This document shows, piece by piece, positions 1 to 64,000 of a stretch of 64,000 nucleotides of DNA. This DNA is from Leucobacter exalbidus (GTDB lineage: Bacteria > Actinomycetota > Actinomycetes > Actinomycetales > Microbacteriaceae), in NCBI RefSeq assembly GCF_017834145.1, contig NZ_JAFIDA010000001.1:1550001-1614000 (forward strand), read 5' to 3'. Under the pieces are notes generated by a model, which saw only the letters and a program-made list of their open reading frames with translations, had not been told where the DNA came from and did not search any database. The stretch's first letter is position 1, and each line of letters opens with the position of its first letter. The position numbers were made by a program, and so were the translations under genes.

Positions 1-229
1 GGTGGCCCAGGTTGAGGTTGACGAGCTGCGACGAGAAGTCGAGGTACTCGGTGCCGTCGTAGTCCCAGAAGCGTACGCCCTCGCCCTTGGCGATGGGCAG
101 CGGGTTGATCGCGCCCTGCGCCGACCACGAGTGGAAGACGTACTGGCGGTCGTTTTCGCGCACCTGGCGCTGCGCCTCGGTGTCGCCAAAGCTCTGCTCG
201 GCGCCAAACAGGTCAACATAGTCAGACAT
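1..229 (-). CDS. class III (omega) aminotransferase, N-terminal part
   Basis: Only the first 76 residues are in the window; the gene runs off the left edge. The visible part resembles the N-terminus of PLP-dependent class III aminotransferases: HSWSAQG near residue 33, then GEGVRFWDYDGTEYLDF and VNLNLGH. These enzymes transfer an amino group from omega-amines or beta-amino acids to a keto acid in the cytosol. The start is ATG at 229 behind AAGGAA. It lies 85 nt downstream of mmsA on the same strand, so the two are probably co-transcribed. Its semialdehyde product would be a natural MmsA substrate, as in beta-alanine or 3-aminoisobutyrate breakdown. The exact substrate is inferred, and the PLP-lysine region is not visible. 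Confidence 0.8.
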   Translation of the reverse strand, partial: MSDYVDLFGAEQSFGDTEAQRQVRENDRQYVFHSWSAQGAINPLPIAKGEGVRFWDYDGTEYLDFSSQLVNLNLGH

Positions 230-314
230 GTAATTCCTTCTTCAGTGAAAGTTACGAGAGATGGGTACGGGCCTGCCGCCCACTCAGTATGAGTGGACGG
301 CAGGCCCAAAGCAA

Positions 315-1802
315 TTAGCTGTTGCTGGGGAAGCCGAGGTCGACCTTCGACTGATCGGGGTTGGGCCAGCGAGTGGTGACCACCTTCGAGCGGGTGTAGA
401 AGTTGACCGACTCTGGGCCGTAAATGTGGGTGTCGCCGAACAGCGAATCCTTCCAGCCACCGAACGAGAACGAACCAACGGGCACGGGGATCGGCACGTT
501 GATGCCGACCATACCGGCTTCAACGTCGAACTCGAACTGGCGAGCCACGCCACCGTCGCGGGTGAAGATCGCGGTGCCGTTGCCGAACTGGTGCGAGTTG
601 ATGAGCTCGAGGCCCTCTTCGTAGGTGTCGACGCGCACCACAGCGAGCACCGGGCCGAAGATCTCTTCGCGGTACACCTTGCTGTCGGTCTTGACGTGGT
701 CGAGCAGCGTGGGGCCGGTGAAGAAGCCGTTGCCCTCGAACTTGAAGTCGCGGCCGTCAACCACCACGGTGGCGCCCTCGGCTGCAGCGCCTGCAACGTA
801 GCCCTCAACGCGAGCTTTCGCCTCGGGGGTGATCAGCGGGCCCATGTCGGTGCCAGCAACTGCGCCGTCACCGATCTTGAGGTCGGCAATGCGGCTGACG
901 ATCTCGGGGATGACGCGGTCGGCCATCTCATCGCCCACGGCGACGAGCACCGAAACGGCCATGCAACGCTCGCCGGCTGCGCCGTACGCTGCCGAGATCG
1001 CGGCGTCTGCAGTGACCTTGAGGTCGGCGTCGGGCATCACGAGCATGTGGTTCTTTGCGCCGCCGAGTGCCTGCACGCGCTTGCCGTTGGCTGCCGCACG
1101 CTCGTAGATGTACTTCGCGATGGGGGTCGAGCCGACGAACGAGATCGCCTTCACATCGGGGGCGTCGAGCAGCGTGTCAACGGCAACCTTGTCGCCGTGC
1201 ACGACGTTCAGCACGCCGTCGGGCAGGCCAGCCTCGCGGAACAGGTCGGCGATGAACACCGATGCTGAGGGGTCGCGCTCTGAGGGCTTGAGCACCACGG
1301 TGTTGCCGCAGGCGATCGCGCTGGCGATCATCCACAGGGGCACCATGATGGGGAAGTTGAAGGGGGTGATCGCTGCGACCACACCGACGGGCTGCTTCAC
1401 CGAGTGCACGTCAACGCCGGTCGATACCTGCTCGTCGCGCTCGCCCTTCAGCAGGTTGAGCAGGCCCGATGCGAACTCGACGTTCTCGAGCCCACGTGCC
1501 ACCTCACCGGCGGCGTCCTCAAGTACCTTGCCGTGCTCGGCGGTCACAATCGCCGAGAGCTCGGGGGTGCGCTGCTTGAGCAGCTGGCGCAGGTTGAAGA
1601 ACACGTTGGCACGCTTCGTGAGACTGGTGCGGCGCCACATGGGCAGCGCGGCCTGAGCTGCCGCGATGGCCTGCTCAACGGTTTCGACCGATGCGATGGG
1701 CACCTCGTGGTGCTTCTCGCCCGTGGCCGGGTTGAAGACCGTCTGCAGACGCTCAGCTGCGTCGACCTTTTCGCCGCCGATAACGTGGGGAATGAGTGCC
1801 AT
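315..1802 (-). CDS. mmsA: CoA-acylating methylmalonate-semialdehyde dehydrogenase
   Basis: This protein of about 495 residues has the usual MmsA length and aldehyde dehydrogenase layout: TPFNFPIMVPLWM in the cofactor domain, VVLKPSE, the SFVGSTPIAKYIY turn, GGAKNHMLVMPDAD, and the catalytic cysteine in GAAGERCMAVS near residue 280. The Pro-Phe-Asn and GGAKNH motifs are typical of the CoA-acylating MmsA/IolA branch, which converts (methyl)malonate semialdehyde to propionyl- or acetyl-CoA with NAD. The start at MALIPHV (1802) is preferred over an upstream start at 1835 because AAGGAA lies about 9 nt before it. It is divergent from the PucR gene and upstream of the aminotransferase, suggesting a catabolic operon for valine, beta-alanine or amine-derived semialdehydes. 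Confidence 0.92.
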   Translation of the reverse strand: MALIPHVIGGEKVDAAERLQTVFNPATGEKHHEVPIASVETVEQAIAAAQAALPMWRRTSLTKRANVFFNLRQLLKQRTPELSAIVTAEHGKVLEDAAGEVARGLENVEFASGLLNLLKGERDEQVSTGVDVHSVKQPVGVVAAITPFNFPIMVPLWMIASAIACGNTVVLKPSERDPSASVFIADLFREAGLPDGVLNVVHGDKVAVDTLLDAPDVKAISFVGSTPIAKYIYERAAANGKRVQALGGAKNHMLVMPDADLKVTADAAISAAYGAAGERCMAVSVLVAVGDEMADRVIPEIVSRIADLKIGDGAVAGTDMGPLITPEAKARVEGYVAGAAAEGATVVVDGRDFKFEGNGFFTGPTLLDHVKTDSKVYREEIFGPVLAVVRVDTYEEGLELINSHQFGNGTAIFTRDGGVARQFEFDVEAGMVGINVPIPVPVGSFSFGGWKDSLFGDTHIYGPESVNFYTRSKVVTTRWPNPDQSKVDLGFPSNS

Positions 1803-1945
1803 TCGTTCGCGCTTCCTTGCTGTGTAGAGAGGCAATACCTAAGTTTCGGGCATTGTGTGTGAGCCTTCATTGCTCGCTTGATCTCAGTGTGCCAGGGGCC
1901 TTCAGATAGATCGAGCGACAGACCATCGCAACATCAGCCGGTTTC

Positions 1946-1960
1946 CATACAATGTGTATG
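1946..1960. promoter_or_regulatory. 15-bp palindrome over the PucR gene promoter
   Basis: CATACA-ATG-TGTATG is a perfect 6-bp inverted repeat with a 3-bp centre. It overlaps TACAAT (1948-1953), which sits exactly 6 nt before the GTG at 1960. A protein bound here would cover the -10 element and start codon of the PucR gene. The site lies between divergent mmsA and the PucR gene, so autoregulation or shared control is plausible. The binding protein is inferred. Confidence 0.5.
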
Positions 1961-3657
1961 TGAGTGAATTTAGCGCGACGACCGCGCAGGCCCTGTCGAT
2001 CGCTGACGTGCTCGAATTTGCCGAGGTGCGGGCGGGCAAACCCGAGATTGCGACGGGCCGCGGGGCGCTCGGGCGCACCCTGCGCTGGGCGCACGTGGTC
2101 GCCGGCCGCGGGGCGATCGCGCTGCTCGACGGCGGCGAACTCGTGCTCACCACCGGAGCCGGGTGGCCCGACGACGGTGACGGGCTGGTCGAAGTCGCGG
2201 CAGAGTTGACGGCCGCTGATCCGGCGGGCGTGATCTTGGAGCTGGGCGGCAATTATGCTGCTGCTCCCGCCGCGCTGATTGCGGCGTGCGCGCGGGCCGA
2301 GATTCCGCTCATCGTGCTGCACGGCGAGGTGCGCTTCATGCAGATCACGCAGCGGGTGCACCAGCGCGTGCTCGCCGCGCAGACCGAGGCGCTCGAGGCG
2401 CGGGCCGAGGTGCACGCGATGCTCACCGAGCTCGGGCTCAACCGCAGCCCCATCGATTACGTCGTTGAGCGGTTGGCCGAGACGATTCTGGCGCCGGTGG
2501 TGCTCGAGGATTCTGCGGGGCGCGTGGTCGCGTGGGATGGCCAGGGGCAGGCCCCCGAGACGGTGCTGCGCGACTGGGGAACGGAGCCCGCAGCGGGCGG
2601 AGCCGGTGCCCCGGCCACTGCGGCCCCGCAGCCCGGCACCCCGCACGCCCCCGCGTGGGAGCCCGCCGATCACGTGACCGTCGAGGCGCAGGGCAAACGA
2701 TTTGGCCGACTCACCGCGCTGCCCGGGCCGCCCCACCCCGCGGGCCGGCAGACCGTGCTCGAGCTGGGGGCGTTCGCACTCGCGCTCGCCCGCCTCGCCG
2801 ACCCCGAGGGCGACGAGTGGCTGCAGCTCAGCTCAAAACAGCTGTTTGACACGCTGCTCGGCGGCAGGTTTCGCCGCGATGCCGAGGTGGCGGCGCAGCT
2901 CACCGCGGCGGGGCTGCCCATCGACGGCCGCACCCTGCTGGGGGCGACGCTGCGCGGCACCGGAGATTTTGGCGCCCACGCCTCGCTCGAGCGCGCGGTG
3001 CTCGAGACGGCGCTGCGCCGCGCGGTAGCCCCCGAGGGGCGGGTGATTGTGGTGGCCGACCCCGAGGACCCCTCGCCCAACCCCGCGCTGCTCGCGCTGC
3101 TGTCGTTCGCCCCCGATGATGCGCGCGTGGCGGTGGCGGCCACTCCCCCGCTCGCGACCAGGCTCGCGCACGAACTCGGCATGCTGCTGCCCGCGACAAC
3201 GCCCGCGCCGTGGCGGGCGCACCTGGGACTGGGGGCGCCCGGGCACGGGCTGCGCTCGCTCATCACCTCACTCGAGCGGGTGCGCGCCTCGGGCCACCTC
3301 GCGCCCACCGCGCAGGCGGGGCGGGTGACGGTGCAGCAGGCCGAGCGGCAGGCCCTCGCCTACCTGATGCGCGGCCTCGCGGCGCTGCCCGAGGTGCAGG
3401 AGTTCGCCGCAGATGCCTTAGGCCCACTGCTCGAACACGATGCGGCGGCGGGCCCGGGCCACTCGGGCGACCTCGTGTTCGTACTCGAGGCGTACCTCGC
3501 CCACCCCACGAACCGCTCGCTCGCGGCGCAGCGGGCCAGGCTCTCGCGCTCGGTGTTCTACCAGCGGCTCGCGCTGATCGAGGATCTGCTCGCGGTCGAT
3601 CTCGCAGACGGCGGCACGATCGCCACGCTCGCGGTCGCGCTGCACGCGCGGCGGTGA
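1960..3657 (+). CDS. PucR-family transcriptional regulator
   Basis: The protein has about 565 residues and the PucR layout. The N-terminal domain (about residues 10-130) includes WAHVVAGRGAIALLDGGELVL and EIPLIVLHGEVRF. A long variable middle follows, and a C-terminal helix-turn-helix contains HPTNRSLAAQRARLSRSVFYQR. PucR proteins control purine, amine or amino-acid catabolic genes. I favour GTG 1960 over GTG 1954 because TACAAT lies 6 nt upstream with no clear Shine-Dalgarno, fitting a leaderless transcript. The divergent mmsA-aminotransferase operon is the likely target. The middle (residues about 205-235) is Pro/Ala-rich and looks like a linker. A second PucR gene lies at 40031-41542. Confidence 0.85.
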   Translation: MSEFSATTAQALSIADVLEFAEVRAGKPEIATGRGALGRTLRWAHVVAGRGAIALLDGGELVLTTGAGWPDDGDGLVEVAAELTAADPAGVILELGGNYAAAPAALIAACARAEIPLIVLHGEVRFMQITQRVHQRVLAAQTEALEARAEVHAMLTELGLNRSPIDYVVERLAETILAPVVLEDSAGRVVAWDGQGQAPETVLRDWGTEPAAGGAGAPATAAPQPGTPHAPAWEPADHVTVEAQGKRFGRLTALPGPPHPAGRQTVLELGAFALALARLADPEGDEWLQLSSKQLFDTLLGGRFRRDAEVAAQLTAAGLPIDGRTLLGATLRGTGDFGAHASLERAVLETALRRAVAPEGRVIVVADPEDPSPNPALLALLSFAPDDARVAVAATPPLATRLAHELGMLLPATTPAPWRAHLGLGAPGHGLRSLITSLERVRASGHLAPTAQAGRVTVQQAERQALAYLMRGLAALPEVQEFAADALGPLLEHDAAAGPGHSGDLVFVLEAYLAHPTNRSLAAQRARLSRSVFYQRLALIEDLLAVDLADGGTIATLAVALHARR

Positions 3658-3663
3658 TGTGGG

Positions 3664-3680
3664 CGGATCCGGATCAAAAT
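3664..3680. repeat. GATCCGGATC palindromic repeat, copy 1
   Basis: GGATCCGGATCAAAATC lies immediately downstream of the PucR stop and before the convergent maf gene. The 10-bp palindrome GATCCGGATC with an A/T arm recurs at 29290, 40565, 45648 and 55133, and without the arms at 12613. This copy keeps only the right A-tract. Confidence 0.55.
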
Positions 3681-3688
3681 CGCGCCGA

Positions 3689-4339
3689 TTAGGCCAGCGC
3701 AGTGCCCAGGTTCCAGAGCGCGGGGTAGTCGTGGCCGAGGCCGGTGACGAGGCGGCGCAGCGCCGGCAGCGAGAGGCCCATCACGCAGCTGGGGGCACCC
3801 TCGATGCTTTCGATGAAGGCGCCGGCGAGGCCGTCGATCGCGAAGCCGCCCGCGAGCTCGAGCGGTTCGCCCGTGGCCACGTAGGCGGCCAGTTCGGCGT
3901 CGGTGACGTCGGCGGCGAGCGACACGAGCGCCGTATCCACCTCGCCGGCTGCGGCACGATGTTCGCCGCCCGAATGGTCAATCACCCAGTGCCCCGAGTG
4001 CAGCACGCCGGTGCGGCCGCGGTGCTGGCGTGAGCGCTCGAGTGCGACCTCGGGCAGGTGCGGCTTGCCGAGAATCTCGCCGTCGAGCAGAAACATCGAG
4101 TCGCCGCCGAGCACGAGGCCGTCGATCTCGTGGCCGTGCCTGCGCACCACGTCTTCGGCCTTCAGTCGGCCCAGGTACTCAGTGAGTTCGGGGGCGGTGA
4201 GGGCCCGGCCGAGCTCGGCCTCGCGGGCCGCAACCTCGGCGTCTTCATCGACCTCGGGTGAGAAACAGATCGGGTCGATTCCGGCAGCGCGCAGCACTGA
4301 GAGGCGGGCGGGGGACGTCGAGGCGAGGTACAAGCGCAT
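3689..4339 (-). CDS. maf: Maf-like nucleotide pyrophosphatase
   Basis: The 216-residue protein has the Maf signature LASTSPARLSVLRAAGI at its N-terminus (family form SxSPRR) and LVLGGDSMFLLDGEILGKP, which carries the conserved acidic residue of the active site. Family members hydrolyse non-canonical or modified nucleoside triphosphates to monophosphates. The start MRLYLAS (4339) is chosen because Maf proteins begin just before this strand and TAGAAT lies 7 nt upstream, fitting a leaderless mRNA. An upstream in-frame start at 4381 would add 14 unrelated residues. It is convergent with the PucR gene. Length and motifs look intact. Confidence 0.88.
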   Translation of the reverse strand: MRLYLASTSPARLSVLRAAGIDPICFSPEVDEDAEVAAREAELGRALTAPELTEYLGRLKAEDVVRRHGHEIDGLVLGGDSMFLLDGEILGKPHLPEVALERSRQHRGRTGVLHSGHWVIDHSGGEHRAAAGEVDTALVSLAADVTDAELAAYVATGEPLELAGGFAIDGLAGAFIESIEGAPSCVMGLSLPALRRLVTGLGHDYPALWNLGTALA

Positions 4340-4417
4340 AGGCCCGATTCTATGCCGTGGCCGCGATTTGCGCGGCGGCACTATCTATTGCGCGGCCCCC
4401 GTGTAAGGATCGTGGGC

Positions 4418-4744
4418 ATGGGGCACCTGATCTATGCGGCGACCACGGAATATCCGATCGAGGACCGTGCGCTCGCTCACCTCAAGGCGGCGGTGGGCAT
4501 GAAGCTGCGCCTGCAAGAAAGCTTCTTCATCAACTGGTCGCTCACGCATGAAGAGGGCAGCGGGCGCATCTCGCTGTGGTGTGCGCCGTCGATTCCGCTG
4601 ATCTTCAAGTTCTCGGGCAGCCGGCCCATCGAGCTGAACCAGGTGTGGGTGGAGGTGCTCACTGACCTCGCAAATACTCCGCGCGGGCTGCAGATCATCA
4701 CCGAGAAAGACGCTGAGCGATACCACAGCACGCACCGCGCCTAG
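4418..4744 (+). CDS. DUF7882-type small protein
   Basis: This 108-residue protein begins MGHLIYAATTEYPIEDRALAH and continues LKAAVGMKLRLQESFFINW and SLWCAPSIPLIFKFSGSRP. I recognise this as the small-protein family now called DUF7882, common and often multi-copy in Microbacteriaceae and sometimes mislabelled ATP-dependent DNA ligase. Its function is unknown. The start ATG 4418 is favoured over 4352 because it matches the family N-terminus and AAGGAT precedes it. It is divergent from maf. It supports the taxonomic guess but says little about physiology. Confidence 0.75.
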   Translation: MGHLIYAATTEYPIEDRALAHLKAAVGMKLRLQESFFINWSLTHEEGSGRISLWCAPSIPLIFKFSGSRPIELNQVWVEVLTDLANTPRGLQIITEKDAERYHSTHRA

Positions 4745-4776
4745 TGGCTGGGCTTCGTGAGCGAGGAGCATGACGC

Positions 4777-5234
4777 ATGAGTGGTGAGCAGTATTTCTGG
4801 CGGTCGGGGGCGGGGGCGACGCCGGTACAGCTGCCGCGTAACTGGGCAGTGGAGACGCACCGGATCAAGCGCCATCGGCCGCTGTGGTCAAAGATCGCGC
4901 GCGCATTTCACGCGCGGGTCATGAAGAACGATGCGGCGCGAGCCTACTTCGCCGCCGAACAGCAATCCAAAATTGCGCTGCGCGGGCACCAACAGGTCGC
5001 AACTCTTCTCGCAGCAGGGGTGCCGGTTCAGATTGCCACCTTGCGCGGCATCCAAGATACGCAGCAGACCATCAACGAGAACCCCATCCTGCTGCTCGAG
5101 GTCGAGGTGACGGGTGACCACGCTGAGATCGTGGCCCTTGTGCCGCGCATCGCCGTGCCCCGCCCGGGGAACGCATCGCGGTCATGGAACACCCCGAGAG
5201 CCTCACACTGCTGTATGCGGGATTAGAGGCTTAG
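4777..5234 (+). pseudogene. hypothetical gene with apparent 1-nt frameshift near its 3' end
   Basis: The frame from ATG 4777 reads well to about VALVPRIAVPRPG, then ends in a Ser/Arg/Cys-rich tail at 5226. One extra base in the G-run at 5167-5170 would instead give GERIAVMEHPESLTLLYAGL and a stop at 5234, a far more protein-like ending. The span to 5234 is 458 nt, one short of a multiple of three. I therefore read this as a single-base deletion in a homopolymer, real or a sequencing error. The corrected protein would have about 152 residues. I do not recognise the family. It is charged, with no membrane segment, and follows the DUF7882 gene by 32 nt. Confidence 0.55.
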
Positions 5235-5560
5235 TTCGAGGCGATGTAGCTTCGCAGCACTTTTGCCAAGGGCGGCAGGTGGGTAACTACGACTTCGCGG
5301 ACGACGTTGACATCGACCCCGAAATACTGGTGGACGAGAATATTTCGGAATCCTCGAATTTGGGGCCAGGCGATCTCTGGGTACGCAGTAGTAATTTCCG
5401 CGGGAAGATGTTTCACAGTTTCTCCGATTATCTGGAGATTTCGCTCGATCGCGTCCTCTGCCATTTCGGCGTCAACACTGTCAAGAGTGACGACATAACG
5501 CTGACAACGTTCGATTGCTTCAAGAACATCGGCGATGCGCTGTGAGGCTTCACGACTCAT
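5231..5560 (-). CDS. hepT: HepT-like toxin (DUF86 HEPN RNase family)
   Basis: The 109-residue all-helical protein carries RGFRNILVHQYFGVD near residue 70. This is the R-X4-6-H motif plus the following tyrosine that defines HEPN-type HepT/DUF86 proteins. Known HepT proteins act on RNA and are neutralised when MntA adds AMP to the motif tyrosine. The gene overlaps the upstream mntA by 4 nt (ATGA), the standard order and linkage for MntA-HepT. The motif residues are intact, so it should be functional. It lies next to the frameshifted gene ending at 5226-5234. Confidence 0.85.
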   Translation of the reverse strand: MSREASQRIADVLEAIERCQRYVVTLDSVDAEMAEDAIERNLQIIGETVKHLPAEITTAYPEIAWPQIRGFRNILVHQYFGVDVNVVREVVVTHLPPLAKVLRSYIASN

Positions 5561-5886
5561 AGAGCTACCGCGTCGTCGAATGCAGATTTCGAGATAGGCC
5601 GTTTAAGCAGCTGAGCAGGAAACACGTCGATGTCTTCGCGCCCGAACAGCGCTCGCGATTCTTCCATCAGCCCTGAGGCGCGCATCAACAAATTACCGTC
5701 AGCGGGATCCATTTCAACGAGGATGTCGATGTCTGAGCCAGCGTGAGCGGTGCCACGAGCGACCGAGCCGAACAGTTTCGGGCTGGTTGCTCCATACCGT
5801 TCAAGGAGCACCTGGAACTCTTCGCGACGCGCCTCAATCAGCTTGCGAAGGGCAAGCGTCTCGGGCGTCATAGCGGTCTTGAACAT
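5557..5886 (-). CDS. mntA: MntA-like minimal nucleotidyltransferase antitoxin
   Basis: The roughly 109-residue protein has the nucleotidyltransferase signature GSVARGTAHAGSDIDILVE (GS-X10-DXD) near residue 40. MntA enzymes AMPylate a tyrosine of the partner HepT and so block toxicity. It precedes hepT with a 4-nt overlap. I chose the start MFKTAM (5886) because TATCCT sits 6 nt upstream, the same -10-to-start spacing as other probable leaderless genes here. The GGAGG next to that ATG is too close to act as a normal ribosome site. The active-site residues G, S, D and D are present. Confidence 0.85.
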   Translation of the reverse strand: MFKTAMTPETLALRKLIEARREEFQVLLERYGATSPKLFGSVARGTAHAGSDIDILVEMDPADGNLLMRASGLMEESRALFGREDIDVFPAQLLKRPISKSAFDDAVAL

Positions 5887-6020
5887 ACCTCCAGGATACC
5901 GGCCGTGACACACATTCGATATAGGAGATTCAGCACAGCCGAGCACTGTTATAGCCTCGCCTCGTTGACGTCATCAGTTCCCCGCAGTGAGCCTGGGCGT
6001 GGAAGCACTCGAGTAAGAAT

Positions 6021-6731
6021 TCAGCGAAGTTGTCCGCCTCGTTCGAGGTCCATAGCCCGCCCGTAGAGGTCGCTCAATTCGTGTTCGATCTTTATGATGA
6101 GCTCTCGGGCACGGTCGTCTTCGGCGATGCGCAAGTACCGTTCTTCGTGAATGATCGCCACCAAAGTGTGTTCAATGGTCCGATAGCCAGCTGGTCCTGA
6201 CCGCATCGCACGCAGCTGGTCGAGGTAGTCGTTCAACACAAGCAGATAGGCGCCTCCAGCGAGACGCTGCTGGGCTTTGCCGCGCGCGCGACGAAAGAAC
6301 CTCTGCATTTCGCTGGCAAGCCTGGCCGAGAATGATTCCAATCGGCGCACATCTGCGGGGACCTCGCTGCCGAACATTTCGCGAAAGAGCTCGTCATCCT
6401 GACTCGTGTTACCCAACGCCGATCGATCACGCCGCAGCGCACCCACGAAACTCAGCGCGAGGCCTTGCGAATATTCGTGTCGCAGCGCCGCAAACTCGTC
6501 TCTTGGAGCACCCGTGTCACGAATCTCTTGCGCTCGCTCATCGAGCCCCTGCCCAAGCGCCCACGATCTCAGGATTATGGCTGTGCGCTCTGCGTCGTCA
6601 ACATGGCTCTCTGCTGCCCCAATCACGGTGTACCGGTCTGCGAGCAGCTCAAGCAGCAGCGCCCCGTCGTGCCGAAAGGTCACCCAGAGGCTGCCCGCTG
6701 CGGGGCGCCCCTCAGCCGAAATGTCGTTCAT
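6021..6731 (-). CDS. hypothetical protein
   Basis: This 236-residue protein from MNDISAEGRP is not one I recognise. It is mostly charged and probably helical. The first third (WVTFRHDGALLLELLADRY) could form a small strand-helix unit, and the rest is rich in Glu and Arg. It has no signal peptide or membrane segment. A longer reading from 6848 would overlap the start of the divergent acetyltransferase, so the internal ATG 6731 is preferred, though no strong ribosome site is visible. It stands alone between the HepT/MntA pair and the acetyltransferase in a stretch of accessory genes. Confidence 0.5.
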   Translation of the reverse strand: MNDISAEGRPAAGSLWVTFRHDGALLLELLADRYTVIGAAESHVDDAERTAIILRSWALGQGLDERAQEIRDTGAPRDEFAALRHEYSQGLALSFVGALRRDRSALGNTSQDDELFREMFGSEVPADVRRLESFSARLASEMQRFFRRARGKAQQRLAGGAYLLVLNDYLDQLRAMRSGPAGYRTIEHTLVAIIHEERYLRIAEDDRARELIIKIEHELSDLYGRAMDLERGGQLR

Positions 6732-6846
6732 GAAACCAGTTTCGCAGGTCGAGGTGCACGGCCGGAACCCACACTTCCCTAGCGCCGATGGTGAGTCACC
6801 CGCTTTGCCTGTTCCAGCGCTGGGGACAACGCGATACCGTGGGGGC

Positions 6847-7431
6847 ATGGCTGAAATTCATGGACTTGACGCCCTGCTCGCGGCGCTAAATGCCGGCGAG
6901 ACCATCCCCGGGGGTTCGCCGCACCACGCGGCGATGCATGCCGCGAGCCAGGAGTCCCTGCGCATCACTACAGAGCTCAATGGGCGCTACCACTCCCCCG
7001 ACGAAGTACGGGCGCTCATGAGCGAGCTGATCGGAGGCGAGGTCCCTGACTCGTTTCAGATTTTTCCACCGTTCAGTGCCGACTTTGGTAAGAACATTCG
7101 TTTCGGTGAGAACGTGTTCGTCAACAGCGGGTGCCGCTTTCAAGACCAGGGTGGAATCGAAATCGGTGATGGCTCGCTCATCGGCCACAATGCCGTAATC
7201 ACGACGTTGAACCATGACATGGCCCCGAGCCGGCGCGCAGACATGCACCCGGCGCGCGTTGTCATTGGCCGGGGCGTCTGGTTCGGCGCGAACGTCACCG
7301 TACTCCCGGGCATCACGATCGGTGATGGAGCCGTCGTGGGTGCTGGCGCGGTAGTTACCAAAGACGTGCCCGCGAGGACCGTGGTCGTTGGCGTTCCAGC
7401 GAAACAGGTGGGCACCGTACCCGAGGGTTGA
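6847..7431 (+). CDS. maltose/galactoside-type sugar O-acetyltransferase
   Basis: The 194-residue protein matches the Maa/LacA/NodL family of acetyl-CoA-dependent left-handed beta-helix enzymes. It has an N-terminal helical region, then hexapeptide repeats (GENVFVNSGCRFQDQGG, IEIGDGSLIGHNAVI, VVIGRGVWFGANVTVLPGI, TIGDGAVVGAGAVVTKDVP) and the ending VVVGVPAKQV. The catalytic histidine is probably the one in TTLNHD. It would acetylate a sugar hydroxyl in the cytosol. TACCGT sits 6 nt before ATG 6847 and no ribosome site is seen, suggesting a leaderless transcript. An upstream in-frame extension to 6406 lies over the divergent gene and is discarded. Confidence 0.85.
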   Translation: MAEIHGLDALLAALNAGETIPGGSPHHAAMHAASQESLRITTELNGRYHSPDEVRALMSELIGGEVPDSFQIFPPFSADFGKNIRFGENVFVNSGCRFQDQGGIEIGDGSLIGHNAVITTLNHDMAPSRRADMHPARVVIGRGVWFGANVTVLPGITIGDGAVVGAGAVVTKDVPARTVVVGVPAKQVGTVPEG

Positions 7432-7441
7432 GCGCCCTGGA

Positions 7442-7998
7442 TTAGTGCCCCATGAGGCCTTGAATGTCGGTCACGACCTGAATCGACGTGATCGTCTCAC
7501 GCTTCTTCAGATTCTCGACCTTTTCCTTGCCGCCCAGTGAAAGCAGGGGCACATACACGAAGGACTCGTCGTAGGGCAGTTCGCCGTGCTTCTTGACGGC
7601 CTTCGGAAAGATGTCCCATTTCAGTTCGCGAGACAGGTGACGTGCTCCACCTCTGCGCACCAGGCTGAGGAACACATCCATGTCGCCGAGGCCACGAATC
7701 TTATTCTCGCGGTAGATAATCGCCACCACGCCAAGGCTGGGTTCCCAAGTAATGAGATCACCCAGCCCGGTCACCATGATCGGGATCGCGATCCCATCAC
7801 CCTGCGTCTTACCGATGCAATCGCCGACCTCGCCGAGTTCGGCTTCGGATCGATGACCCGCAGGAAGCCCCTGCCAAACGTGCCGTAGCCGTACTGTTCC
7901 CAGACCTCGACGAGTTCGGCCGGCACCTGGTCACGGTATTCCGCGATGATCTCTGCCGGAACCGGCGCATGCGACACAAAATCTTTGATCTCAACCAT
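7442..7998 (-). pseudogene. GAD-like/DUF1851 domain protein, frameshifted
   Basis: Two reading frames together make one recognisable protein. The 5' part (from MVEIKDFVSHAPVPAEIIAEY, 7998) has the GAD-like start, with VPAELVEVWEQYGYGTFGRGF and LRVIDP. The 3' part supplies AIPIMVTGLGDLITWEP, AIIYRENKIRGLG and the C-terminal DUF1851-like region. The frame switches near 7845-7853: the first frame degenerates after VIDPKP, while the second would give AELGEVGDCIGKTQGDG. The span is one base short of whole codons, so a single-base loss is likely. GAD-like/DUF1851 proteins are often immunity proteins for polymorphic or type VI toxins. No toxin is visible here, so this may be an orphan immunity gene. 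Confidence 0.65.
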
Positions 7999-8093
7999 GA
8001 AACATAATTTACTTCGCCAACACATCCCGTGGGCTTTCGGTGTCACGGAATAATCAAATTTTCAGCCGGCTTTCACCGTTCCCTGCGGCGAAT

Positions 8094-8127
8094 CAGCGAA
8101 GCTCTCCGGCAAGGGAGAGCCTCGCTG
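8094..8127 (-). terminator. hairpin terminator after leuA
   Basis: CAGCGA and GCTCTCC pair with GGAGAGC and TCGCTG around a 6-nt loop, with one mismatch in the stem. It starts about 15 nt beyond the leuA stop. There is no clear U-run on the leuA side. Confidence 0.5.
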
Positions 8128-8141
8128 TGTTCGTAACATGT

Positions 8142-9917
8142 TTAGACGCTGCACCTAAGCGCCGCTGACATGACGGCCGACATACTCGCCGCGAGCACCG
8201 AGCGCCCCTGCCCAGCAACCCAGAAGATACCTTCTTCGGTTCGAACCTCAAGCAGTGTCAATGCCTCGCTATCGCTGCCCACACCCACGCTGGTCTGGTG
8301 TAAAGCGACGATATCGACAGGGATGCCGTGAACTGCGAGCACTGAAGCCAAAGCCTCAACCGGCCCGACACCATCATGGCTGCTGGTGTGTTGCTGCCCA
8401 GCAACATCGAGAACGAGCTCCACGCGGGCCTCTCCCTCCAGATCTGAGATCTGATAGCTCGTCAAAGCAATGCGTGATTCCTGTGTGTCTCGCTGCAAAT
8501 ACACCTGCTGGAAGACGCTCCACAACCCTGTCGCGGTGACCTCACTGCCGGTAGCATCTGTGTGCCGCTGCACGTGACGAGCGAAGTCAATCTGCAGGCG
8601 CCTGGGCAACTCAATCCCATACTCAGACTCGAGAAGATACGCGATGCCGCCCTTCCCTGACTGCGAATTCACGCGGATCACTGCATCGTAGCTTCGCCCA
8701 ATATCGGCCGGATCAATGGGCAAGTAGGGCACTTTCCATTCGACTTCGCGCTCGGGCCGCCCCTCAGCTTGCGCGCGTGCCCGATGCTCGATGAACCCCT
8801 TCTTAATAGCGTCTTGATGGGTGCCACTGAACGCGGTGTGTACGAGGTCGCCGACGTAGGGGTGGCGCGGATGCACTTCGAGTCGGTTGCAGTATTCAAC
8901 GGTGCGACGAATCTCATCAATGTCAGAGAAGTCGATCATCGGGTCAACGCCCTGCGCGTGGAGGTTCAGGGCGAGGGTCGCGATGTCGACGTTTCCGGTG
9001 CGCTCACCGTTGCCGAAGATGCACCCCTCGACTCGCTGAGCTCCCGCGAGGATCGCGAGCTCTGCGCAGGCAATGCCGGTGCCGCGGTCGTTATGCGGGT
9101 GCACCGACAGGATGACCGAATCACGGCGTGCAAGGTTCTTGTGCATGTACTCGATCTGATCGGCATACACATTCGGCGTCGCGATTTCGACGGTCGCGGG
9201 CAGGTTGAGAATCACCGGCCGCTCGGGCCTCGCGTCCCACAGCTCGGTCATGCTGTTGCACACATCGAGCACGTAATCGGGCTCAGTGAGGTTGAAGACT
9301 TCTGGCGAGAATTCGAAGCGCACATTTTTCATGTCCCCGGCGAATTCGAGCACGTCTCGTCCACCCGACAAGATGAGCTGCTTCAGATCTTCTTGCCCGT
9401 AGCCGAGCACCATACTGCGCCAGGTGGGGGCCGTCGCCGTGTACAGGTGAATGACCACAGGGTTGGAGATCCCCTGGATAGCGGCGACGGTGCGCTCGAT
9501 AAGCTCCCGACGAGCTGGCGTAAACACGACAATCGTCACATCGTTCGGAGCGATGTTCGTGTCAGCGATGAGCCGCACGAAGTCGTAGTCAGTTTGAGAT
9601 GCTGACGGGTAGCCCACCTCAATCTCTTTGTACCCCATCGCGACCATGAGCTCGAAGAAACGCTGCTTGCGCGCCGGATCCATCGGCTCTGCCAGGGCTT
9701 GATTACCGTCGCGCAGGTCAACGGGCACCCACAGCGGGGCCGCAGTGAGACGCTTCGTCGGCCAATCGCGTTCGATCGTCGGCACTTCCACGCGAGAGTA
9801 CACGTCGGCGTAGCGATGCGATGGCATTTGCGAATGACGCTGCTGGTTCCAAGCTGGTGCGCCAGCGGGAACGGCACCCGTCGGTGTCGAAATATGGGGA
9901 AACGATGGCTGAATCAT
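8142..9917 (-). CDS. leuA: 2-isopropylmalate synthase
   Basis: This 591-residue protein catalyses the first committed step of leucine synthesis, condensing acetyl-CoA with 2-oxoisovalerate. The catalytic TIM barrel (about residues 65-340) shows [16 protein letters not shown], the metal ligands in [14 protein letters not shown], and [12 protein letters not shown]. The C-terminal LeuA dimer domain (about 455-591), which binds leucine for feedback control, includes [17 protein letters not shown]. The length fits the long actinobacterial LeuA type. ATG 9917 follows GAAGGAA by 7 nt. Upstream lies a leucine-rich leader peptide and alternative hairpins (separate entries). The divergent neighbour is a GntR-type regulator. 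Confidence 0.95.
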
Positions 9918-9930
9918 GTTGCGGTTCCTT

Positions 9931-10003
9931 CGGTCTAGAAGTTGCGACCGGCACGCCGCTCATCTCCACGACGGGGAGCCGGTCTGGCTAAGCCCCGCCG
10001 TGG
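9931..10003 (-). promoter_or_regulatory. alternative hairpins between the leader peptide and leuA
   Basis: Three pairings are visible on the leuA strand. Hairpin A pairs CCACGGCGGGG (10003-9993) with CCCCGTCGTGG (9976-9966), 11 bp with one G-U; its 5' arm lies in the last leader codons. Hairpin B pairs GACCGGC (9984-9978, in the loop of A) with GCCGGTC (9952-9946). Hairpin C pairs CGGTC (9950-9946) with GACCG (9935-9931), which abuts the leuA ribosome site GAAGGAA. A and B exclude each other, as do B and C. A ribosome stalled on the leucine codons would block A, allow B and free the ribosome site. The mechanism is inferred from the pairing alone. Confidence 0.65.
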
Positions 10004-10035
10004 CAACGAAGAAGAAGGAATCCAGCTGAGATCAT
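9988..10035 (-). CDS. leuL: leuA leader peptide with three consecutive Leu codons
   Basis: This 15-codon frame reads M I S A G F L L L R C H G G A then TAG. The three leucines are all CTT, an unusual choice in this GC-rich DNA, where neighbouring genes use mainly CTC and CTG. It ends 70 nt before the leuA start. TACATT lies 6 nt before its ATG, the spacing seen at other probable leaderless starts in the window. Position, leucine run and downstream alternative hairpins together fit a ribosome-mediated attenuator that senses charged tRNA-Leu. Leader-peptide control of leuA is known or predicted in other Actinobacteria. Confidence 0.75.
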   Translation of the reverse strand: MISAGFLLLRCHGGA

Positions 10036-10081
10036 GGATAGAATGTATCACAACTCCTCAGACAAGTAGACAGGTAATGTC

Positions 10082-10750
10082 ATGGCGCAGGTATCACGAA
10101 AGCCACTAGCCGACCAGGCGGCCGATCTCCTACTCACCCGCATTCGATCAGGCGAGTGGACCCTCGGCGAGAAACTGCCGGGAGAAACCACGCTCGCACC
10201 TCAACTCGGTGTCGGGCGGTCCACGGTGCGCGAAGCGATTCGCCAGCTAGCCGGTCGTGGGGTGTTGGCATCACGGCAGGGCGCGGGAGTCTTCGTAACC
10301 GCGCTCGACGTCCCCGAGGATTGGGATGCTGTGTTGCGCAGAACGAACATCCTCTCGGTGATCGAGGCGCGCATCGCCATTGAGGCAGAAGCGGCCTCAC
10401 TCGCGGCAGCGCGACGGACTCCGGCAGATCTACGCGCGATCCGCCGCGCCCTCACTGATCGGTCCGAAAACCGCGTCGAAATCGAGCGCCTCGTCGATTC
10501 CGATACGGCATTCCACCGCGCAATCATTATTGCCGCGCACAATCCAATTTTGCTTGAGTTGTTCGACAGCTTCACCCCGCGCCTGCGCGAGGCGATGATC
10601 GAGATGCTCCGAATCCGCAAGGATTTCGGGGATGACGCCGACCACGATGTTCACGGCGAGATTGCTGATGCGATCGCTAATCGCGACGAAGCAGCTGCGG
10701 CTCTTTGCAGCCGCACGCATCTCCTCTCGCTGCGAGACAACCTCGCGTGA
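10082..10750 (+). CDS. GntR-family regulator, FadR/FCD subgroup
   Basis: The 222-residue protein has an N-terminal winged helix (about residues 5-75) with SGEWTLGEKLPGETTLAPQL and VGRSTVREAIRQLAGRGVL, followed by a helical FCD ligand-binding domain (about 90-215) containing VIEARIAIEAEAASLAAARR and DTAFHRAIIIAAHNPILLEL. The FCD histidines and aspartate that bind metal or acid ligands appear present. Such regulators respond to small carboxylates and usually control nearby genes. It is divergent from leuA, and the 46 nt between the leuL ATG and this ATG must hold both promoters. Its effector is unknown. Control of leuA is possible but not shown. Confidence 0.85.
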   Translation: MAQVSRKPLADQAADLLLTRIRSGEWTLGEKLPGETTLAPQLGVGRSTVREAIRQLAGRGVLASRQGAGVFVTALDVPEDWDAVLRRTNILSVIEARIAIEAEAASLAAARRTPADLRAIRRALTDRSENRVEIERLVDSDTAFHRAIIIAAHNPILLELFDSFTPRLREAMIEMLRIRKDFGDDADHDVHGEIADAIANRDEAAAALCSRTHLLSLRDNLA

Positions 10751-10773
10751 GCGCCGGATCGATGCGCTACTCA

Positions 10774-10800
10774 CCAAATTAGCACGGTGTGCTATTTTGG
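10774..10800. promoter_or_regulatory. 27-bp palindromic operator at the TetR gene promoter
   Basis: The 12-bp arms (CCAAAT TAGCAC and GTGCTA TTTTGG) flank a 3-bp GGT centre with one mismatch; the inner TAGCAC/GTGCTA is perfect. The right arm overlaps TATTTT (10793-10798), which lies 7 nt before the TetR ATG. This is what an autorepressed TetR promoter should look like. Binding by the adjacent TetR protein is inferred. Confidence 0.7.
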
Positions 10801-10805
10801 TGGGC

Positions 10806-11411
10806 ATGGGTTACGCAAAGCATGACGAACGCCGCGAGCAAATTCTGTCGGCGGCGGCTGGGCTGCTCGCAGAGGCCGGGATGGAACAGCTCTCGGTGCG
10901 CGCCGTGGCACAGGCCGCGGGGATCGGCATGGGCACGCTCCGGCACTATTTCTCCAATCAGAAGTTGCTGCATGAAGCATTGATCCTCAAGCTCGTCGAT
11001 GAGGAAACCCAAGATTTCGAGATTCACGACCAGACGCTGCCCGCACCAGATCGCCTCGAGCGGTGCCTGTTGCAATTCGTGCCGACGCTCGACGAAGCAA
11101 CACACTTGCTCGACGTGTGGTTTGGCATGTATCGGGTGGGCCTAGACCCGTCTGGTTCGCCCTTCGCGCGCGAGTTCTTGGAGCTCTCGACCACCCGATC
11201 TCGCGAACGCATCAGGGAGTGGCTGTCGATCGTGTCAACCGAAGGGCACCTCGAGTCCTCCGCTGTGCGCACGCACGCGCTCGAGTTGAGTGCCCTGATC
11301 TCAGGGGTGTGCCTCGAGCTCGTCACCCCCGGCGCTGAGATGACCGTTGACGACGCGCGCAGCATCGTGAGCCGCGCCGCGCGAGCGATACCGAAAGCAG
11401 TACGCGCATGA
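10806..11411 (+). CDS. TetR-family transcriptional regulator
   Basis: The 201-residue protein has an N-terminal TetR DNA-binding domain: DERREQILSAAAGLLAEAG, then MEQLSVRAVAQAAGIGMGTL and RHYFSNQKLLHEAL. A variable ligand domain follows. ATG 10806 is set 7 nt after TATTTT and within the palindromic operator context. The gene overlaps the downstream hydrolase by 4 nt, so regulator and enzyme form one operon, probably autorepressed and induced by a substrate or product of the hydrolase. The ligand domain gives no clear clue to the inducer. Confidence 0.88.
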   Translation: MGYAKHDERREQILSAAAGLLAEAGMEQLSVRAVAQAAGIGMGTLRHYFSNQKLLHEALILKLVDEETQDFEIHDQTLPAPDRLERCLLQFVPTLDEATHLLDVWFGMYRVGLDPSGSPFAREFLELSTTRSRERIREWLSIVSTEGHLESSAVRTHALELSALISGVCLELVTPGAEMTVDDARSIVSRAARAIPKAVRA

Positions 11412-12658
11412 GCGGCGACGAACAGACCACAAGCGAGCGCGGCAGGGTGCGCCCGAATCGTAGGGAACGACAGCGAGCCAGCCTCATGAAGAGCGCCGGA
11501 GCGCTCACGCTGCCCCGCGATCTCTCGGGCGGCCGGTCGCTGCCACTTGCGTACGTGCGCAGCGGGCCACGATCAGGGCCTCCCGTGCTGGTGATTCCCG
11601 GCGGGCCAGGTCTTGGGTCAGTGATGCCCTATCAGCGATTCCGCGCAGTTGCGGCGAAGCAAGGGATCGACGTGCTCATGGTTGAGCACCGCGGTGTCGG
11701 CCTGTCGCGCAAGGCAAGCGACGGTCACGATCTGCGCCCCACAGACATCACTGTCGAAGAGGTGCTGGCCGATCTCGTTGCGGTGCTCGATGCCGAGAAC
11801 ATCGAGCAGATCTTGGTGTATGGGGCGTCGTACGGCAGCTATCTGGCGGCGGCGTTTGGGGCTCGTTACCCAGATCGGGTGAGCGGGATGATTCTGGATT
11901 CACCGATGCTCGACGCGCAGGGCAGACACGACACCGCGCGATCACTCAACGACTTGTATTGGCATGGCACCGCGGAGACTTCGGAGCACGCTTCTCGACT
12001 TCGTGCCCTGATTCAACGCGGAACGGTCTCCGTTGAAGATACCGGATTCCCCGTGCAACTTTTGCATGAGGCTGGCGGCCCTCATCTGGTGATGTCGATG
12101 CTCAACCTGTTGGAACGCGGCAAGGGCGCCCGCGTCTGGTCGTGGTTGAACCGCCTCGGCACCTCCGACGTCATGAAGCCCCGGCCTTTCCTGATGGAAT
12201 TCGATCTCGTCGCCCATTGCGCATTCACCGAACTCGGCTTCGGCCTCCCCCACGATGCTGAGCTTGGCCCACTGCGTAGCGATGCTTCCTTCGCCGCACT
12301 CTCCGAAGAGTGGCCGCCCTTTGAGCGCGAGCCTGTCGATGTGCGCGGGGCGCTTCCGCACTTCAATTGGCCCATGCTCGTACTCTCGGGAGACCGCGAT
12401 CTGCGTACGCCGCGATCGGTTGCAGAACAGGTGGTCCAGGCTGCGCCGCACGCAACCCTCGTTCCAATCAAAGACCACGGGCATAGCGCCCTCGACACCG
12501 CGCAGCTTCTTGCCCTCCAAGCAATCAGTCATCTCTCCATGGATCCAACCGCATCGCCATCTATCTTGAGCACGCTCAGCGGATCACGGCCGATGATGGC
12601 CCGGCTCATCTCGATCCGGATCATGATCGCCAAGATGCTCCCGCAGCGACGAAGCTGA
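11408..12658 (+). CDS. alpha/beta hydrolase, proline-iminopeptidase-like (S33)
   Basis: The 416-residue protein has the peptidase S33 features: oxyanion motif GGPGLGS (about residue 65), nucleophile elbow VYGASYGSYLAAA, acid in LSGDRDLRTP and histidine in KDHGHSALD. It also has EHRGVGLS, typical of proline iminopeptidase-like enzymes that release N-terminal residues or act on esters. No signal peptide is visible, so it is probably cytosolic. It overlaps the TetR gene by 4 nt and is likely under its control. The C-terminal 30 residues are Met/Ile-rich, and their coding DNA contains a GATCCGGATC copy (12613-12622). The substrate is unknown. Confidence 0.8.
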   Translation: MSGDEQTTSERGRVRPNRRERQRASLMKSAGALTLPRDLSGGRSLPLAYVRSGPRSGPPVLVIPGGPGLGSVMPYQRFRAVAAKQGIDVLMVEHRGVGLSRKASDGHDLRPTDITVEEVLADLVAVLDAENIEQILVYGASYGSYLAAAFGARYPDRVSGMILDSPMLDAQGRHDTARSLNDLYWHGTAETSEHASRLRALIQRGTVSVEDTGFPVQLLHEAGGPHLVMSMLNLLERGKGARVWSWLNRLGTSDVMKPRPFLMEFDLVAHCAFTELGFGLPHDAELGPLRSDASFAALSEEWPPFEREPVDVRGALPHFNWPMLVLSGDRDLRTPRSVAEQVVQAAPHATLVPIKDHGHSALDTAQLLALQAISHLSMDPTASPSILSTLSGSRPMMARLISIRIMIAKMLPQRRS

Positions 12659-12695
12659 GCCACCCCTTCTGGCCCGTTGCTCGGTCGTGCCGCGC

Positions 12696-13103
12696 TCAGG
12701 CCGGCAGCGACCCGAACTGGATGAGGTGTTCGAGATCGCGGGCGAATCGCTCGGCATCGGCGTTGTTCTGCGGCATCATTCTGAACGCTCGCCTTGAGGC
12801 GGTGTCGACCTTCATCATCGCAAATAACCACGGACGATACCGCACCCCTACGACCTCAGCCAGGGGCACCTGGCGGCTGATTTTTGACCCCTTAAAGATG
12901 CCAGCCACTCGCGCCAGGATAAATCGAGAGTCGGTGACGATCATGACGAAGGGGAAGTCGCCGGCGACACCTGGTAGCGCCAGCAGCACCTCTTCCTCAG
13001 GATGAAGCACCTTAGGGATATCGCGTCGCAACCCAGGGCTCTCATAGAGCTCATTGCGATTGAGGGCCGTCGCATAGGTCATGGCGGCGCGAGTTGTGGT
13101 CAT
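12696..13103 (-). CDS. small PH-like domain protein (YokE-like)
   Basis: The 135-residue protein has a bacterial PH-like fold pattern: VLHPEEEVLLALPGVAG, then the strand pair VMIVTDSRFILARV, IFKGSKISRQVPLAEVVGV and a final amphipathic helix (NADAERFARDLEHLI). This resembles the YokE-like bacterial PH domain. The function of such proteins is mostly unknown. The start MTTTRAAM (13103) is chosen because TAGAAT lies 7 nt upstream, again a leaderless spacing. It is convergent with the TetR-hydrolase operon. Confidence 0.6.
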   Translation of the reverse strand: MTTTRAAMTYATALNRNELYESPGLRRDIPKVLHPEEEVLLALPGVAGDFPFVMIVTDSRFILARVAGIFKGSKISRQVPLAEVVGVRYRPWLFAMMKVDTASRRAFRMMPQNNADAERFARDLEHLIQFGSLPA

Positions 13104-13241
13104 GCTTAAAATTCTAGGAGCACTAGTCTGAACATGAAATTCACCGCGGGATCTGGCTAACAGAAATGCTCCTATTCGACCGCAGATCAATGTAGTTTAG
13201 AAAGCATTTCAGCCCCCTAACCACGACCATTGGAGACTCCA

Positions 13242-13892
13242 ATGCCTCTTCGCTCAGTTTTTACCGAGGCACAGAAGTTCGCCAAGTACCTGGTGTCTGC
13301 GCCGGAGGTCGTTGATCACGAGCTGGCAGAGGAAAAGTATCGAGCCAATGGCCTACGCAAAGACAAGGTCCTCGTAGCTGACCTCATCACGCAGCTCCCC
13401 GAGCTGACTATGCCGTTAGGCCAGCCAGACTCGAATGTCGCCTCGGCCGTGATCACCGACGCACTGCGCTGGTGGGTAGAGGTAGAGGACGGCACGAAAA
13501 TTCCGATCGCCGCGGTGAATATCGAGAACATCGGCTGGCGAGGTCTCGCCTATTCCAGCGACCCCCACTCGCCAGCGATGTCAGTTCACGATCTCGTGTT
13601 CGGCGGCGACCGGGTCAACGGTCAATTTACGGCCGCTAGCGGTTTACCCGTCAACATCGAAATCGTGTACTTCGATGACCGCGAGAAGGATGTTAATGCC
13701 AAGGTGACTATCCAACCGGCGCCTGACAAGGCGGTTATGCGCCCGGGCGGGCGAGACATCAGGAAGACGATTGCCGATCTCCGCAATGAAGTCGAGGTCA
13801 TGGAGAAGCACCCCATAGCCAAAGACATTTTCGAGTCGTCCGTCGAGCTCGCTGCAGAGAAGGCACTGGGGCGCTTCTTCAACCTGTTTTGA
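13242..13892 (+). CDS. hypothetical protein
   Basis: The roughly 216-residue protein starts MPLRSVFTEAQKFAKYLVSA after TTGGAGACTCCA, so translation from 13242 is well supported. I do not recognise the family. Residues about 60-150 have alternating hydrophobic strands (ALRWWVEVEDGTKIPIAAVN, VNIEIVYFDD) suggesting a beta-rich core, followed by a helical tail (DIRKTIADLRNEVEVMEKH). There is no signal peptide or membrane span. Base composition is less GC-rich than the flanking core genes, consistent with acquired DNA. It lies between the PH-like gene and another small unknown gene. Confidence 0.55.
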   Translation: MPLRSVFTEAQKFAKYLVSAPEVVDHELAEEKYRANGLRKDKVLVADLITQLPELTMPLGQPDSNVASAVITDALRWWVEVEDGTKIPIAAVNIENIGWRGLAYSSDPHSPAMSVHDLVFGGDRVNGQFTAASGLPVNIEIVYFDDREKDVNAKVTIQPAPDKAVMRPGGRDIRKTIADLRNEVEVMEKHPIAKDIFESSVELAAEKALGRFFNLF

Positions 13893-13991
13893 ACCACGCG
13901 TTCGAACCCGATGGGTAGACGCTAGACAGTAAGCATTTGAGGTTCTCTTCAACCACGATGCGCTTACCGTTGAGAAAAAGGGGCATCAGCC

Positions 13992-14345
13992 ATGGCACGC
14001 AAGAAGACTGCCGAAGAGAAGGCAGATGAGCAGCGACGGTACGCTCTTGCTCGAGCAGCAAAGGAAGAAGCGGATTTCGAGCCGTTTTTCTCCGACCCCA
14101 ATCAAGCTATCCGTGCGGTGGCCGCGGGGAATCCGGAGGCAACGGCCGACGTGCTCGACCGGTTTGCCTCCGACCGATTCTGGGGCGTCGGGGCCGAGGT
14201 TGCGCTGCACAAGAATGTATCCCGCGAGACGCTCCTTCGTCTGGTCGAGGATCCCCGTTCTGGCGTCGTCTATCGGGAGGCAAGGAAGAGGCTCGAGGCA
14301 GAGGGCATACTCTTTGGCAACGATGGCTTCGCCATCTACTTCTGA
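13992..14345 (+). CDS. small helical-repeat-like protein
   Basis: The 117-residue protein has a charged helical start (MARKKTAEEKADEQRRYALA) and then short helical units such as DPNQAIRAVAAGNPEATADVL and VALHKNVSRETLLRLVEDP. The AVAxNPxxxxxxL and ALHxNVSxExLxxL pattern resembles variant leucine-rich (LRV) repeats. This is a weak resemblance and no function can be assigned. It follows the 13242 gene by 99 nt on the same strand. Confidence 0.5.
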   Translation: MARKKTAEEKADEQRRYALARAAKEEADFEPFFSDPNQAIRAVAAGNPEATADVLDRFASDRFWGVGAEVALHKNVSRETLLRLVEDPRSGVVYREARKRLEAEGILFGNDGFAIYF

Positions 14346-14415
14346 CCAGTATCGCCGCGGGGCTAGGGCGACCGGGGCCAGTCAGAGACGTCGCCGCGGT
14401 TGGCAGCCTCTCACG

Positions 14416-14739
14416 TCAGGCCACCTGGACGCGCTGATCACCCATCACATACTCGATCGCCAGCCCGCCGCCGACTGCTTCAAGGTAGCTACGGATCGTG
14501 CCAACCTTCGCACTGTCGAGGTCGCCGCGCTCAATCTTGGAGACCTGTCGCTGGCCGACACCAATGCGCTCGGCCAGTTGCGCTTGCGTCAGCCCGGCCT
14601 GCTCACGCAGTTCACGTAGCCGGTAGGCGCGCACCTCCGCGAGCATCCTTGCCTTGTGTGCTTCAATACGCGCCCGCGCAGCGTCGTCAACAGGGCGTGT
14701 AACGACATAGTCCTCATAGCTCAGAGCCAATTCGATCAC
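14416..14739 (-). CDS. XRE-family antitoxin (HigA-like)
   Basis: The 107-residue protein has a C-terminal-half helix-turn-helix: LREQAGLTQAQLAERIGVGQ, then RQVSKIERGDLDSAKVGTI. The N-terminal half (EDYVVTRPVDDAARARIEAH) is charged and probably binds the toxin. It overlaps the upstream toxin gene by 4 nt in toxin-then-antitoxin order, typical of HigBA-type modules. It should neutralise the toxin and repress the promoter at 15093-15121 through the palindrome there. Confidence 0.8.
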   Translation of the reverse strand: MIELALSYEDYVVTRPVDDAARARIEAHKARMLAEVRAYRLRELREQAGLTQAQLAERIGVGQRQVSKIERGDLDSAKVGTIRSYLEAVGGGLAIEYVMGDQRVQVA

Positions 14740-15086
14740 TCCCCTCTCAGTCGGTCCAGATGTTCGCCGAACAGGTCGTCGGCCCTGGGAATGTTTTTCT
14801 TGTACCAGCGAACCCAGTTACCCGTTTTGTCTCCGGCAACCAGCATGATTGCTCTGCGCTCGGGATCGAACGCGAAGAGAACCCGCAGTTCGCTCTTCCC
14901 CGACGAGCCTGGGCGAAGCTCCTTCATGTTCTTGTGCCGGGAGCCACCAATAGTATCCACGAGCGGGCGTCCGAGCTGCGGCCCGATTTCCCTCAAGACT
15001 TCGATAGCGGCCATCACCTGCTCCCAAGAGTTTGAATCTAGGGCATCGAGCCAGTCTTCGACGAGCCCGACATCAACGTTCCACAC
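14736..15086 (-). CDS. HigB/RelE-like toxin (phage Gp49-like family)
   Basis: The 116-residue protein has the Gp49-like/DUF891 pattern: VEDWLDALDSNSWEQVMAAI, LGRPLVDTIGGSRHKNMKEL, RVLFAFDPERRAIMLVAGDK and WYKKNIPRADDLFGEHL. This family belongs to the RelE/HigB mRNA interferases. The conserved basic and aromatic residues are kept, so it looks active. The start is GTG 15086, 6 nt after TATTAT, which implies a leaderless mRNA. It forms an operon with the XRE antitoxin gene. Confidence 0.78.
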   Translation of the reverse strand: MWNVDVGLVEDWLDALDSNSWEQVMAAIEVLREIGPQLGRPLVDTIGGSRHKNMKELRPGSSGKSELRVLFAFDPERRAIMLVAGDKTGNWVRWYKKNIPRADDLFGEHLDRLRGE

Positions 15087-15092
15087 AACACC

Positions 15093-15121
15093 ATAATAGA
15101 CCCTGCAGGGTCTATTGGCAA
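15093..15121 (-). promoter_or_regulatory. HigBA promoter with 22-bp perfect palindrome
   Basis: On the minus strand TTGCCA (15121-15116), a 17-nt spacer and TATTAT (15098-15093) make a near-ideal promoter. The transcript would start at the toxin GTG. A perfect 22-bp palindrome (15095-15116; half-site AATAGACCCTG) fills the spacer and overlaps the -10 region. This is the expected place for autorepression by the XRE antitoxin or the toxin-antitoxin complex. Confidence 0.8.
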
Positions 15122-15259
15122 TGCACTTCTCTCGAAGAACTTAGACACGAATTCGAAACTCCACCGCGACAGCATCGCCGTTCCATTCGGAGTCCTCGAT
15201 CACATGCGCGTCTCTCGCGAGCGTGACGTCACGCCTCTTCCAACGAGGACCGCTCGTCA

Positions 15260-15559
15260 TCACGCAACCTCCAGCGGCGTGATCGCCGTAATCTGCTCGG
15301 CGATACGATCCTCAGCAAGATCCAACTCGTAATACGCCTGCAGGTTCATCCAGAACTGCACGGACGTGCCGAAATACTTCGCCAACCGCAACGCGGTGTC
15401 AGCTGAGACTCCGCGCTTGCCATGCACGATCTCGTTGATGCGGCGAGGTGGGTCCCCAATAGCAACCGCAAGCTTGTTCTGCGTGATGCCAAAACAACTG
15501 ATGAAGTCCTCCATGAGAACCTCGCCCGGGTGGATTGGTGGATAACGCTTCTCGGGCAT
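15260..15559 (-). CDS. higA: HigA/VapI-like antitoxin
   Basis: The 99-residue protein matches the HigA antitoxin family: YPPIHPGEVLMEDFISCFGI at the start, then an HTH with TQNKLAVAIGDPPRRINEIV and HGKRGVSADTALRLAKYFGT, then SVQFWMNLQAYYELDLAED. All features look intact. It follows the toxin frame that ends at 15570 by 10 nt, the usual toxin-antitoxin arrangement. The toxin gene is interrupted, so this antitoxin may now be an orphan. Confidence 0.88.
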   Translation of the reverse strand: MPEKRYPPIHPGEVLMEDFISCFGITQNKLAVAIGDPPRRINEIVHGKRGVSADTALRLAKYFGTSVQFWMNLQAYYELDLAEDRIAEQITAITPLEVA

Positions 15560-15569
15560 CCTCTCTCCC

Positions 15570-15827
15570 TCAGTGATAAATCTCTCGGCGGTGACCGACT
15601 CACAAAACGAGGATCATCAGCCCATCGTCACGAACGTCGTAGATGATCCGGCAGTCGCCAACGCGAATACGGAGCTCGCCGTTACCACCGCCCATCTGCA
15701 GGCTTCCTGGCGGTCGTGAATCTTCAGCGAGCACATGGATCGCAGCCTTCAACCGAACAGCGACCTGCGGATGAAGCCCACGAAAAGTCTTCGCGGCTCC
15801 CCGCGCGATGCTGATCTTATACGTCAC
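15570..15827 (-). pseudogene. RelE/HigB-type toxin gene with in-frame TGA
   Basis: From ATG 15827 the protein runs MTYKISIARGAAKTFRGLHP to RVGDCRIIYDVRDDGLMILVL, then TGA at 15602-15600. The same frame continues VGHRREIYH to a second TGA (15572-15570). RelE-family proteins normally read VLxVGHRREIY here, so the TGA probably replaces an Arg codon (CGA to TGA). The truncated 75-residue product lacks the last 10 residues, which include the C-terminal Arg and Tyr needed for catalysis in RelE enzymes. The full frame of 85 residues would end 10 nt before higA. I read this as an inactivated toxin beside an intact antitoxin. Confidence 0.75.
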
Positions 15828-15852
15828 GTCAACCCAGGATCAAGGCCCCGGC

Positions 15853-17275
15853 GTACCTTACGTATATTGATCGCGTAGCCCAAGTCGTGCCTCACATACT
15901 TTGATCGCATACTTCTACGCTGAACGAGTATGAACAAGGGCGTGGTGTCAGTGGCGACACGTATCGAAGTCACCAAACAATTGAAGCAGGCCTACAAGAC
16001 TGCTTCTCGCGCTGAGAAGTCCAAAATTCTGGACCAGTTCTGCGCGACTACCGGGATGTCACGCGTGACAGGCAGGCGCTACCTGACCAGCCCACACCTC
16101 GGTACCAAGAACGTCACCCAGATCGACCATCGACGGCATCGACCGACCAAATACTCGGCCGCTTCCCAACGCGTGCTGGTGTGGCTGTGGCGAGTCATGA
16201 TGTACCCCTGCGGGAAATACATGCAGCAGATGCTCCCCGAATGGATTCCCCGACTTGAAGCGCATCATGAACTCGTTTACGGGCGTCACGACTACAGCCC
16301 CGAGGTGCGAGCCGAACTGTTGCAGATGTCTGCCGCCACAATCGACCGATACTTACGCGAACACCGTCGGGCGTTGGAACTGAAGGGCATCTCAGCCACC
16401 CGGTCGGGCGCGCTGCTGCGCACCTCGATCACGATCCGGAAAGCCGGGGATGAAGCCGAACACGAGCCCGGGTTTATGGAGTGTGACACCGTCGCGCATT
16501 GCGGCCCAACACTCAAGGGCGAGTTCGCGAGAACCCTCACCGCGACCTGCGTATACACGGGGTGGACACACTTGGAAGTCCTCCGCAATAACGCGCGTGT
16601 ACACATGATCGCCGCGCTCGATCGTCTCGAGAAAGCGTTGCCGTTTGATGTTGCCGGGCTCGACTGCGATAACGGCTCCGAGTTCATCAACGACCAAGTC
16701 GTGGCGTGGGCGGGTGAACGGAAGGTGTTCTTCACGAGGTCCCGGCCCTACAAGAAAAATGATCAAGCGGTCGTCGAGTCCAAGAACAATCACATCGGGC
16801 GCAAGTATGGCTTCTACTACCGCTACGACACCGCCGACGAACGAGACGTCCTCACGAAACTCTGGCAGGTGGTGATGTGGAAGATGAACTTCTTCACCCC
16901 CACGAGAAAGCCAGTCGGGTGGAGCGTGGATGGGCAGGGGCGCAGGCGGCGCGTGTATGACGCTCCGAGGACTCCGTATCAGCGGCTGCTCGATGCCGGG
17001 GTACTCTCCCACGCTCAAGAACGTGCACTGCGGGCACAGTATGCGAAACTCAACCCGGTCGAGCTGACCCGTGACATTGTCCGGTATCAGGGCATGCTCA
17101 TCACCAAAGCACGATGGAAGACCGAGGTCCTCACGGCCGAGGTTGCAGACGCGAAGAAGAACCGGCGGAAACGACAGACCGGCGGCGTGAAGATTCGCTC
17201 CGCCTGAGCCGAGGCTACGCGATCAAAGCACGTGAGGCACAAGTAGAGTTACGCGATCATCTTGACATGAGGCAC
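15853..17275. mobile_element. insertion sequence with two-module inverted ends
   Basis: The element carries one transposase gene. The inner inverted repeats are 15887-15911 and 17216-17240, agreeing at 22 of 25 positions; each has GTGCCTCAC and TTTGATCGC. A second, less exact copy lies outside on each side: TTGATCGCGTA at 15867-15877, with GTACCTTAC at 15853, and on the right TACGCGATCAT at 17250-17260, with ATGAGGCAC ending at 17275. Each end therefore seems to hold two tandem modules, perhaps transposase-binding sites. The outer limits are approximate and no clear target duplication is visible. Confidence 0.7.
15930..17207 (+). CDS. DDE/integrase-core transposase
   Basis: The 425-residue protein has an N-terminal helical DNA-binding part (RIEVTKQLKQAYKTASRAEK, then TGMSRVTGRRYLTS) and an rve-type catalytic core: FMECDTVAHCGPT (first D), GLDCDNGSEFINDQVV (second D) and NDQAVVESKNNHIGRKYG (E). 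All three acidic residues are in place and the frame is complete, so it may be active. It fills most of the IS between the inverted ends. I do not assign a firm IS family; it resembles the integrase-core transposases often placed in ISNCY-like groups. Confidence 0.85.
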   Translation: MNKGVVSVATRIEVTKQLKQAYKTASRAEKSKILDQFCATTGMSRVTGRRYLTSPHLGTKNVTQIDHRRHRPTKYSAASQRVLVWLWRVMMYPCGKYMQQMLPEWIPRLEAHHELVYGRHDYSPEVRAELLQMSAATIDRYLREHRRALELKGISATRSGALLRTSITIRKAGDEAEHEPGFMECDTVAHCGPTLKGEFARTLTATCVYTGWTHLEVLRNNARVHMIAALDRLEKALPFDVAGLDCDNGSEFINDQVVAWAGERKVFFTRSRPYKKNDQAVVESKNNHIGRKYGFYYRYDTADERDVLTKLWQVVMWKMNFFTPTRKPVGWSVDGQGRRRRVYDAPRTPYQRLLDAGVLSHAQERALRAQYAKLNPVELTRDIVRYQGMLITKARWKTEVLTAEVADAKKNRRKRQTGGVKIRSA

Positions 17276-17743
17276 TACGACACTGCTCGGTCGCTCAGCG
17301 TCGGCAGCTCCGGGCACTGCTTGCCCCGGCCACGACCTCGGTGCGGGAACCAACGCGCTGGTGAAGCGCCCTGGGTTCCGTTAGGGAGGCAGTCGACCCC
17401 TGCGGAGGCTCCGCAGGGGTCGGTTAAAAGCGAAGGTCAGCGCCATTAACGCTCAGCAACTGATAGTAGATCGGAACTCACCCCTCGGACCCAAACGGGG
17501 ACCGAGAAGATAAAATTCCTGGTCAGAGGCGACCCTTAGACGTTGAACCTAAATTCAACCGAGTTCCGGTTCAACCTATCGCCCTAACACTCGGCGCACT
17601 CAAGAAGACCAGTCCCAGACGCAGCTGTCCAGCACTGAACAATTCACTCGCGCCAACGTCCGCAATGATTCTCCTTTTCCCGGGCTCCATGTGTTTTGAT
17701 CGCGTGAAATCATTCCTTCGAGGACCGGGCGCAGATGAGCCGC
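17276..17743. other. 468-nt intergenic region with strong hairpin
   Basis: No convincing gene is seen. The clearest structure is a perfect 13-bp hairpin with a 3-nt loop at 17394-17422 (CGACCCCTGCGGA arm), followed by GTTAAAAG. A second weaker hairpin (CTCGG/CCGAG) lies near 17495. TTTTGATCGCGTGA at 17694-17707 resembles the terminal motif of the adjacent IS and may be an orphan end. Composition is mixed and lower in GC than the core genes. Confidence 0.5.
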
Positions 17744-18640
17744 TCACACCCGCAGCAAGATCTTGCCTGGAGTGTGCGCACCCATGCTGTGTTCAAAAGC
17801 GGTGGCCGCCTTCGCGAGCGGCAGAATCTCTGCGATGCGCACAACCAGCTTTCCGATTGCCGCCAGCTCGACCGTGCGCTCGAGCTCATCAATCGGATGC
17901 TCCACCCACGGAATACCCGCCGACACCGAGTGCTCTTCACCCCACACAGTGACCGCGCGCGCCATGTTCGACAGCAGTTGCGTCGTCGCGTGTACCGAGT
18001 TTCGCCCGCCCACCGCATCTGCGCTCGCGGTGACCGTTCCGATCGAGCGCACTGCCGAAATCAGGTCACCGGCATAGTCCACGGGGATTGCACCGATCGA
18101 GCGTAAGTAGTCCTGGTTGGCGACCGATGCCGTGCCGATCACGCGGGCGCCTCGCGCTACGGCAATCTGCACGGCTGCCGCTCCGACGCTTCCCGCCGCC
18201 CCGTGTACCAGTAGGGTGTCGGCTGCGGTAATACCCAGGTGGTGAACGAGCGAGTACCCCGCGACCGCTGATGAAGGCAAACTCGCCGCTTGTTCGGGGC
18301 TCACGCCCCGCGGTCGCCGCACGACCAGATCAGCATCGACGACGAGCTGTTCGCGGTAGGAGCCGCCCCGAGCACCAACGATCACGGCATCGCCCACCGC
18401 CACGGTCACCACACCCGCGCCAACCGCATCAACGATGCCCGTGGATGCTCATCCCGGGGTGGCCGGGAGCGCGAGCGAAGCCCCAAAATGCCCCGCCGTC
18501 ATCTTCCAATCGATGGGGTTCACCCCGATGAGCTCATTGCGCACACGCACCTGCCCAGGCCCCGCGTCACCTCTGGCCTCATCAACCAACCTCAATACGT
18601 CGGGCCCGCCGTACTCCACAAACTCAATTTTCTTGCTCAT
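17744..18640 (-). pseudogene. NADP-dependent quinone oxidoreductase gene with in-frame TGA
   Basis: From MSKKIEFVEYGGPDVLRLVD (18640) the frame runs to ALPATPG, then TGA at 18451-18449, and continues in the same frame as ASTGIVDAVGAGVVTVAVGD to HTPGKILLRV (stop 17746-17744). The 299-codon whole has the zinc-independent quinone reductase layout: GroES-like start, ELIGVNPIDWKM, VVRRPRGVSPEQAASLP and the NADPH site VHGAAGSVGAAAVQIA. The TGA falls at the PG-x-D loop, where family members read through. The gene is broken by one stop and otherwise undecayed. A MerR-type promoter and the merR gene lie directly upstream. Confidence 0.75.
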
Positions 18641-18648
18641 AGAACACG

Positions 18649-18680
18649 ACGGTAAGGCCTGACGTTAGCGTGAGGGTCAA
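18649..18680 (-). promoter_or_regulatory. MerR-type promoter upstream of the oxidoreductase gene
   Basis: On the minus strand TTGACC (18680-18675) and TACCGT (18654-18649) are 20 bp apart, longer than a normal 17-bp spacer. The spacer holds an imperfect dyad (CCTCACG-CTAA-CGTCAGG). Overlong spacers with a central dyad are the hallmark of MerR-activated promoters. The adjacent MerR regulator is the obvious candidate. Confidence 0.6.
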
Positions 18681-18708
18681 GCGGCGGTTCTTGTTCAACC
18701 CGGCCTAC

Positions 18709-19065
18709 TTACGACCGAGGGCTTGCTGCAATCACGGTGTCGAGGGCTGCGACCGAGGCACGCAAGGCATCAATACGGCCGAGCATGTCGTCGCGTTCAG
18801 CAACGAGCACACCAAAGAGATCAGCACAGGTCAGCGCGACGCCGCCGTCGTGCTGACTCAGGCATGGCAAGATGCGTTCAATCTTGTGAGAACTCAGCCC
18901 CGCCGCCAACAGCGTCTGGATCCGTTGAACAGCCACCACGTCACCCTCGGCATAGCGCCGATAGCCGTTGGCGAGGCGGTCAGGTTTCAGCAGCGCCTGT
19001 TCTTCGTAGTAACGCAGCGAACGCACACTCACCCCGGTGCGCCGCGCAAGCTCGCCAATTTGCAT
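18709..19065 (-). CDS. MerR-family transcriptional regulator
   Basis: The 118-residue protein starts MQIGELARRTGVSVRSLRYY, then EEQALLKPDRLANGYRRYAE, a textbook MerR winged helix. A dimerisation helix follows (about residues 75-110) with a single cysteine (LTCADLFGV). GGGGGAGCAACG before ATG 19065 supports this start over 19158. The oxidoreductase lies 68 nt downstream on the same strand with a MerR-type promoter between. Members next to quinone or alcohol reductases often sense aldehydes, quinones or redox stress; the signal here is unknown. Confidence 0.85.
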   Translation of the reverse strand: MQIGELARRTGVSVRSLRYYEEQALLKPDRLANGYRRYAEGDVVAVQRIQTLLAAGLSSHKIERILPCLSQHDGGVALTCADLFGVLVAERDDMLGRIDALRASVAALDTVIAASPRS

Positions 19066-19325
19066 CGTTGCTCCCCCATCTCTGCCGACCCTCACATCAG
19101 CGTCAGCAGGCAAGGCGTTATTCCTGGTCCGCTCAATAACACTCACGCCAATGCTCAATCACGGCCCCGAATCAACGACCACACCAGATCTCACGTTGTT
19201 CTGCGAATTCTTCAGGGGCTACATTAGTGACGTCTGGATCGTGGATCGCGCCGCATCAAGATCGCGTGCCCGGCGGGCTCAGACACAACGCTCAAGACCG
19301 CCCCATCGGAAGGTGCCCCTGGCTT

Positions 19326-20387
19326 ATGGCTCGAAAGCGCAAAACACTTCCCAAAGAGTTCGGCGAGATGCTCACCTCGGCACCGCTCGACGAACTCATC
19401 GCGGTGTTCGACCAGTGCGAGATCAACGCCCGCGGCACGTACCCCAAGTCCACGGCCCTCGGCTTTCGAAACTGCCCCGATGCCCTGATCGTGTGGTTGG
19501 TCGAGCACGGCATCGATCTCGAGGCTCGCGATGTGCGTGGCTGCACCGCGCTGGCTGATCGCGCGCAAAGCTCCTCCCAAAAGCACGCCGACCAGATCGC
19601 ACTGCTGATCTCACTCGGGGCCGATATTGAGGCCCCCGATTCTTCAGGGCGCACGCCCTTCTGGAACGCCACCACCGATCTTCGGCCCGCGGCCGCACGC
19701 GTGCTCGCTCAGCACGGAGCCCAGGTCACGGGCGACACCTGGGACCCAGAGCAGCTGCTCACCATCGCCCTCAGCCGGGTCGACAACATCAGCATCGAAG
19801 CCGCCGTCGAGATTTCTCGCCTGCTCATTGAGCTGGGGGCGCCGGTCACCGAGCAGATGCGCGCCAGCGTCGCGCAGATCGGCCAGGTCTTTGAGCGGTA
19901 TCGCTCGGTCTTTGCTCCGGATCAGCTCGACGCCACCCAGGCCGCCCTCGATGAGCTGTACTCGATCTTCGACGTCGCACCCGCCAGCACCCGCGTGATG
20001 CATGACGGTTCATCGCCCATTGTTATTGCAGACGGCACCTGGCAGCACCAGCACGAAGCCCTGTGGGAGCTGCTGGTGCCGGGGGCAGGCCCCGCGGCCA
20101 CCGAGCAGGGCGAGGTGATTCGGCTCACCGGCAAGGTGGCCGATGAGATGTTCCGCAACGGTGGCGGAAACTGGAACGCCAGCTTCCGCGGCATGGTCGA
20201 CAGCTTTGTGGCACTGGTGGGTACCCGGGCCGAACTTTCGCCCGCGCACCTTGCCGACGCCCGCGCCGCAGCTCAGCGCGTGCGCACCGGTCGAGGTGAA
20301 CAGCCCGACCTGTATCGCTTGTCTGAGCTTGCCGTCGAGTGGGTCTCGCAGAACCCGCAACCTCACCCGCTGAGCACGGAGTCTTAG
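19326..20387 (+). CDS. ankyrin-repeat protein
   Basis: The 353-residue protein from MARKRKTLPKEFGEML contains ankyrin-like units in the first half: NCPDALIVWLVEHGIDLEAR, then DVRGCTALADRA, QIALLISLGADIEAPDSSGR, TPFWNATTDLRPAAARVLAQ and HGAQV. The second half has no recognised domain but includes a compact region (GTWQHQHEALWELLVPGAGP). Ankyrin repeats bind proteins; the partner is unknown. The start at 19326 is chosen because upstream in-frame sequence is low quality and AAGGTG lies about 13 nt before it. No signal peptide is seen. GrpB follows 22 nt downstream, so the two may be co-transcribed. Confidence 0.7.
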   Translation: MARKRKTLPKEFGEMLTSAPLDELIAVFDQCEINARGTYPKSTALGFRNCPDALIVWLVEHGIDLEARDVRGCTALADRAQSSSQKHADQIALLISLGADIEAPDSSGRTPFWNATTDLRPAAARVLAQHGAQVTGDTWDPEQLLTIALSRVDNISIEAAVEISRLLIELGAPVTEQMRASVAQIGQVFERYRSVFAPDQLDATQAALDELYSIFDVAPASTRVMHDGSSPIVIADGTWQHQHEALWELLVPGAGPAATEQGEVIRLTGKVADEMFRNGGGNWNASFRGMVDSFVALVGTRAELSPAHLADARAAAQRVRTGRGEQPDLYRLSELAVEWVSQNPQPHPLSTES

Positions 20388-20409
20388 GCATGGGAGTGGT
20401 GAGGCCGCG

Positions 20410-20928
20410 GTGACCGTCGAGTGGTTTGGTGAGCCGGGTGGCGAGCCAGTCGAGCTCAGCGCCGCCGATGCGGCCTGGGCGGTAACGGCCGCTGAGTGGG
20501 CGGCGCGTATGCACGATGCGCTGGCCCCCACGCAGGTCACGGTCGAGCACGTGGGTTCCACCTCGGTGGCCGGCATGCCGGCCAAACCGGTGCTTGACCT
20601 AGTGGTGGGGGTGCCCGATATCGCTGACGAGGCGGCGTATCGACCGTGCCTCGAATCGCTCGGTTTAATGCTGCGGCAGCGCGAACCCGACCACCGGTTC
20701 TTTCGCCCGCCCGCGGGCGCCCCGCGATCGGTGCACGTGCATGTGTGCCAGCACGGGTCCAATCGCGAGCGCGACTATCTGCGCTTTCGGGATCGCCTGC
20801 GCGCAGACCCTGCACTGGCCGCACAGTACGCCGCGCTCAAGCTCGCGCTCTCACAACAGGTGGGTGAAGACCGTGCTGCCTATAACGCAGGCAAAACGAG
20901 TTTCATCGCGTCGGTCATCGCCGACTGA
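20410..20928 (+). CDS. GrpB/UPF0157 nucleotidyltransferase-like protein
   Basis: The 172-residue protein has the GrpB core: VEHVGSTSVAGMPAKPVLDL, VVGVPDI, RSVHVHVCQHGSNRERDYLR, then FRDRLRADPALAAQYAALK and AYNAGKTSFIASV. The GSTSV and KPVLDLVV parts form a nucleotidyltransferase-like active site (GS and DxD-like acids). The family has no firmly known role. The start is GTG 20410. It follows the ankyrin gene closely. Confidence 0.88.
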   Translation: MTVEWFGEPGGEPVELSAADAAWAVTAAEWAARMHDALAPTQVTVEHVGSTSVAGMPAKPVLDLVVGVPDIADEAAYRPCLESLGLMLRQREPDHRFFRPPAGAPRSVHVHVCQHGSNRERDYLRFRDRLRADPALAAQYAALKLALSQQVGEDRAAYNAGKTSFIASVIAD

Positions 20929-21085
20929 GCGAGCCCGGCGGGGTGCAGCACCCTACCGGCACCCTGCGCGTGAAGCGGCGTGCGGGCACAACCTCCCTAT
21001 TTTACGCGCGTCAGCGCGCAAAAGCGATGCCCTGGGTACCCGCCTCGGCGGCTTCTACCCTGGTGATATCTCATGGAGGTTCATC

Positions 21086-21385
21086 ATGTTTAAGTTGCAC
21101 ACCCGACAGCTTCACCGCCCGGTCAGCCCCTACGCCCCGTTCCACGAGCCCCCGCACGCGGCCTCCCGCTTCGACGCCGGCACCGGCCAGGGCACCATCC
21201 TCAAAATGCCCACCGGCACCAAACTCGAGCACCCCGTGCTCGACGGCTCCACCGAGGGCCGAGTCGCCCAGAGCGCTACGATCAATCCGTTTCGCGGGCT
21301 GCCCGATCCGGCGCTGGGTGAGTGGCGATACGGTCACGAGCACATTCACACACATGGCCACGCCCATTTCCATTGGCATGCATAG
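21086..21385 (+). CDS. small protein with histidine-rich tail
   Basis: The 99-residue protein starts MFKLHTRQLHRPVSPYAPFH behind GGAGGTTCATC, so expression is likely. Its last 16 residues are HEHIHTHGHAHFHWHA, eight histidines in an alternating pattern typical of metal (Zn, Ni or Cu) binding. The middle is Gly/Thr/Pro-rich and has no membrane segment. It matches no family I know. The 157 nt between the grpB stop and this start may hold a structured leader, including GCGCG-TCA-GCGCGC near 21012-21026. The role may be metal storage or chaperoning (inference). Confidence 0.6.
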   Translation: MFKLHTRQLHRPVSPYAPFHEPPHAASRFDAGTGQGTILKMPTGTKLEHPVLDGSTEGRVAQSATINPFRGLPDPALGEWRYGHEHIHTHGHAHFHWHA

Positions 21386-21509
21386 GGCGCGCTGATCCGG
21401 GAAAAAATTCGCGTGCACGCGCCCCCGCGTGCACGCAGCAACGAACGCACTTCATAAACAGTTGCAAACTGGGGCGCATACGCAGGCCGTGTCTGGGAGA
21501 ATAGTGGAC

Positions 21510-22814
21510 ATGGCAACTTCCCCGCAGAACACTGCACTCACCATCGGCGACGTCGTCGAGCTTCAGATCACTGGCATCGCTCACGGCGGCGTCAGCGTGG
21601 CACGACACGAAGGCCGCGTTGTTTTCGTCGCTGACGCGATTCCCGGCGAGACCGTACGCGCGCTCGTCACCGACGCAAAAAAGAAGTCGTTTGCACGCGC
21701 AACGACCATCGAAGTACTCGAAGCTTCAGAGCACCGCCGCGACCACATCTGGGCTGAGGCCTCGATCGAGCGCGCCCCCGAAGACCGCGTTGGCGGCGCC
21801 GAGTTCGGTCACATCGCGCTCGCGCACCAGCGTTCACTCAAGGGCGACGTACTCGTCGACGCGATGCAGCGCTTCGGCGGCATCGAGGCAGACGCTCTCG
21901 CCACCAAGTTCTCGGGCGTCGAAGCGGCCCCCGGTGACGACGAGCTCAACGGTCTCGGCTACCGCAGCCGCGTGCGCCTGCACGTTGATGAGACCACCGG
22001 CCAGGTCGGCCCCTACGCCGTGCGCAGCCGCCGCGTCGTAGACGTCGAGAACCTGCCCCTCGCCAACACCCAGGTCGGCCAGGTTGCCCCGCTGGGCGAA
22101 ATCATGAACGGCGTCGACACGGTTGACGTGGTCGCGCCCTCGGCCGATGATCCCCGCATGCTGCTGCGCATGGAGGGCGAAAAGACCCGCGCTGGCGAGA
22201 AGGACATCGTGCGCGAGCTCGTGGGCGACCGCGAGTTCATCGTGCGCGCCGGCGGTTTCTGGCAGGTACACCGCGAGGCCCCCGAAATGCTGTTCAACGC
22301 AGTGCGCGACGCCATCAGCACGCTGATCGTTGACGGCTCGTTCACGAGCGGCGCCGCCAACCTCGACCTCTACGGTGGCTCGGGTCTGCTCGCAGCCGCC
22401 ATGGGCGAGGCCGCTGGCCGCACCCTCAAGGTCACCACGGTTGAGTTCGATGAGGGCGCAACCGATGATGCCGCCGAGAACCTCGCCGAGTACGTTGGTG
22501 CTCTCGCCGTCACCGCTCGCGTTGACCGTTACCTGAGCGAGCTGCTCGCAGCAGCGCCCTCGGTGCGCGAGCGCCTCAAGCGCGGCACGATTGTGCTCGA
22601 CCCGCCCCGCTCGGGTGCGGGCGGGGGCGTCATTGCTCAGCTCGTGAAGCTCGCCCCGGCGAACCTCGTGTACGTGGCCTGTGACCCCGTTGCCCTGGCA
22701 CGCGATACGAAGTCGCTGATCGAAGCCGGTTACGAACTGACCAGCCTGCGTGCGTTCGACATCTTCCCGCACACGCACCACTTCGAGTCAATCGCGGTGT
22801 TTCAGCGAGCATAA
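21510..22814 (+). CDS. TRAM-domain RNA (uracil) methyltransferase, RumA/TrmA-like
   Basis: The 434-residue protein begins with a TRAM domain (about residues 8-70: VVELQITGIAHGGVSVARHE and VVFVADAIPGETVRALV). A central domain and a C-terminal SAM methyltransferase domain follow, with LDLYGGSGLLAAAMGE, VLDPPRSGAGG and the catalytic cysteine in LVYVACDPVALARD. RumA/TrmA-type enzymes methylate C5 of uridine in rRNA or tRNA. The exact target base is not predictable. Start ATG 21510 follows GGAGA. The gene ends before a strong bidirectional terminator. Confidence 0.85.
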   Translation: MATSPQNTALTIGDVVELQITGIAHGGVSVARHEGRVVFVADAIPGETVRALVTDAKKKSFARATTIEVLEASEHRRDHIWAEASIERAPEDRVGGAEFGHIALAHQRSLKGDVLVDAMQRFGGIEADALATKFSGVEAAPGDDELNGLGYRSRVRLHVDETTGQVGPYAVRSRRVVDVENLPLANTQVGQVAPLGEIMNGVDTVDVVAPSADDPRMLLRMEGEKTRAGEKDIVRELVGDREFIVRAGGFWQVHREAPEMLFNAVRDAISTLIVDGSFTSGAANLDLYGGSGLLAAAMGEAAGRTLKVTTVEFDEGATDDAAENLAEYVGALAVTARVDRYLSELLAAAPSVRERLKRGTIVLDPPRSGAGGGVIAQLVKLAPANLVYVACDPVALARDTKSLIEAGYELTSLRAFDIFPHTHHFESIAVFQRA

Positions 22815-22828
22815 GCCCGCCGCATGAC

Positions 22829-22864
22829 AAAGGAGCCTCACGCACACGTGCGTGAGGCTCCTTT
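22829..22864. terminator. bidirectional hairpin terminator
   Basis: Perfect inverted arms of 17 nt (AAAGGAGCCTCACGCAC and its complement) lie between the convergent methyltransferase and cutC genes. TTTGTTGTTT follows on the plus strand. It can serve both genes. Confidence 0.85.
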
Positions 22865-22882
22865 GTTGTTTCAGGAAGAAAC

Positions 22883-23632
22883 TTAGGCGGCCTGCAGCGC
22901 CGCGATGATCTCGCGCGCAATCTCTGCCGAGGTGACCTCGAACCCGCCCACACCGTCGGCGTCGCTCGAGCCCATGCTGACGATGGGGCGCTCAACCACA
23001 TCGCGTTTGGCCGAGAAATGTACGGCGTCAACGCCGGTCGCCCACAGCTGCGCGACGCTCGCCGCGTTCACCCCGCTGCCGGCCATCACTTCGATGCGCC
23101 CCGCGGCCACCCGCACCATCTCGCGCAGCGTGGCAGCACCATCGATGGCCTTGGCCGCGCCGCCCGAGGTGAGCACGCGCGCGATGCCCAACGGAATGAG
23201 CTGCTCGAGCGATTCGACCGGATCGGGGGTGACGTCAATGACCCGGTGCAGCGAGACTTGACGCCCCTCGGCCGCATCGCGCAACCGTGCCACCGCGTCG
23301 AGGTCGAGTTCGCCCGAGGCGAGCTGGCTTCCCACCACAACCCCGTGGGAGCCCGCGCGCACGGCGGCACGCACGTCACGCTCCATGGCGAGCTGCTCAT
23401 CAGCGCTGTACACAAAGCCACCCGATCGCGGCCGCACCAGCACATGCACTTCGGTCGTGGTGTCGGTGGCTGCCGCGGCTTCAACGGCCGCCTCGATGAG
23501 CCCGAGGCTGGGCGTCAGCCCGCCGAGCGCGAGCGCCTGGCACAGCTCTACGCGCGCGGCACCGAGCTGGGCGGCCAACCGCACCGCCCCCGCGTCTTGC
23601 GCAACGATCTCAAAAGTTTTGACTCGCGTCAC
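22883..23632 (-). CDS. cutC: CutC family protein
   Basis: The 249-residue TIM-barrel protein matches CutC throughout: FEIVAQDAGAVRLAAQLGAA, then RVELCQALALGGLTPS, VHVLVRPRSGGFVYS, VSLHRVIDVTPDPVESLEQL, RVLTSGGAAKAIDGA, VMAGSGVNAASV and VHFSAKR. CutC has been linked to copper homeostasis, although its biochemical role is uncertain. GTG 23632 follows GGAGTCTGGC. The neighbouring cupredoxin gene strengthens a copper connection at this locus. Confidence 0.92.
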   Translation of the reverse strand: MTRVKTFEIVAQDAGAVRLAAQLGAARVELCQALALGGLTPSLGLIEAAVEAAAATDTTTEVHVLVRPRSGGFVYSADEQLAMERDVRAAVRAGSHGVVVGSQLASGELDLDAVARLRDAAEGRQVSLHRVIDVTPDPVESLEQLIPLGIARVLTSGGAAKAIDGAATLREMVRVAAGRIEVMAGSGVNAASVAQLWATGVDAVHFSAKRDVVERPIVSMGSSDADGVGGFEVTSAEIAREIIAALQAA

Positions 23633-23639
23633 GCCAGAC

Positions 23640-23764
23640 TCCTTTGTTCACCAACGTATTCACAAACACGCGCACCAAAGCGCTCACTAACGCTCACCAG
23701 TGTGTTCACCGGCACGCCCACCAGCGCTCGCACCAACGCATTCGTGGTGCGCACGCAGCGGCGG
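23640..23764. repeat. degenerate short tandem repeats upstream of cutC
   Basis: About ten imperfect units of 10-13 nt with the core TCACCAACGC/GCACCAACGC follow each other, for example TTCACCAACGTA, GCTCACTAACGC, GTTCACCGGCACGC and GCACCAACGCA. They fill the gap between the cutC start and the cupredoxin stop. The role is unknown; the array could be slippage-derived. Confidence 0.45.
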
Positions 23765-24175
23765 TTACGGTGCGACGACCTTGACCATGCCCGTCATCTC
23801 GGGGTGGATCGAGCAATCGTACGGGAACTCGCCAGCCTCAGTGAACAGGTGCGTATAGCTGCCCCCGGTCACGAGTTCTGACACAAAGCTGCCGTCTTCT
23901 GCCACCACGTCGTGCTCCATGGTGCCGTCGAAGACCCAGCGCACCGCGGTGCCCGCGGCAACCTCGACCGTGGCCGGCTCGTACGCGTTATCGACGACCC
24001 ACACCGTGACCGCGGCCTTCACCTCATCGTCTGAGGGCACCAGCTCGGGCTTGCTCGGGCGAGCGCAGCCCGTGAGCAGCGCCACCGCGCCCACTCCGAG
24101 TACGCCCGCCGCACCGCGCAGCATGCGCCGACGAGAAATGGGCACAGCCCCAAGTGACCAGGCCTGCTGCTTCAT
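23765..24175 (-). CDS. exported cupredoxin (plastocyanin-like) lipoprotein
   Basis: The 136-residue protein has a signal with SRRRMLRGAAG (Tat-like twin arginine), a hydrophobic core and the lipobox LLTGC, so it is probably exported and lipid-anchored. The mature part is a cupredoxin domain: VVDNAYEPATVEVAAGTAVR, then the type-1 copper ligands His (TMEHDVV), Cys (FPYDCSIHPEM), His and Met (MTGMVKV). It would bind copper and shuttle electrons at the membrane face. It lies 132 nt upstream of cutC on the same strand. Confidence 0.88.
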   Translation of the reverse strand: MKQQAWSLGAVPISRRRMLRGAAGVLGVGAVALLTGCARPSKPELVPSDDEVKAAVTVWVVDNAYEPATVEVAAGTAVRWVFDGTMEHDVVAEDGSFVSELVTGGSYTHLFTEAGEFPYDCSIHPEMTGMVKVVAP

Positions 24176-24210
24176 GAACGTGTATCCCCTTACGAATTGC
24201 GTGGTGGCGG

Positions 24211-25644
24211 TTACGCCTTGTGGAGTGCGCGTGCCGCGTCGGTGATCGCGCCCGTCATCGACGGGTACACAGTGAACGCCGAGGCCACCTGATCAACGGT
24301 GAGGCGGTGCTCAACCGCGAGGGCGAGCGGGAAGATCAGCTCGCTGGCGCGGTGCGCGACGATGACGCCGCCGATGACGGTGCCCGAGGCCTCCCACGCG
24401 AACAGCTTCACGAAGCCGTCGGTGAATCCGATCATCTTGGCGCGCGGGTTCACGCTGAGGGGCACGGTGTGCGTAACGGCCTTCGCCATCGCGCTCGCAT
24501 CGGCGAGGGTGTGCTCGTTCCAGCCGACCGTGGCGATCTCGGGGTACGTGAACACGTTCGCCGCGACGTTGCGCAGATCGATCGGGCGCACGAAGTCACC
24601 GAGGGCGTGCATGATCGCGGTGCGACCCTGCATCGAGGCGACCGAGGCGAGCGGGAAGAAGTTGGTGCAGTCGCCGGCGGCGTACACCGACGGAACGGCG
24701 GTGCGTGCGACCTTGTTGACCTCAATGTGGCCGCTGTCGGTGAGCGTGACGCCGGCCTCTTCGAGGCCGAGGCCCTGCGTGTTGGGAATGGAGCCCACAG
24801 CCATGAGGCAGTGCGTGCCCTCAACGGTGCGGCCGTCTTCCAGCTCAACAACGATGCCGTCCTTGGTGCGGGTGACGGTCTGTGCGCGCGCCTTCGACAT
24901 CACGTTCATGCCGAGGCGCGTGAACTCGCGCTCGATCACGAGTGCGGCGTCAGAGTCCTCGCCGGGCAGCACCTGTTCGCGGCTCGACACGAGGGTGACC
25001 TCTGAGCCGAGGGTGCGGTACGCGTTGGCGAACTCTGCGCCGGTCACACCCGAGCCCACGACCACGAGGTGCTCGGGGATGGCCTTCAGGTTGTAGAGCT
25101 GCTTCCAGGTGAGGATGCGCTCGCCATCGGGCTTCGCGGTGTCGAGCTCGCGCGGGCGCGAGCCCACGGCCACCACGATGGTGTCGGCTTCGACGCGATC
25201 AAAGTCGGTGCCACCGGCGTTCGTTGACACGAGCACGGCGCCGGGGCCGTCAAGGCGCCCCTCGCCCTGCACGACGCGCACGCCTGCGGCTTCGAGTGAC
25301 TGCAGCATGTCGTGCGACTGCGCGCCCGCCATCGCGATCAGACGCTTGTTGACCGCGGCCAGGTTGACCGCAATCTCGGGGCGCACGGGCTTGCCGTCGC
25401 CGCCGGGCACGAAGGCCTGCACGCCGAGGCGGCCGGCATCGCGCACGGCCTGCACGGCGCCCGCGGTCGCAATCAGACTCTTCGAGGGCACCACGTCGGT
25501 GAGCACTGCGGCACCGCCCACGCCAGCGCGTTCGATCAGGGTAACTTCTGCACCCTGTTGTGTGCCCGCGAGGGCTGCTTCGTAACCGCCGGGACCGCCG
25601 CCAAGCACAACGATGCGGTGCTTGCGTTCAAAGGATTTCGCCAT
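24211..25644 (-). CDS. lpdA: FAD flavoprotein NAD(P)H:quinone reductase, LpdA/Rv3303c-like
   Basis: The 477-residue protein has the pyridine-nucleotide disulfide oxidoreductase fold: FAD site VVLGGGPGGYEAALAGTQQG, NAD(P) site LVVVGSGVTGAEFANAYRTL, SVYAAGDCTNFFPLASVA and the C-terminal dimer domain (FTYPEIATVGWNEH). The position that holds the redox CxxxxC pair in true dihydrolipoamide dehydrogenases reads GGAAVLTDVVPSKSLI, with no cysteines. This matches actinobacterial Rv3303c-type enzymes that reduce quinones instead. TAGACT lies 6 nt before ATG 25644, again a leaderless spacing. Confidence 0.85.
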   Translation of the reverse strand: MAKSFERKHRIVVLGGGPGGYEAALAGTQQGAEVTLIERAGVGGAAVLTDVVPSKSLIATAGAVQAVRDAGRLGVQAFVPGGDGKPVRPEIAVNLAAVNKRLIAMAGAQSHDMLQSLEAAGVRVVQGEGRLDGPGAVLVSTNAGGTDFDRVEADTIVVAVGSRPRELDTAKPDGERILTWKQLYNLKAIPEHLVVVGSGVTGAEFANAYRTLGSEVTLVSSREQVLPGEDSDAALVIEREFTRLGMNVMSKARAQTVTRTKDGIVVELEDGRTVEGTHCLMAVGSIPNTQGLGLEEAGVTLTDSGHIEVNKVARTAVPSVYAAGDCTNFFPLASVASMQGRTAIMHALGDFVRPIDLRNVAANVFTYPEIATVGWNEHTLADASAMAKAVTHTVPLSVNPRAKMIGFTDGFVKLFAWEASGTVIGGVIVAHRASELIFPLALAVEHRLTVDQVASAFTVYPSMTGAITDAARALHKA

Positions 25645-25676
25645 GCCGCCAGTCTACCGGCGTGGGTCGCGCGAGG

Positions 25677-26147
25677 TTACTGCGCCGAGCGCAGTTTGGG
25701 GCAGTTTTCGCTGCTGCACCCGGGCCACCGCTTCTCAAGCCGGCAGTCAAAGCGGTTCAGATAGGACTCAAGCGTTGCTGCGGCGTGCTGCGCCGTAAAC
25801 ATTTGCAGGCTGCGGGCCTCGGCCGCATCCACCCACAACCACTCGGCGAGCCACGCGTCAACGGCCGTGGAGAGGGCGACGCCGGGCTCGCCATTGGGGC
25901 GCAGCCAGGTGACGCCCACGCGATCCGGAACATGCAGCGCCGCAGCAGCCTCAGCCACCGAGGCGCCCGCTATCGCGAGATCGCCCTCAATAAACACGCG
26001 CCCGTAGGCGGCCCCGTCGAGGTCGTGCAGCCAGGCATCGAGTTCGGCCAGGTCGTGCGCGTTCGCCAACGCAACGACCGGCGTGATCCCCTCGGGGTCG
26101 AGAACCGGCGCCCCCTGTGGGGAATCTGCGGGCTCAAACATCATCAC
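25677..26147 (-). CDS. small SIP-like protein under iron-box control
   Basis: The 156-residue protein (GTG 26147 or ATG 26144) resembles the C-terminal SIP domain of siderophore-interacting reductases: LHDLDGAAYGRVFIEGDLAI, RVGVTWLRPNG and LAEWLWVDAAEA. The C-terminus has three cysteines (FDCRL, PGCSSENC). The family call is moderate, but it is supported by a DtxR/IdeR-like box directly on its promoter. It probably takes part in siderophore-iron handling. TAAGAT lies 6 nt before the GTG. It is divergent from the PLP decarboxylase. Confidence 0.5.
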   Translation of the reverse strand: MMMFEPADSPQGAPVLDPEGITPVVALANAHDLAELDAWLHDLDGAAYGRVFIEGDLAIAGASVAEAAAALHVPDRVGVTWLRPNGEPGVALSTAVDAWLAEWLWVDAAEARSLQMFTAQHAAATLESYLNRFDCRLEKRWPGCSSENCPKLRSAQ

Positions 26148-26156
26148 CCCCTCATC

Positions 26157-26175
26157 TTAGGTCATCCTTACCTAC
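26157..26175. promoter_or_regulatory. DtxR/IdeR-type iron box
   Basis: TTAGGTCATCCTTACCTAC matches the 19-bp DtxR/IdeR consensus (TTAGGTTAGGCTAACCTAA) at 14 positions, with both outer half-sites strong. It overlaps the -10-like TAAGAT (minus strand, 26159-26154) of the SIP-like gene. Iron-loaded DtxR/IdeR would repress that gene. The divergent decarboxylase starts about 150 nt away and may be unaffected. Confidence 0.8.
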
Positions 26176-26327
26176 ATCGGAGGAATTCACGGGAAGTCGC
26201 CAGATTGCAGTTCGTGCCCGCCCGGGTATCTGCTTGCGCATATGATCGAATGCACGGGCGATGCCGCTTTCGACTGCCGCCTGAGCGCATTCCGCGCGAC
26301 AATGACGTTGGAAGGACTGCTGCACAG

Positions 26328-29192
26328 ATGACGAGGATCAACGCCTCCCACGCTCCGCTCCCCACCGCAAACATTTTTGGGGGGCCAGACGCGCTCGGCG
26401 GAAACAGCCTCATTCACGCCGATGTGAATAGCGCAGCGCTGATTACCCACCCCGCTTCGGGCAGCGGGCACCAGGTGCCCGAGGCCACCCTCGAGCGCGA
26501 CCCGGGCATGCCCGCCAGCACCTGGCGGCTGCGCAGTGACGCCTGGGAGTACCTGCGTTTCGCGGTGAAGCGGCTCGCGCTCGCTGGCGAAGGCGAAGAT
26601 GCGCTCGCACAAGACGGCGAGGTGCCGCGGTCACTGCGCGCCCTCGAAACCATCGAGATGTATTGGGCGGGCTTTGGCCAGCGCTACGTTGCCGCGATCG
26701 GCGAGCTGCTCGAGGCCGGCGATTACAAAACCGCGCTCGACCGCATCGGTCGCGTCGTCAACCGGCTGCGCGCCGACATTAGCGACGAGCCGCGCGAAGA
26801 ATTCATGGACGCCGAAGAGCGCGCCGAGCGCGTGGGCGACGCCGACCCGCGCCCCCGCTTCGAGGTGCTCGTGGTCGACGAGACCACCGAGGCCGAGCGC
26901 GACGCGACCCGCGCCGAGGGCCTGCGCCTGCGCTCAGCCGCCGACACCTTCATCTACGAGTTCGTGATCGTGCCGTCAGCCGATGACGCCGTCGCCGCCA
27001 TTCTCACCAACCCCAACATTTTGGCGTGTGTGGTGCGCCCCGGGTTCACCGAGCACACCCGCCAGCGCCTCAGCCGCGATCTCGCCGAGTCGGTGCAGAT
27101 CGCCCGCTCAGAGGTCGCCCCCGGCTCTGCCCCCGAGCGTACTTCGCTCGCGAGCGTGCAGCGCGTACTCGGCCTCGCCGACACCCTCATCGCGCTGCGC
27201 CCCGAGCTCGACCTGTACCTGATGGCTGGCGCGCACATCGAAGAGCTCGCGGGGGCCACCACCCGGCGCTTCCGCCGCATCTTCCGCCGCGAAGATCAGC
27301 TCGAGTTGCACCTCACGCTGCTGCGCCGCGTCTCGCACTTGTTCGACACTCCCTTCTTCACCGCGATTCAAGATCACGCACGCCGCCCCGTGGGTGTCTT
27401 CCACGCGCTGCCCATCGCGCGCGGTGGCTCGGTGGTATCGTCGCGCTGGATTCGTGACCTCGCCGATTTCTACGGTCTGAACCTGCTGCTTGCTGAGACA
27501 AGCGCCACCTCGGGCGGCCTCGACTCACTGCTCGCCCCGGTGCGCACCCTGAAGAAGGCGCAAGAGCTCGCGGCCCGTGCATACGGCGCCAAGCACACGT
27601 TCTTCGTCACCAACGGCACGTCGACCGCCAACAAGATCGTGCACCAGGCCCTCGTCTCACCCAACGAGGTGGTGATGGTTGACCGCAACTGCCACAAGTC
27701 ACACCATCACGCCGTGATGCTCACGGGCGCACGCCCCGCCTACCTCGAGGCGTACCCGCTCAACGAGTTCGCCTTCTACGGCGCAGTGCCCATCTCACGC
27801 ATCAAGCAGATGCTGCTCGATTACCGTGCCGCCGGCCGCCTCGATGAGGTACGCATGCTGACGCTCACCAACTCGACGTTTGACGGCATCGTCTACGACC
27901 CCGAGCGCGTGATGGCCGAGTGCCTCGCGATCAAGCCCGACCTCGTGTTCTTGTGGGATGAGGCGTGGTTTGCGTTTGGCGCGTTCCACCCCGTCACCCG
28001 CCGCCGCACCGCGATGGCTTCGGCGCAGCGGCTCGAGCAGCGGCTCACCACCGACGCCCACGCGATCGCATACCGCGAGCAGCAGGCCCGCCTGTTTGAT
28101 GCAGAGGGCAACCCAGCTTCTGACGCCGTGTGGCTGCACGAGCGCCTCATCCCCGCGCCCACGTCACGGGTGCGCGTCTACGCCACCCAGTCGACACACA
28201 AGACACTCACCGCGCTGCGTCAGGGCTCGATGATTCACGTCTACGACCAAGACTGGGGCCGCGAGGCCGAAGAGCCGTTCCACGAGGCGTACATGACGCA
28301 CACCTCCACCTCGCCGAACTACCAGATTCTCGCGTCCCTCGACATTGGCCGCCGCCAGGTCGAGCTCGAGGGCTTCGATCTGGTGCAGCGTCAGCTCGAC
28401 CTCGCGACGAGCCTCGCGCAGGCGATCAGCCGCCACCCGCTGCTGCGCCGCACCTTCAGGGTGCTCACCGCGCACGACCTGATTCCCGAGGAGAACCGCG
28501 AGGTGGGCCGCCCGATGCCCCTGCGCGACGGACTCTCCACGATGTGGGAGGCCTGGCGCACCGACGAATTCGTGATCGATCCGAGTCGCATCACCATCGA
28601 GATCAGCCGCACGGGCGTCGACGGCGACACGTTCAAGCATGAGCACCTGATGGATCGCTACGGCATTCAGGTGAACAAGACGAGCCGCAACACGGCCCTG
28701 TTCATGACGAACATCGGCACCTCGCGCAGCGCCATCGCGTACCTCATCGAGGTGCTCGTGAAGCTCGCCGAGAAATTTGAGGACACGCACACGCAGCGCG
28801 ACCCCGATCACACCCGCGCGATCACCGAGGCGATCGATCTGCCGATGCCCCCGCTGCCCGACTTCAGCTCGTTCTCTGACGGGTACGCGACCGATGGGGT
28901 GCTGCCCGATGGCGATATGCGCGCCGCGTTCTTCCGCGGCCAGCGCCGCAAGTACGTCGAGCATGTGCTGCCCGATGTGCTGTGGGCGCGGGTCGCCGCG
29001 GGCGCAAAGCCGGTCTCGGCCGGCTTCGTCACCCCCTATCCCCCCGGATTCCCCGTGCTCGTGCCCGGCCAGGTCATCACCCCCGAGATTCTCGCGTTCA
29101 TGCGGGTGCTCGATACCCGCGAGATTCACGGCTACGACCCCGTGCGCGGCTACAGGGTGCTGCTCGAGGAGACCCCGGCGGTCGAGAGCTAG
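26328..29192 (+). CDS. Orn/Lys/Arg decarboxylase-family PLP enzyme
   Basis: The 954-residue protein belongs to the fold-type I Orn/Lys/Arg decarboxylases. The PLP domain (about residues 360-750) has FFVTNGTSTANKIVHQAL, NCHKSHHHAVMLTGARPAYL, LTNSTFDGIVYD, LVFLWDEAWFAFGAFHP and the PLP lysine at about residue 625 in TQSTHKTLTALRQGSMIH. The long N-terminal part (about 1-340) is larger than in most members and includes a receiver-like stretch (FEVLVVDETTEAERDATRAE). The enzyme would decarboxylate ornithine, lysine or arginine to a di- or polyamine. ATG 26328 follows GGAAGGA. Substrate choice cannot be read directly. Confidence 0.88.
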   Translation: MTRINASHAPLPTANIFGGPDALGGNSLIHADVNSAALITHPASGSGHQVPEATLERDPGMPASTWRLRSDAWEYLRFAVKRLALAGEGEDALAQDGEVPRSLRALETIEMYWAGFGQRYVAAIGELLEAGDYKTALDRIGRVVNRLRADISDEPREEFMDAEERAERVGDADPRPRFEVLVVDETTEAERDATRAEGLRLRSAADTFIYEFVIVPSADDAVAAILTNPNILACVVRPGFTEHTRQRLSRDLAESVQIARSEVAPGSAPERTSLASVQRVLGLADTLIALRPELDLYLMAGAHIEELAGATTRRFRRIFRREDQLELHLTLLRRVSHLFDTPFFTAIQDHARRPVGVFHALPIARGGSVVSSRWIRDLADFYGLNLLLAETSATSGGLDSLLAPVRTLKKAQELAARAYGAKHTFFVTNGTSTANKIVHQALVSPNEVVMVDRNCHKSHHHAVMLTGARPAYLEAYPLNEFAFYGAVPISRIKQMLLDYRAAGRLDEVRMLTLTNSTFDGIVYDPERVMAECLAIKPDLVFLWDEAWFAFGAFHPVTRRRTAMASAQRLEQRLTTDAHAIAYREQQARLFDAEGNPASDAVWLHERLIPAPTSRVRVYATQSTHKTLTALRQGSMIHVYDQDWGREAEEPFHEAYMTHTSTSPNYQILASLDIGRRQVELEGFDLVQRQLDLATSLAQAISRHPLLRRTFRVLTAHDLIPEENREVGRPMPLRDGLSTMWEAWRTDEFVIDPSRITIEISRTGVDGDTFKHEHLMDRYGIQVNKTSRNTALFMTNIGTSRSAIAYLIEVLVKLAEKFEDTHTQRDPDHTRAITEAIDLPMPPLPDFSSFSDGYATDGVLPDGDMRAAFFRGQRRKYVEHVLPDVLWARVAAGAKPVSAGFVTPYPPGFPVLVPGQVITPEILAFMRVLDTREIHGYDPVRGYRVLLEETPAVES

Positions 29193-29478
29193 GGCGTTTC
29201 GCGCCCGGGTGCTGCGGGGTCGTATTGAGCGATCGTGCGGCGAGCCCGGGTGTTACGAAGCTTGGGTGCTGCGGGGCTTGGTCTGGTTTGATCCGGATCA
29301 GGCCCCGCCGCCGTCTGCCCCACCCTTGCCCGTACCTTCGTACAATCGCGGGGCGGCAACACCGTGAAATTGTCTGCAGCGCGAACTGCTGCCGCGCCGA
29401 TAGGCTGACTCGCAGATGACGCGCGCAGCATCGCACGCAGTCTTACCCCACCCCAGCACCGTCGCTTGAGGAGTCAGT
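29193..29478. other. 286-nt intergenic region with palindromic repeat
   Basis: It contains GATCCGGATC copy 2 at 29287-29300 and two GGGTGCTGCGGGG segments near 29207 and 29266. TACAAT at 29341-29346, just after GTACCTTCG, may be the -10 box of the downstream amine oxidase gene, though no good -35 is seen. No gene is evident. Confidence 0.4.
29287..29300. repeat. GATCCGGATC palindromic repeat, copy 2
   Basis: TTTGATCCGGATCA between the decarboxylase and the amine oxidase. It keeps the left T-tract and part of the right A-tract, and lies within a larger GGGGC/GCCCC inverted context. Confidence 0.55.
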
Positions 29479-30780
29479 ATGGAGTCAGTTGACGTCGTCG
29501 TTATCGGCGCAGGTTTTGCCGGGCTCACCGCGGCCCGCGAGCTCGGGCAGGCCGGGCTCACCGTGCTCACCCTCGAGGCGCGCGACCGCATCGGCGGCCG
29601 CACCTGGACCGACCATCGCCTCGGGCATGATCTTGAGATGGGCGCCAACTGGATCCACTGGGTGCAGCCGCATGTGTGGGCCGAGGCCACCCGCTACGGC
29701 CGCGAGATCACCCGCAGCCCCAGCGCCGATGAGGCGTACTGGCGGGGCTCCGACGGCACCCCGCGCAAGGGTACGCTTGCCGAGTTCATGGAGCTCATTG
29801 GCGACGGCCAGCAGCGCATCATCGACGATGTGCGCTCAGCTATTCCGCGCGGCGTCGAGCCCACCGTCGGTGAGATTCAAGACCTCGACCGGCTCAGCAT
29901 TCAAGACCGCATCGACGAGCTCGAGCTCGCCCCCGAAGCTCAGGCCGCCAACGAGTCGGTGTGGGTGGGGCACGTCAACGCGCCCCTCGCGCAGACCGGG
30001 CTGTCGAGCGCGCTACGTTGGGTTGCGGCGACCGGCGGCCACTGGCAGCTGATGCATGAGGCGTCGGCCACCTATCGAGTGGTCGATGGGATGCGCGGTT
30101 TCACCGATGCGATCGCCCGAGACGTGCGCGGCGAGATTCGGCTCAACACCGTTGTTTCGGCGGTCACGCAGCACGGTTCGAGTGCGATCATCGAGACCGT
30201 CGCTGGCGATCTCGTGCGCGCCCGACGCGTGGTGTCGACGCTGCCCGCCAACGCAATCGCGGGGATTACGTTTGAGCCCGAGCTGCCCGCAGTGTGGCGC
30301 CACCTCAATGCCGAAACGGTGGCGTCGCAGGGCACCAAGGTGTGGCTGCGCGCGGCGGGCCACCTACCCAGGTTCTTCGCGTACGCCAGCCAGAGTGACC
30401 CGATCTCGGTGCTCAAGGCCGAGTTCTACTGCTCTGACGAGGCGGGCGATTACACGATTTTGGTGGGCTTTGGCCCCGATCACACGCTCCTCGATCTCGA
30501 TGATCTCGCCGCGGTGCAGGCCGCCGTTGATGCGTGCCGCCCCGGCATCACCATCACCGAGGTCACCGCGCACGACTGGATGACCGACCCGCTGTCGCTC
30601 AACACCTGGATGACGCACCGGCCCGGCCAGCTCACCCGCGACCTCGCCAAGCTGCGCGAGCCCGCGGGCAACGTGCACTTTGCCACCACCGATAACGCCA
30701 ACCTGTGGGGCGGGTTCATTGACGGCGCGATCGAGAGTGGTCTGCGCGAGGCGCGCCGCATCATCGACGCGCTGCGCTAG
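29479..30780 (+). CDS. flavin-containing amine oxidase
   Basis: The 433-residue protein has the amine oxidase architecture: FAD site VVVIGAGFAGLTAARELGQA, EARDRIGGRTWTD, substrate-side GANWIHWVQPH, and the C-terminal FAD loop VHFATTDNANLWGGFIDGAI with ESGLREA. It oxidises a primary or polyamine to an aldehyde with release of ammonia and peroxide. There is no signal peptide, so it is cytosolic. It follows the PLP decarboxylase on the same strand after 286 nt. Decarboxylase followed by amine oxidase suggests amine metabolism, although the two may have separate promoters. The substrate is not known. Confidence 0.88.
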   Translation: MESVDVVVIGAGFAGLTAARELGQAGLTVLTLEARDRIGGRTWTDHRLGHDLEMGANWIHWVQPHVWAEATRYGREITRSPSADEAYWRGSDGTPRKGTLAEFMELIGDGQQRIIDDVRSAIPRGVEPTVGEIQDLDRLSIQDRIDELELAPEAQAANESVWVGHVNAPLAQTGLSSALRWVAATGGHWQLMHEASATYRVVDGMRGFTDAIARDVRGEIRLNTVVSAVTQHGSSAIIETVAGDLVRARRVVSTLPANAIAGITFEPELPAVWRHLNAETVASQGTKVWLRAAGHLPRFFAYASQSDPISVLKAEFYCSDEAGDYTILVGFGPDHTLLDLDDLAAVQAAVDACRPGITITEVTAHDWMTDPLSLNTWMTHRPGQLTRDLAKLREPAGNVHFATTDNANLWGGFIDGAIESGLREARRIIDALR

Positions 30781-30812
30781 CGGGAGCGCTGGGCTTAGCG
30801 ACCTACGGGTCA

Positions 30813-30871
30813 TTAGGTGGCCTCGTGTCGGGGTACCGAGACCCTTAGTACCCCGACACGAGGCCACCTAA
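30813..30871. terminator. 24-bp perfect hairpin between convergent genes
   Basis: Arms 30813-30836 and 30848-30871 are perfectly complementary (arm begins TTAGGTGGCCTC) around an 11-nt loop. It lies between the amine oxidase and amidohydrolase stops, so it may terminate both. It has no U-run and is longer than the usual terminators in this window, so it could be a mobile palindromic element. Confidence 0.65.
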
Positions 30872-30944
30872 CACGTTCGCGCGCGAGTGAGGGCGGCCCA
30901 AGCACGAGCGCGCACGGCCCGAGCGCGCCCGGCCACCCCGCACT

Positions 30945-32633
30945 TTACGCCTCGTGCACCACGCGCCCGTCGACCACCGTCAGCACGATCGGCACCTCGG
31001 GCAGCTCGTCGGCGGTGGCTTCGACCGGGTCTGAGCCCCACACGGTGAGGTCGGCGACCGCGCCGACCTCGAGCACGCCACGGTCGGCATGGCCGCGTGC
31101 GAGCGCCGGCCAGAGCGTGTACGCGAACAGCGCCTCCTCGCCGGTGAGCTGCTGGTCGGGTTCGAACACGTGGGCCGAAGCGTCACCCGGAGTGTGGCGG
31201 CCGCGCGCCCACGCCATGCCGAGGCGGGGGTCGTACTGGGCCACTGGCCAGTCTGAGCCGAGGGTGACGGTGATGCCCGCATCGATCACGTCGCGCACCC
31301 GGTACCCCGTGGCCGCCCGCTCCCCCAACCGCTGCGCCCAGTTATCGCTGCAGTCGGCCTCGCGCCACTGCATATGCAGGGGCTGCATGGACGCGGTCAC
31401 CCGGCTCGAAGAGGGCCCGCCGAAGGCACGCAGCCGGTCGACATCGACGTCGGCGAGCACCTCGAGGTGTTCGATAGAGTGGGCGGGGAGCCCCGGGCGG
31501 CACGGCAGTTCGGCGTACACGTCGAGCACCTGGCTGACCGCGTAGTCGCCCACCGCGTGCGTCGCGATCAGCAGGCCGGCATCGTGGTAGGCCCGCACGA
31601 CCTCGGCGAAGCGCTCCCACGACGGCCAAAACGCAGCCCGGCCATCGCCGTGGGCGTCGCGTTCGTGCAGCCAGGCCGTGCCCGTGTCGATCACGCCGTC
31701 GCTAAACAGTTTGATGGCGCCGCCCTGCCACAGTCTGCCGCCCGCGTCTTTCGCTGCGATCACCCGCGCTACGTCGTCGTCGGCGTCGCCCACGGCGTGC
31801 CAGTGGTGCACGGTGAGCCGCTGGTCGAGTTCGCCGCGCTCTTCAAGCTCAGCGAGCAGCTCGGAGGTGGCCGGTTTGCCGTCCATGATGGCGCCGCCCG
31901 TGAGCCCGGTCGCCGCGAGCGCACGCAGCATATCGCGCAGGGCGTCGCGTTCGGCGTCGTGCGATTTCGCCGGGGCCGCGTCGAACAAGAGGTTGTAGGC
32001 GGTGGGTTCGCGCAGTTCACCCGTGGGGATCCCCGCGTCATCGACGACAATCTCGCTCGCATCTGCGAACTCACGCGCGCCCGTGATGCCCGCGGCGGCG
32101 AGCGCCGCCGCGCTGCCGAGGGCGGTGTGCAGGTCGTAACAGATGAGGGCGATGGGGCGGCCGGGGGCGGCGTCTTCGATGAGGGAGTAGTGCAGGCCGG
32201 TGCCGGAGCCTGTGCCGGTGAAGGCCTCGTAGTCGAGGTTCCAGCCGCGCAGCCAGGCCCCCTCGGGCAGGCGTGCGTGTTCGGCGGCGAGCGCTTCGGT
32301 GAGGTCGGCGATGGTGGCGAGGCCCCCAAGGTCGATGCCGGTGGTGAGGTCGGCGGCCCAGTGGGGGTGGGTGTGTGAGTCGAACAGGCCCGGAGTGATG
32401 GTGGCCGAGGCGACGTCGCGCACGGCGATCCCCAGCGCGACGGCCCGTGCGGTGATGTCGGCGTCTGACCCGATGTGGGCGATGCGGCCGTCGATGACGA
32501 GCAGCGCGGTGGCGTCGCATGCGCGGCCCAGGTGGGCGTTGCTGCGCAGGTGGGCCCCGGTGAGGGCGAGTGATCCGCCCGTGCGCGGGGTGAGGGGTGT
32601 GCCCGTGCTGGGCGAGTCGGGGCTGTGCATCAT
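30945..32633 (-). CDS. YtcJ-like amidohydrolase
   Basis: The 562-residue protein matches amidohydrolase family 3 (YtcJ type): LTGAHLRSN near the start, VIDGRIAHIGSDADITA, the metal motif TPGLFDSHTHPHWAAD, the central IAAKDAGGRLWQGGAIKLFS with lysine, HAVGDYAV, TLGSDWPVAQYDPRLGMAWA, and the C-terminal strand VPIVLTVVDGRVVHEA. Such enzymes hydrolyse amides or formamide-like bonds; the substrate is unknown. GAGGA lies 7 nt before ATG 32633, which is preferred over a longer frame from 32879. It is divergent from the MFS transporter, suggesting a functional link. Confidence 0.85.
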   Translation of the reverse strand: MMHSPDSPSTGTPLTPRTGGSLALTGAHLRSNAHLGRACDATALLVIDGRIAHIGSDADITARAVALGIAVRDVASATITPGLFDSHTHPHWAADLTTGIDLGGLATIADLTEALAAEHARLPEGAWLRGWNLDYEAFTGTGSGTGLHYSLIEDAAPGRPIALICYDLHTALGSAAALAAAGITGAREFADASEIVVDDAGIPTGELREPTAYNLLFDAAPAKSHDAERDALRDMLRALAATGLTGGAIMDGKPATSELLAELEERGELDQRLTVHHWHAVGDADDDVARVIAAKDAGGRLWQGGAIKLFSDGVIDTGTAWLHERDAHGDGRAAFWPSWERFAEVVRAYHDAGLLIATHAVGDYAVSQVLDVYAELPCRPGLPAHSIEHLEVLADVDVDRLRAFGGPSSSRVTASMQPLHMQWREADCSDNWAQRLGERAATGYRVRDVIDAGITVTLGSDWPVAQYDPRLGMAWARGRHTPGDASAHVFEPDQQLTGEEALFAYTLWPALARGHADRGVLEVGAVADLTVWGSDPVEATADELPEVPIVLTVVDGRVVHEA

Positions 32634-32893
32634 CGTTGATTCCTCAGGCTTCCTCGGGTGTACCTTCCACGATACCGATGTCGCCCTCTTTTGCGCCGGA
32701 TCCGGGCCCAATGGCGCGCTCGCGCCGCGCCAGGCTTCGCGTTCGCGGGCGGCTGTATTGTTCTGGCGGCATTGCCCGCGCGTACACTTGACCAGTCGGC
32801 TCCCACAAACGAGCCCCAATGTTTCACGTAGCCCACCCACCGCTACCACGAGGATGCCGGGTGTGCACGCCGAAATCAATCGAAGGTCTGCAG

Positions 32894-34306
32894 TTGTCTT
32901 CCTCTGTTAATACATCGCCCACTCCCGCAGCAAACGCGCCCCGCAATAAGCCCTCGCGCGTTGTGCTTGCGAGCCTCATTGGCACGACCATTGAGTTCTA
33001 CGACTTCTACGTCTACGCAACTGCGGCCGTACTTGTCTTCCCCCACCTCTTCTTCCCCACCGGCAACGAGACCACGGCGCTGCTTGCCTCGTTCGCAACG
33101 TTTGGCGCGGCAATGCTGGCCCGCCCGGTGGGTGCCATCTTCTTTGGCCACCTGGGTGACCGTGTCGGGCGCAAGACCACGCTCGTTGCTTCGCTGCTCA
33201 CCATGGGTATCGCGACCTTCTTGATTGGCTTGCTGCCCACGCACGCGCAGATCGGCCCCTGGGCCGCGGTACTCCTGCTGCTGATGCGCCTCGTGCAGGG
33301 CTTTGCCATCGGCGGCGAGTGGTCGGGTGCGGCCCTCGTGGCCACCGAGAACGCCCCCAAGGGCAAGCGTGCCTGGTATGGCACCTTCCCGCAGCTCGGC
33401 GCCCCCATCGGATTCATCATCGCGAACATGCTGTTCTACGTGATCAACCTCAGCCTCGCGCACCCCGACGAGCCCGGTGTCGCGTCTGACGCGTTCCTGT
33501 CGTGGGGCTGGCGCATCCCGTTCTTGTTCTCTGCCGTGATGGTCATCGTTGGCCTGTGGGTACGCCTCAAGCTCGTCGAGTCGAGCGCGTTTGAGAACAC
33601 AAAGGAGGCCGGCAAGGTCTCGAAGATGCCCATCGCTGTGGCGTTCAAGCTGCACTGGCCCGCCCTGATTCGTGGCACCTTCGCAATGCTCGCCACCTAC
33701 GTGCTGTTCTACCTGATGACGTCGTTCACGCTGACCTTCGGTACGCGCCCCGGCCTCGAGGCCGCTGAGACGCTCGCGAAGGCCACCGGCGGATCATTCG
33801 ATGCCGCAGCCTACGTTCCTGGCCTCGGCTACTCGTACAACGACTTCATTTTGATGCTCGTGTTCGGTGTCGTGTTCTTCGGTATCTTCACGCTCGTCTC
33901 GGGCCCGCTGGCTGACCGCTTTGGCCGCCGCAAGACGCTCATCTGGGTGACGATCGCGATCGCCCTGTTTGGCTTCTTGTTTGCCCCGATGCTGCTGAGC
34001 GGTCACGCACTCGTGCTGTTCTTCCTCGCGCTCGGCTTCACGCTGATGGGTCTCACGTTTGGCCCGATGGGCGCGTTCTTGCCCGAGATGTTCCCCACGA
34101 ACGTGCGGTACACGGGTTCTGCTGTGGCCTACAACGTGTCGTCGATTCTGGGTGCCGCGCTCGCCCCGATCATCGCGGTGTGGCTGTGGGCCATGGCCGA
34201 TGGCAGCCCCGCCTACGTCGGCTACTACCTCACGGGTGCCGCGGTACTCACGCTGATCTCGCTGATCTTGACGCCCGAAACGAAGGACGTCGATATGGAG
34301 GCGTAA
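32894..34306 (+). CDS. MFS transporter, metabolite:H+ symporter (MHS) type
   Basis: The 470-residue protein has 12 predicted membrane spans and the MHS signature: SLIGTTIEFYDFYVYATAAV, FGHLGDRVGRKTTLVASLL, RLVQGFAIGGEWSGAALVAT, ENAPKGKRAWYGTFPQLGAP, PLADRFGRRKTLIWV and LPEMFPTNVRYTGSAV. This group imports organic acids or betaine-like solutes with protons. The most likely start is TTG 32894 behind GAAGGT; the longer frame from 32819 adds a non-hydrophobic, Cys/Arg-rich tail. It ends at a strong terminator. The divergent amidohydrolase may act on the imported compound. Confidence 0.85.
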   Translation: MSSSVNTSPTPAANAPRNKPSRVVLASLIGTTIEFYDFYVYATAAVLVFPHLFFPTGNETTALLASFATFGAAMLARPVGAIFFGHLGDRVGRKTTLVASLLTMGIATFLIGLLPTHAQIGPWAAVLLLLMRLVQGFAIGGEWSGAALVATENAPKGKRAWYGTFPQLGAPIGFIIANMLFYVINLSLAHPDEPGVASDAFLSWGWRIPFLFSAVMVIVGLWVRLKLVESSAFENTKEAGKVSKMPIAVAFKLHWPALIRGTFAMLATYVLFYLMTSFTLTFGTRPGLEAAETLAKATGGSFDAAAYVPGLGYSYNDFILMLVFGVVFFGIFTLVSGPLADRFGRRKTLIWVTIAIALFGFLFAPMLLSGHALVLFFLALGFTLMGLTFGPMGAFLPEMFPTNVRYTGSAVAYNVSSILGAALAPIIAVWLWAMADGSPAYVGYYLTGAAVLTLISLILTPETKDVDMEA

Positions 34307-34322
34307 GCGCCCCATACACGCT

Positions 34323-34366
34323 GAAGCCGCCCCGGTCGCAAGTTTTCTTGCGACCGGGGCGGCTTC
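34323..34366. terminator. hairpin terminator between MFS and potA
   Basis: A 20-bp perfect stem (GAAGCCGCCCCGGTCGCAAG arm) with a TTTT loop is followed by GTTTTG. It lies between the convergent MFS and ABC-ATPase genes and can serve both. Confidence 0.9.
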
Positions 34367-34385
34367 GTTTTGTGGGTTTCGTGGG

Positions 34386-35576
34386 TTACGTTGCCGATTC
34401 GCCGGCTTCCCCGGTGTCGACGAGCAAGACGCCCGAGGGCACTTCCCACACCATCACAACATTGTCGCCGCGGTTGTGAATGCGCGCGTCTTGGCCAAGC
34501 CGCACCGCGCCCTCAGATCCATCGGGCAGCCGCACCGTGTACCGCCGCGACGCCCCCAGGTAGGTGACGTCGAGAATGGTGACGGGCACCGCGTTCTGTT
34601 CGGCGGTGGCCTCGGTGCCTGCCAGCTCGAGGCGCAGATTCTCGGGCCGGATCAAAATCGCGAGATCCTCATGCGCGCTCTGGCCGTCGGCGAGCACCCG
34701 GTGACCGGCCACATCGATCGCGGTGTGGCGTTCACCAACCGCGGTGCCCTTGCCCAGCAGCACCGTTGATTCGCCGAGGAACCGACCCACGAATAGGGTC
34801 TGCGGGGCCTCGTAGAGATCTTCAGAGGTGCCCACCTGTTCGATCTTGCCGTTGTTAAACACCGCGATGCGATCAGACATCGACAGCGCTTCTTCTTGGT
34901 CGTGGGTGACGTAGACGAACGTCGACCCGACCTCGCGGTGAATGCGCTTGATCTCGTTCTGCAACCAGTCGCGCAGTTTCTTATCGAGCGCGCCCAGCGG
35001 CTCATCCATCAGCAGCACGCGCGGCTCATAGACGAGCGCGCGGGCAAGCGCGACGCGCTGCTGCTGGCCGCCCGACAGCTCTGATGGGAACCGATCACCG
35101 AACTCGCCCATGCGCACCATGTCGAGCGCCTTGGCCACCTTCTCGGCCTGCACCTGCTTGCTCAGCTTGCGCCGCTGCAGCGGGTAGGCGATGTTTTCGG
35201 CCACCGTCTTGTGGGGAAACAGGGCATAGTTCTGAAACACCATGCCGATGTCGCGCTTGTGCGGGGGCAGCTTCGCGACGGGCTTGCCGTAGATGTGCAG
35301 CATGCCTTCGGTGACCTGGGTGAACCCGGCGATCATGTTGAGGGTGGTGGTCTTGCCCGATCCGGATGGACCCAGGAAGGTCATAAATTCACCCGGTTCG
35401 ATCGTCAGATCGATCTGGTCGACCACGGCCTTATCGCCGTAGCGCTTCGTGACCTGATTGAGGCTGATTCCGGCCTCGCCGATCGCGTGGATGGCCGTGG
35501 TGTTCAGGCCCTCCGCGCGCAGCTCTTGCTCGTGCCCCTCGGGCACCGGAATCTCGTTGTGAGTCATTGCGTTCAC
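34386..35576 (-). CDS. potA: polyamine-type ABC transporter ATP-binding protein
   Basis: The 396-residue ATPase has Walker A GPSGSGKTTTLNMIAGF, Q-loop MVFQNYALFPHKTVAENIAY, signature SELSGGQQQRVALARAL, Walker B RVLLMDEPLGALDKKLR and the switch VYVTHDQEEALSMSDRI. The C-terminal TOBE-like region (about 285-390) is typical of PotA/CysA-type importers. It is the last gene of a potD-potB-potC-potA operon and overlaps the upstream permease by 4 nt. The ligand is inferred to be putrescine/spermidine or a related amine. Confidence 0.92.
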   Translation of the reverse strand: MNAMTHNEIPVPEGHEQELRAEGLNTTAIHAIGEAGISLNQVTKRYGDKAVVDQIDLTIEPGEFMTFLGPSGSGKTTTLNMIAGFTQVTEGMLHIYGKPVAKLPPHKRDIGMVFQNYALFPHKTVAENIAYPLQRRKLSKQVQAEKVAKALDMVRMGEFGDRFPSELSGGQQQRVALARALVYEPRVLLMDEPLGALDKKLRDWLQNEIKRIHREVGSTFVYVTHDQEEALSMSDRIAVFNNGKIEQVGTSEDLYEAPQTLFVGRFLGESTVLLGKGTAVGERHTAIDVAGHRVLADGQSAHEDLAILIRPENLRLELAGTEATAEQNAVPVTILDVTYLGASRRYTVRLPDGSEGAVRLGQDARIHNRGDNVVMVWEVPSGVLLVDTGEAGESAT

Positions 35577-36361
35577 GCTGCTACCGGTCGCTTTCTCTTG
35601 CGTGTGGCGAACTGGGCGACGAGCATCACGATCACCGAGGTGAGCATCGTGATGACTGCCACGGCCGCCACCGTCGGGTCATTGGTTTGGGTGACGCTGT
35701 TGAAGATCTTCACGGGCAGCGTCTGCAGGGTGGGGCTCTGAATGAACAGCGACAAGATGACCTCATCGAACGAGGTCACGAACGCGAACAGGGCGCCCGC
35801 CATCACGCCCGGCGCGATGAGCGGCAGCGTGATGCTGAAGAACGTACGTACCTTACCCGCCCCGAGGCTCGATGAGGCCTGTTCGAGACGCGGATCAAGC
35901 CCCTGCAGCGAGGCCATCACGTTGGTGATCACCAGCGGCATCGACACGATCGTGTGCGCGAGCACGAAACCGGGCAGGGTGCCCAGCAGGTCCATGCGCA
36001 AAAAGAGCGAGTAGAGGCCGACGGCGAGCACAATGCCCGGCACGATCAGCGGCAGCAGGAAGTAGCCCTCGAGCAGCCCCTTGCCGCGAAACTTCACCTT
36101 TGACAGGCCGAGCGAGGCGAGCACGCCCACGGCGGTTGCCACAAACATGGTGAGCACCGCGACCTGCAGTGACGAGAACAGCGCCTTCAGCCAGTTCGGG
36201 TCGGTAAAGAAGTTCTCGTACCAGCGCAGCGAGAAGCCCTTGGGGGGAAAGTTGAACGAGGGGGCCTCGTTGAACGACATCGGCACGATCACCAGGGTCG
36301 GCACGATCAGCCACATGATGATGAGCACCGCGAAGGCGGTGAGTAGACGCTTGGTGGTCAC
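35573..36361 (-). CDS. potC: polyamine-type ABC permease (PotC-like)
   Basis: The 262-residue membrane protein has about six spans, a start (LLTAFAVLIIMWLIVPTLVI) followed by VPMSFNEAPSF, and the permease EAA loop in QASSSLGAGKVRTFFSITLP. It overlaps the upstream permease and the downstream ATPase gene by 4 nt each, so the operon is tightly coupled. It forms the channel with the PotB-like partner. Confidence 0.9.
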   Translation of the reverse strand: MTTKRLLTAFAVLIIMWLIVPTLVIVPMSFNEAPSFNFPPKGFSLRWYENFFTDPNWLKALFSSLQVAVLTMFVATAVGVLASLGLSKVKFRGKGLLEGYFLLPLIVPGIVLAVGLYSLFLRMDLLGTLPGFVLAHTIVSMPLVITNVMASLQGLDPRLEQASSSLGAGKVRTFFSITLPLIAPGVMAGALFAFVTSFDEVILSLFIQSPTLQTLPVKIFNSVTQTNDPTVAAVAVITMLTSVIVMLVAQFATRKRKRPVAA

Positions 36362-37269
36362 TTGTCCACCCCCGGAAATAGGCTGCCGTTCTTATTGAAC
36401 CGCGACACGATCACCAGAATCAGAATCGTGCACACGAGCAGGAAGATCCCCAGGGCGGTGCCCTGGCCCCACATCAAGAACACGCTGATCTGCTGCTGAA
36501 TGAGCGCCGAGATCATGCTCTCCTTCGACGAGCCAAGCAGCGCGGGAATGATGTAGAAACCGAGACCGAGAATGAACACGGTCACGCCGCCCGAGAAGAT
36601 TCCGGGGCGCGACAGCGGCAGGTACACCGTGAAGAAGCGGGTGATGGGGCCGGCGCCGAGGTTTGCGGCGGCCGGCAGCAGCCGCTTATCGATCTTCGAC
36701 ATCGATGAGTAGAGCGGCAACACCATAAACGGCAGCAGCACCTGGCTCATGCCCAGCGCCACACCGAAGGTGGTGCGAATCAGCGGGATGGGGCCGATCC
36801 CAAACCATGCGGCGAGCAGCCCGTTGATGGGGCCGGTGTCTTGCAGCAGCACCATCCAGGCGAGGGTGCGCACCAGAATCGAGGTCCACAGCGGCATCAT
36901 GATGAACAGCTGCAGGGCGTTGCGGGCGCGGTCGCCGACGATGGTCATCAGGTACGCGTAGGGGTAGGCTAGCAGCAGGCACACGAAGGTGACGATGAAC
37001 GCGGTGCCAAAGGTGCGCACGATCACGGCGATGTTTGCGTCGGTGGTGAACAGCCACTCGTAGTTTTGTAGGCCGAGCTTGGGGTCAGTGATCGACCTGA
37101 TGAACACGTCGATCAGCGGGGCGAGGAAGAACAGCGTAACAATGACGAACGCCGGCACGAAGAGCAGAAGCGTGCGCCAATTGCTTGGGATGCGCCTGCG
37201 TGGTGTGCCGCCGCCCGCACCGGGGGCACTGCCTGCGGCAATGCCCCCGGTGACGGTCTGGTCAGTCAT
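36358..37269 (-). CDS. potB: polyamine-type ABC permease (PotB-like)
   Basis: The 303-residue protein has a Gly-rich cytosolic start, then about six spans (LLLFVPAFVIVTLFFLAPLI first) and the EAA loop PAAANLGAGPITRFFTVYLP. It pairs with the following permease. The gene lies 3 nt after the binding-protein stop. Length and loop positions are normal for PotB. Confidence 0.9.
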   Translation of the reverse strand: MTDQTVTGGIAAGSAPGAGGGTPRRRIPSNWRTLLLFVPAFVIVTLFFLAPLIDVFIRSITDPKLGLQNYEWLFTTDANIAVIVRTFGTAFIVTFVCLLLAYPYAYLMTIVGDRARNALQLFIMMPLWTSILVRTLAWMVLLQDTGPINGLLAAWFGIGPIPLIRTTFGVALGMSQVLLPFMVLPLYSSMSKIDKRLLPAAANLGAGPITRFFTVYLPLSRPGIFSGGVTVFILGLGFYIIPALLGSSKESMISALIQQQISVFLMWGQGTALGIFLLVCTILILVIVSRFNKNGSLFPGVDK

Positions 37270-37272
37270 GGG

Positions 37273-38400
37273 TTAGCTGCCCGTCGCCCAACCGGCCCAT
37301 GCCGCCGAGAGTGCGTCGTAGTTTTCGACCCAGAAGTCGACGTTGGGCGCGATGCCCGTGTCGAGGTGCTCGGTGGTCATCCACGTCGAGAGTGTCTCAT
37401 CGAGCTTGGGCTTCGAGTCGACGTTTACCCCACCGTATGAGGTGAGCTCGGTCATCTTGGCCTGCTGCTCGGCACCGATGGAGTAGTTCACCGCGGCGAA
37501 CGCGGCCTGCTTGTCTTTGACACCCTTGGGGATGCCGTTCGAGTCGACCATGATCATCCACTCGTCCCACATGGGGGCGACGGGGGCACCAGCGGCGGCG
37601 GCGCCGTAGCCACGGCCCGACCACACGAGGCCCATCACGGCTTCGCCCGATTCGAGCTGCTGCTGTGCCTGTGCACCGGTGGTCCAACCGATCACGTCAT
37701 CGCCGAGCCCCTTGTAGAGGTCGAAGGCACCCTCAATGTCGTCGGGGCTGAGGTTTGCAACATCCTTGCCCTGTGCGGCGAGCGCGAACTCGACGGTCTG
37801 CGGGTCGACGTAGGTCGACTGGCTGACCGTGCGCTTGCCGGGGAACTTCTTCGTGTCGAAGAAGTCGGCGGCGCTCGTGGGTGGGTTGTCGCCAAATTCG
37901 TCGGTGTTGTAGGCCACGACGAGGCCGTACATGATCTGGGGCACCATGCACTTATCGGTGATCGTGCCCTCGGGAATCTTCGAGACATCGATCTGCGAGT
38001 AGTCGTACTCTTCGAAGAGGGTGCCGCAGCCGCGCGCCGTGTCGAACTGGGTCGTGTTCACGATGTCCCAGCTCACGTTACCGGCGTCGACCATGGCCTT
38101 GAGCTTGCCCGCGTCAAACGCGTCTTGGTTGAAGGTGGCGCCCGAGGCCTCGGCGAAGGGGTTCCACAGCGCCTCGGTCTGGCCGTCCTGGAAAATGCCG
38201 CCTGAGCCGGCGAAGGTGAGCGTGGTGCCGTCGAATGCGCCGGCCTTCACTTCACCGGCGACCGGGGTGCCCAGGTCGCGCTCGGGAATGGGTTCGGTGG
38301 ATCCGCCGCCGCTGCAGCCGATCAGCGTCAGCGCGAGAGCTGCCGCGCCGGCGACGATTGCGGTGCCGCGCCTGGCACTGCGTGGTTTCAGTTTGAACAT
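37273..38400 (-). CDS. potD: extracellular polyamine-type solute-binding lipoprotein
   Basis: The 375-residue protein starts MFKLKPRSARRG, followed by a signal peptide and lipobox LTLIGC. The mature part is a PotD-type binding protein: GTTLTFAGSGGIFQDGQ, VNTTQFDTARGCGTLFEEYD, VPQIMYGLVVAYNTDEFGDN and VIGWTTGAQAQQQLESGEA. Start 38400 follows GAGGCAACAG and fits the signal peptide. It is the first gene of the operon, and its promoter lies in the region divergent from the 38805 amine oxidase gene. Confidence 0.9.
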   Translation of the reverse strand: MFKLKPRSARRGTAIVAGAAALALTLIGCSGGGSTEPIPERDLGTPVAGEVKAGAFDGTTLTFAGSGGIFQDGQTEALWNPFAEASGATFNQDAFDAGKLKAMVDAGNVSWDIVNTTQFDTARGCGTLFEEYDYSQIDVSKIPEGTITDKCMVPQIMYGLVVAYNTDEFGDNPPTSAADFFDTKKFPGKRTVSQSTYVDPQTVEFALAAQGKDVANLSPDDIEGAFDLYKGLGDDVIGWTTGAQAQQQLESGEAVMGLVWSGRGYGAAAAGAPVAPMWDEWMIMVDSNGIPKGVKDKQAAFAAVNYSIGAEQQAKMTELTSYGGVNVDSKPKLDETLSTWMTTEHLDTGIAPNVDFWVENYDALSAAWAGWATGS

Positions 38401-38804
38401 CTGTTGCCTCACTTCATCGTGATCGAGATCCCCACCCTGCGGCATTCATCTTCGCTTCGTGGTTGCGGCGAGAGATTGAATCCTGCGGGCCATGCCGGGG
38501 TAACCGGTGGCGTGACCGCCTCTTGAAGAACGCGGTGGGTGGTCTTGAAGCTACCAGCGCGCAGGGGGTGCGCACCCCTCGTCGTGACTGCTTTGTTACC
38601 GAATTGGGCGACTTTCATAGCATCGTACGTTCACGCCCTGGCCCATAGTACAAACATAAGGTTTCGGTGCACGAACGTACGGTACTCCCGTGTTCTCGCC
38701 GTTCTGCTCCTACGATAGGACTAACCGCTGGCGACTGCGCACACCGGTCGCCTGGGGCGCCCGCGGTCTTGCACGGGGCGCACCGCTTGTTCAAGGAGGA
38801 ACAC
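38401..38804. promoter_or_regulatory. 404-nt divergent control region with inverted CGTACG sites
   Basis: The region separates the polyamine transporter (minus) from amine oxidase 2 and PucR (plus). It has two inverted 9-bp sites, CGTACGTTC at 38624-38632 and GAACGTACG at 38673-38681, 49 bp apart centre to centre. They flank AT-richer sequence with promoter-like hexamers. They are candidates for binding by the PucR protein at 40031. Otherwise no gene is seen. Confidence 0.5.
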
Positions 38805-40034
38805 ATGAGGGTAATTGTTGTTGGCGCGGGCCTGGCCGGGCTCACCGCGGCATGGCAGCTCAGCAAGGCCGGGCACGACTGCACCGTGCTCGAGGCGCGT
38901 GACCGCGTGGGCGGCCGCACCTGGTCGACACAGCTGCCCGGCGGGGAGTGGACCGAACGCGGCGGCGAGTATGTGTTTCCCACCGAGTTTGCGATTCGGC
39001 AGCTCGCGGCCGAGGTCGGGGTGCCCATCCTCACGCACGGTGTGCGGTACGGTCGGCGCACCGTCAACGGCCGCATCATCTCGTTTGACGAGCTGGGCGA
39101 AACGAGCGCGCACGTCGAACGCACGCTCGCGACGATGCTGCAAGACGGCGAACAGCAGGTATCGCTCGAGCGCGCCTTCGCCGAGGCGCTCGGTGAGGGG
39201 TACCGGCTCGATCCCGTATATCGCCGCACCACCACGTCGGCCGCGGCCGACCCCACGCTGATCAGCGCCGAGGCCGTGCTGCTGCATGAGTCGGCCACCG
39301 CGGGCGGCTACGTCGAAGACGGCGGCCGGTTTGTAGGCGGCAACCAGTCATTGTCGATCGAGCTGGCGCGCAGGCTCGGCGACCGGGTACGCCTCGAGCA
39401 CCCGATCTCGGGCGTTGACCAGTCGGCGGTGGGCGTGCAGGTGCGTCTCACCGACGGCTCGACCCTCGAAGCCGACGCCGCGGTGATCGCGGTGCCACTG
39501 CCGCTGCTGCGCCGCCTCGAGCTCGGATTCTCACTCACCCCCGCACAGCAGCTCGCCCTCGACCACCGGTTCATGGGCGTCGCCGCGAAGCTCGGGGTGC
39601 CGCTCGCGAAGGTTGACGGCGATATCGCGCTACAAAACCCCGATCACACGTGGTGGTCGTGGCGCTCCATGTCGATCGACGGCGAGCACCGCATCAACGC
39701 CCTATCGTGCTTCGCGGGCGGCCCCTTCGCCCTCGATGCCCTCGATGTCACGCAGGGCTCGGCCACCTGGGTCGAAGCGCTGCGCACGATGCGCCCCGAG
39801 CTTGAAATCGCTGGCGAACCGCTGCTCACCACCTGGGCCGATGACCCGTGGGCGCGCGGCTCATACTCGGCGCCCGGCCTCGACTGGGCGGCCGCCGACG
39901 CCACCGCGTTCACGGTGCCCGCGGGCCGCGTCGCCATCGCGGGCGAACACACGGGGCTCGAGCAGTCACTCTCGGGTGCCGTCGCCTCGGGCTACCGCGC
40001 GGCTACCGCACTCGCGCCGCTGCTGGCATCATGA
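38805..40034 (+). CDS. flavin-containing amine oxidase
   Basis: The 409-residue protein has [45 protein letters not shown] and the C-terminal [20 protein letters not shown] with GYRAA. The fold matches monoamine/polyamine oxidases, but the sequence is clearly distinct from the 29479 gene. AAGGAGGAACAC precedes ATG 38805, the strongest ribosome site seen here. It overlaps the next gene (PucR) by 4 nt and is divergent from the polyamine transporter, so the trio probably forms an uptake-oxidation unit. Confidence 0.9.
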
Positions 40035-41542
40035 CCTTCACCGTGCGGTCGCTGCTCGATCTGGCTGCGGTGCGCACGATCTCACTCACGCCCGCGGCTG
40101 GCGAAGCGCGCGAAATCACCTGGACCCACGTGTGCGAGCTGGCCGAGCCATGGAAGTGGCTGGGGCCCGGAGCCCTCGTGCTCACCACCGGCGGCGGCGT
40201 GCCCACGACCACCGATGCGCAGTGCGAATACATTGCTGGGCTGCACGATGCGGGCATCGCGGCGCTCGTGGTGCACGCGGGCCAGCTGCAGGCGCCCCTC
40301 ACCCGCCCCACTCTCGCGTTCGCCGCGCAGCTCGGCTTTGCCGTGCTCGAAACGGCGAGCGATGTGCCGTTCATCGCGGTCGAAACGGCGGTCGCGAACG
40401 GCGTCAAACAGCAGGCTGAGCTGCGGGCGCACGCCACCGAACGGCTCTACGCGGCGCTCGATCAGCACCCGGTCAACGCCCCCATCGACGCCCTGCTGCT
40501 CGAACTCGCGCAGGTGCTCGGCGGCTCACTGCAGCTGGAGCGTGCGCAGGCAGTGAGCGATTTTGATCCGGATCCCGCCGCGCCGCCCGCCCCCGGCCGC
40601 CTCGCGCTGCCGCTCGCCGGGGCCGTGCACGCCGGGGCGGCGGGGCGGCACTCCCCCAGCCTGGTGTGGACGGGCCCGGGCGTCGCCCCGCGCGAGCTGC
40701 TGCAGCACGCCGCGGGCATCGTCGGCAGCGCCCTCGCAGTGAAGCTCGCCTCGCACCGCGCCGAGTGGATGCACGGGTCGCTGCTGCTCGCAGATCTTTG
40801 CGATGCGACCGTGCCGTCGGCGCCCGCCGCGCACCTCGTGGCCGCGTATGGCATCGAGCCGCCATATGTGTTGGCGGTGGCGCCCGGCGATGACCCCCGC
40901 AGCCTGCTCGACGAGGTGCACGCCGGGTTCGCTGAGCTCAGCGTGCCGGTGCTCGCCACCGTGAAAGACGGGCAGGTGCTGCTGCTCGCGCGCGAGGGCA
41001 GCGAGTGCGATCGCGCGTTCGACGCGCTCGCGGGCGAGACCACCCGCATCGGCGTCAGCGCCACCTTCAGCGACTTCGACGGGGTATCGGCCGCGCTGGG
41101 GCAGGCCTGCAGCGCCGTGATTCGCAACCACCAGTCGGGGTATGTGCTCAGGTTCGAAGAGCACGCGACCACGTCACTGTTCTTGCCGCAGGGCACCGAC
41201 CAGCTGCGCAACATTGCGCGGCAGGTGCTCGGCCCGCTCACCACCTACGATCAACAGCGGGGCACCTCACTCACCCACACGCTGCAGGTGTTTTTGGAGG
41301 AAAACCGCAGCTGGGTGCGCGCGTCAGAGCGGCTCTACGTGCACCGACAGACGCTGATCGCGCGGGTGTCACGCATTGAAAAAATTATCGACCGCGATCT
41401 CTCTTCGATGGAGGATGCGGCCGAGTGCTGGCTGGCCGTTCAGGCCGCCATTGGGTGCGGCGACCTCACCCCCAGCTCGGCTCAGGGTGAGGCCGTCGAC
41501 GATACTGCTGGGTTAGTCGCGGGGGCAGACACAGCGATCTGA
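40031..41542 (+). CDS. PucR-family transcriptional regulator
   Basis: The 503-residue protein has a PucR N-domain (about residues 10-125: [20 protein letters not shown] and ALVLTTGGG) and a C-terminal HTH (about 410-470: [20 protein letters not shown], then [15 protein letters not shown]). It overlaps the amine oxidase by 4 nt, so it likely controls that gene and the divergent transporter. Residues 178-186 (DFDPDPAAP) are encoded by a copy of the GATCCGGATC palindrome within a Pro/Ala linker, suggesting the repeat inserted into a tolerant site. Otherwise the protein resembles the 1960 regulator in layout only. Confidence 0.88.
40562..40575. repeat. GATCCGGATC palindromic repeat, copy 3 (inside the pucR-like CDS)
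   Basis: TTTTGATCCGGATC lies in frame in the second PucR gene and encodes the FDPDP part of a low-complexity linker between domains. Confidence 0.55.
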
Positions 41543-41635
41543 GGCTTGAACGCCCTCGAGGGCTTCCTCAATGTGCAGGCCGCAGCCTGCCCAGGTCACT
41601 TTGTTGCACACATCGCAGCGCACGGGAGAGCACAT
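41513..41635 (-). CDS. 40-residue Cys-rich conserved small protein
   Basis: The 40-residue protein reads MCSPVRCDVCNKVTWAGCG, then LHIEEALEGV and RCVCPRD. The pattern M-C-x-P-V-x-C-x-x-C-x-K-x-T-W-x-G-C-G-x-H is one I know from many actinobacterial small proteins of unknown role, probably zinc-binding. AAGGA lies 6-7 nt upstream of ATG 41635. It overlaps the 3' end of the PucR gene on the other strand and is divergent from the phosphosugar mutase. Genes this short are easily missed in annotation. Confidence 0.7.
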   Translation of the reverse strand: MCSPVRCDVCNKVTWAGCGLHIEEALEGVQASDRCVCPRD

Positions 41636-41749
41636 GTTCGTTCCTTTCTCACAAAACATCTCAAGACTAACCGGCTTGCGCAGTTTCAGCCTGGATACGG
41701 CTGGTACCGTGAAAGAATCCCGCGGGGCGCGGGCAGAGATGAGGGATCG

Positions 41750-43579
41750 ATGACTTCTGCAGAACTGGACCAGCGCATAGCTGCAGCTGAGGCGTGGGCT
41801 GTGGCCGACATCGACCCCGCGTCTCGCCACGCCACCCGTTCACTCATCGCGCGCGCCCGCGAGGGCCAGCACAGCGCCATCACCGAAATCATCGACGCGT
41901 TCTCGGGGCGCCTCACGTTTGGCACCGCCGGGCTGCGCGGCAAGGTGGGCCCCGGCCCCCGCCGCATGAACCGCGTCGTGATCTCGCAAACGAGCGCTGG
42001 CTTCGCCCAGTTTCTGATCGAGCGCGAACAGCGATCGGGCTCGCTGCAGCTCGATCCGCCCTCGGTGGTCATTGGGTACGATGGCCGCACCGGATCAGCG
42101 GTCTTCGCCCGCGACGCCGCCGAGGTCATGGCCGGCGCCGGGGTGCGCGTCTTCCTGCTGCCCGAGGCAGGCCCCACCCCGTTGACCGCGTTTGCGGTGC
42201 GGCACCTGCAGGTGTCGGCGGGCGTGATGATCACGGCCAGCCACAATCCCCCGGCAGATAACGGGTACAAGGTGTTTTTGGGTGGCCCCGATGAGGGCGC
42301 CCAGATCATCCCGCCCACCGATGATGCGATCGCCCAGCACATCGACCGCGCCTCGCAGGTCGCCCCCACCACCATTGCGCGCGCCCACGACTACGTCACC
42401 CTCGGCGAGGGCGTCGCCAACGCCTACGTGGCCGAAACCGCGTCTGCGGTGCTGCGCGGGCTGCCGGCTGACCCCAAGCGCCCGGGCCGGGCACTCGGCG
42501 ATGAGACCGACCTGAAGGTCGTCTACACCGCCATGCACGGCGTCGGTTCTGAGATTGCCAGGCGCGTGTTTCGCTCGGCGGCTCTGCCCAGCGTCATCGT
42601 CGTCGCCGAACAAGACCGGCCCGACCCCAAGTTTCCGTCGCTCGAGTTTCCCAACCCCGAAGAGCCCGGCTCGCTCGATCTCGCGTTTCGTATCGCGGGC
42701 GACCTTGATGCCGATCTTGTCGTCGCCAACGACCCCGATGCCGACCGCGTCGCGATCGCGGTGAAGGCGCCGGCCAGGCAACCCGCACGGGCCCCGCGCG
42801 GGTATCGGCAGCGCCCCCGCGTCGCGTCGCAGCAGTTTCGTCGGCTCACCGGCAACGAGCTCGGGCTGCTGTTGGGGTGGCGTGCGGCCGAGCGCGAGCA
42901 TGCCCGCGCCAAGATCGCCGGCACCGAGCCGCGCGGCACGCTCGCCTCGACCAATGTGTCGTCGCCCGCGCTGCGCGCGGTCGCCGAGGCGTACAACCTT
43001 GACTACACCGAAACGCTTTCGGGCTTCAAGTGGGTGTCGCGGGTGCCACGCCTGATCTTCGGTTTCGAAGAGGCGATCGGGTATCTCACGCACCCCGGCC
43101 ACGTTCGCGACAAAGATGGTATCTCGGCCGCGGCCGACGCCATCGCCATGGTGCGCGAGCTCAAGGCCGAGGGTCGCACCGTATGGGATCTGCTCGATGA
43201 TGCGAGCGAACTGTTTGGTCACTTCGCGAGCAGCCAGGTCACCCTGCGACTGCCCTCCATGGATGTGGCGACCGAGCTGTCGGCGCGCGTGCGCACGACG
43301 CCGCCCACCCAGTTTGGTGACACCCGCATCACGCGGGCCCGCGACCTGATGAACCCGGGTGAGGCTACCGTGCCGGCGAATGTGCTGCGTTACGACCTCG
43401 CCGACGGCAGCCGCGTGATGGTGCGCCCCAGCGGCACCGAGCCCAAGCTCAAGGTGTACCTCGATACCTTCGCCGGCGACGGCACCGCCGCCGAGCGGCG
43501 CGGCCAGGCAGAGGCCACGCTCGCCCAGCTCGAGGCCGCCGTGCGCGGCTACTTCGACGGGCTTCAGCTCTCGGCGTGA
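41750..43579 (+). CDS. phosphosugar mutase (phosphoglucomutase/phosphomannomutase)
   Basis: The 609-residue protein matches the alpha-D-phosphohexomutase family: GTAGLRGKVGPGPRRMN near residue 55, the phosphoserine loop GVMITASHNPPADNGYKVF, the metal loop VVANDPDADRVAIAV, the sugar loop GFEEAIGYLTHPGHV and the phosphate-binding VRPSGTEPKLKVY. It is slightly long because of an Arg-rich insertion after DADRVAIAV (APARQPARAPRGYRQRPRVA). It interconverts hexose 1- and 6-phosphates. Start ATG 41750 follows GAGGGATCG. Its 3' end overlaps the convergent BrkB gene by 16 nt. The mannose-1-phosphate guanylyltransferase at 49634 could use its product. Confidence 0.9.
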   Translation: MTSAELDQRIAAAEAWAVADIDPASRHATRSLIARAREGQHSAITEIIDAFSGRLTFGTAGLRGKVGPGPRRMNRVVISQTSAGFAQFLIEREQRSGSLQLDPPSVVIGYDGRTGSAVFARDAAEVMAGAGVRVFLLPEAGPTPLTAFAVRHLQVSAGVMITASHNPPADNGYKVFLGGPDEGAQIIPPTDDAIAQHIDRASQVAPTTIARAHDYVTLGEGVANAYVAETASAVLRGLPADPKRPGRALGDETDLKVVYTAMHGVGSEIARRVFRSAALPSVIVVAEQDRPDPKFPSLEFPNPEEPGSLDLAFRIAGDLDADLVVANDPDADRVAIAVKAPARQPARAPRGYRQRPRVASQQFRRLTGNELGLLLGWRAAEREHARAKIAGTEPRGTLASTNVSSPALRAVAEAYNLDYTETLSGFKWVSRVPRLIFGFEEAIGYLTHPGHVRDKDGISAAADAIAMVRELKAEGRTVWDLLDDASELFGHFASSQVTLRLPSMDVATELSARVRTTPPTQFGDTRITRARDLMNPGEATVPANVLRYDLADGSRVMVRPSGTEPKLKVYLDTFAGDGTAAERRGQAEATLAQLEAAVRGYFDGLQLSA

Positions 43580-44697
43580 GCCGGCTTCTCGGTGCCGGCT
43601 GACTGCTTAGCGTCAGCTGGCTTCTCGGCGTCTGTCGTCGCGGCGTGAGCGGGCTTCTCGGCGCGCGCCTCTTTCGCGGCCTGCGTCGTCAGTGCGACCT
43701 CGTCGATCTCAGACGCTGAGGCGTGACGCGGCAGTACCAGCCCGGGCGCCACGGGCAGCCCCAGCTTGGGGTCTTCGCCCACGGCGATCCACGCTGACGT
43801 GAGCATCAGTGCTCGGCAAATAAAGTTGAACCACAGCAGCAAACCCACGAGCACCGCGAACGACGCGAGCAGCGGGTTGTTCGATGCTCCGCCCAGCAGC
43901 GCGCCGCCCAGAATCTTCAGCACGAGCAGGGCCACGGCCCCCAGCGCACACCCGCGCAGCAGGCGCCACTTGGGCACATCAACCTCGGCGAGGTACCGGT
44001 GCATGGCGATCAGCAGCAGCACATCAAACAGGTACACGGCACTGAATCGGGCGATCGTGCCAAACGTGCCCAGCAGCCACGAATCGGTGCTCATGCCGAG
44101 CCACTCGAGCACCAAGTTGGCGAGGGTCGAGCTGAACACGGTGAGCACGGCCGAGATAATGATCGCCGCAAAGAACGCGCACGCCAGCGCAAAATCGCGC
44201 AGTTTCAGCAAGATGGCGTTGCGGTACTGCTTCACTTCAAGGCTGAAGATGATGCGAATCGAACGTCGCGTGCCAGTGAACCAGTTCAGTGCGACCCACA
44301 GCAGTGAGACGCCTGCAACCAGGCTCGTCCAGTCGATCGCGCGGGCCTCGAGCAGCGTGTGCACCTGCACCACCCCGTTGGTGCCGAGCAGCCCGGGCAC
44401 GAACAGGTTGATCTGGTCGACGAGGGTGCTCAGCAGTTCGGGGCGTTTGCGCAGCGAAATACCGAAGACGCTGAAGCCAACGTAGAGGCCGGCGAACACC
44501 GCGAACAGGGCCTGGTAGCTCATGCCGCCCGACAGCACGCTGCCGCCGGCATCAGTGAAGTGCGAGAAGGCGCGCACCGGGCGCTGCCGCATCACCCAGT
44601 TCTTGATCGCGATGCCGCGGTCGATGAGTGTTTTGCTGCGGCGTTCGACGTTCTCGGCTTCGCTTGCCAGTCGGCTCAGTTCTGGCGTCTTCGTCAT
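43564..44697 (-). CDS. YihY/BrkB family inner membrane protein
   Basis: The 377-residue protein has the YihY/BrkB pattern: RPVRAFSHFTDAGGSVLSGG, YQALFAVFAGLYVGFSVFG and about six spans including FFAAIIISAVLTVFSSTLA and ALGAVALLVLKILGGALLGG. The C-terminal tail (about 335-377) is cytosolic, low complexity and repeats EKPAHA/EKPADA three times. The function is uncertain (the old RNase BN name is wrong). It is convergent with the mutase. Confidence 0.85.
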   Translation of the reverse strand: MTKTPELSRLASEAENVERRSKTLIDRGIAIKNWVMRQRPVRAFSHFTDAGGSVLSGGMSYQALFAVFAGLYVGFSVFGISLRKRPELLSTLVDQINLFVPGLLGTNGVVQVHTLLEARAIDWTSLVAGVSLLWVALNWFTGTRRSIRIIFSLEVKQYRNAILLKLRDFALACAFFAAIIISAVLTVFSSTLANLVLEWLGMSTDSWLLGTFGTIARFSAVYLFDVLLLIAMHRYLAEVDVPKWRLLRGCALGAVALLVLKILGGALLGGASNNPLLASFAVLVGLLLWFNFICRALMLTSAWIAVGEDPKLGLPVAPGLVLPRHASASEIDEVALTTQAAKEARAEKPAHAATTDAEKPADAKQSAGTEKPAHAES

Positions 44698-44706
44698 GCC
44701 CCCATC

Positions 44707-45780
44707 CTATGGGCGCAGCGGCAGGTTCAGCTCACTCGTGAAAGATCGTTCCACACCTGAAACCGGGTCAGTGAACGCGATCTCACTGGCGAGCAGCTGC
44801 AGCGGGGTCGAGAAGTCATCGACCTCGATGCCCAAATCGGTGGGGTACAGCGGGTCGCCCGTGATCGGAATACCCGCGCCCCACATGTGCATGCGCAGCT
44901 GGTGCGTGCGGCCCGTGTGCGGGGTGAGGCGGTAGCGACCCAGCACGGGCGGCTGCGCTGCGAGTTCGCCCGGTAGACCCTGCGCTTCGTAGCCGATGCC
45001 CGCGCTCTCTGCCGCGGTGAGCGCGCGCTCAAACTCGATCGTTGAGCGCGCATTGATCTGCGCCCCGGGCACCACCTCAGCCTGGTGGGTGCCGCGCTGC
45101 TTCGCCAGGTGGTTCTCGACCGTCAGCGGAAACGTGAGCGCGGGGTTCAGCTGCGCGACCGCGTGATAGGTCTTGCGCACCTCACCGCGGCGCTGAAACA
45201 TCGACTGATAGGCGCCGCGCCAGCGCCGCTCGGTGGTGAGCACCAACAGCCCCGAGGTCACCCGGTCGAGCCTGTGCATGGGCGTCAGCTCGGGCAGCCC
45301 GAGCTCGTGACGCAGCCGCACCACCACGCTCTGCAGCACGTGTTTACCGCGCGGAATCGTCGATAAAAACGCCGGCTTATCGATCACGATCAGCCGGTCA
45401 TCGCGGTGCACAATGCTGAGCTCGCCCGGCACCTCGGCCTCGGCGGCGAGGTCGCGGTGAAACCACACGAAGGTGTTGGGGGTGTAGCGGTCCCCCGCCC
45501 GCACCGGCGCTCCCGTTTCGTACACGAACCGGCCGTCGGCGATAAACGCATCGACGTCGAGGTGCATCCCCACCCGCGCTACGAGCCACTCGCGCATGGT
45601 CTCCCAGGCCGGCTTGGTCGCGGCGGCTGGGTTGGCTGGGGCGGCTTGATCCGGATCCGGGGCAGCATGCGCCGCTGGAAGCTGGGCCGCGGGGACCGGG
45701 GCGCGCGAGGCGCCGTCTGCCGTGCGCAGCCAGGCGGCATCGAGGCCGAAACGAGAGGGAAGCGGGGAACGCGGGGGCAC
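44707..45780 (-). CDS. RluA-family pseudouridine synthase
   Basis: The 357-residue protein has an S4-like N-terminal part, then the RluA catalytic core: VIDKPAFLSTIPRGKHVLQS, the catalytic aspartate in MHRLDRVTSGLLVLT, QRRGEVRKTYHAV and LTPHTGRTHQLRMHMWGAGI with GDPLYP. It makes pseudouridine in rRNA or tRNA; the exact site is unknown. Residues 41-45 (PDPDQ), within an Ala/Pro linker ahead of the core, come from a copy of the GATCCGGATC palindrome. The linker makes the protein longer than most RluA enzymes. Confidence 0.88.
   Translation of the reverse strand: MPPRSPLPSRFGLDAAWLRTADGASRAPVPAAQLPAAHAAPDPDQAAPANPAAATKPAWETMREWLVARVGMHLDVDAFIADGRFVYETGAPVRAGDRYTPNTFVWFHRDLAAEAEVPGELSIVHRDDRLIVIDKPAFLSTIPRGKHVLQSVVVRLRHELGLPELTPMHRLDRVTSGLLVLTTERRWRGAYQSMFQRRGEVRKTYHAVAQLNPALTFPLTVENHLAKQRGTHQAEVVPGAQINARSTIEFERALTAAESAGIGYEAQGLPGELAAQPPVLGRYRLTPHTGRTHQLRMHMWGAGIPITGDPLYPTDLGIEVDDFSTPLQLLASEIAFTDPVSGVERSFTSELNLPLRP
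45646..45657. repeat. GATCCGGATC palindromic repeat, copy 4 (inside the rluA-like CDS)
   Basis: TTGATCCGGATC lies in frame within the N-terminal linker of the pseudouridine synthase and encodes PDPDQ. The adjoining DNA (GGCGGC, GGGTTGGC) is repetitive. Confidence 0.55.
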
Positions 45781-45832
45781 AGGCCGAGTCTAACGGCCGC
45801 GCCTGCCCGGGTGCGGCCGGGGACACAGCAAA

Positions 45833-45868
45833 CGCCCCGCACCGGCTCTAGAGAGCTGATGCGGGGCG
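45833..45868. terminator. hairpin between sdhB and the rluA-like gene
   Basis: CGCCCCGCA pairs with TGCGGGGCG, and an inner GCTC/GAGC stem closes a short loop. It lies about 40 nt past the sdhB stop and is a candidate terminator for the sdh operon. Confidence 0.6.
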
Positions 45869-45906
45869 TGCGCTAGGCCAGCTGCTGCTGACGGGGAGAC
45901 GAGCTG

Positions 45907-46671
45907 TTAGCTGATCTTGCCCGAACGAACTGCGGCCTTGACCTCGGCGATTGCCTTGGTGACCTGGATGCCACGGGGGCATGCGTCTGAACAGTTGAAG
46001 GTGGTGCGGCAACGCCACACGCCCTCTTTGTCGTTCAGGATGTCGAGGCGCACCTGTGCGTTATCGTCGCGCGAGTCGAAGATAAAGCGGTGAGCGTTGA
46101 CGATCGCGGCGGGGCCGAAGTACTGACCATCGGTCCAGAACACGGGGCATGACGTGGTGCACGCAGCGCACAGAATGCACTTGGTGGTGTCGTCAAAGCG
46201 CTCGCGATCGGCGACCGACTGGATGCGCTCCTTGCCGTTCTCGGGCGCTGAGCCCGCAACGAGGAAGGGCTGTACTTCGCGGAATGACGCGAAGAACGGC
46301 TCCATGTCGACGATGAGATCCTTCTCGAGGGGCAGGCCCTTGATGGCTTCAACGTAGATCGGCTTCGAGATGTCAAGATCCTTGATCAGGGTCTTGCAGG
46401 CGAGGCGGTTCTTGCCGTTGATGCGCATGGCGTCTGAACCACAGATGCCGTGTGCGCAGGAGCGGCGGAACGACAGCGTGCCATCCTGATCCCACTTGAT
46501 CTGGTGCAGTGCATCAAGCACGCGATCGGTGGGGTACATCTGAACGTCGAAGTCTTCCCAGTACGCCTCGCGGCCCGACTCGGGCAGGTAACGGCGCACG
46601 AGAATCGTGACGGTGCGGGCCTGGATGCCCGACTCTTCCGAGGGGTTTCCCGGTGCGTGTGACTCGCTCAT
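45907..46671 (-). CDS. sdhB: succinate dehydrogenase iron-sulfur subunit
   Basis: The 254-residue protein carries the [2Fe-2S] ligands in RRSCAHGICGSDAMRINGKN and ACKT (C-x4-C-x2-D-x11-C, with Asp as the third ligand, as in E. coli). The second cluster region has CILCAACTTSCPVFW and CSDACPRGI for [4Fe-4S] and [3Fe-4S]. It passes electrons from SdhA to the quinone site at the cytoplasmic membrane. It is the last gene of sdhCDAB, starting 3 nt after sdhA. Confidence 0.95.
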   Translation of the reverse strand: MSESHAPGNPSEESGIQARTVTILVRRYLPESGREAYWEDFDVQMYPTDRVLDALHQIKWDQDGTLSFRRSCAHGICGSDAMRINGKNRLACKTLIKDLDISKPIYVEAIKGLPLEKDLIVDMEPFFASFREVQPFLVAGSAPENGKERIQSVADRERFDDTTKCILCAACTTSCPVFWTDGQYFGPAAIVNAHRFIFDSRDDNAQVRLDILNDKEGVWRCRTTFNCSDACPRGIQVTKAIAEVKAAVRSGKIS

Positions 46672-46674
46672 GAC

Positions 46675-48486
46675 CTAGTACTTCCTCTCCATGGGCTGGT
46701 AGTTCGTAACAACAACGGGCTTCCAATCCAGGCGGATGTGGTCCTCGGGGTCGGCCGAGTGCGGGTCGCCCGTGAGGTAAGCCATCGTGTGCTTCATGTA
46801 GTTCTCGTCGTCGCGCTTGGGGTAGTCGTCGCGCATGTGGCCGCCACGGCTTTCCTTGCGGTTACGAGCGGTGTACGCGAGCACCTCAGCGAGGTCGAGC
46901 AGGAAGCCCAGCTCGATCGCCTCAAGCAGGTCGGTGTTGTAGCGCATGCCACGATCCTGCACACCAACGTTGTTGTAGCGCAGACGCAGATCGTGGATAA
47001 CGCCGAGCACGTCGGTGAGGGTCTGCTCGGTGCGGAACACCTGAGCGCCACGGTCCATGTGCTCCTGCAGCTCGCGACGCAGGTCAGAGACACGCTCGGT
47101 GCCGGTTCCCTCGCGGAAGCGGGCCACCAGTTCGATGACCTCCTTCGCAGCGTCGTCGGGCAGCGGCACGAACTCAGCGGTTTTCGCGTAGTCTGCTGCC
47201 GCGTTACCGGCGCGCTTGCCGAACACGTTGATGTCGAGCAGCGAGTTGGTGCCCAGACGGTTCGAGCCGTGCACCGAAACACAGGCGCACTCGCCAGCGG
47301 CGTAGAGGCCAGGCACGACGGTGTCGTTGTCCATGAGCACCTCGGCCTGCACGTTGGTGGGAATGCCACCCATCGCGTAGTGAGCCGTGGGGAACACGGG
47401 TACCGGATCGGTCACGGGATCAACACCGAGGTAGGTGCGTGCGAACTCGGTGATGTCGGGAAGCTTGGTCTCGAGTACCTCGGCGCCCAGGTGGGTGCAG
47501 TCAAGGTAAACGTAGTCCTTGTTGGGACCAGCGCCACGGCCGTCGAGCACTTCCTGCACCATCGAGCGTGCCACGATATCGCGGGGCGCGAGGTCCTTAA
47601 TGGTCGGAGCGTAGCGCTCCATGAAGCGTTCACCGCTGGCGTTGCGCAAGATTGCGCCCTCGCCTCGGGCGCCCTCGGTGAGGAGGATGCCCAGGCCGGC
47701 CAGGCCGGTCGGGTGGAACTGGTAGAACTCCATGTCCTCGAGGGGCAGGCCCTTGCGCCACACGATGCCAACGCCGTCACCGGTGAGGGTGTGTGCGTTA
47801 GAGGTGGTCTTGAAGATCTTGCCGAAACCGCCGGTCGCGAAGATGACCGACTTGCCCTGGAAGACGTGAATGCCGCCGGTGGCGAGCTCGTAAGCTACGA
47901 CGCCAGCAACCTTGCGGTCCTTGCCCTCGCCCGACATGACGAGGTCGAGTACGTAGTACTCGTTGAAGAAGTTCACACCGAGCTTGACGCAGTTCTGGAA
48001 CAGCGTCTGCAGGATCATGTGGCCCGTGCGGTCGGCCGCGTAGCAAGCACGGCGAACCGCTGCCTTGCCGTGATCGCGGGTGTGACCGCCGAAGCGACGC
48101 TGATCGATCTTGCCCTCGGGCGTGCGGTTGAAGGGCAGGCCCATGTTCTCGAGGTCGATGACCGCGTCGATGGCTTCCTTCGCGAGGATCTCTGCCGCGT
48201 CTTGGTCAACGAGGTAGTCGCCGCCCTTGACCGTGTCAAAGGTGTGCCACTCCCAGTTGTCATCCTCAACGTTGGCGAGCGCTGCGGCCATGCCGCCCTG
48301 CGCCGCACCGGTGTGCGAACGAGTGGGGTACAGCTTCGTGATGACCGCGGTGTTGGCCTTGGGGCCAGCCTCGATCGCCGCGCGCATGCCAGCGCCGCCG
48401 GCGCCAACGATTACAACGTCGAACTGGTGATAGGTAACGCCGTCTTTAACGGTGACCTCTTCGCCCTCATGGGTATTGGTAGCCAC
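46675..48486 (-). CDS. sdhA: succinate dehydrogenase flavoprotein subunit
   Basis: The 603-residue protein oxidises succinate to fumarate with covalent FAD. It has the dinucleotide site [18 protein letters not shown], the FAD-linking histidine in [34 protein letters not shown], and [10 protein letters not shown] plus [20 protein letters not shown] in the capping domain. All are intact. GTG 48486 follows AGGACTCAC. It is the third gene of the operon. Confidence 0.95.
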
Positions 48487-48530
48487 GTGAGTCCTATTCT
48501 TCGATTCTCAAAAACCTGTGTGGAGCGTTA

Positions 48531-48971
48531 TTACGCGTTGCAGAACGACGCTACGAGCGACGGGTCTGCGCCAGCGGGGCAGGGATCGAGCGTGTAAATC
48601 ACGATCGTGCCGAGCAGAATAAGCAGTGCTGCCGAAAGGAACAGTGCAACGCGGAAGGCCTTGGCCAGGCCGGGGCGAGTCACGTAGTCGTTCACGATGG
48701 TGCGCATGCCGTTGGCGCCGTGGATGAGGGCGAGCCACAGCAGCAGCGTGTCCCATACCATCCAGAACGGCTGAGACAGCTTGCCGCCAACGAAGCCGAA
48801 GTCGATGGCGTGTACGCCGTCACCGATCATCAAGTTAGAGAACAGGTGCCCGAAAACGAGCACGAGCAACAGCACGCCTGAGACGCGCATGTAGATCCAG
48901 CCCCACTTTTCCCAGTTGGTGCGTTTTGCTGCTGGGGTTTTCGCGCGAGGCGATTCAATCGTCATAGCCAT
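48531..48971 (-). CDS. sdhD: succinate dehydrogenase membrane anchor subunit
   Basis: The 146-residue protein has a charged start (MAMTIESPRAKTPAAKRTNW), then three membrane spans: VSGVLLLVLVFGHLFSNLMI, PFWMVWDTLLLWLALIHGAN and ALFLSAALLILLGTIVIYTL. The histidines in FGHLF and LIHGAN are candidate heme ligands. GGGAGAAGCACC precedes ATG 48971. It anchors SdhAB and binds quinone with SdhC. Confidence 0.88.
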   Translation of the reverse strand: MAMTIESPRAKTPAAKRTNWEKWGWIYMRVSGVLLLVLVFGHLFSNLMIGDGVHAIDFGFVGGKLSQPFWMVWDTLLLWLALIHGANGMRTIVNDYVTRPGLAKAFRVALFLSAALLILLGTIVIYTLDPCPAGADPSLVASFCNA

Positions 48972-48988
48972 GGTGCTTCTCCCTCGCC

Positions 48989-49405
48989 CTAGTGACCGAA
49001 TACGTTCATCAGGTGGCGCGGCAGGAAGCCGGCCATCGTTACTGCCCACAGGGCGATAACGATCCAGAACATGGCGCGGTGGTAACGAGCGCCCTTGCTC
49101 CAGTAATCGACCAGAATAATGCGGATGCCGTTGTACGCGTGGAACACGATCGCTGCAACGAGAGCCGCTTCGCCCAGACCCATGACCGGAGTCTTGTAGG
49201 TGGACATGACAGCGTTGTACGCCTCGGGGCTGACCCGCACCAGTGCGGTATCAAGCACGTGCACGAGGAGGAAGAAGAAGATGGCAACGCCGGTGATGCG
49301 ATGCAACACCCACGACCACATTCCTTCGTTTCCACGATAGAGCGTGCCGCCCGGGCGACTCTTCTTCTTTGCCGCTGGTGCGGCTTCTGCCGTTTGGGCT
49401 GACAC
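48989..49405 (-). CDS. sdhC: succinate dehydrogenase cytochrome b556 subunit
   Basis: The 138-residue protein has an N-terminal Lys-rich cytosolic part, then SWVLHRITGVAIFFFLLVHV, ALVAAIVFHAYNGIRIILVD and AMFWIVIALWAVTMAGFL. SWVLHRITG and HAYNGIRI are SdhC signatures; the histidines bind heme and the quinone region. The start is GTG 49405, 5-6 nt after GGAGGAAGC, and is better than the longer frame from 49492. It is the first gene of sdhCDAB; the promoter should lie in 49406-49633. Confidence 0.9.
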   Translation of the reverse strand: MSAQTAEAAPAAKKKSRPGGTLYRGNEGMWSWVLHRITGVAIFFFLLVHVLDTALVRVSPEAYNAVMSTYKTPVMGLGEAALVAAIVFHAYNGIRIILVDYWSKGARYHRAMFWIVIALWAVTMAGFLPRHLMNVFGH

Positions 49406-49633
49406 GAGCTTCCTCCTAGATTCTGCTTTATCGAGCCATACTCGACAGCTCACAGGGCAGTACTCAGGCAGTCGTGGGGGCTTCCCAAACACAACGAACC
49501 CTGAGAATCCACTGCGACCCCATTATGGCACCATTCCGGCCACACCTCGCACACTTCGCGCCACGCGTCGCAAACTGCCTCAGTACGAGCTTGTTTTGTA
49601 CCGCGTCCAGCCACACAGACTACGCTGGAGAAC

Positions 49634-50764
49634 ATGACCGAGGCCGCGAAATCCACAGCCCCACTCGACCGCTTAACCTGCGTGATTCCCGCAGGAGGTG
49701 TCGGGTCGCGTTTGTGGCCGCTTTCGCGCGCAAACGCCCCGAAGTTCCTCTTGGATCTCACCGGATCAGGCGATTCTTTGCTGCGCGCCACCTGGGCCCG
49801 GCTCGCTCCGATCACGCCGCCCGAGCGCGTGATCGTGGTGACCGGGGTCTCGCACCGCGATTCCGTTATCAAACAGTTGCCTGAGCTGCTGACCGAAAAC
49901 CTCGTGACCGAGAGCGAGCCGAAGGATTCGTCTGCGGCTATTGGTCTCGCCGCCGCAATCCTTGAGCTTCGCGATCCCGACGCCATCATCGGCTCGTTCG
50001 CGGCCGATCACGTCATTCGCAACGAGGTATTGTTTCAGCGCGCGGTAGAAACCGCCGTGCGTGCCGCCGATCAGGGGTACATCGCCACCATCGGCATTCG
50101 CCCCTCTCACGCTGCCACCGGCTTTGGCTATATTGCCGCGGGCCAGGCACGCGGCGACCTCGCCCCGTTCGACGTGTACGACGTCACCCAGTTCGTCGAG
50201 AAGCCTGACGAAGCAATTGCCCGCGAGTACCTTGAGCACGGCGGCTACCTGTGGAACGCCGGCATGTTCATCGCCCGCGCCACGGTGCTGCTCGATCAGA
50301 TGGCCGAGAAGGAACCTGAAATGGTGGTCGCGCTGCGCGAGATGGCCGCCGCTTGGGGCACCGAGCGCGGCGCTTCGGTGCGCGAGCGCCTCTGGCCGAC
50401 GCTGCCCAAGATCGCGATCGACTACACGGTCGCCGAGCCGGCCGCAGACGCCGGCAAGATGGTCTGCGTGGCCGCCCACTTTGATTGGGATGACGTCGGA
50501 GACTTCGCGTCGGTCGCCAACCTGCTCACCCGCGGCCGCGGTTCAGATCTCGCGGTGCTCGGTGACGGCGCCCAGGTACTCTCTGACGGCTCAAGCGGCA
50601 TCGTCGTCTCAGAGAGTGACCGCCTCGTCGCTCTCGTGGGCGTCGAAGACATCGTGGTGGTGGATACGGCTGACGTGCTGCTCGTCACCACTAAGTCGCG
50701 CGCACAAGACGTGAAGAACCTGGTGGGCCGCATGAAGGTCACCGGCGGCGGCCACCTGCTCTAA
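49634..50764 (+). CDS. manC: mannose-1-phosphate guanylyltransferase
   Basis: The 376-residue protein has the nucleotidyltransferase signature CVIPAGGVGSRLWPLSRANA with PKFLLDLTG, FAADHVIRN, DVTQFVEKPDEAIAREYLEH, GGYLWNAGMFIARA and IDYTVAEPA. It forms GDP-mannose from mannose-1-phosphate and GTP for glycan synthesis. It has no C-terminal isomerase domain, so it is monofunctional. TACGCT ends 7 nt before ATG 49634, suggesting a leaderless or very short leader. It is divergent from sdhC. The upstream mutase (41750) may supply its substrate. Confidence 0.9.
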   Translation: MTEAAKSTAPLDRLTCVIPAGGVGSRLWPLSRANAPKFLLDLTGSGDSLLRATWARLAPITPPERVIVVTGVSHRDSVIKQLPELLTENLVTESEPKDSSAAIGLAAAILELRDPDAIIGSFAADHVIRNEVLFQRAVETAVRAADQGYIATIGIRPSHAATGFGYIAAGQARGDLAPFDVYDVTQFVEKPDEAIAREYLEHGGYLWNAGMFIARATVLLDQMAEKEPEMVVALREMAAAWGTERGASVRERLWPTLPKIAIDYTVAEPAADAGKMVCVAAHFDWDDVGDFASVANLLTRGRGSDLAVLGDGAQVLSDGSSGIVVSESDRLVALVGVEDIVVVDTADVLLVTTKSRAQDVKNLVGRMKVTGGGHLL

Positions 50765-50782
50765 GCAGCCGCTGTCACCACG

Positions 50783-50821
50783 GTGATCGTGCAAGCTGCG
50801 TTGAGCAGCTCGCACGATCAC
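50783..50821. terminator. hairpin terminator between manC and the Cache-domain gene
   Basis: GTGATCGTGC and AGCTGC pair with GCAGCT and GCACGATCAC, with one mismatch and a 5-nt loop, followed by TTTGCGTTT. It serves the convergent manC and Cache-domain genes. Confidence 0.85.
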
Positions 50822-50828
50822 TTTGCGT

Positions 50829-51560
50829 TTAGGCCGGTACGACGAGCGCGAACGGGTACCGCTTCGAGCTCACCATGCGCACGTCTTCGCCGAGCGAGGC
50901 GACCCCGCCCTCAGCGCGGGCGCCCGCGTAGCGGTCACCCGTTTCATAGTCGGGATCAGTGGAAATCACGACCCGGCCGCTGGCGTTCACCAGTGTGACG
51001 TTCTCGGCACTGGCCAGATCGGCGCTCATCTCGCTCTCGAGCGAGTGCACGAGCACGTCGGCGCACACGACGCCCCAAAACGTGCCGTCCACGATCAGCG
51101 GCAGCGCCGACGTGATCGTGATTTCGTTTGAGCACAGGTAGTCGACGAAGGGGCCGGCCACGTGCCGTTCGCCGGTGCGCTCTGGCACTCGATACCACTC
51201 GAGGCGGCCGAGGTCGATCGATGCTTGGCCCGGGCCGAAGGTCGATGAGGCGAGCAAGCTACGCTCAGATCCCTGCCACCAAGCAAGCGGGTTGCCGGTG
51301 GTCACCACGGCCTCGCTGGCGCAAAAGCCTGCGCCGTACAGTGGCCGCTCGGTGCCGTCGAGAATGGCATGCGCCCCGGGTTCGATCAGCGCCACCAGCT
51401 GTGATCCGGTGATCGGCCCCTCGTGCAGGTGCGCGCGAAGCTGCTGCTCAAGCTCGGGTAGCCAGCGCGCTAGCGGCGCAAACAGCCCGTCAAAAAACGT
51501 GTCAACCCGCGCCAAAATGTCGTGGAGCACATCGTCGTTGTGCACTCGCGTTTCTTGCAC
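50829..51560 (-). CDS. Cache-domain protein
   Basis: The 243-residue protein has a helical start (VLHDILARVDTFFDGLFAPL) and then a Cache/PAS-like sensor fold: AGPFVDYLCSNEITITSALP, then LIVDGTFWGVVCADVLVHSL and NVTLVNASGRVVISTDP. It has no signal peptide or membrane segment, so it may sense a cytosolic ligand. The start is GTG 51560. It lies 29 nt downstream of the GntR regulator, probably in one operon, and beside a polyamine-type transporter. A ligand-sensing partner for the transporter is plausible. Confidence 0.7.
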   Translation of the reverse strand: MQETRVHNDDVLHDILARVDTFFDGLFAPLARWLPELEQQLRAHLHEGPITGSQLVALIEPGAHAILDGTERPLYGAGFCASEAVVTTGNPLAWWQGSERSLLASSTFGPGQASIDLGRLEWYRVPERTGERHVAGPFVDYLCSNEITITSALPLIVDGTFWGVVCADVLVHSLESEMSADLASAENVTLVNASGRVVISTDPDYETGDRYAGARAEGGVASLGEDVRMVSSKRYPFALVVPA

Positions 51561-51589
51561 GGTCCCCTCCCCTATGAGGTTGATGCCAG

Positions 51590-52405
51590 TCAGATCGTCT
51601 GGCGGCGTGTTTCCAGTGTTGCATGAAGTGACGCGTCTTGCGGCACCGCGAGGAGCTCAGTGCGAAATGTCACGAGCCAGCGCATCGACCCGCGCACGCT
51701 GTCGCGCACCGCGGCCCGGGCCGCCGCGACATCGCTGTCGCGCGTGGCCAGGATCTGCGCGGTGAGGGCGTCGTGCGTGGCGAGACGGGCTCGCTCATCG
51801 AGGTCTTGCAGCGCTAGGAGCGGAGTGAATTCGGTCTGCACCCGCACGTGCTCGTTAGTGAGGCGCACCGACTGGCTGAGGGCGGCGAGCTCGAGCTGCA
51901 CCTCGGTCACCCGTCGGCGCCACTGGGCGGCGTCGAGGTCGCGGGCCGAAGCCAACACCTCGGCCGCCACATCGAGTTCTTCTTCGGTGGCGCGCTGGCA
52001 GGCGTACTCGGCGCACGCGGCCGACACCACTTCGTAGTGCACGCCCAGGTCGGCGAGGGCCACACGCGGCATTGCCATCAACGCGCGAGCGTTCACTTCT
52101 TCGACCGCGCCGCGGCTGGGGCGCACAAAGCTGCCCCCGTTACGGCCACGCTTCGTCTCGATCAGGCCGCGGTGCCGCAGGCCGCTGAGCGCTTCACGCA
52201 CGGTGACCACGGCGACCCCCATGAGCGCCGAGAGCTCGGTTTCGCTTGGCAGCCGCTCCCCCTCGGTGAACGCGCCGACCGAGATCGCCTGCACGAGCCT
52301 GGATTCAACGAGTTCGGTGCGGCCCTCGTCACCGATGGGTGCAAACGCAGCGGTGCGCAGCCGACTGGTGCTGTGCGACGGGGACTGCGCAAAGGGTGTA
52401 CTCAC
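51590..52405 (-). CDS. GntR-family regulator, FadR/FCD subgroup
   Basis: The 271-residue protein has a winged helix (about residues 30-95: GAFTEGERLPSETELSALMG, then VAVVTVREALSGLRHRGLIE) and an FCD domain (about 115-260: VHYEVVSAACAEYACQRATE). It is divergent from the ABC transporter genes at 52587 and directly upstream of the Cache-domain gene. It probably represses the transporter in response to a small ligand. An extended N-terminus (FAQSPSHSTSRLRTAAFAP) precedes the helix. Confidence 0.85.
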   Translation of the reverse strand: MSTPFAQSPSHSTSRLRTAAFAPIGDEGRTELVESRLVQAISVGAFTEGERLPSETELSALMGVAVVTVREALSGLRHRGLIETKRGRNGGSFVRPSRGAVEEVNARALMAMPRVALADLGVHYEVVSAACAEYACQRATEEELDVAAEVLASARDLDAAQWRRRVTEVQLELAALSQSVRLTNEHVRVQTEFTPLLALQDLDERARLATHDALTAQILATRDSDVAAARAAVRDSVRGSMRWLVTFRTELLAVPQDASLHATLETRRQTI

Positions 52406-52586
52406 TGCGCGTTCTCCTCATCTGACGTACGGGGTTCGCGTCGAGTCTGACAGCTGTCGGTTGAAGATTTACTGTACCCGCTGTGATCTAAACGTAATGA
52501 GAAAATCATCACCGTGAAACTAAACCTATTAAAACGTATGTTATTGTTTCAACATTAGTTCGACAATGATGTTGAGGAGCGAGAAC
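52406..52586. promoter_or_regulatory. AT-rich divergent promoter region (GntR / ABC transporter)
   Basis: The stretch near 52490-52560 is markedly AT-rich for this DNA (CTATTAAAACG, TATTGTTTCAAC) and should hold the transporter promoter. ATGA-GAAAA-TCAT (52497-52509) is a small inverted repeat, and AACGTA occurs twice. These are candidates for GntR binding; none is certain. Confidence 0.4.
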
Positions 52587-53741
52587 ATGTCTCACACTTC
52601 TTCCCCAGGCTCTGCGGCCGGGTTTGGCAGCAGCCAGGCTCGCCCCCGCAAGAACGAGGAACACACCCACCTGCTCGCCACCGCTGGCTCTGCAGTCTCG
52701 GTGAAGCAGGTCACGAAGCAGTTCGGTGATTTCACCGCGGTGAAAGATCTCGACATTGAGATTCGAGACGGCGAGTTCTTCTCGATGCTGGGCCCCTCGG
52801 GGTCGGGCAAGACCACGGTGCTGCGCATGATCGCGGGCTTTGAAGCGGTCACCTCGGGCACCATTGAGCTGCACGGCACCGACGTCACCAATGATGCCCC
52901 GTTCGACCGCGAGGTGAACACGGTGTTTCAGGACTACGCCCTGTTTCCTCACCTCACCATTGCCGAAAACGTTGCCTACGGCCTCAAGGTACGCAAGGTT
53001 GCTAAGACCGAACGTGACCGGCTGGTGCGCGAGGCCCTCGAGCAGGTGCAACTGACGCAGGTCGCCGATCGCCGCCCCTCGCAGCTCTCGGGCGGTCAGC
53101 GGCAGCGCATCGCGCTCGCCCGCGCACTGATTTTGCGGCCCCGCGTGCTGCTGCTCGATGAGCCACTGGGTGCGCTTGATAAGCAGCTGCGCGAACAGAT
53201 GCAGGTCGAGCTGAAGCAGATTCAGCGCGAGGTGGGCATCACCTTCATCTTTGTCACCCACGATCAAGAAGAAGCCCTCACGCTGTCTGACCGCGTGGCC
53301 GTGTTCAACAACGGCAAGATCGAACAGGTGGGCACTCCCCGCGAGGTCTACGAATTCCCTCAGACCGAATTTGTGGCCCAGTTCTTGGGCACCACCAACT
53401 TGCTGCCCGTAGATCTCTCGAATGATCTGTTCGGCGATGCGCGCGTGCACAGTGTGCGCCCCGAGCGCGTACACCTCACCGATCCCACCGCCCCCATTGA
53501 GATCGGCACGATCTCCATCGCCGGCACCATTGCCGAGGCTGTTTACGCAGGCCCGACCACGAAGTACCTCATTGACACCGATCGCGGTGTGCGCATTATC
53601 GCTGAGAAGCACAACTCGCACACCCCTTCCACTGAGGCGCTCGTGCAGCGCGGCGACCGCGTCAGCGTGAGCTTTCGCGCCGAACACGCCACCCCCATCC
53701 CCGAGCCCAGTACGGCATCGTCGGCGCGCACCGCCGCCTAA
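52587..53741 (+). CDS. potA: polyamine-type ABC transporter ATP-binding protein, second set
   Basis: The 384-residue ATPase has Walker A MLGPSGSGKTTVLRMIAGF, Q-loop VFQDYALFPHLTIAENVAYG, signature PSQLSGGQRQRIALARAL, Walker B VLLLDEPLGALDKQLREQMQ, and the switch IFVTHDQEEALTLSDRVAVF, plus a C-terminal TOBE region. It has a 45-residue polar N-terminal extension. GAGGAG precedes ATG 52587. It leads a potA-potD-permease-permease operon, a different order from the first set. Confidence 0.9.
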   Translation: MSHTSSPGSAAGFGSSQARPRKNEEHTHLLATAGSAVSVKQVTKQFGDFTAVKDLDIEIRDGEFFSMLGPSGSGKTTVLRMIAGFEAVTSGTIELHGTDVTNDAPFDREVNTVFQDYALFPHLTIAENVAYGLKVRKVAKTERDRLVREALEQVQLTQVADRRPSQLSGGQRQRIALARALILRPRVLLLDEPLGALDKQLREQMQVELKQIQREVGITFIFVTHDQEEALTLSDRVAVFNNGKIEQVGTPREVYEFPQTEFVAQFLGTTNLLPVDLSNDLFGDARVHSVRPERVHLTDPTAPIEIGTISIAGTIAEAVYAGPTTKYLIDTDRGVRIIAEKHNSHTPSTEALVQRGDRVSVSFRAEHATPIPEPSTASSARTAA

Positions 53742-53864
53742 CCACACGGCCGCCCGCGCACTAACGCACTGACGCGACACCGCACACGTTGTAACCACCG
53801 CACCACCGCACGATTCAACACCGCACTACCCCTCCCCATTCACGGGGCATCACACAAAGGAGTC

Positions 53865-55055
53865 ATGATGAACAAGAAGATGCTGGCCGTTCCGCTGGCC
53901 ATGGCGGCGGCCTTGGGCCTCGCGCTCGTCGGCTGTTCTAGCAGCACCGGCGGCGACGCCGGCGGCAGTGGCGAACTCAAGATCGACGTCCCCGATATCG
54001 CAGCAGTGAGCGAGATCGGCGACTTCGAGAAGGAGCTCAACATTGTCTCGTGGTCGGGCTTCGTTGAGCCCGAGTGGGTGAAGCCGTTCGAAGAGGAGAC
54101 CGGCTGCAAGGTGAACCGCAAGATTGCGGGCACCTCAGACGAAATGGTGCAGCTCATGCGCACCGGTAACTACGACCTCGTCTCAGCTTCGGGCGACGCC
54201 AGCCTGCGCCTCATCGTGGGCGGCGATGTGCAGCCCCTCAACCTCGACCTCATCCCCAACTTCGGCGACGACATCGTTGAGGGCATGCAGGGCCAGGTCT
54301 ATGACACGCTCAACGGCAAGTCATACGGTGTGCCCATCGGCCGCGGCGCCAACATTCTGCAGTACAACACCGATGTGGTGAAGGAAGCCCCCACCAGCTG
54401 GGATGTGGCGTGGGAGTCAGACAGCCCGTACGCCGGCAAGATCATTGGCTACGATGCCCCGATCTACATCGCTGACGCTGCCGTCTACCTGATGGCGCAC
54501 AACCCCGACCTGGGCATCACGAACCCCTACGCGCTCGACGAGACGCAGCTCGCTGCCGCCGTCGACCTGCTGAAGCAGCAGAACGAAGTCATCGGCGAAT
54601 ACTGGTCTGACCCCACCGCCCAGATCACCTCGTTCAACGGCGGCGACGTGGTCGTCGGCACCTCGTGGGAGGTACTGAAGCGCCTGTCAGAGAACCCGAA
54701 GCTCGAGGGCGTGCTGCCCGAAGAGGGTTCGACCGGCTGGTCTGATGCGTGGATGCTTGCCGCAGAGTCTGAGCACCCCAACTGCGCATACGAGTGGATG
54801 AACGTCACCTCAGCGCCCGAGGTGAACGGCCAGATCGCCATGAACTTCGGCATGGCTCCCGCCAACGCCGCGTTCTGTGAGCTCAACGATGAGGCCCGCA
54901 AGCACTGCGAGGACTTCAACGCCACAGACGAGGAGTACTTCTCGAACGTGTGGTTCTGGACCACCCCCATCGAGCAGTGCATCGACGGTCGCACCGACGT
55001 CACCTGCACGAACTTCCAGCAGTGGACCGACGCCTGGATGACGGTCAAGGGCTAA
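53865..55055 (+). CDS. potD: extracellular polyamine-type solute-binding lipoprotein, second set
   Basis: The 396-residue protein has a signal and lipobox (LGLALVGC), then a PotD-like domain: ELNIVSWSGFVEPEWVKPFE, RKIAGTSDEMVQLMRTGNYD and GVPIGRGANILQYNTDVVKE. Paired cysteines near the C-terminus (AFCELNDEARKHCEDF, EQCIDGRTDVTC) may form disulfides and are not seen in the first set. A strong hairpin follows, probably to let the binding protein be made in excess of the permeases. Confidence 0.9.
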   Translation: MMNKKMLAVPLAMAAALGLALVGCSSSTGGDAGGSGELKIDVPDIAAVSEIGDFEKELNIVSWSGFVEPEWVKPFEEETGCKVNRKIAGTSDEMVQLMRTGNYDLVSASGDASLRLIVGGDVQPLNLDLIPNFGDDIVEGMQGQVYDTLNGKSYGVPIGRGANILQYNTDVVKEAPTSWDVAWESDSPYAGKIIGYDAPIYIADAAVYLMAHNPDLGITNPYALDETQLAAAVDLLKQQNEVIGEYWSDPTAQITSFNGGDVVVGTSWEVLKRLSENPKLEGVLPEEGSTGWSDAWMLAAESEHPNCAYEWMNVTSAPEVNGQIAMNFGMAPANAAFCELNDEARKHCEDFNATDEEYFSNVWFWTTPIEQCIDGRTDVTCTNFQQWTDAWMTVKG

Positions 55056-55071
55056 CCCCGCAGACCTCGCT

Positions 55072-55104
55072 AGCCCGGTGGCGGGTCTCCCCCGCCACCG
55101 GGCT
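55072..55104 (+). terminator. intra-operon hairpin after the potD-like gene
   Basis: AGCCCGGTGGCGGG pairs perfectly with CCCGCCACCGGGCT around a 5-nt loop. It follows the binding-protein stop inside an operon, a usual place for partial termination or mRNA 3' protection. Confidence 0.7.
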
Positions 55105-55129
55105 GTACGGCCCGGGCTGGCTCAAGCGC

Positions 55130-55146
55130 TTTGATCCGGATCAAAA
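55130..55146. repeat. GATCCGGATC palindromic repeat, copy 5 (full length)
   Basis: TTTGATCCGGATCAAAA is the most complete copy, a 16-bp palindrome plus one A, between the binding-protein and permease genes. It follows CTCAAGCGCT, a string that also occurs at 57032-57041. Confidence 0.6.
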
Positions 55147-55192
55147 CCCACCCGCTCACACCCCACGCAATCCCCTCACGTAAGGAATCGTC

Positions 55193-56077
55193 GTGTCGAC
55201 CCCATCTTTTCGCGAGACCCGGCCCAAGCCGATCTCCTCAGCCCTGCACCGGCACCCCAAGGGCCGCCTCGCCGCGCTGCTGACGCTTCCCATGGTGTGG
55301 CTCGTGGGCGTCTACATTCTCGCCATCATTTTGATGCTGATCACCGCGTTTTGGGAGACAGATCCCTTCACTTCAAAGGTGAAGCCGGGGTTCACCCTCA
55401 AGCATTTCACGAGCATCGTGACGGTGCCCGCCTACCTGTCTGCCGCGTTACGCACGCTCGGCATCGCGCTCGCCGTAACCGCGATCTGCGCCGTGCTCGC
55501 CGTGCCGCTCGCCATTTACATGGCCAAGATCGCCCGCCCCTGGCAGCGTGCGGCCCTCGCCGTGATGATCACCCTGCCGCTGTGGGCCGGGTACCTCGTC
55601 AAGATTCTGTCGGTGCGCATCGTCTTCTCTGACGGCGGCTTCATCAACTCAGTCTTTGGGCCGCTGGGCATCCACAGCCCGGGCTATGGTGTCTTCGTCA
55701 CCATCATCGCGCTCGTCTACCTCTGGTTCCCGTACATGGCGATTCCGGTATATACCGCGGTCAGTCAGGTCTCGAACAACCTGTTCGATGCCTCGGCAGA
55801 CCTGGGCGCTCGCGGCATGCGCACGATCTTCACGGTCGTGATTCCGCTACTCAAACCCGCCCTCATCGCCGGATCAATCTTCACGTTCTCCCTGAGCCTC
55901 GGTGACTACCTCGCCGCGAAGTTTGTGGGCGGGTCGACCCAGATGATCGGCACGATCATCGCCTCAAACATTAACCTCAACCCGCCCGTGGCCGCCGCGT
56001 TCTCTGTGGTGCCCATCGTGATTGTGGTTGTTTACCTGCTGGTCGTTCGCAAAAGCGGCGCCATCGAGAACATCTAG
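55193..56077 (+). CDS. polyamine-type ABC permease, second set
   Basis: The 294-residue protein has about six spans (LAALLTLPMVWLVGVYILAI first) and the EAA loop SADLGARGMRTIFTVVIPLL. GTG 55193 follows AAGGAATC. It is a PotB-type partner of the next permease, 9 nt downstream. Confidence 0.9.
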   Translation: MSTPSFRETRPKPISSALHRHPKGRLAALLTLPMVWLVGVYILAIILMLITAFWETDPFTSKVKPGFTLKHFTSIVTVPAYLSAALRTLGIALAVTAICAVLAVPLAIYMAKIARPWQRAALAVMITLPLWAGYLVKILSVRIVFSDGGFINSVFGPLGIHSPGYGVFVTIIALVYLWFPYMAIPVYTAVSQVSNNLFDASADLGARGMRTIFTVVIPLLKPALIAGSIFTFSLSLGDYLAAKFVGGSTQMIGTIIASNINLNPPVAAAFSVVPIVIVVVYLLVVRKSGAIENI

Positions 56078-56086
56078 GAGGCCGCG

Positions 56087-56902
56087 ATGTTGCGCCTAGG
56101 CCGCGGAACCAAGATCACCCTCGCAGTGATCACCGCCCTCATTCTGATCTGCACCTATATTCCGTTGTTCGTGATCGTGATGAACTCATTCAACGCGAAC
56201 AAGGTCGCTGGCTGGCCCATCGCCAACTTCTCACTCATCTGGTGGGAGAAGGCACTCACGAACCCGGCCATGCACGCCGCCCTATTGAACTCCATCGTGG
56301 TGGCCTCGTGCGCCACCGCGATCGCGCTGTTGCTCGGCACTTTGTCGGCGTTCGCCCTGCAGCGGTTCAAGTTCTACGGCCGCGAAACCGTCAACCTGAT
56401 CATCATCTTGCCCATCACGCTGCCCGGCGTCGTCACCGGTGTCGCGCTGTCGAACACGTTTTACCAGGTGCTCGACCCCATCGGCATCAAGGTCGGGTAT
56501 ATGGGCATGATCATCGCGCACGCCACGTTCTGTGTGGTGATGGTGTTCAACAACGTAATCGCACGCCTGCGCCGTATGAACCCCAACCTCGAAGAAGCCT
56601 CGATGGATCTGGGCGCCGGCATGATGCAGACGTTCCGCTCGGTCACCTTTCCCCAGTTTCGCAGCGCGTTCATCGCGGGCGGTCTGCTCGCCTTCGCGCT
56701 CTCGTTCGACGAGGTATACGTCACGATCTTCACGGCACCCCCGGGAGTCGAGACCTTGCCCCTGTGGTTCATGAACCAGATGGGCCGCCCCAATGAGGCG
56801 AACCAGGTGAACGTGGTCGCGACCGTGATCATTCTGCTGTCGCTGATTCCGGTTTACTTCTCGCAGCGCGTCTCGGCGCAGGCGGCGAACGATCTGAAGT
56901 AG
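56087..56902 (+). CDS. polyamine-type ABC permease, second set
   Basis: The 271-residue protein has about six spans (TLAVITALILICTYIPLFVI first) and the EAA loop ASMDLGAGMMQTFRSVTFPQ. GGAGGCCGCG precedes ATG 56087. It is a PotC-type partner of the upstream permease and the last gene of the operon. Confidence 0.9.
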   Translation: MLRLGRGTKITLAVITALILICTYIPLFVIVMNSFNANKVAGWPIANFSLIWWEKALTNPAMHAALLNSIVVASCATAIALLLGTLSAFALQRFKFYGRETVNLIIILPITLPGVVTGVALSNTFYQVLDPIGIKVGYMGMIIAHATFCVVMVFNNVIARLRRMNPNLEEASMDLGAGMMQTFRSVTFPQFRSAFIAGGLLAFALSFDEVYVTIFTAPPGVETLPLWFMNQMGRPNEANQVNVVATVIILLSLIPVYFSQRVSAQAANDLK

Positions 56903-56960
56903 GCACCGGGCTGCGGCTGCAGAGAACGCTGCTCCGGATCAACACCCGCCCAGCAAAACG

Positions 56961-57000
56961 AAACCCGGTAGTGAGGAATTTCTTCCTTACCACCGGGTTT
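56961..57000 (+). terminator. hairpin terminator after the second ABC operon
   Basis: AAACCCGGTAGTGAGGAA pairs with TTCCTTACCACCGGGTTT (two G-U pairs) around a 4-nt loop, then TTGTG. A partial GATCCGGATC relative (CTCCGGATCAAC) lies just upstream. Confidence 0.85.
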
Positions 57001-57041
57001 TGTGTTGGCCGGTGTAGCCCGGGCCCACCTACTCAAGCGCT

Positions 57042-57866
57042 TTACTCGGAAATCTGATCCCAGCCACCCGGAATATCTTCGATGATTGTCCAATCTGGAT
57101 GGTAGGCCATGCCTTTACCGCCGTTTAGCCCACGAGCGAATAGCCATGGCGCGTAGACTTTTCGCCCCGGGTGGACGACATCTCCGATGTATCCACCCCA
57201 CATCGAGAAGGTCGAGTTAGGGACAATCAGTCGCTTCGCATGCACGAGCGCAGCCAGGTCGCCTGCAGGGTCTCCCTGCGGGCGATAGCTGGTCGGCGCG
57301 ACCGCTCCCAACATGCCATCGAGATGTTCGCGGCACCACTTAATGTCATCTGACACGACAAGGATCGTAAGCGGACGGCCATCATCCTGTACTGCTTGGT
57401 CGAGTGCTGTCTGTACGTATTCCTCGATGTTTATGCCGAAGGTGGCCCGGTGTTCGGGCACCGAGTAGTAGTCCCCACGTCGCACGTTCACGACGAGTGC
57501 ATCGTCAGGCACGACGTGCATGTGCGTAAGCGGCGACTGCGGCAGCAGCACACTTTGCACAAATTTGTGCACCTGTTCCCAGTCGAGACGGTCATCAGCC
57601 TGCCCAGACCAGGGCTTGAGCCGTTGATCTGTGAAGCGGACCTCACCCGGGTCCAGCATGAATTCTTTGGTGAAGTTTGGGAACAGATCGATCAGCTGAG
57701 ACCCTGGGTGCCTCAAAATTTTGCGGCCGACCCCATCGTTCGCCCAAAGCCCAAGCATCAGATAGTTGCCGAGCCGCATCCAGGGGGCGGTCCAAGCAAC
57801 CTCACGCCCATGGCGACGCACCGTTTCCAACATACCCGTCTTCATGCGCTGCAGGAGATTGCTCAT
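57042..57866 (-). CDS. GT11-like alpha-1,2-fucosyltransferase family protein
   Basis: The 274-residue protein has motifs of glycosyltransferase family 11: ALVVNVRRGDYYSVPEH (the HxRRxD-like motif), LTILVVSDDIKWCREHL, and LVHAKRLIVPNSTFSMWGGY. Family enzymes transfer fucose or related sugars from GDP-fucose to glycans. The start MSNLLQRMKTG (57866) is weakly supported by AGGCTCGG. It stands alone between the ABC operon and the cytochrome biogenesis operon, a spot where ccsB would normally be found next to resB. Lateral gain is possible. Confidence 0.7.
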   Translation of the reverse strand: MSNLLQRMKTGMLETVRRHGREVAWTAPWMRLGNYLMLGLWANDGVGRKILRHPGSQLIDLFPNFTKEFMLDPGEVRFTDQRLKPWSGQADDRLDWEQVHKFVQSVLLPQSPLTHMHVVPDDALVVNVRRGDYYSVPEHRATFGINIEEYVQTALDQAVQDDGRPLTILVVSDDIKWCREHLDGMLGAVAPTSYRPQGDPAGDLAALVHAKRLIVPNSTFSMWGGYIGDVVHPGRKVYAPWLFARGLNGGKGMAYHPDWTIIEDIPGGWDQISE

Positions 57867-58009
57867 GCGGCCGAGCCTATCGTCTCCGGTGCGTGTCTTT
57901 GGGTCACCAGTCGAGCACGTCCCTCTGCCGCGAACTGGATAGTAATTCCGGCTTGGTCGTAAAAGCAAAAGCTTGGTAGCGCGCGGAGCAGATGCCCTTA
58001 ACGAGCGAA

Positions 58010-58043
58010 GGCATGAGCCGGATGAATTATCCGCACTCATGCC
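58010..58043 (-). terminator. hairpin near the resB end
   Basis: GGCATGAG pairs with CTCATGCC, with an inner GGAT/ATCC. It lies in the 259-nt gap between resB and the GT11-like gene and may terminate the ccdA-resB operon. No gene is seen in the gap. Confidence 0.55.
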
Positions 58044-58125
58044 CTCGCAGCGTGCTGCTTCAATCAGTTGGCTAACCTCCGCGGAGCAATTCAGCTCTGC
58101 GCCGCTGGAGTATTGCTGTGTGCGG

Positions 58126-59781
58126 TTACAGCCGTTCGCCGTGGCTGTCGCGCAGTTCTTCAACCGCGCGCTCGAGCACCGGATCATCGCCGCGTGCGAG
58201 CGCCGCGTACTGCAGCACCACGCCGTCTTCGGTCTGCAGCGCTTTCACCCACATGCGTCGGCGAGCCACGAACAGCGACCAGATCAGGCCGCCGAGCGAG
58301 AGCAGTGCGAACACCAAGATGCCCACCTGCGCGGGGTTGCGCATGACGTCGAACGAGGCGTATCGGGGAGCGGCCTCGAAGGTGAGGGTGCCCATGCCGT
58401 CGGGCAGGTCAACCACGTCACCGATCTTCAGTTCGAGCGACTTCTTGTCGATCGCGCGGCCCGTGAGCTGCTCCATGCCGTCGGTGTTGAGCGCGTATAC
58501 CGACTGCGGCATGCCGTTGTCGATGCCCAAGTCACCCTCGAACACGTCGAGCGTGAGCACCGGGTTCTCTAGGTCGGGGAAGCTCGAGGTGAACGCACCG
58601 CTGTCGAGGTCAGACTTTGTCGGGTAGAAGAATCCACGCAGCCCGAGCTGGGTCGGTTCGCCCTTCGCGTTCGTAATTCCGTAGGGCACCTTCACGACAC
58701 CGAGCGATGTCAGGTTCGTGTCCTGCGGAATAAACGGCATTGATTCGCTATACACGATCTTGCCCTTGTCATCACGAATCGTGAGAGTGGGAGCGTAGCC
58801 GTTGGCGATCAGGTAGATCGGTGAGCCGTACACGCGCAGCGGGTGGTTCACACGAATGATCTCTTCGCTTGAGGTGCCGTCGAGATCAGTGAGCGTCATG
58901 CTCGCAACGTAGTCCTTCACTTGACCGATGGCCGAGACATTGCCGTCGTCGACGGTCATGTAACTAACATCGAGCGACTCGAGCTTCAACCGAAACGGGT
59001 CAAGGCTTGAGCGGTCAAATGAGGGGCCAGCGTTCACCGTGTCGTAGTCGATCAGCTGGTTCACCATCGTTTCGCCTTCAACGAGTACCTTCTGGCCGCT
59101 GAAGGTGAAGACGGTGCCGACGCCAACGCACACGAGCACCCCGAGGAGTGCCACGTGAAACAATAGGTTGCCCGTTTCACGCAAGTACCCGCGCTCGGCT
59201 GATACTGAAATCTCGGTGACCCCGCGACGGGTGACCCGCTGCACCTCGGTGCGGTAGCGGCCCTTCGCCAGCAGCGCCCGGGCTTCGTCGATGGCACGGG
59301 TCGCAAACTCTTCGCGCTCTTCGGCGGTCGCGTTGGGGTTTGAGACACGCACCTCTGAGAACCCGGCCATGCGGTTGAGGCGTGCGGGCGTCTTCGGTGG
59401 GGTGCCACGCAACGCCTTCCAGTGGTGCGCGATGCGGGGCAGCACGCAGCCAATGAGCGACACGAACAGCATCAGGTAGATCGCCGAGAACCACGCCGAG
59501 CTGTAGACGTCAAACGCTTGAATAGGGAAGGCGTCGAGAATAGGGAACAGCTTGGGGTGATCGTTCTCGTACTGGATCACGCCGTTAGGGTCAGCGCTGC
59601 GCTGCGGCACCAACGACCCAGGGATCGCGGCGACTGCGAGCAGCAGCAGCAAGATGAGGGCGACCCTCATGCTCGTCAGCTGACGCCAGAACCACCGAGC
59701 CCAGCCCTTCAGGCCAAGCTCAGGGGATTCCACGCGAACGGGGGCACCGCTGCCGTCTTCAAAATCAGAGGGGCGTGACAT
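58126..59781 (-). CDS. resB: cytochrome c biogenesis protein ResB
   Basis: The 551-residue protein from MSRPSDFEDGSG has the ResB layout: WFWRQLTSMRVALILLLLLA, then SSAWFSAIYLMLFVSLIGCV with LPR, a large extracytoplasmic loop, and the late span VGILVFALLSLGGLIWSLFV with ARRRM. ResB and CcsA/CcsB deliver heme in system II. It overlaps ccdA by 17 nt. No ccsB/resC partner follows in the window. Confidence 0.9.
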   Translation of the reverse strand: MSRPSDFEDGSGAPVRVESPELGLKGWARWFWRQLTSMRVALILLLLLAVAAIPGSLVPQRSADPNGVIQYENDHPKLFPILDAFPIQAFDVYSSAWFSAIYLMLFVSLIGCVLPRIAHHWKALRGTPPKTPARLNRMAGFSEVRVSNPNATAEEREEFATRAIDEARALLAKGRYRTEVQRVTRRGVTEISVSAERGYLRETGNLLFHVALLGVLVCVGVGTVFTFSGQKVLVEGETMVNQLIDYDTVNAGPSFDRSSLDPFRLKLESLDVSYMTVDDGNVSAIGQVKDYVASMTLTDLDGTSSEEIIRVNHPLRVYGSPIYLIANGYAPTLTIRDDKGKIVYSESMPFIPQDTNLTSLGVVKVPYGITNAKGEPTQLGLRGFFYPTKSDLDSGAFTSSFPDLENPVLTLDVFEGDLGIDNGMPQSVYALNTDGMEQLTGRAIDKKSLELKIGDVVDLPDGMGTLTFEAAPRYASFDVMRNPAQVGILVFALLSLGGLIWSLFVARRRMWVKALQTEDGVVLQYAALARGDDPVLERAVEELRDSHGERL

Positions 59782-60508
59782 AGCCACCAATCACCGCCTG
59801 CAGTGCGAACATGATGTTGCTCCAAATGCCGGTCACCATCAAGAGACCGATGAGGATCAGCAGCGCGCCGCCGATCAGATTCACGGCACGAATATGCCGT
59901 TTAAAGAATGTCATGGTTTGGGTCATCCAACCGAACCCAAACGCGGCAAGCACGAACGGCAGGCCGAGGCCCAGGCAGTACGCGAGGGCTAATACCACTG
60001 AGCGGGTCACCGAGCCCTGTTGCAGGCTCAGCCCCATGATCACCGTGAGAGTGGGGCCCATACAGGGAGTCCATCCGATGGCGAACACCATGCCGAGCAG
60101 GGGCGCACCCACCAACCCAAACTTGGGTTTCAGTTTCAGCTTCTTCGTGGTCTGCATTTTGCTGAATGCCCCGATGAAGACGAGCCCCATCACGACCACG
60201 AACACCCCCATGATGCGGGTGACGGTCGATTCCCATTTCAGGAGCCACACGCCCACCGTGCCCGCCGCCGCGAGGAAGGTGACGAGTACGACGGTGAACC
60301 CCAAGATAAAGAGGCACGCACCCAACACGAGGCGCCCGCGCGCGGGCTTGCCACCGATTTCGGTGCCAGCACTTGCACCGACGTACGCAAGGTAGCCGGG
60401 CACAAGGGGCAGCACGCACGGCGACAGGAACGACAACAGCCCCGCCGCGATCGCGATGAGCGACGCAACGAGCAGCTGCCCGTCAGCGACGAGATCTTGA
60501 ACACCCAC
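59765..60508 (-). CDS. ccdA: cytochrome c biogenesis thiol transporter CcdA
   Basis: The 247-residue membrane protein has about six spans and the conserved cysteines in FLSPCVLPLVPGYLAYVG and WTPCMGPTLTVIMGLSL. CcdA moves electrons from cytosolic thioredoxin to outside thioredoxin-like proteins such as the one encoded next. The start is GTG 60508, 5 nt past the stop of the redoxin gene, so the two are coupled. Confidence 0.92.
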   Translation of the reverse strand: MGVQDLVADGQLLVASLIAIAAGLLSFLSPCVLPLVPGYLAYVGASAGTEIGGKPARGRLVLGACLFILGFTVVLVTFLAAAGTVGVWLLKWESTVTRIMGVFVVVMGLVFIGAFSKMQTTKKLKLKPKFGLVGAPLLGMVFAIGWTPCMGPTLTVIMGLSLQQGSVTRSVVLALAYCLGLGLPFVLAAFGFGWMTQTMTFFKRHIRAVNLIGGALLILIGLLMVTGIWSNIMFALQAVIGGYVTPL

Positions 60509-60513
60509 CGCGG

Positions 60514-61164
60514 TTAGCTCTGCTCAGAGGCGTTCGATGCGGCGGTGCCCTGCTCTTCAAGCGTTTCGTTGATCAGCGTGCGCAGCTGTGATTCGCCCGC
60601 AAGCAGGCCGAGCACGCGGTGCGCGACGCGACCCTCGGTGTCGAGCACGAGAGTCGTGGGCACGGCGTTCAACGGCACCTGGCCGGCGAACGCCTGCTGC
60701 ACGGCACGGCCACCTGGGTTATCCATAATCGAGGGGTACTCGACGCCAAATTCCTCAGAGAACTGCTGGGCCTGAGCAACCTGGTCGCGGGTGTTGACGC
60801 CCAAGAACTTGACGCCCTCGGGTGAGAAGTTCTCATAGGCCTCAACGAGATCGGGTGCCTCAGCGCGGCACGGGGCGCAGCCCGCGTACCAAAAGTTCAC
60901 CACGGTGACAGACCCGAGGGTGTCGGCCGAACCGTACTGCTCGCCCGATTCGGTTTCGCCAGAGAACTCCACCGGCGCGGTGCGCTCCGACGGCAAGATA
61001 CTCACTGACGAACCATCGCCAGAGATATAGCCCTTATCACTCGACTCAGCCCACTGCTTCGAGAGGTCACTGCCCCCTGAGCTGCAACCCACGAGGCCAA
61101 TGGCGCCCACAAGTGACAGCGCGAGCGCGGCACCGAATCGGCGCGAACGCTTGGTCTTCAACAT
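60514..61164 (-). CDS. TlpA/ResA-like thioredoxin lipoprotein
   Basis: The 216-residue protein has a signal with lipobox (AIGLVGC) and a thioredoxin-like domain with VVNFWYAGCAPCRAEAPDLV, the CxxC redox site, and the cis-Pro loop NAVPTTLVLDTEGRVAHRVL. It reduces apocytochrome c cysteines outside the membrane with electrons from CcdA. It sits directly upstream of ccdA. Confidence 0.9.
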   Translation of the reverse strand: MLKTKRSRRFGAALALSLVGAIGLVGCSSGGSDLSKQWAESSDKGYISGDGSSVSILPSERTAPVEFSGETESGEQYGSADTLGSVTVVNFWYAGCAPCRAEAPDLVEAYENFSPEGVKFLGVNTRDQVAQAQQFSEEFGVEYPSIMDNPGGRAVQQAFAGQVPLNAVPTTLVLDTEGRVAHRVLGLLAGESQLRTLINETLEEQGTAASNASEQS

Positions 61165-61166
61165 CG

Positions 61167-61811
61167 TTACACCGCTCCCACATCTACCGCATCGCCGAGC
61201 AGTCCCTCGGCTGGCGTGCGGTAATCGACCTCGAACCAGCGCTCACCGCGCTTTTCAAAACTCGTGATACTCGACAGCTCGCAGCGGCGCGAGGTCGGGC
61301 TGTGGAACAGGGCTTTGCCTGCAACGTCGAGGTGGGCCATCCAAATCGGTGACTGGTGCGACACCATCACAATGTCACCGCCACGGGTCGACTCCCACGC
61401 CGCATCCATCGCCTCGCGCACGCGCGCGGCAATGTGGCGGTAGGGCTCGCCCCAGCTGGGACGAATCGGATTCCACAGTTTGTACCAGTGCTTGGGGTTT
61501 TTGAACGCCGACTCTTCGCCCGAGTTCACCATGCCCTCGAAATAGTTCGTGGGTTCAATGATGCGCTCATCGGTGTGGATCTCGAGGCTCAGCGCACTCG
61601 CGATGGGGCGCGCAGATTCTTGCGCGCGCTGCAGCGGTGACGCAATCAGTTTCACCACCGCGCGGTCGCTCGCCGCAATCTCGAGGGCAGCGGCTTCAGC
61701 CATGCTGTGCCCTCGTTCGGACAGGCCGAACCCAGGAATGCGTCCATACAGGACGCGGTCTGGATTGTGCACCTCGCCGTGGCGCACCAGATGCAAGAGT
61801 TTGTCGCTCAC
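61167..61811 (-). CDS. histidine phosphatase superfamily protein
   Basis: The 214-residue protein has LLHLVRHGEVHNPDRVLYGR with the RHG motif, VKLIASPLQRAQESARPIAS and IVMVSHQSPIWMAHL with the second catalytic histidine. The substrate is unknown; family members dephosphorylate sugars or small metabolites. TAGAAT lies 6 nt before GTG 61811, so the operon (this gene, the TlpA-like gene, ccdA, resB) may begin with a leaderless mRNA. Confidence 0.88.
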   Translation of the reverse strand: MSDKLLHLVRHGEVHNPDRVLYGRIPGFGLSERGHSMAEAAALEIAASDRAVVKLIASPLQRAQESARPIASALSLEIHTDERIIEPTNYFEGMVNSGEESAFKNPKHWYKLWNPIRPSWGEPYRHIAARVREAMDAAWESTRGGDIVMVSHQSPIWMAHLDVAGKALFHSPTSRRCELSSITSFEKRGERWFEVDYRTPAEGLLGDAVDVGAV

Positions 61812-61898
61812 ACCCTCATTCTACGTTCGCGCCCGGCCTAGACTCTGGGAACTCGTCGCCGGTGCGCAGAATGCGGCCCCCTAACACCGCTGACGCGG

Positions 61899-62942
61899 TT
61901 ATGCGGCGGGTGTCCACCCTAGTTTCGGGCCGATCTTGGTCGCCAACTGAAACAGCATCTGCTTCCAGTCGGCCAGTTCGAATTCGAAGGGCAGTTCGAA
62001 CAGGTAGTCATCGGCGGCCTGAAACGCCAGGTCGGTGCGAATGAACTCGACTATTTCGTCGGCCGATCCCAGCACATCGAGCGCGATGATCGTGTTCTTG
62101 CCGTGCACTTTCTCGGTGCGCGGGGTGCGCGCCTCGGCGTACGCCCGATACTTCGCGGCTTGTTCGGGCGTCGCGCCATCGGTCGGCACAATCACCCGGG
62201 CGACACTCGCGCGGGCGGCATCGCCACGCGGGCTTGCCGCACGAAACGCATCGATCTGGGCGCGCTGGGCCTCAGCAAAATCTCTGATGCCGTTTTCGGT
62301 CGAGCTGATGTTGCTCACGAGCCAGTTGAGGTCGGCTGATCCGGCCCATTCGGCAGAGCGCAGCGAGCCGCCGCCGTACCAGAGCCGCTCGACAAGACCC
62401 GCGCTGTGGGGTTCAACCCGGGCCGAGTCGAAGTCACCGCCAATGCCCTTATACTCGGGGATCTCGCGCAGCGGGTCGCCCGCGAGGTACTCACGCAGGC
62501 GCTCGATGCGGCCGTAGGTGTAGTCCTCTTCGCGCCAACCGGCGTCATGCACACGGTCGTTGACACCGTCATCGCCGTAGCCGGGGCCGTGCACGCTCAA
62601 GCCCGGCAACACGCGGCCGCCCGAGAGTACGTCAGCCGTCGCTAGATCTTCAGCCAACCGAAATGGGTTCTCAAATCCCACCGGAATCACCGCGGTGCCC
62701 AACCCGATGCGCGACGTTGCCTGTGACAGCGCGCCGAACAGCACCGCGGGCGAGGGCAGGCCGTGCTGCATGTGGCGCGTGCGCACCCAGCCACTGTCGA
62801 GCCCGAGCTCTTCGGCGTACCGAAACAGCTCGATGGCGTCGGCAAACCCCTGCGCGGGAGCATCCTTGTGGAAGGGGACGAGGTGAATGAAACCGAGGCT
62901 GCGCAGCGGGCGCGGCCCGGGCACGGAGTTGGTGCTGGTCAT
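61899..62942 (-). CDS. LLM-class flavin-dependent oxidoreductase
   Basis: The 347-residue protein starts MTSTNSVPGPRPLRSLGFIH and has the bacterial luciferase-like TIM barrel: FRYAEELGLDSGWVRTRHMQ, RIGLGTAVIPVGFENPFRLA, EDLATADVLSGGRVLPGLSV and HGPGYGDDGVNDRVHDAGWR. It binds FMN or F420 and oxidises an unknown substrate. Start 62942 is favoured over 62987 because the preceding residues are not family-like. It is divergent from aspS. Confidence 0.85.
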   Translation of the reverse strand: MTSTNSVPGPRPLRSLGFIHLVPFHKDAPAQGFADAIELFRYAEELGLDSGWVRTRHMQHGLPSPAVLFGALSQATSRIGLGTAVIPVGFENPFRLAEDLATADVLSGGRVLPGLSVHGPGYGDDGVNDRVHDAGWREEDYTYGRIERLREYLAGDPLREIPEYKGIGGDFDSARVEPHSAGLVERLWYGGGSLRSAEWAGSADLNWLVSNISSTENGIRDFAEAQRAQIDAFRAASPRGDAARASVARVIVPTDGATPEQAAKYRAYAEARTPRTEKVHGKNTIIALDVLGSADEIVEFIRTDLAFQAADDYLFELPFEFELADWKQMLFQLATKIGPKLGWTPAA

Positions 62943-63085
62943 GGGCTGCTCCAATGGGTGCTCAGAAAAGGACCGGGTCGATCTCACTCTAGGAGCGCCA
63001 CGCCTCGCGCGCGATCTTTCCTACTCTGTATGTCTTTCTCAGCTGCGTGCAACAATGCGGGCCCGCACGCGGCTAGACTGTCTGG

Positions 63086-64000
63086 GTGACTGAGCGTGTA
63101 TTAATAAAGGACCTGGCCGCCCACGAAGACGGCATCGTACGTGTATCTGGTTGGGTCGAGAAAGTGCGCGACCAGCGGTACGTGCAGTTTGTTGTGCTGC
63201 GTGACGAGTCTGGCGCTGTCCAGCTCGTGAACGGCGGCGTGCTGCGAGAGGCAGACCCCGAGAACCCGCGGTCTGACATTCTCGTGCCCCGCACGACCAC
63301 GATTACCGAACTGACGCAGGGCACCTTCATCACCGTTGAGGGCGAACTGCAGCACAACGAGCGCGTCAAGCTCGGCGGTGTTGAGATTCAGATCGAGACT
63401 ATCGACGTAGTGACCCGCTCGCTGCCCGACAACCCCGTGGCCGGCGACTCGAACATCGATGTGCGCCTCGACTGGCGCTTCCTCGATCTGCGTCGCCCCG
63501 AGCAGAACCTCGTGTTCCGCATCCAGACGACCTTCCTCCACGCACTGCGTACCCTCTGGGTCGAGCGTGGCTTCATCGAGATCCAGACCCCCAAGCTCAT
63601 GGCTTCGGCGTCGGAGTCTCGTGCAGAGCTCTTCGAGGTCGAGTACTTCGAAGGCAAGGCGTTCCTCGCGCAGAGCCCCCAGTTCTTCAAGCAGATGGCT
63701 CAGGCTGCTGGCTTCGGCGGCATCTTCGAGGTCGGCCCCGCCTTCCGCGCCGATCACTCGTTCACCTCGCGCCACGCGACCGAGTTCACCTCGATCGATA
63801 CCGAGCTGAGCTGGATCGACTCGCACGAAGACGTTATGGAGCTGCACGAAGAGCTCATCGTTGCAGGCTTGTCGGCCGTCAAGGAAAAGCACGGCGAAGA
63901 GATCGAGAAGCTCTTCGGCATCAACCTCACGGTTCCCTCACGCCCCTTCCCCCGCATCCCCCTCGCCGAGGCGAAGGAGATCGTCAAGGAGCGCGGCTAC
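63086..64000 (+). CDS. aspS: aspartyl-tRNA synthetase, archaeal-type, N-terminal part
   Basis: 305 residues are visible and the gene runs off the right edge. The N-terminal OB domain (VSGWVEKVRDQRYVQFVVLR, then DESGAVQLV) and the catalytic start (DWRFLDLRRPEQNLVFRIQT, SPKLMASASESRAELFEVEY, AQSPQFFKQMAQAAGF, FEVGPAFRADHSFTSRHATE) match the archaeal/non-bacterial AspRS type. This type is often non-discriminating and charges both tRNA-Asp and tRNA-Asn. TAGACT lies 6 nt before GTG 63086, fitting a leaderless transcript. Specificity cannot be decided from this part. Confidence 0.9.
   Translation, partial: MTERVLIKDLAAHEDGIVRVSGWVEKVRDQRYVQFVVLRDESGAVQLVNGGVLREADPENPRSDILVPRTTTITELTQGTFITVEGELQHNERVKLGGVEIQIETIDVVTRSLPDNPVAGDSNIDVRLDWRFLDLRRPEQNLVFRIQTTFLHALRTLWVERGFIEIQTPKLMASASESRAELFEVEYFEGKAFLAQSPQFFKQMAQAAGFGGIFEVGPAFRADHSFTSRHATEFTSIDTELSWIDSHEDVMELHEELIVAGLSAVKEKHGEEIEKLFGINLTVPSRPFPRIPLAEAKEIVKERGY

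Follow-up and report, generated by a model that had tools for sequence, protein, structure and literature searches.

What is a ten-base palindrome doing at six places in 64 kb of DNA, partly between genes and partly inside them? The window, that is, the whole 64-kb stretch analysed here, belongs to a genome that we coded G000, and the six coordinates given for GATCCGGATC in an earlier note are all exact; dinucleotide shuffling gives a mean of 0.11 copies, and six were reached in 0 of 100 shuffles. We found that GATCCGGATC appears to be the G000 version of a family of short words spread over the sampled genomes of its genus, in which a GATCC core is fixed and the extension differs between species. 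Because of this core, its dialects and their placement, the family resembles DNA-uptake sequences, and the words may act as uptake-tag-like motifs for self-recognition of DNA, a tentative reading that we rate at somewhat less than an even chance.

The copies in the window

The copy at 3666..3675 lies between two converging genes, one for a PucR-family protein (1954-3657, plus strand) and one for Maf (3689-4381, minus strand), the one at 29290..29299 is intergenic, 97 bases past the end of an Orn/Lys/Arg-decarboxylase-like gene (25560-29192, plus strand), and the one at 55133..55142, part of the genome's single exact TTTGATCCGGATCAAA, lies between a solute-binding-protein gene (53865-55055, plus strand) and an ABC permease gene (55193-56077, plus strand). 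Inside an alpha/beta-hydrolase gene (11408-12658, plus strand), the copy at 12613..12622 is translated as SIRIM, with about 15 residues left to the stop. A fifth copy (40565..40574) reads FDPDP in an indel-rich linker of a second PucR-family gene (40031-41542, plus strand, by our home-made call; the longest ORF starts at 39848), while the sixth, which with an overlapping half-site (GATCCGGATCCGG) occupies 45648..45660, falls in the ORF of an RluA-type pseudouridine synthase (44707-45780, minus strand). The window also holds 25 one-sided half-sites, GATCCGG or CCGGATC, between 2218 and 62344 (11 on the plus and 14 on the minus strand), and the one at 45654 overlaps the palindrome at 45648. T/A tracts had been described as flanking all copies but a bare 12613; the latter is indeed bare, but only 55133 is flanked on both sides, the tract being one-sided at 3666, 29290 and 40565 and reduced to TT at 45648.

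Copy number and repeat unit

The whole 3.18-Mb genome carries 265 copies of GATCCGGATC, a density of 83 per Mb. In a 464-kb sample of G000, made of the window and 20 stretches of 20 kb, we counted 42 copies against 0.23 expected under an order-3 Markov model; 27 of them are in genes, where about 3 are left after a synonymous-codon shuffle, and 15 are between genes, where the Markov expectation is 0.1. A count near the compositional expectation would have been fatal to the earlier finding, and the observed count is far above it; shuffles, genome-wide count and Markov model all reject chance as the origin of the repeat.

The unit is the 10-mer itself, often preceded by a T, and not the 16-mer proposed before, which occurs once in the genome in exact form and 11 times with at most one mismatch. 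A contig scan for the 16-base form, which left out the genome of the window, gave single places in varied genomes among the matches listed. The palindrome consists of two GATCCGG copies that overlap head to head on CCGG, so that it can be read from either side. GATCCGG occurs 245 times in the 464 kb of G000, 84 of these within palindromes, and full palindromes outnumber the prediction from half-sites tenfold (42 vs 4). A methylase, or a binding protein acting as a dimer, would explain this excess equally well, and we count it against uptake tags.

The flanks of the sampled copies show no shared sequence past about 12 bp and no conserved base beyond about -3; position -1 alone is clearly biased, with T in 42 and A in 4 of 84 flank readings from the 464-kb sample. 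Palindromic elements of Rickettsia are long inserted elements found inside genes and between them. The copies in G000 likewise occur in both settings, but here we have a 10-bp word without an insertion footprint, and since its flanks share nothing further, GATCCGGATC is not an inserted element. A mobile palindromic repeat, whether of Rickettsia or REP/MITE type, is contradicted by this absence of extended homology in the flank profile and is barely conceivable as an explanation. The palindrome had been likened either to a genome-wide binding site or to an element invading coding regions; a genome-wide site is borne out by the 265 copies, present in both compartments and in all three reading frames, while Rickettsia-like invasion is at odds with the flanks and with that same spread over frames.

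Copies inside genes

The 27 coding copies among the 42 sampled are distributed over the three frames as 17, 5 and 5, and 17 of the 27 read DPD. One could therefore suppose a bias in codons or peptides (DPD, IRI, SGS) with no cause at the DNA level, the more so as all four GATCN words somewhat exceed the synonymous shuffle in most samples. But the palindrome exceeds that shuffle in every frame (16 vs 2.2, 5 vs 0.1 and 4 vs 0.4), and its excess between genes is far larger, so that codon usage alone is rejected and a codon or peptide bias of this kind is contradicted and extremely unlikely. The DPD tripeptide occurs at 1.96 times expectation in the G000 proteome sample and at 0.87 to 2.87 times in 13 other samples of the genus; being no more frequent in G000 than in these, it gives no sign of wholesale peptide insertion, and peptide-driven repeats are rejected by this test.

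Two copies had been assigned to protein linkers. The PucR copy at 40565 does sit in one: the region is indel-rich, and the DPDP residues are absent from all 10 relatives aligned, which were taken from 24 genomes that had a PucR match of some kind. The assignment fails for 45648, where the copy corresponds to residues 42-45 of the longest ORF, outside the conserved protein. The pseudouridine synthase is matched at E<=1e-40 in 15 of 24 genomes of the genus, and since the alignment starts at residue 48 or later in 15 of 15, this copy lies either in the 5′ flank or in an N-terminal extension that is not conserved. Retention of DPDP or DPDQ by relatives, which would have spoken against the DNA repeat, was seen in none of the relatives compared, both places being variable or non-conserved anyway.

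A family of GATCC words in the genus

We compared 14 samples from the genus and three from other families, the samples of other genomes measuring 60 to 240 kb, and tested words in genes against a synonymous-codon shuffle and between genes against a Markov-2 model, some of the intergenic sets being small. GATCCGG in G000 was observed 182 times in genes (84 expected) and 63 times between genes (15.9 expected). The corresponding observed and expected counts were 233/62 and 41/9.8 for GATCCGC in G013, 62/25 and 26/2.1 for GATCCARC in G024, and, for GATCCYGM, 160/48 and 35/9.1 in G023 and 142/34 and 12/3.4 in G008. GATCCYGM is the enriched word of most sampled genomes of the genus beyond G000, G013 and G024: it reaches at least 2.0-fold in genes in 11 of the 14 samples, and in 8 of these 11 also at least 1.9-fold between genes. 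Far more copies than expected, in genes and between them alike, are a trait of DUS and USS that the words share, strongly in G000, G013, G024, G023 and G008 and weakly or in genes only in several high-GC members. In an unbiased 7-mer ranking, a word containing GATCC came top in 8 of the 14 samples (G000, G016, G024, G013, G023, G008, G014 and G011), and the three samples from other families showed no clear counterpart, the sole GATCC 7-mer listed being a weak, fifth-ranked one in G037. When only intergenic DNA was ranked, with words of 7 or 8 bases, GATCC words were not first in most high-GC members, G011 excepted. Control words stayed mostly between 0.5 and 2 times expectation, the intergenic exceptions being GATCGGC (3.2 in G005, 4 copies) and GATCACG (2.1 in G004).

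Four different extensions on one core thus make lineage-specific dialects, as in DUS and USS. G011 carries two of them, GATCCGG (2.3 in genes, 2.5 between) and GATCCYGM (3.2 and 2.4), and GATCCGG is enriched in genes only in G014 (2.6, with 0.5 between genes) and G018 (2.7 and 0.2); the words are therefore not strictly one per genome, which we count against uptake tags. Enrichment in genes only is not specific either, since GATCCYGM reaches 2.0 in the genes of G037, a member of another family, with 0.4 between genes. Agreement with phylogeny could be judged in one case, that of G023 and G008, which share GATCCYGM and are sisters in a PucR tree where the branches of G013 and G006 are long. Outside the genus but within its family, 117 genomes, drawn from a search over 85 genera, carried 0 to 50 copies of the palindrome, its count being the only thing compared there.

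A possible role of methylation and biased repair

For cyanobacteria, a methylase coupled to biased repair has been proposed. According to Elhai 2015 (PMC4390886), the cyanobacterial HIP1 and two of its substitutes, GGGATCCC and TCGATCGA, contain GATC and others, such as GGCGCC, do not. A similar process, in which a methylase reading GATC or the palindrome and biased repair would create and keep the sites, could account for the GATC present in all our words, as in those three, and for the favoured full palindrome of G000 (42 vs 4). One-base deviations from the palindrome exceed expectation at positions 1-3 (27 vs 4.2) and not in the central CCGG (8 vs 8.4), which also agrees with HIP as described there, as does the substitution of words from species to species. 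Of 25 genomes of the genus, 14 have a PF01555 methylase of 283-333 aa, among them G000, whose protein is CcrM/YhdJ-like, and palindromes are more numerous in these 14 (rank test, p 0.015, uncorrected for phylogeny).

Unlike HIP in that source, however, G013, G024 and G023 have words that lack palindromic symmetry, and in G013 the palindromic form occurs about as often as its half-sites predict (12 vs 10.7). G013, which has the largest enriched word family, matches none of the three methylase families searched (PF00145, PF02086 and PF01555), a further difference from HIP; G024 has four matches to PF00145 and none to PF02086 or PF01555. The Dam-type PF02086 was found in 4 of 25 genomes, one of them below cut-off, and not in G000, G013, G023 or G024, and copy number is not associated with PF00145 (p 0.43). 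We consider methylation with biased repair unlikely, though a serious candidate. A C5 methylase as the common cause is rejected: G016 lacks one despite its 106 copies, and the enzyme of G000 has only 30-36% identity with the five others to which it was compared.

Strand, placement and spacing

The words are equally frequent on both DNA strands (118/127 in G000, 136/139 in G013, 42/46 in G024 and 96/99 in G023), a balance that rejects polar chromosome signals of KOPS or Chi type. Such sites could be read by a nucleoid protein, or by another that organises the chromosome, if its specificity drifts from one species to the next. Their number (265), the dyad symmetry in G000 and a density that does not clearly change along the chromosome (the first 41% holds 100 of 265, p 0.29) would suit it, and close neighbours are rarer than random in the first 1.3 Mb (gaps under 2 kb: 3 vs 14; 7 vs 18 when pooled with the rest). 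Yet the words have no strand polarity and no apparent regional clustering of the kind known from KOPS, Chi, matS or parS; spacing is random in the other part of the genome sampled (4 vs 4.3), and sites that fall inside genes or close to their ends point to tolerance more than to a positional role. We regard such a protein as rather improbable.

Our gene calls come from a home-made codon model, which gave 81% coding, so that the class between genes includes some missed coding sequence; the half-site at 16433, for instance, lies in an ORF (15930-17207), and a minus-strand gene was placed within the ORF at 25560-29192. Pooled over four genomes, intergenic word density per kb rises from 0.40 between divergent genes to 0.92 between tandem and 1.61 between convergent ones; divergent pairs are avoided in three of the four, G023 (0.87 per kb) being the exception. 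Against permuted words the avoidance of divergent regions is modest, with 8% of 272 sets as low, 128 of 400 having been dropped for fewer than 15 hits. Within genes, 6 of the 27 coding copies lie at most 25 codons from the gene end, against 1.8 expected.

An ordinary transcriptional operator or terminator might be suspected from the three window copies 8 to 97 bases past a gene end and from a few inverted pairs that could form hairpins, such as the two between convergent genes at L198:13057/13075 and L215:18764/18783. It is very unlikely given that 27 of the 42 sampled copies are in genes, that divergent regions are poorest when pooled, and that the G000 half-site is even relative to gene direction (91/91). 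The imbalance in G016 (138/86) and G011 (39/60) we count against uptake tags. Genes of atypical codon use are not consistently poorer in words, which we likewise count against uptake tags, the density falling in G000 from 0.54 per kb in the lowest to 0.25 in the highest quartile and rising in G008 from 0.84 to 2.20.

Comparison with DNA-uptake sequences

If the words are uptake tags, we infer a protein that reads them, an action in DNA uptake and a spread by recombination: a DNA-binding receptor would recognise the word, fragments carrying it would be preferentially taken up and then recombined, and the word would thus accumulate wherever harm is small. ComEC, ComEA and a secretion/pilus ATPase (T2SSE) were matched in all 25 genomes of the genus. 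As the same three also match in controls (10, 9 and 14 of 14, respectively) and ComEA exceeds the family cut-off in only 6 of 25, these genes support uptake weakly and are permissive only. Excerpts of PMC6370729 describe DNA uptake by ComEA, ComEC and Flp pili in Micrococcus luteus, another actinobacterium; our literature search found no documented transformation in the host genus, and no paper on this motif was among the matches listed (titles and abstract starts). That the genus itself is actinobacterial is inferred from its G+C and from the 72-73% identity of one protein to Streptomyces-type records.

In the portion available of Frye 2013 (PMC3630211), the DUS of Neisseriaceae are short words in hundreds to thousands of copies, with a conserved inner core and lineage-specific variants, at permissive sites within and between genes and occasionally in inverted pairs, in all of which the GATCC words are alike. 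They differ in sequence and phylum, in that the GATCC word is a candidate tag known from sequence alone, and in the perfect palindrome of G000, the genomes with two words and the rarity of inverted pairs. Since that text reports high numbers of inverted DUS pairs in Neisseriaceae, we count their rarity here against uptake tags. Close, non-overlapping inverted pairs are no more frequent than chance would give in G000 (2 vs 7.0), G013 (19 vs 18.6) and G023 (7 vs 10.3), and near chance in G024 (3 vs 1.9); frequent pairs serving as terminators, a trait of DUS and USS, were not seen beyond isolated hairpin pairs, and we do not treat them as essential for uptake.

Passages of a 2025 paper (PMC12616744) call Neisseriaceae and Pasteurellaceae the only families known to have DNA-uptake sequences, and an extract of PMC10526031 states that none have been reported in mycobacteria. 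It is possible, although on balance doubtful, that this actinobacterial genus evolved DNA-uptake sequences independently; they would then have arisen a third time, and for the first time outside Proteobacteria, and would comprise a GATCC core and at least four dialects, one of which overlaps itself as a palindrome that can be read from both ends. In uptake-sequence dialects bacteria clearly label their own DNA for exchange, and an actinobacterial system, if true, would be an independent origin to compare and would offer a route to the receptor by co-variation; if the words are HIP-like instead, the cyanobacterial puzzle would move to an unrelated phylum. The USS of Pasteurellaceae, as the same 2025 passages describe them, also combine a core with a dialect, and their enrichment of 31 to 913 per Mb compares with 83 per Mb for GATCCGGATC. 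Unlike USS, the words here have no clear pair of AT-rich downstream blocks; the word of G024 shows a weak AT rise at +11 and at +15 to +19.

The palindrome and its half-site

The palindrome GATCCGGATC lies at 3666, 12613, 29290, 40565, 45648 and 55133 of the window, as the earlier note had reported. The window covers positions 1,550,001-1,614,000 of a single Leucobacter exalbidus contig of 3,181,803 bases, on which a count of the 10-mer gave 265 copies. In a 464 kb sample of this genome (the window plus 20 stretches of 20 kb), 42 copies were seen where an order-3 Markov model expects 0.23. The 10-mer is the sharp unit, since one-base deviations exceed expectation only at positions 1-3 (27 seen, 4.2 expected), with no excess at positions 4-5 (8 seen, 8.4 expected). 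Outside it, a clear bias was found only at position -1, where the 84 flank readings comprise 42 T, 21 G, 17 C and 4 A. The 16-mer once suggested as the repeat unit does not stand: it has one exact copy in the genome, and 11 when up to one mismatch is allowed.

The palindrome is made of two GATCCGG words placed head to head and overlapping on CCGG. This half-site is itself enriched in L. exalbidus, both in genes (182 vs 84) and between them (63 vs 15.9), and the palindrome exceeds the half-site prediction (42 vs 4). At 45648-45660 of the window a chained form, GATCCGGATCCGG, joins the palindrome to an overlapping third half-site. A codon artefact was rejected, given that 27 palindromes occur in genes against 3 expected when synonymous codons are shuffled within each gene; between genes, 15 were seen and 0.1 expected (Markov-2).

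Placement along the chromosome

According to our home-made gene calls, which left about 19% of the sample uncalled, 27 of the 42 copies fall inside genes and the other 15 are intergenic. The coding copies span all three frames (17, 5 and 5), DPD being the commonest reading, and six of the 27 are within 25 codons of a gene end, where 1.8 are expected. Two copies had been assigned to protein linkers. The PucR copy is indeed situated in a linker, a hypervariable one, and the DPDP residues are absent from the 10 relatives aligned. The pseudouridine-synthase copy, at residues 42-45, is instead ahead of the conserved protein's start, because the matches found in 15 of 24 same-genus genomes (E<=1e-40) all begin at residue 48 or later. 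Two PucR-family regulators occur in the window (1954-3657 and 40031-41542), and PucR-like matches number 3 to 15 per genome across the genus.

Palindrome density showed no detectable difference along the chromosome (100 of 265 copies in the first 41%, p 0.29). In the first 1.3 Mb the copies are spaced more evenly than chance would give, with 3 gaps shorter than 2 kb where 14 are expected; in the rest of the sample such short gaps are not depleted (4 seen, 4.3 expected). The site of a chromosomal binding protein with drifting specificity would explain this hint of spacing as well as the palindrome, and we regard it as an unlikely reading.

Dialects of a GATCC core

The 24 same-genus genomes contain 0 to 129 palindromes and one further genus member, drawn in the family search, 117. 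Outside the genus the counts are 0-50 in 117 genomes from other genera of the family and 0-68 in 15 genomes from other families of the order. The same-genus relatives carry other words with the same GATCC core. When words were ranked with none preset, in stretches of 13 same-genus genomes and three from other families, the top-ranked 7-mer contained GATCC in 8 of 14 genus samples, L. exalbidus included. Such a 7-mer stood lower among the words listed in the genus samples G010, G018 and G005, and none was listed for G004, G015 and G001. The 7-mer rankings of the other-family samples G026 and G028 held no GATCC-containing word, and that of G037 one weak word, ranked fifth. Among intergenic 8-mers, the top words were GATCC-related in L. 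exalbidus, G024, G013, G023 and G011, and not in the remaining samples. In 10 of 13 genus samples, GATCCGAG was one of the four GATCCNNN words with the strongest depletion relative to a Markov model.

Expressed as times expectation (genes; between genes), GATCCGC reaches 3.7; 4.2 in G013 and GATCCARC 2.4; 12.5 in G024, while GATCCYGM is found at 3.4; 3.8 in G023, 4.2; 3.5 in G008, 3.0; 3.6 in G005 (60 kb only), 3.2; 2.4 in G011, 2.7; 2.1 in G016, 3.1; 2.1 in G001, 2.5; 2.1 in G004, 2.6; 1.9 in G014, 2.5; 1.6 in G015, 2.0; 1.1 in G010 and 2.3; 1.0 in G018. GATCCYGM stands at 0.9; 1.2 in L. exalbidus, 1.6; 1.3 in G013 and 1.1; 1.8 in G024, and GATCCGC at 0.5; 0.4 in L. exalbidus. In the three other-family samples GATCCYGM gave 1.0, 1.5 and 2.0 in genes and less than 1 between them; control words mostly gave 0.5 to 2, apart from two intergenic exceptions that rest on small numbers. 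G023 and G008, which a PucR tree of 11 rows groups as sisters (support 100/100), have a word in common. The separation of dialects is imperfect: G011 carries GATCCGG (2.3; 2.5) beside GATCCYGM, GATCCGG is enriched in genes only in G014 (2.6; 0.5) and G018 (2.7; 0.2), and the palindrome exceeds expectation, in few copies, in G016 (5 vs 2 in genes, 3 vs 0.2 between) and also in G010, G014 and G011. The palindrome analogue of G013 shows no excess over its half-site prediction (12 vs 10.7).

The words are equally frequent on both DNA strands in all seven genomes tested. With respect to the direction of genes, their counts are even in L. exalbidus (91/91), nearly even in G013, G024 and G023, and uneven in G016 (138/86) and G011 (39/60). 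With four genomes pooled, intergenic words per kb decrease from convergent (1.61) to tandem (0.92) to divergent regions (0.40), G023 being an exception with 0.87 in divergent regions. The divergent share is low, not extreme, compared with permuted words (8% of 272 sets were as low; 128 of 400 were dropped for having fewer than 15 hits), and the total was far higher, 114 against at most 38 in those sets. Two clear inverted pairs lie between convergent genes, and close word pairs show no general excess. In G016, four direct GATCCYGM copies spaced by 18-20 bases occupy a stretch called intergenic (L187, about 12031-12095).

Candidate methylase and uptake genes

A HIP-like reading, with the palindrome kept via a methylase, would explain both the palindrome and its GATC core, but it requires such an enzyme, and G013 has no match to PF00145, PF02086 or PF01555; we consider it improbable. 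The three families matched in 17, 4 (one below cut-off) and 20 of the 25 genus genomes, respectively. Fourteen of the 25, L. exalbidus included, encode a PF01555 enzyme of 283-333 aa, and palindromes are more numerous in these genomes (p 0.015, with no correction for phylogeny). The L. exalbidus enzyme is CcrM/YhdJ-like (contig positions 13535-14398, with the same numbering in the sampled stretch L005); a copy of GATCCGGATC lies inside its gene at L005:14024, and its neighbours, judged by eye only, do not resemble a nuclease. The sole PF00145 C5-methylase match of this genome (1830433-1831362, minus strand, stretch L157) has a copy about 1 kb away (L157:457).

DNA-uptake sequences, as described in PMC3630211 and PMC12616744, combine a constant core with extensions that vary, number in the hundreds or more per genome, show no DNA-strand preference and are sited where least harmful. 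The GATCC words are alike in core and extensions, copy number, strand balance and least-harm placement. A putative uptake-like tag is, tentatively, the most likely reading, since it would explain at once the dialects, the words that are not palindromes and the placement. ComEC, ComEA and the T2SSE ATPase were each matched in 25 of 25 genus genomes; control genomes also match (10, 9 and 14 of 14, respectively), and only 6 of the 25 ComEA matches are above the family cut-off. In L. exalbidus the ComEC (343724-344440) and ComEA (303417-303608) matches are 40 kb apart on the contig, compared with about 1 kb or less in G013, G023, G024 and G010, and the ComEC open frame measures 574 aa against more than 800 aa in those four genomes.
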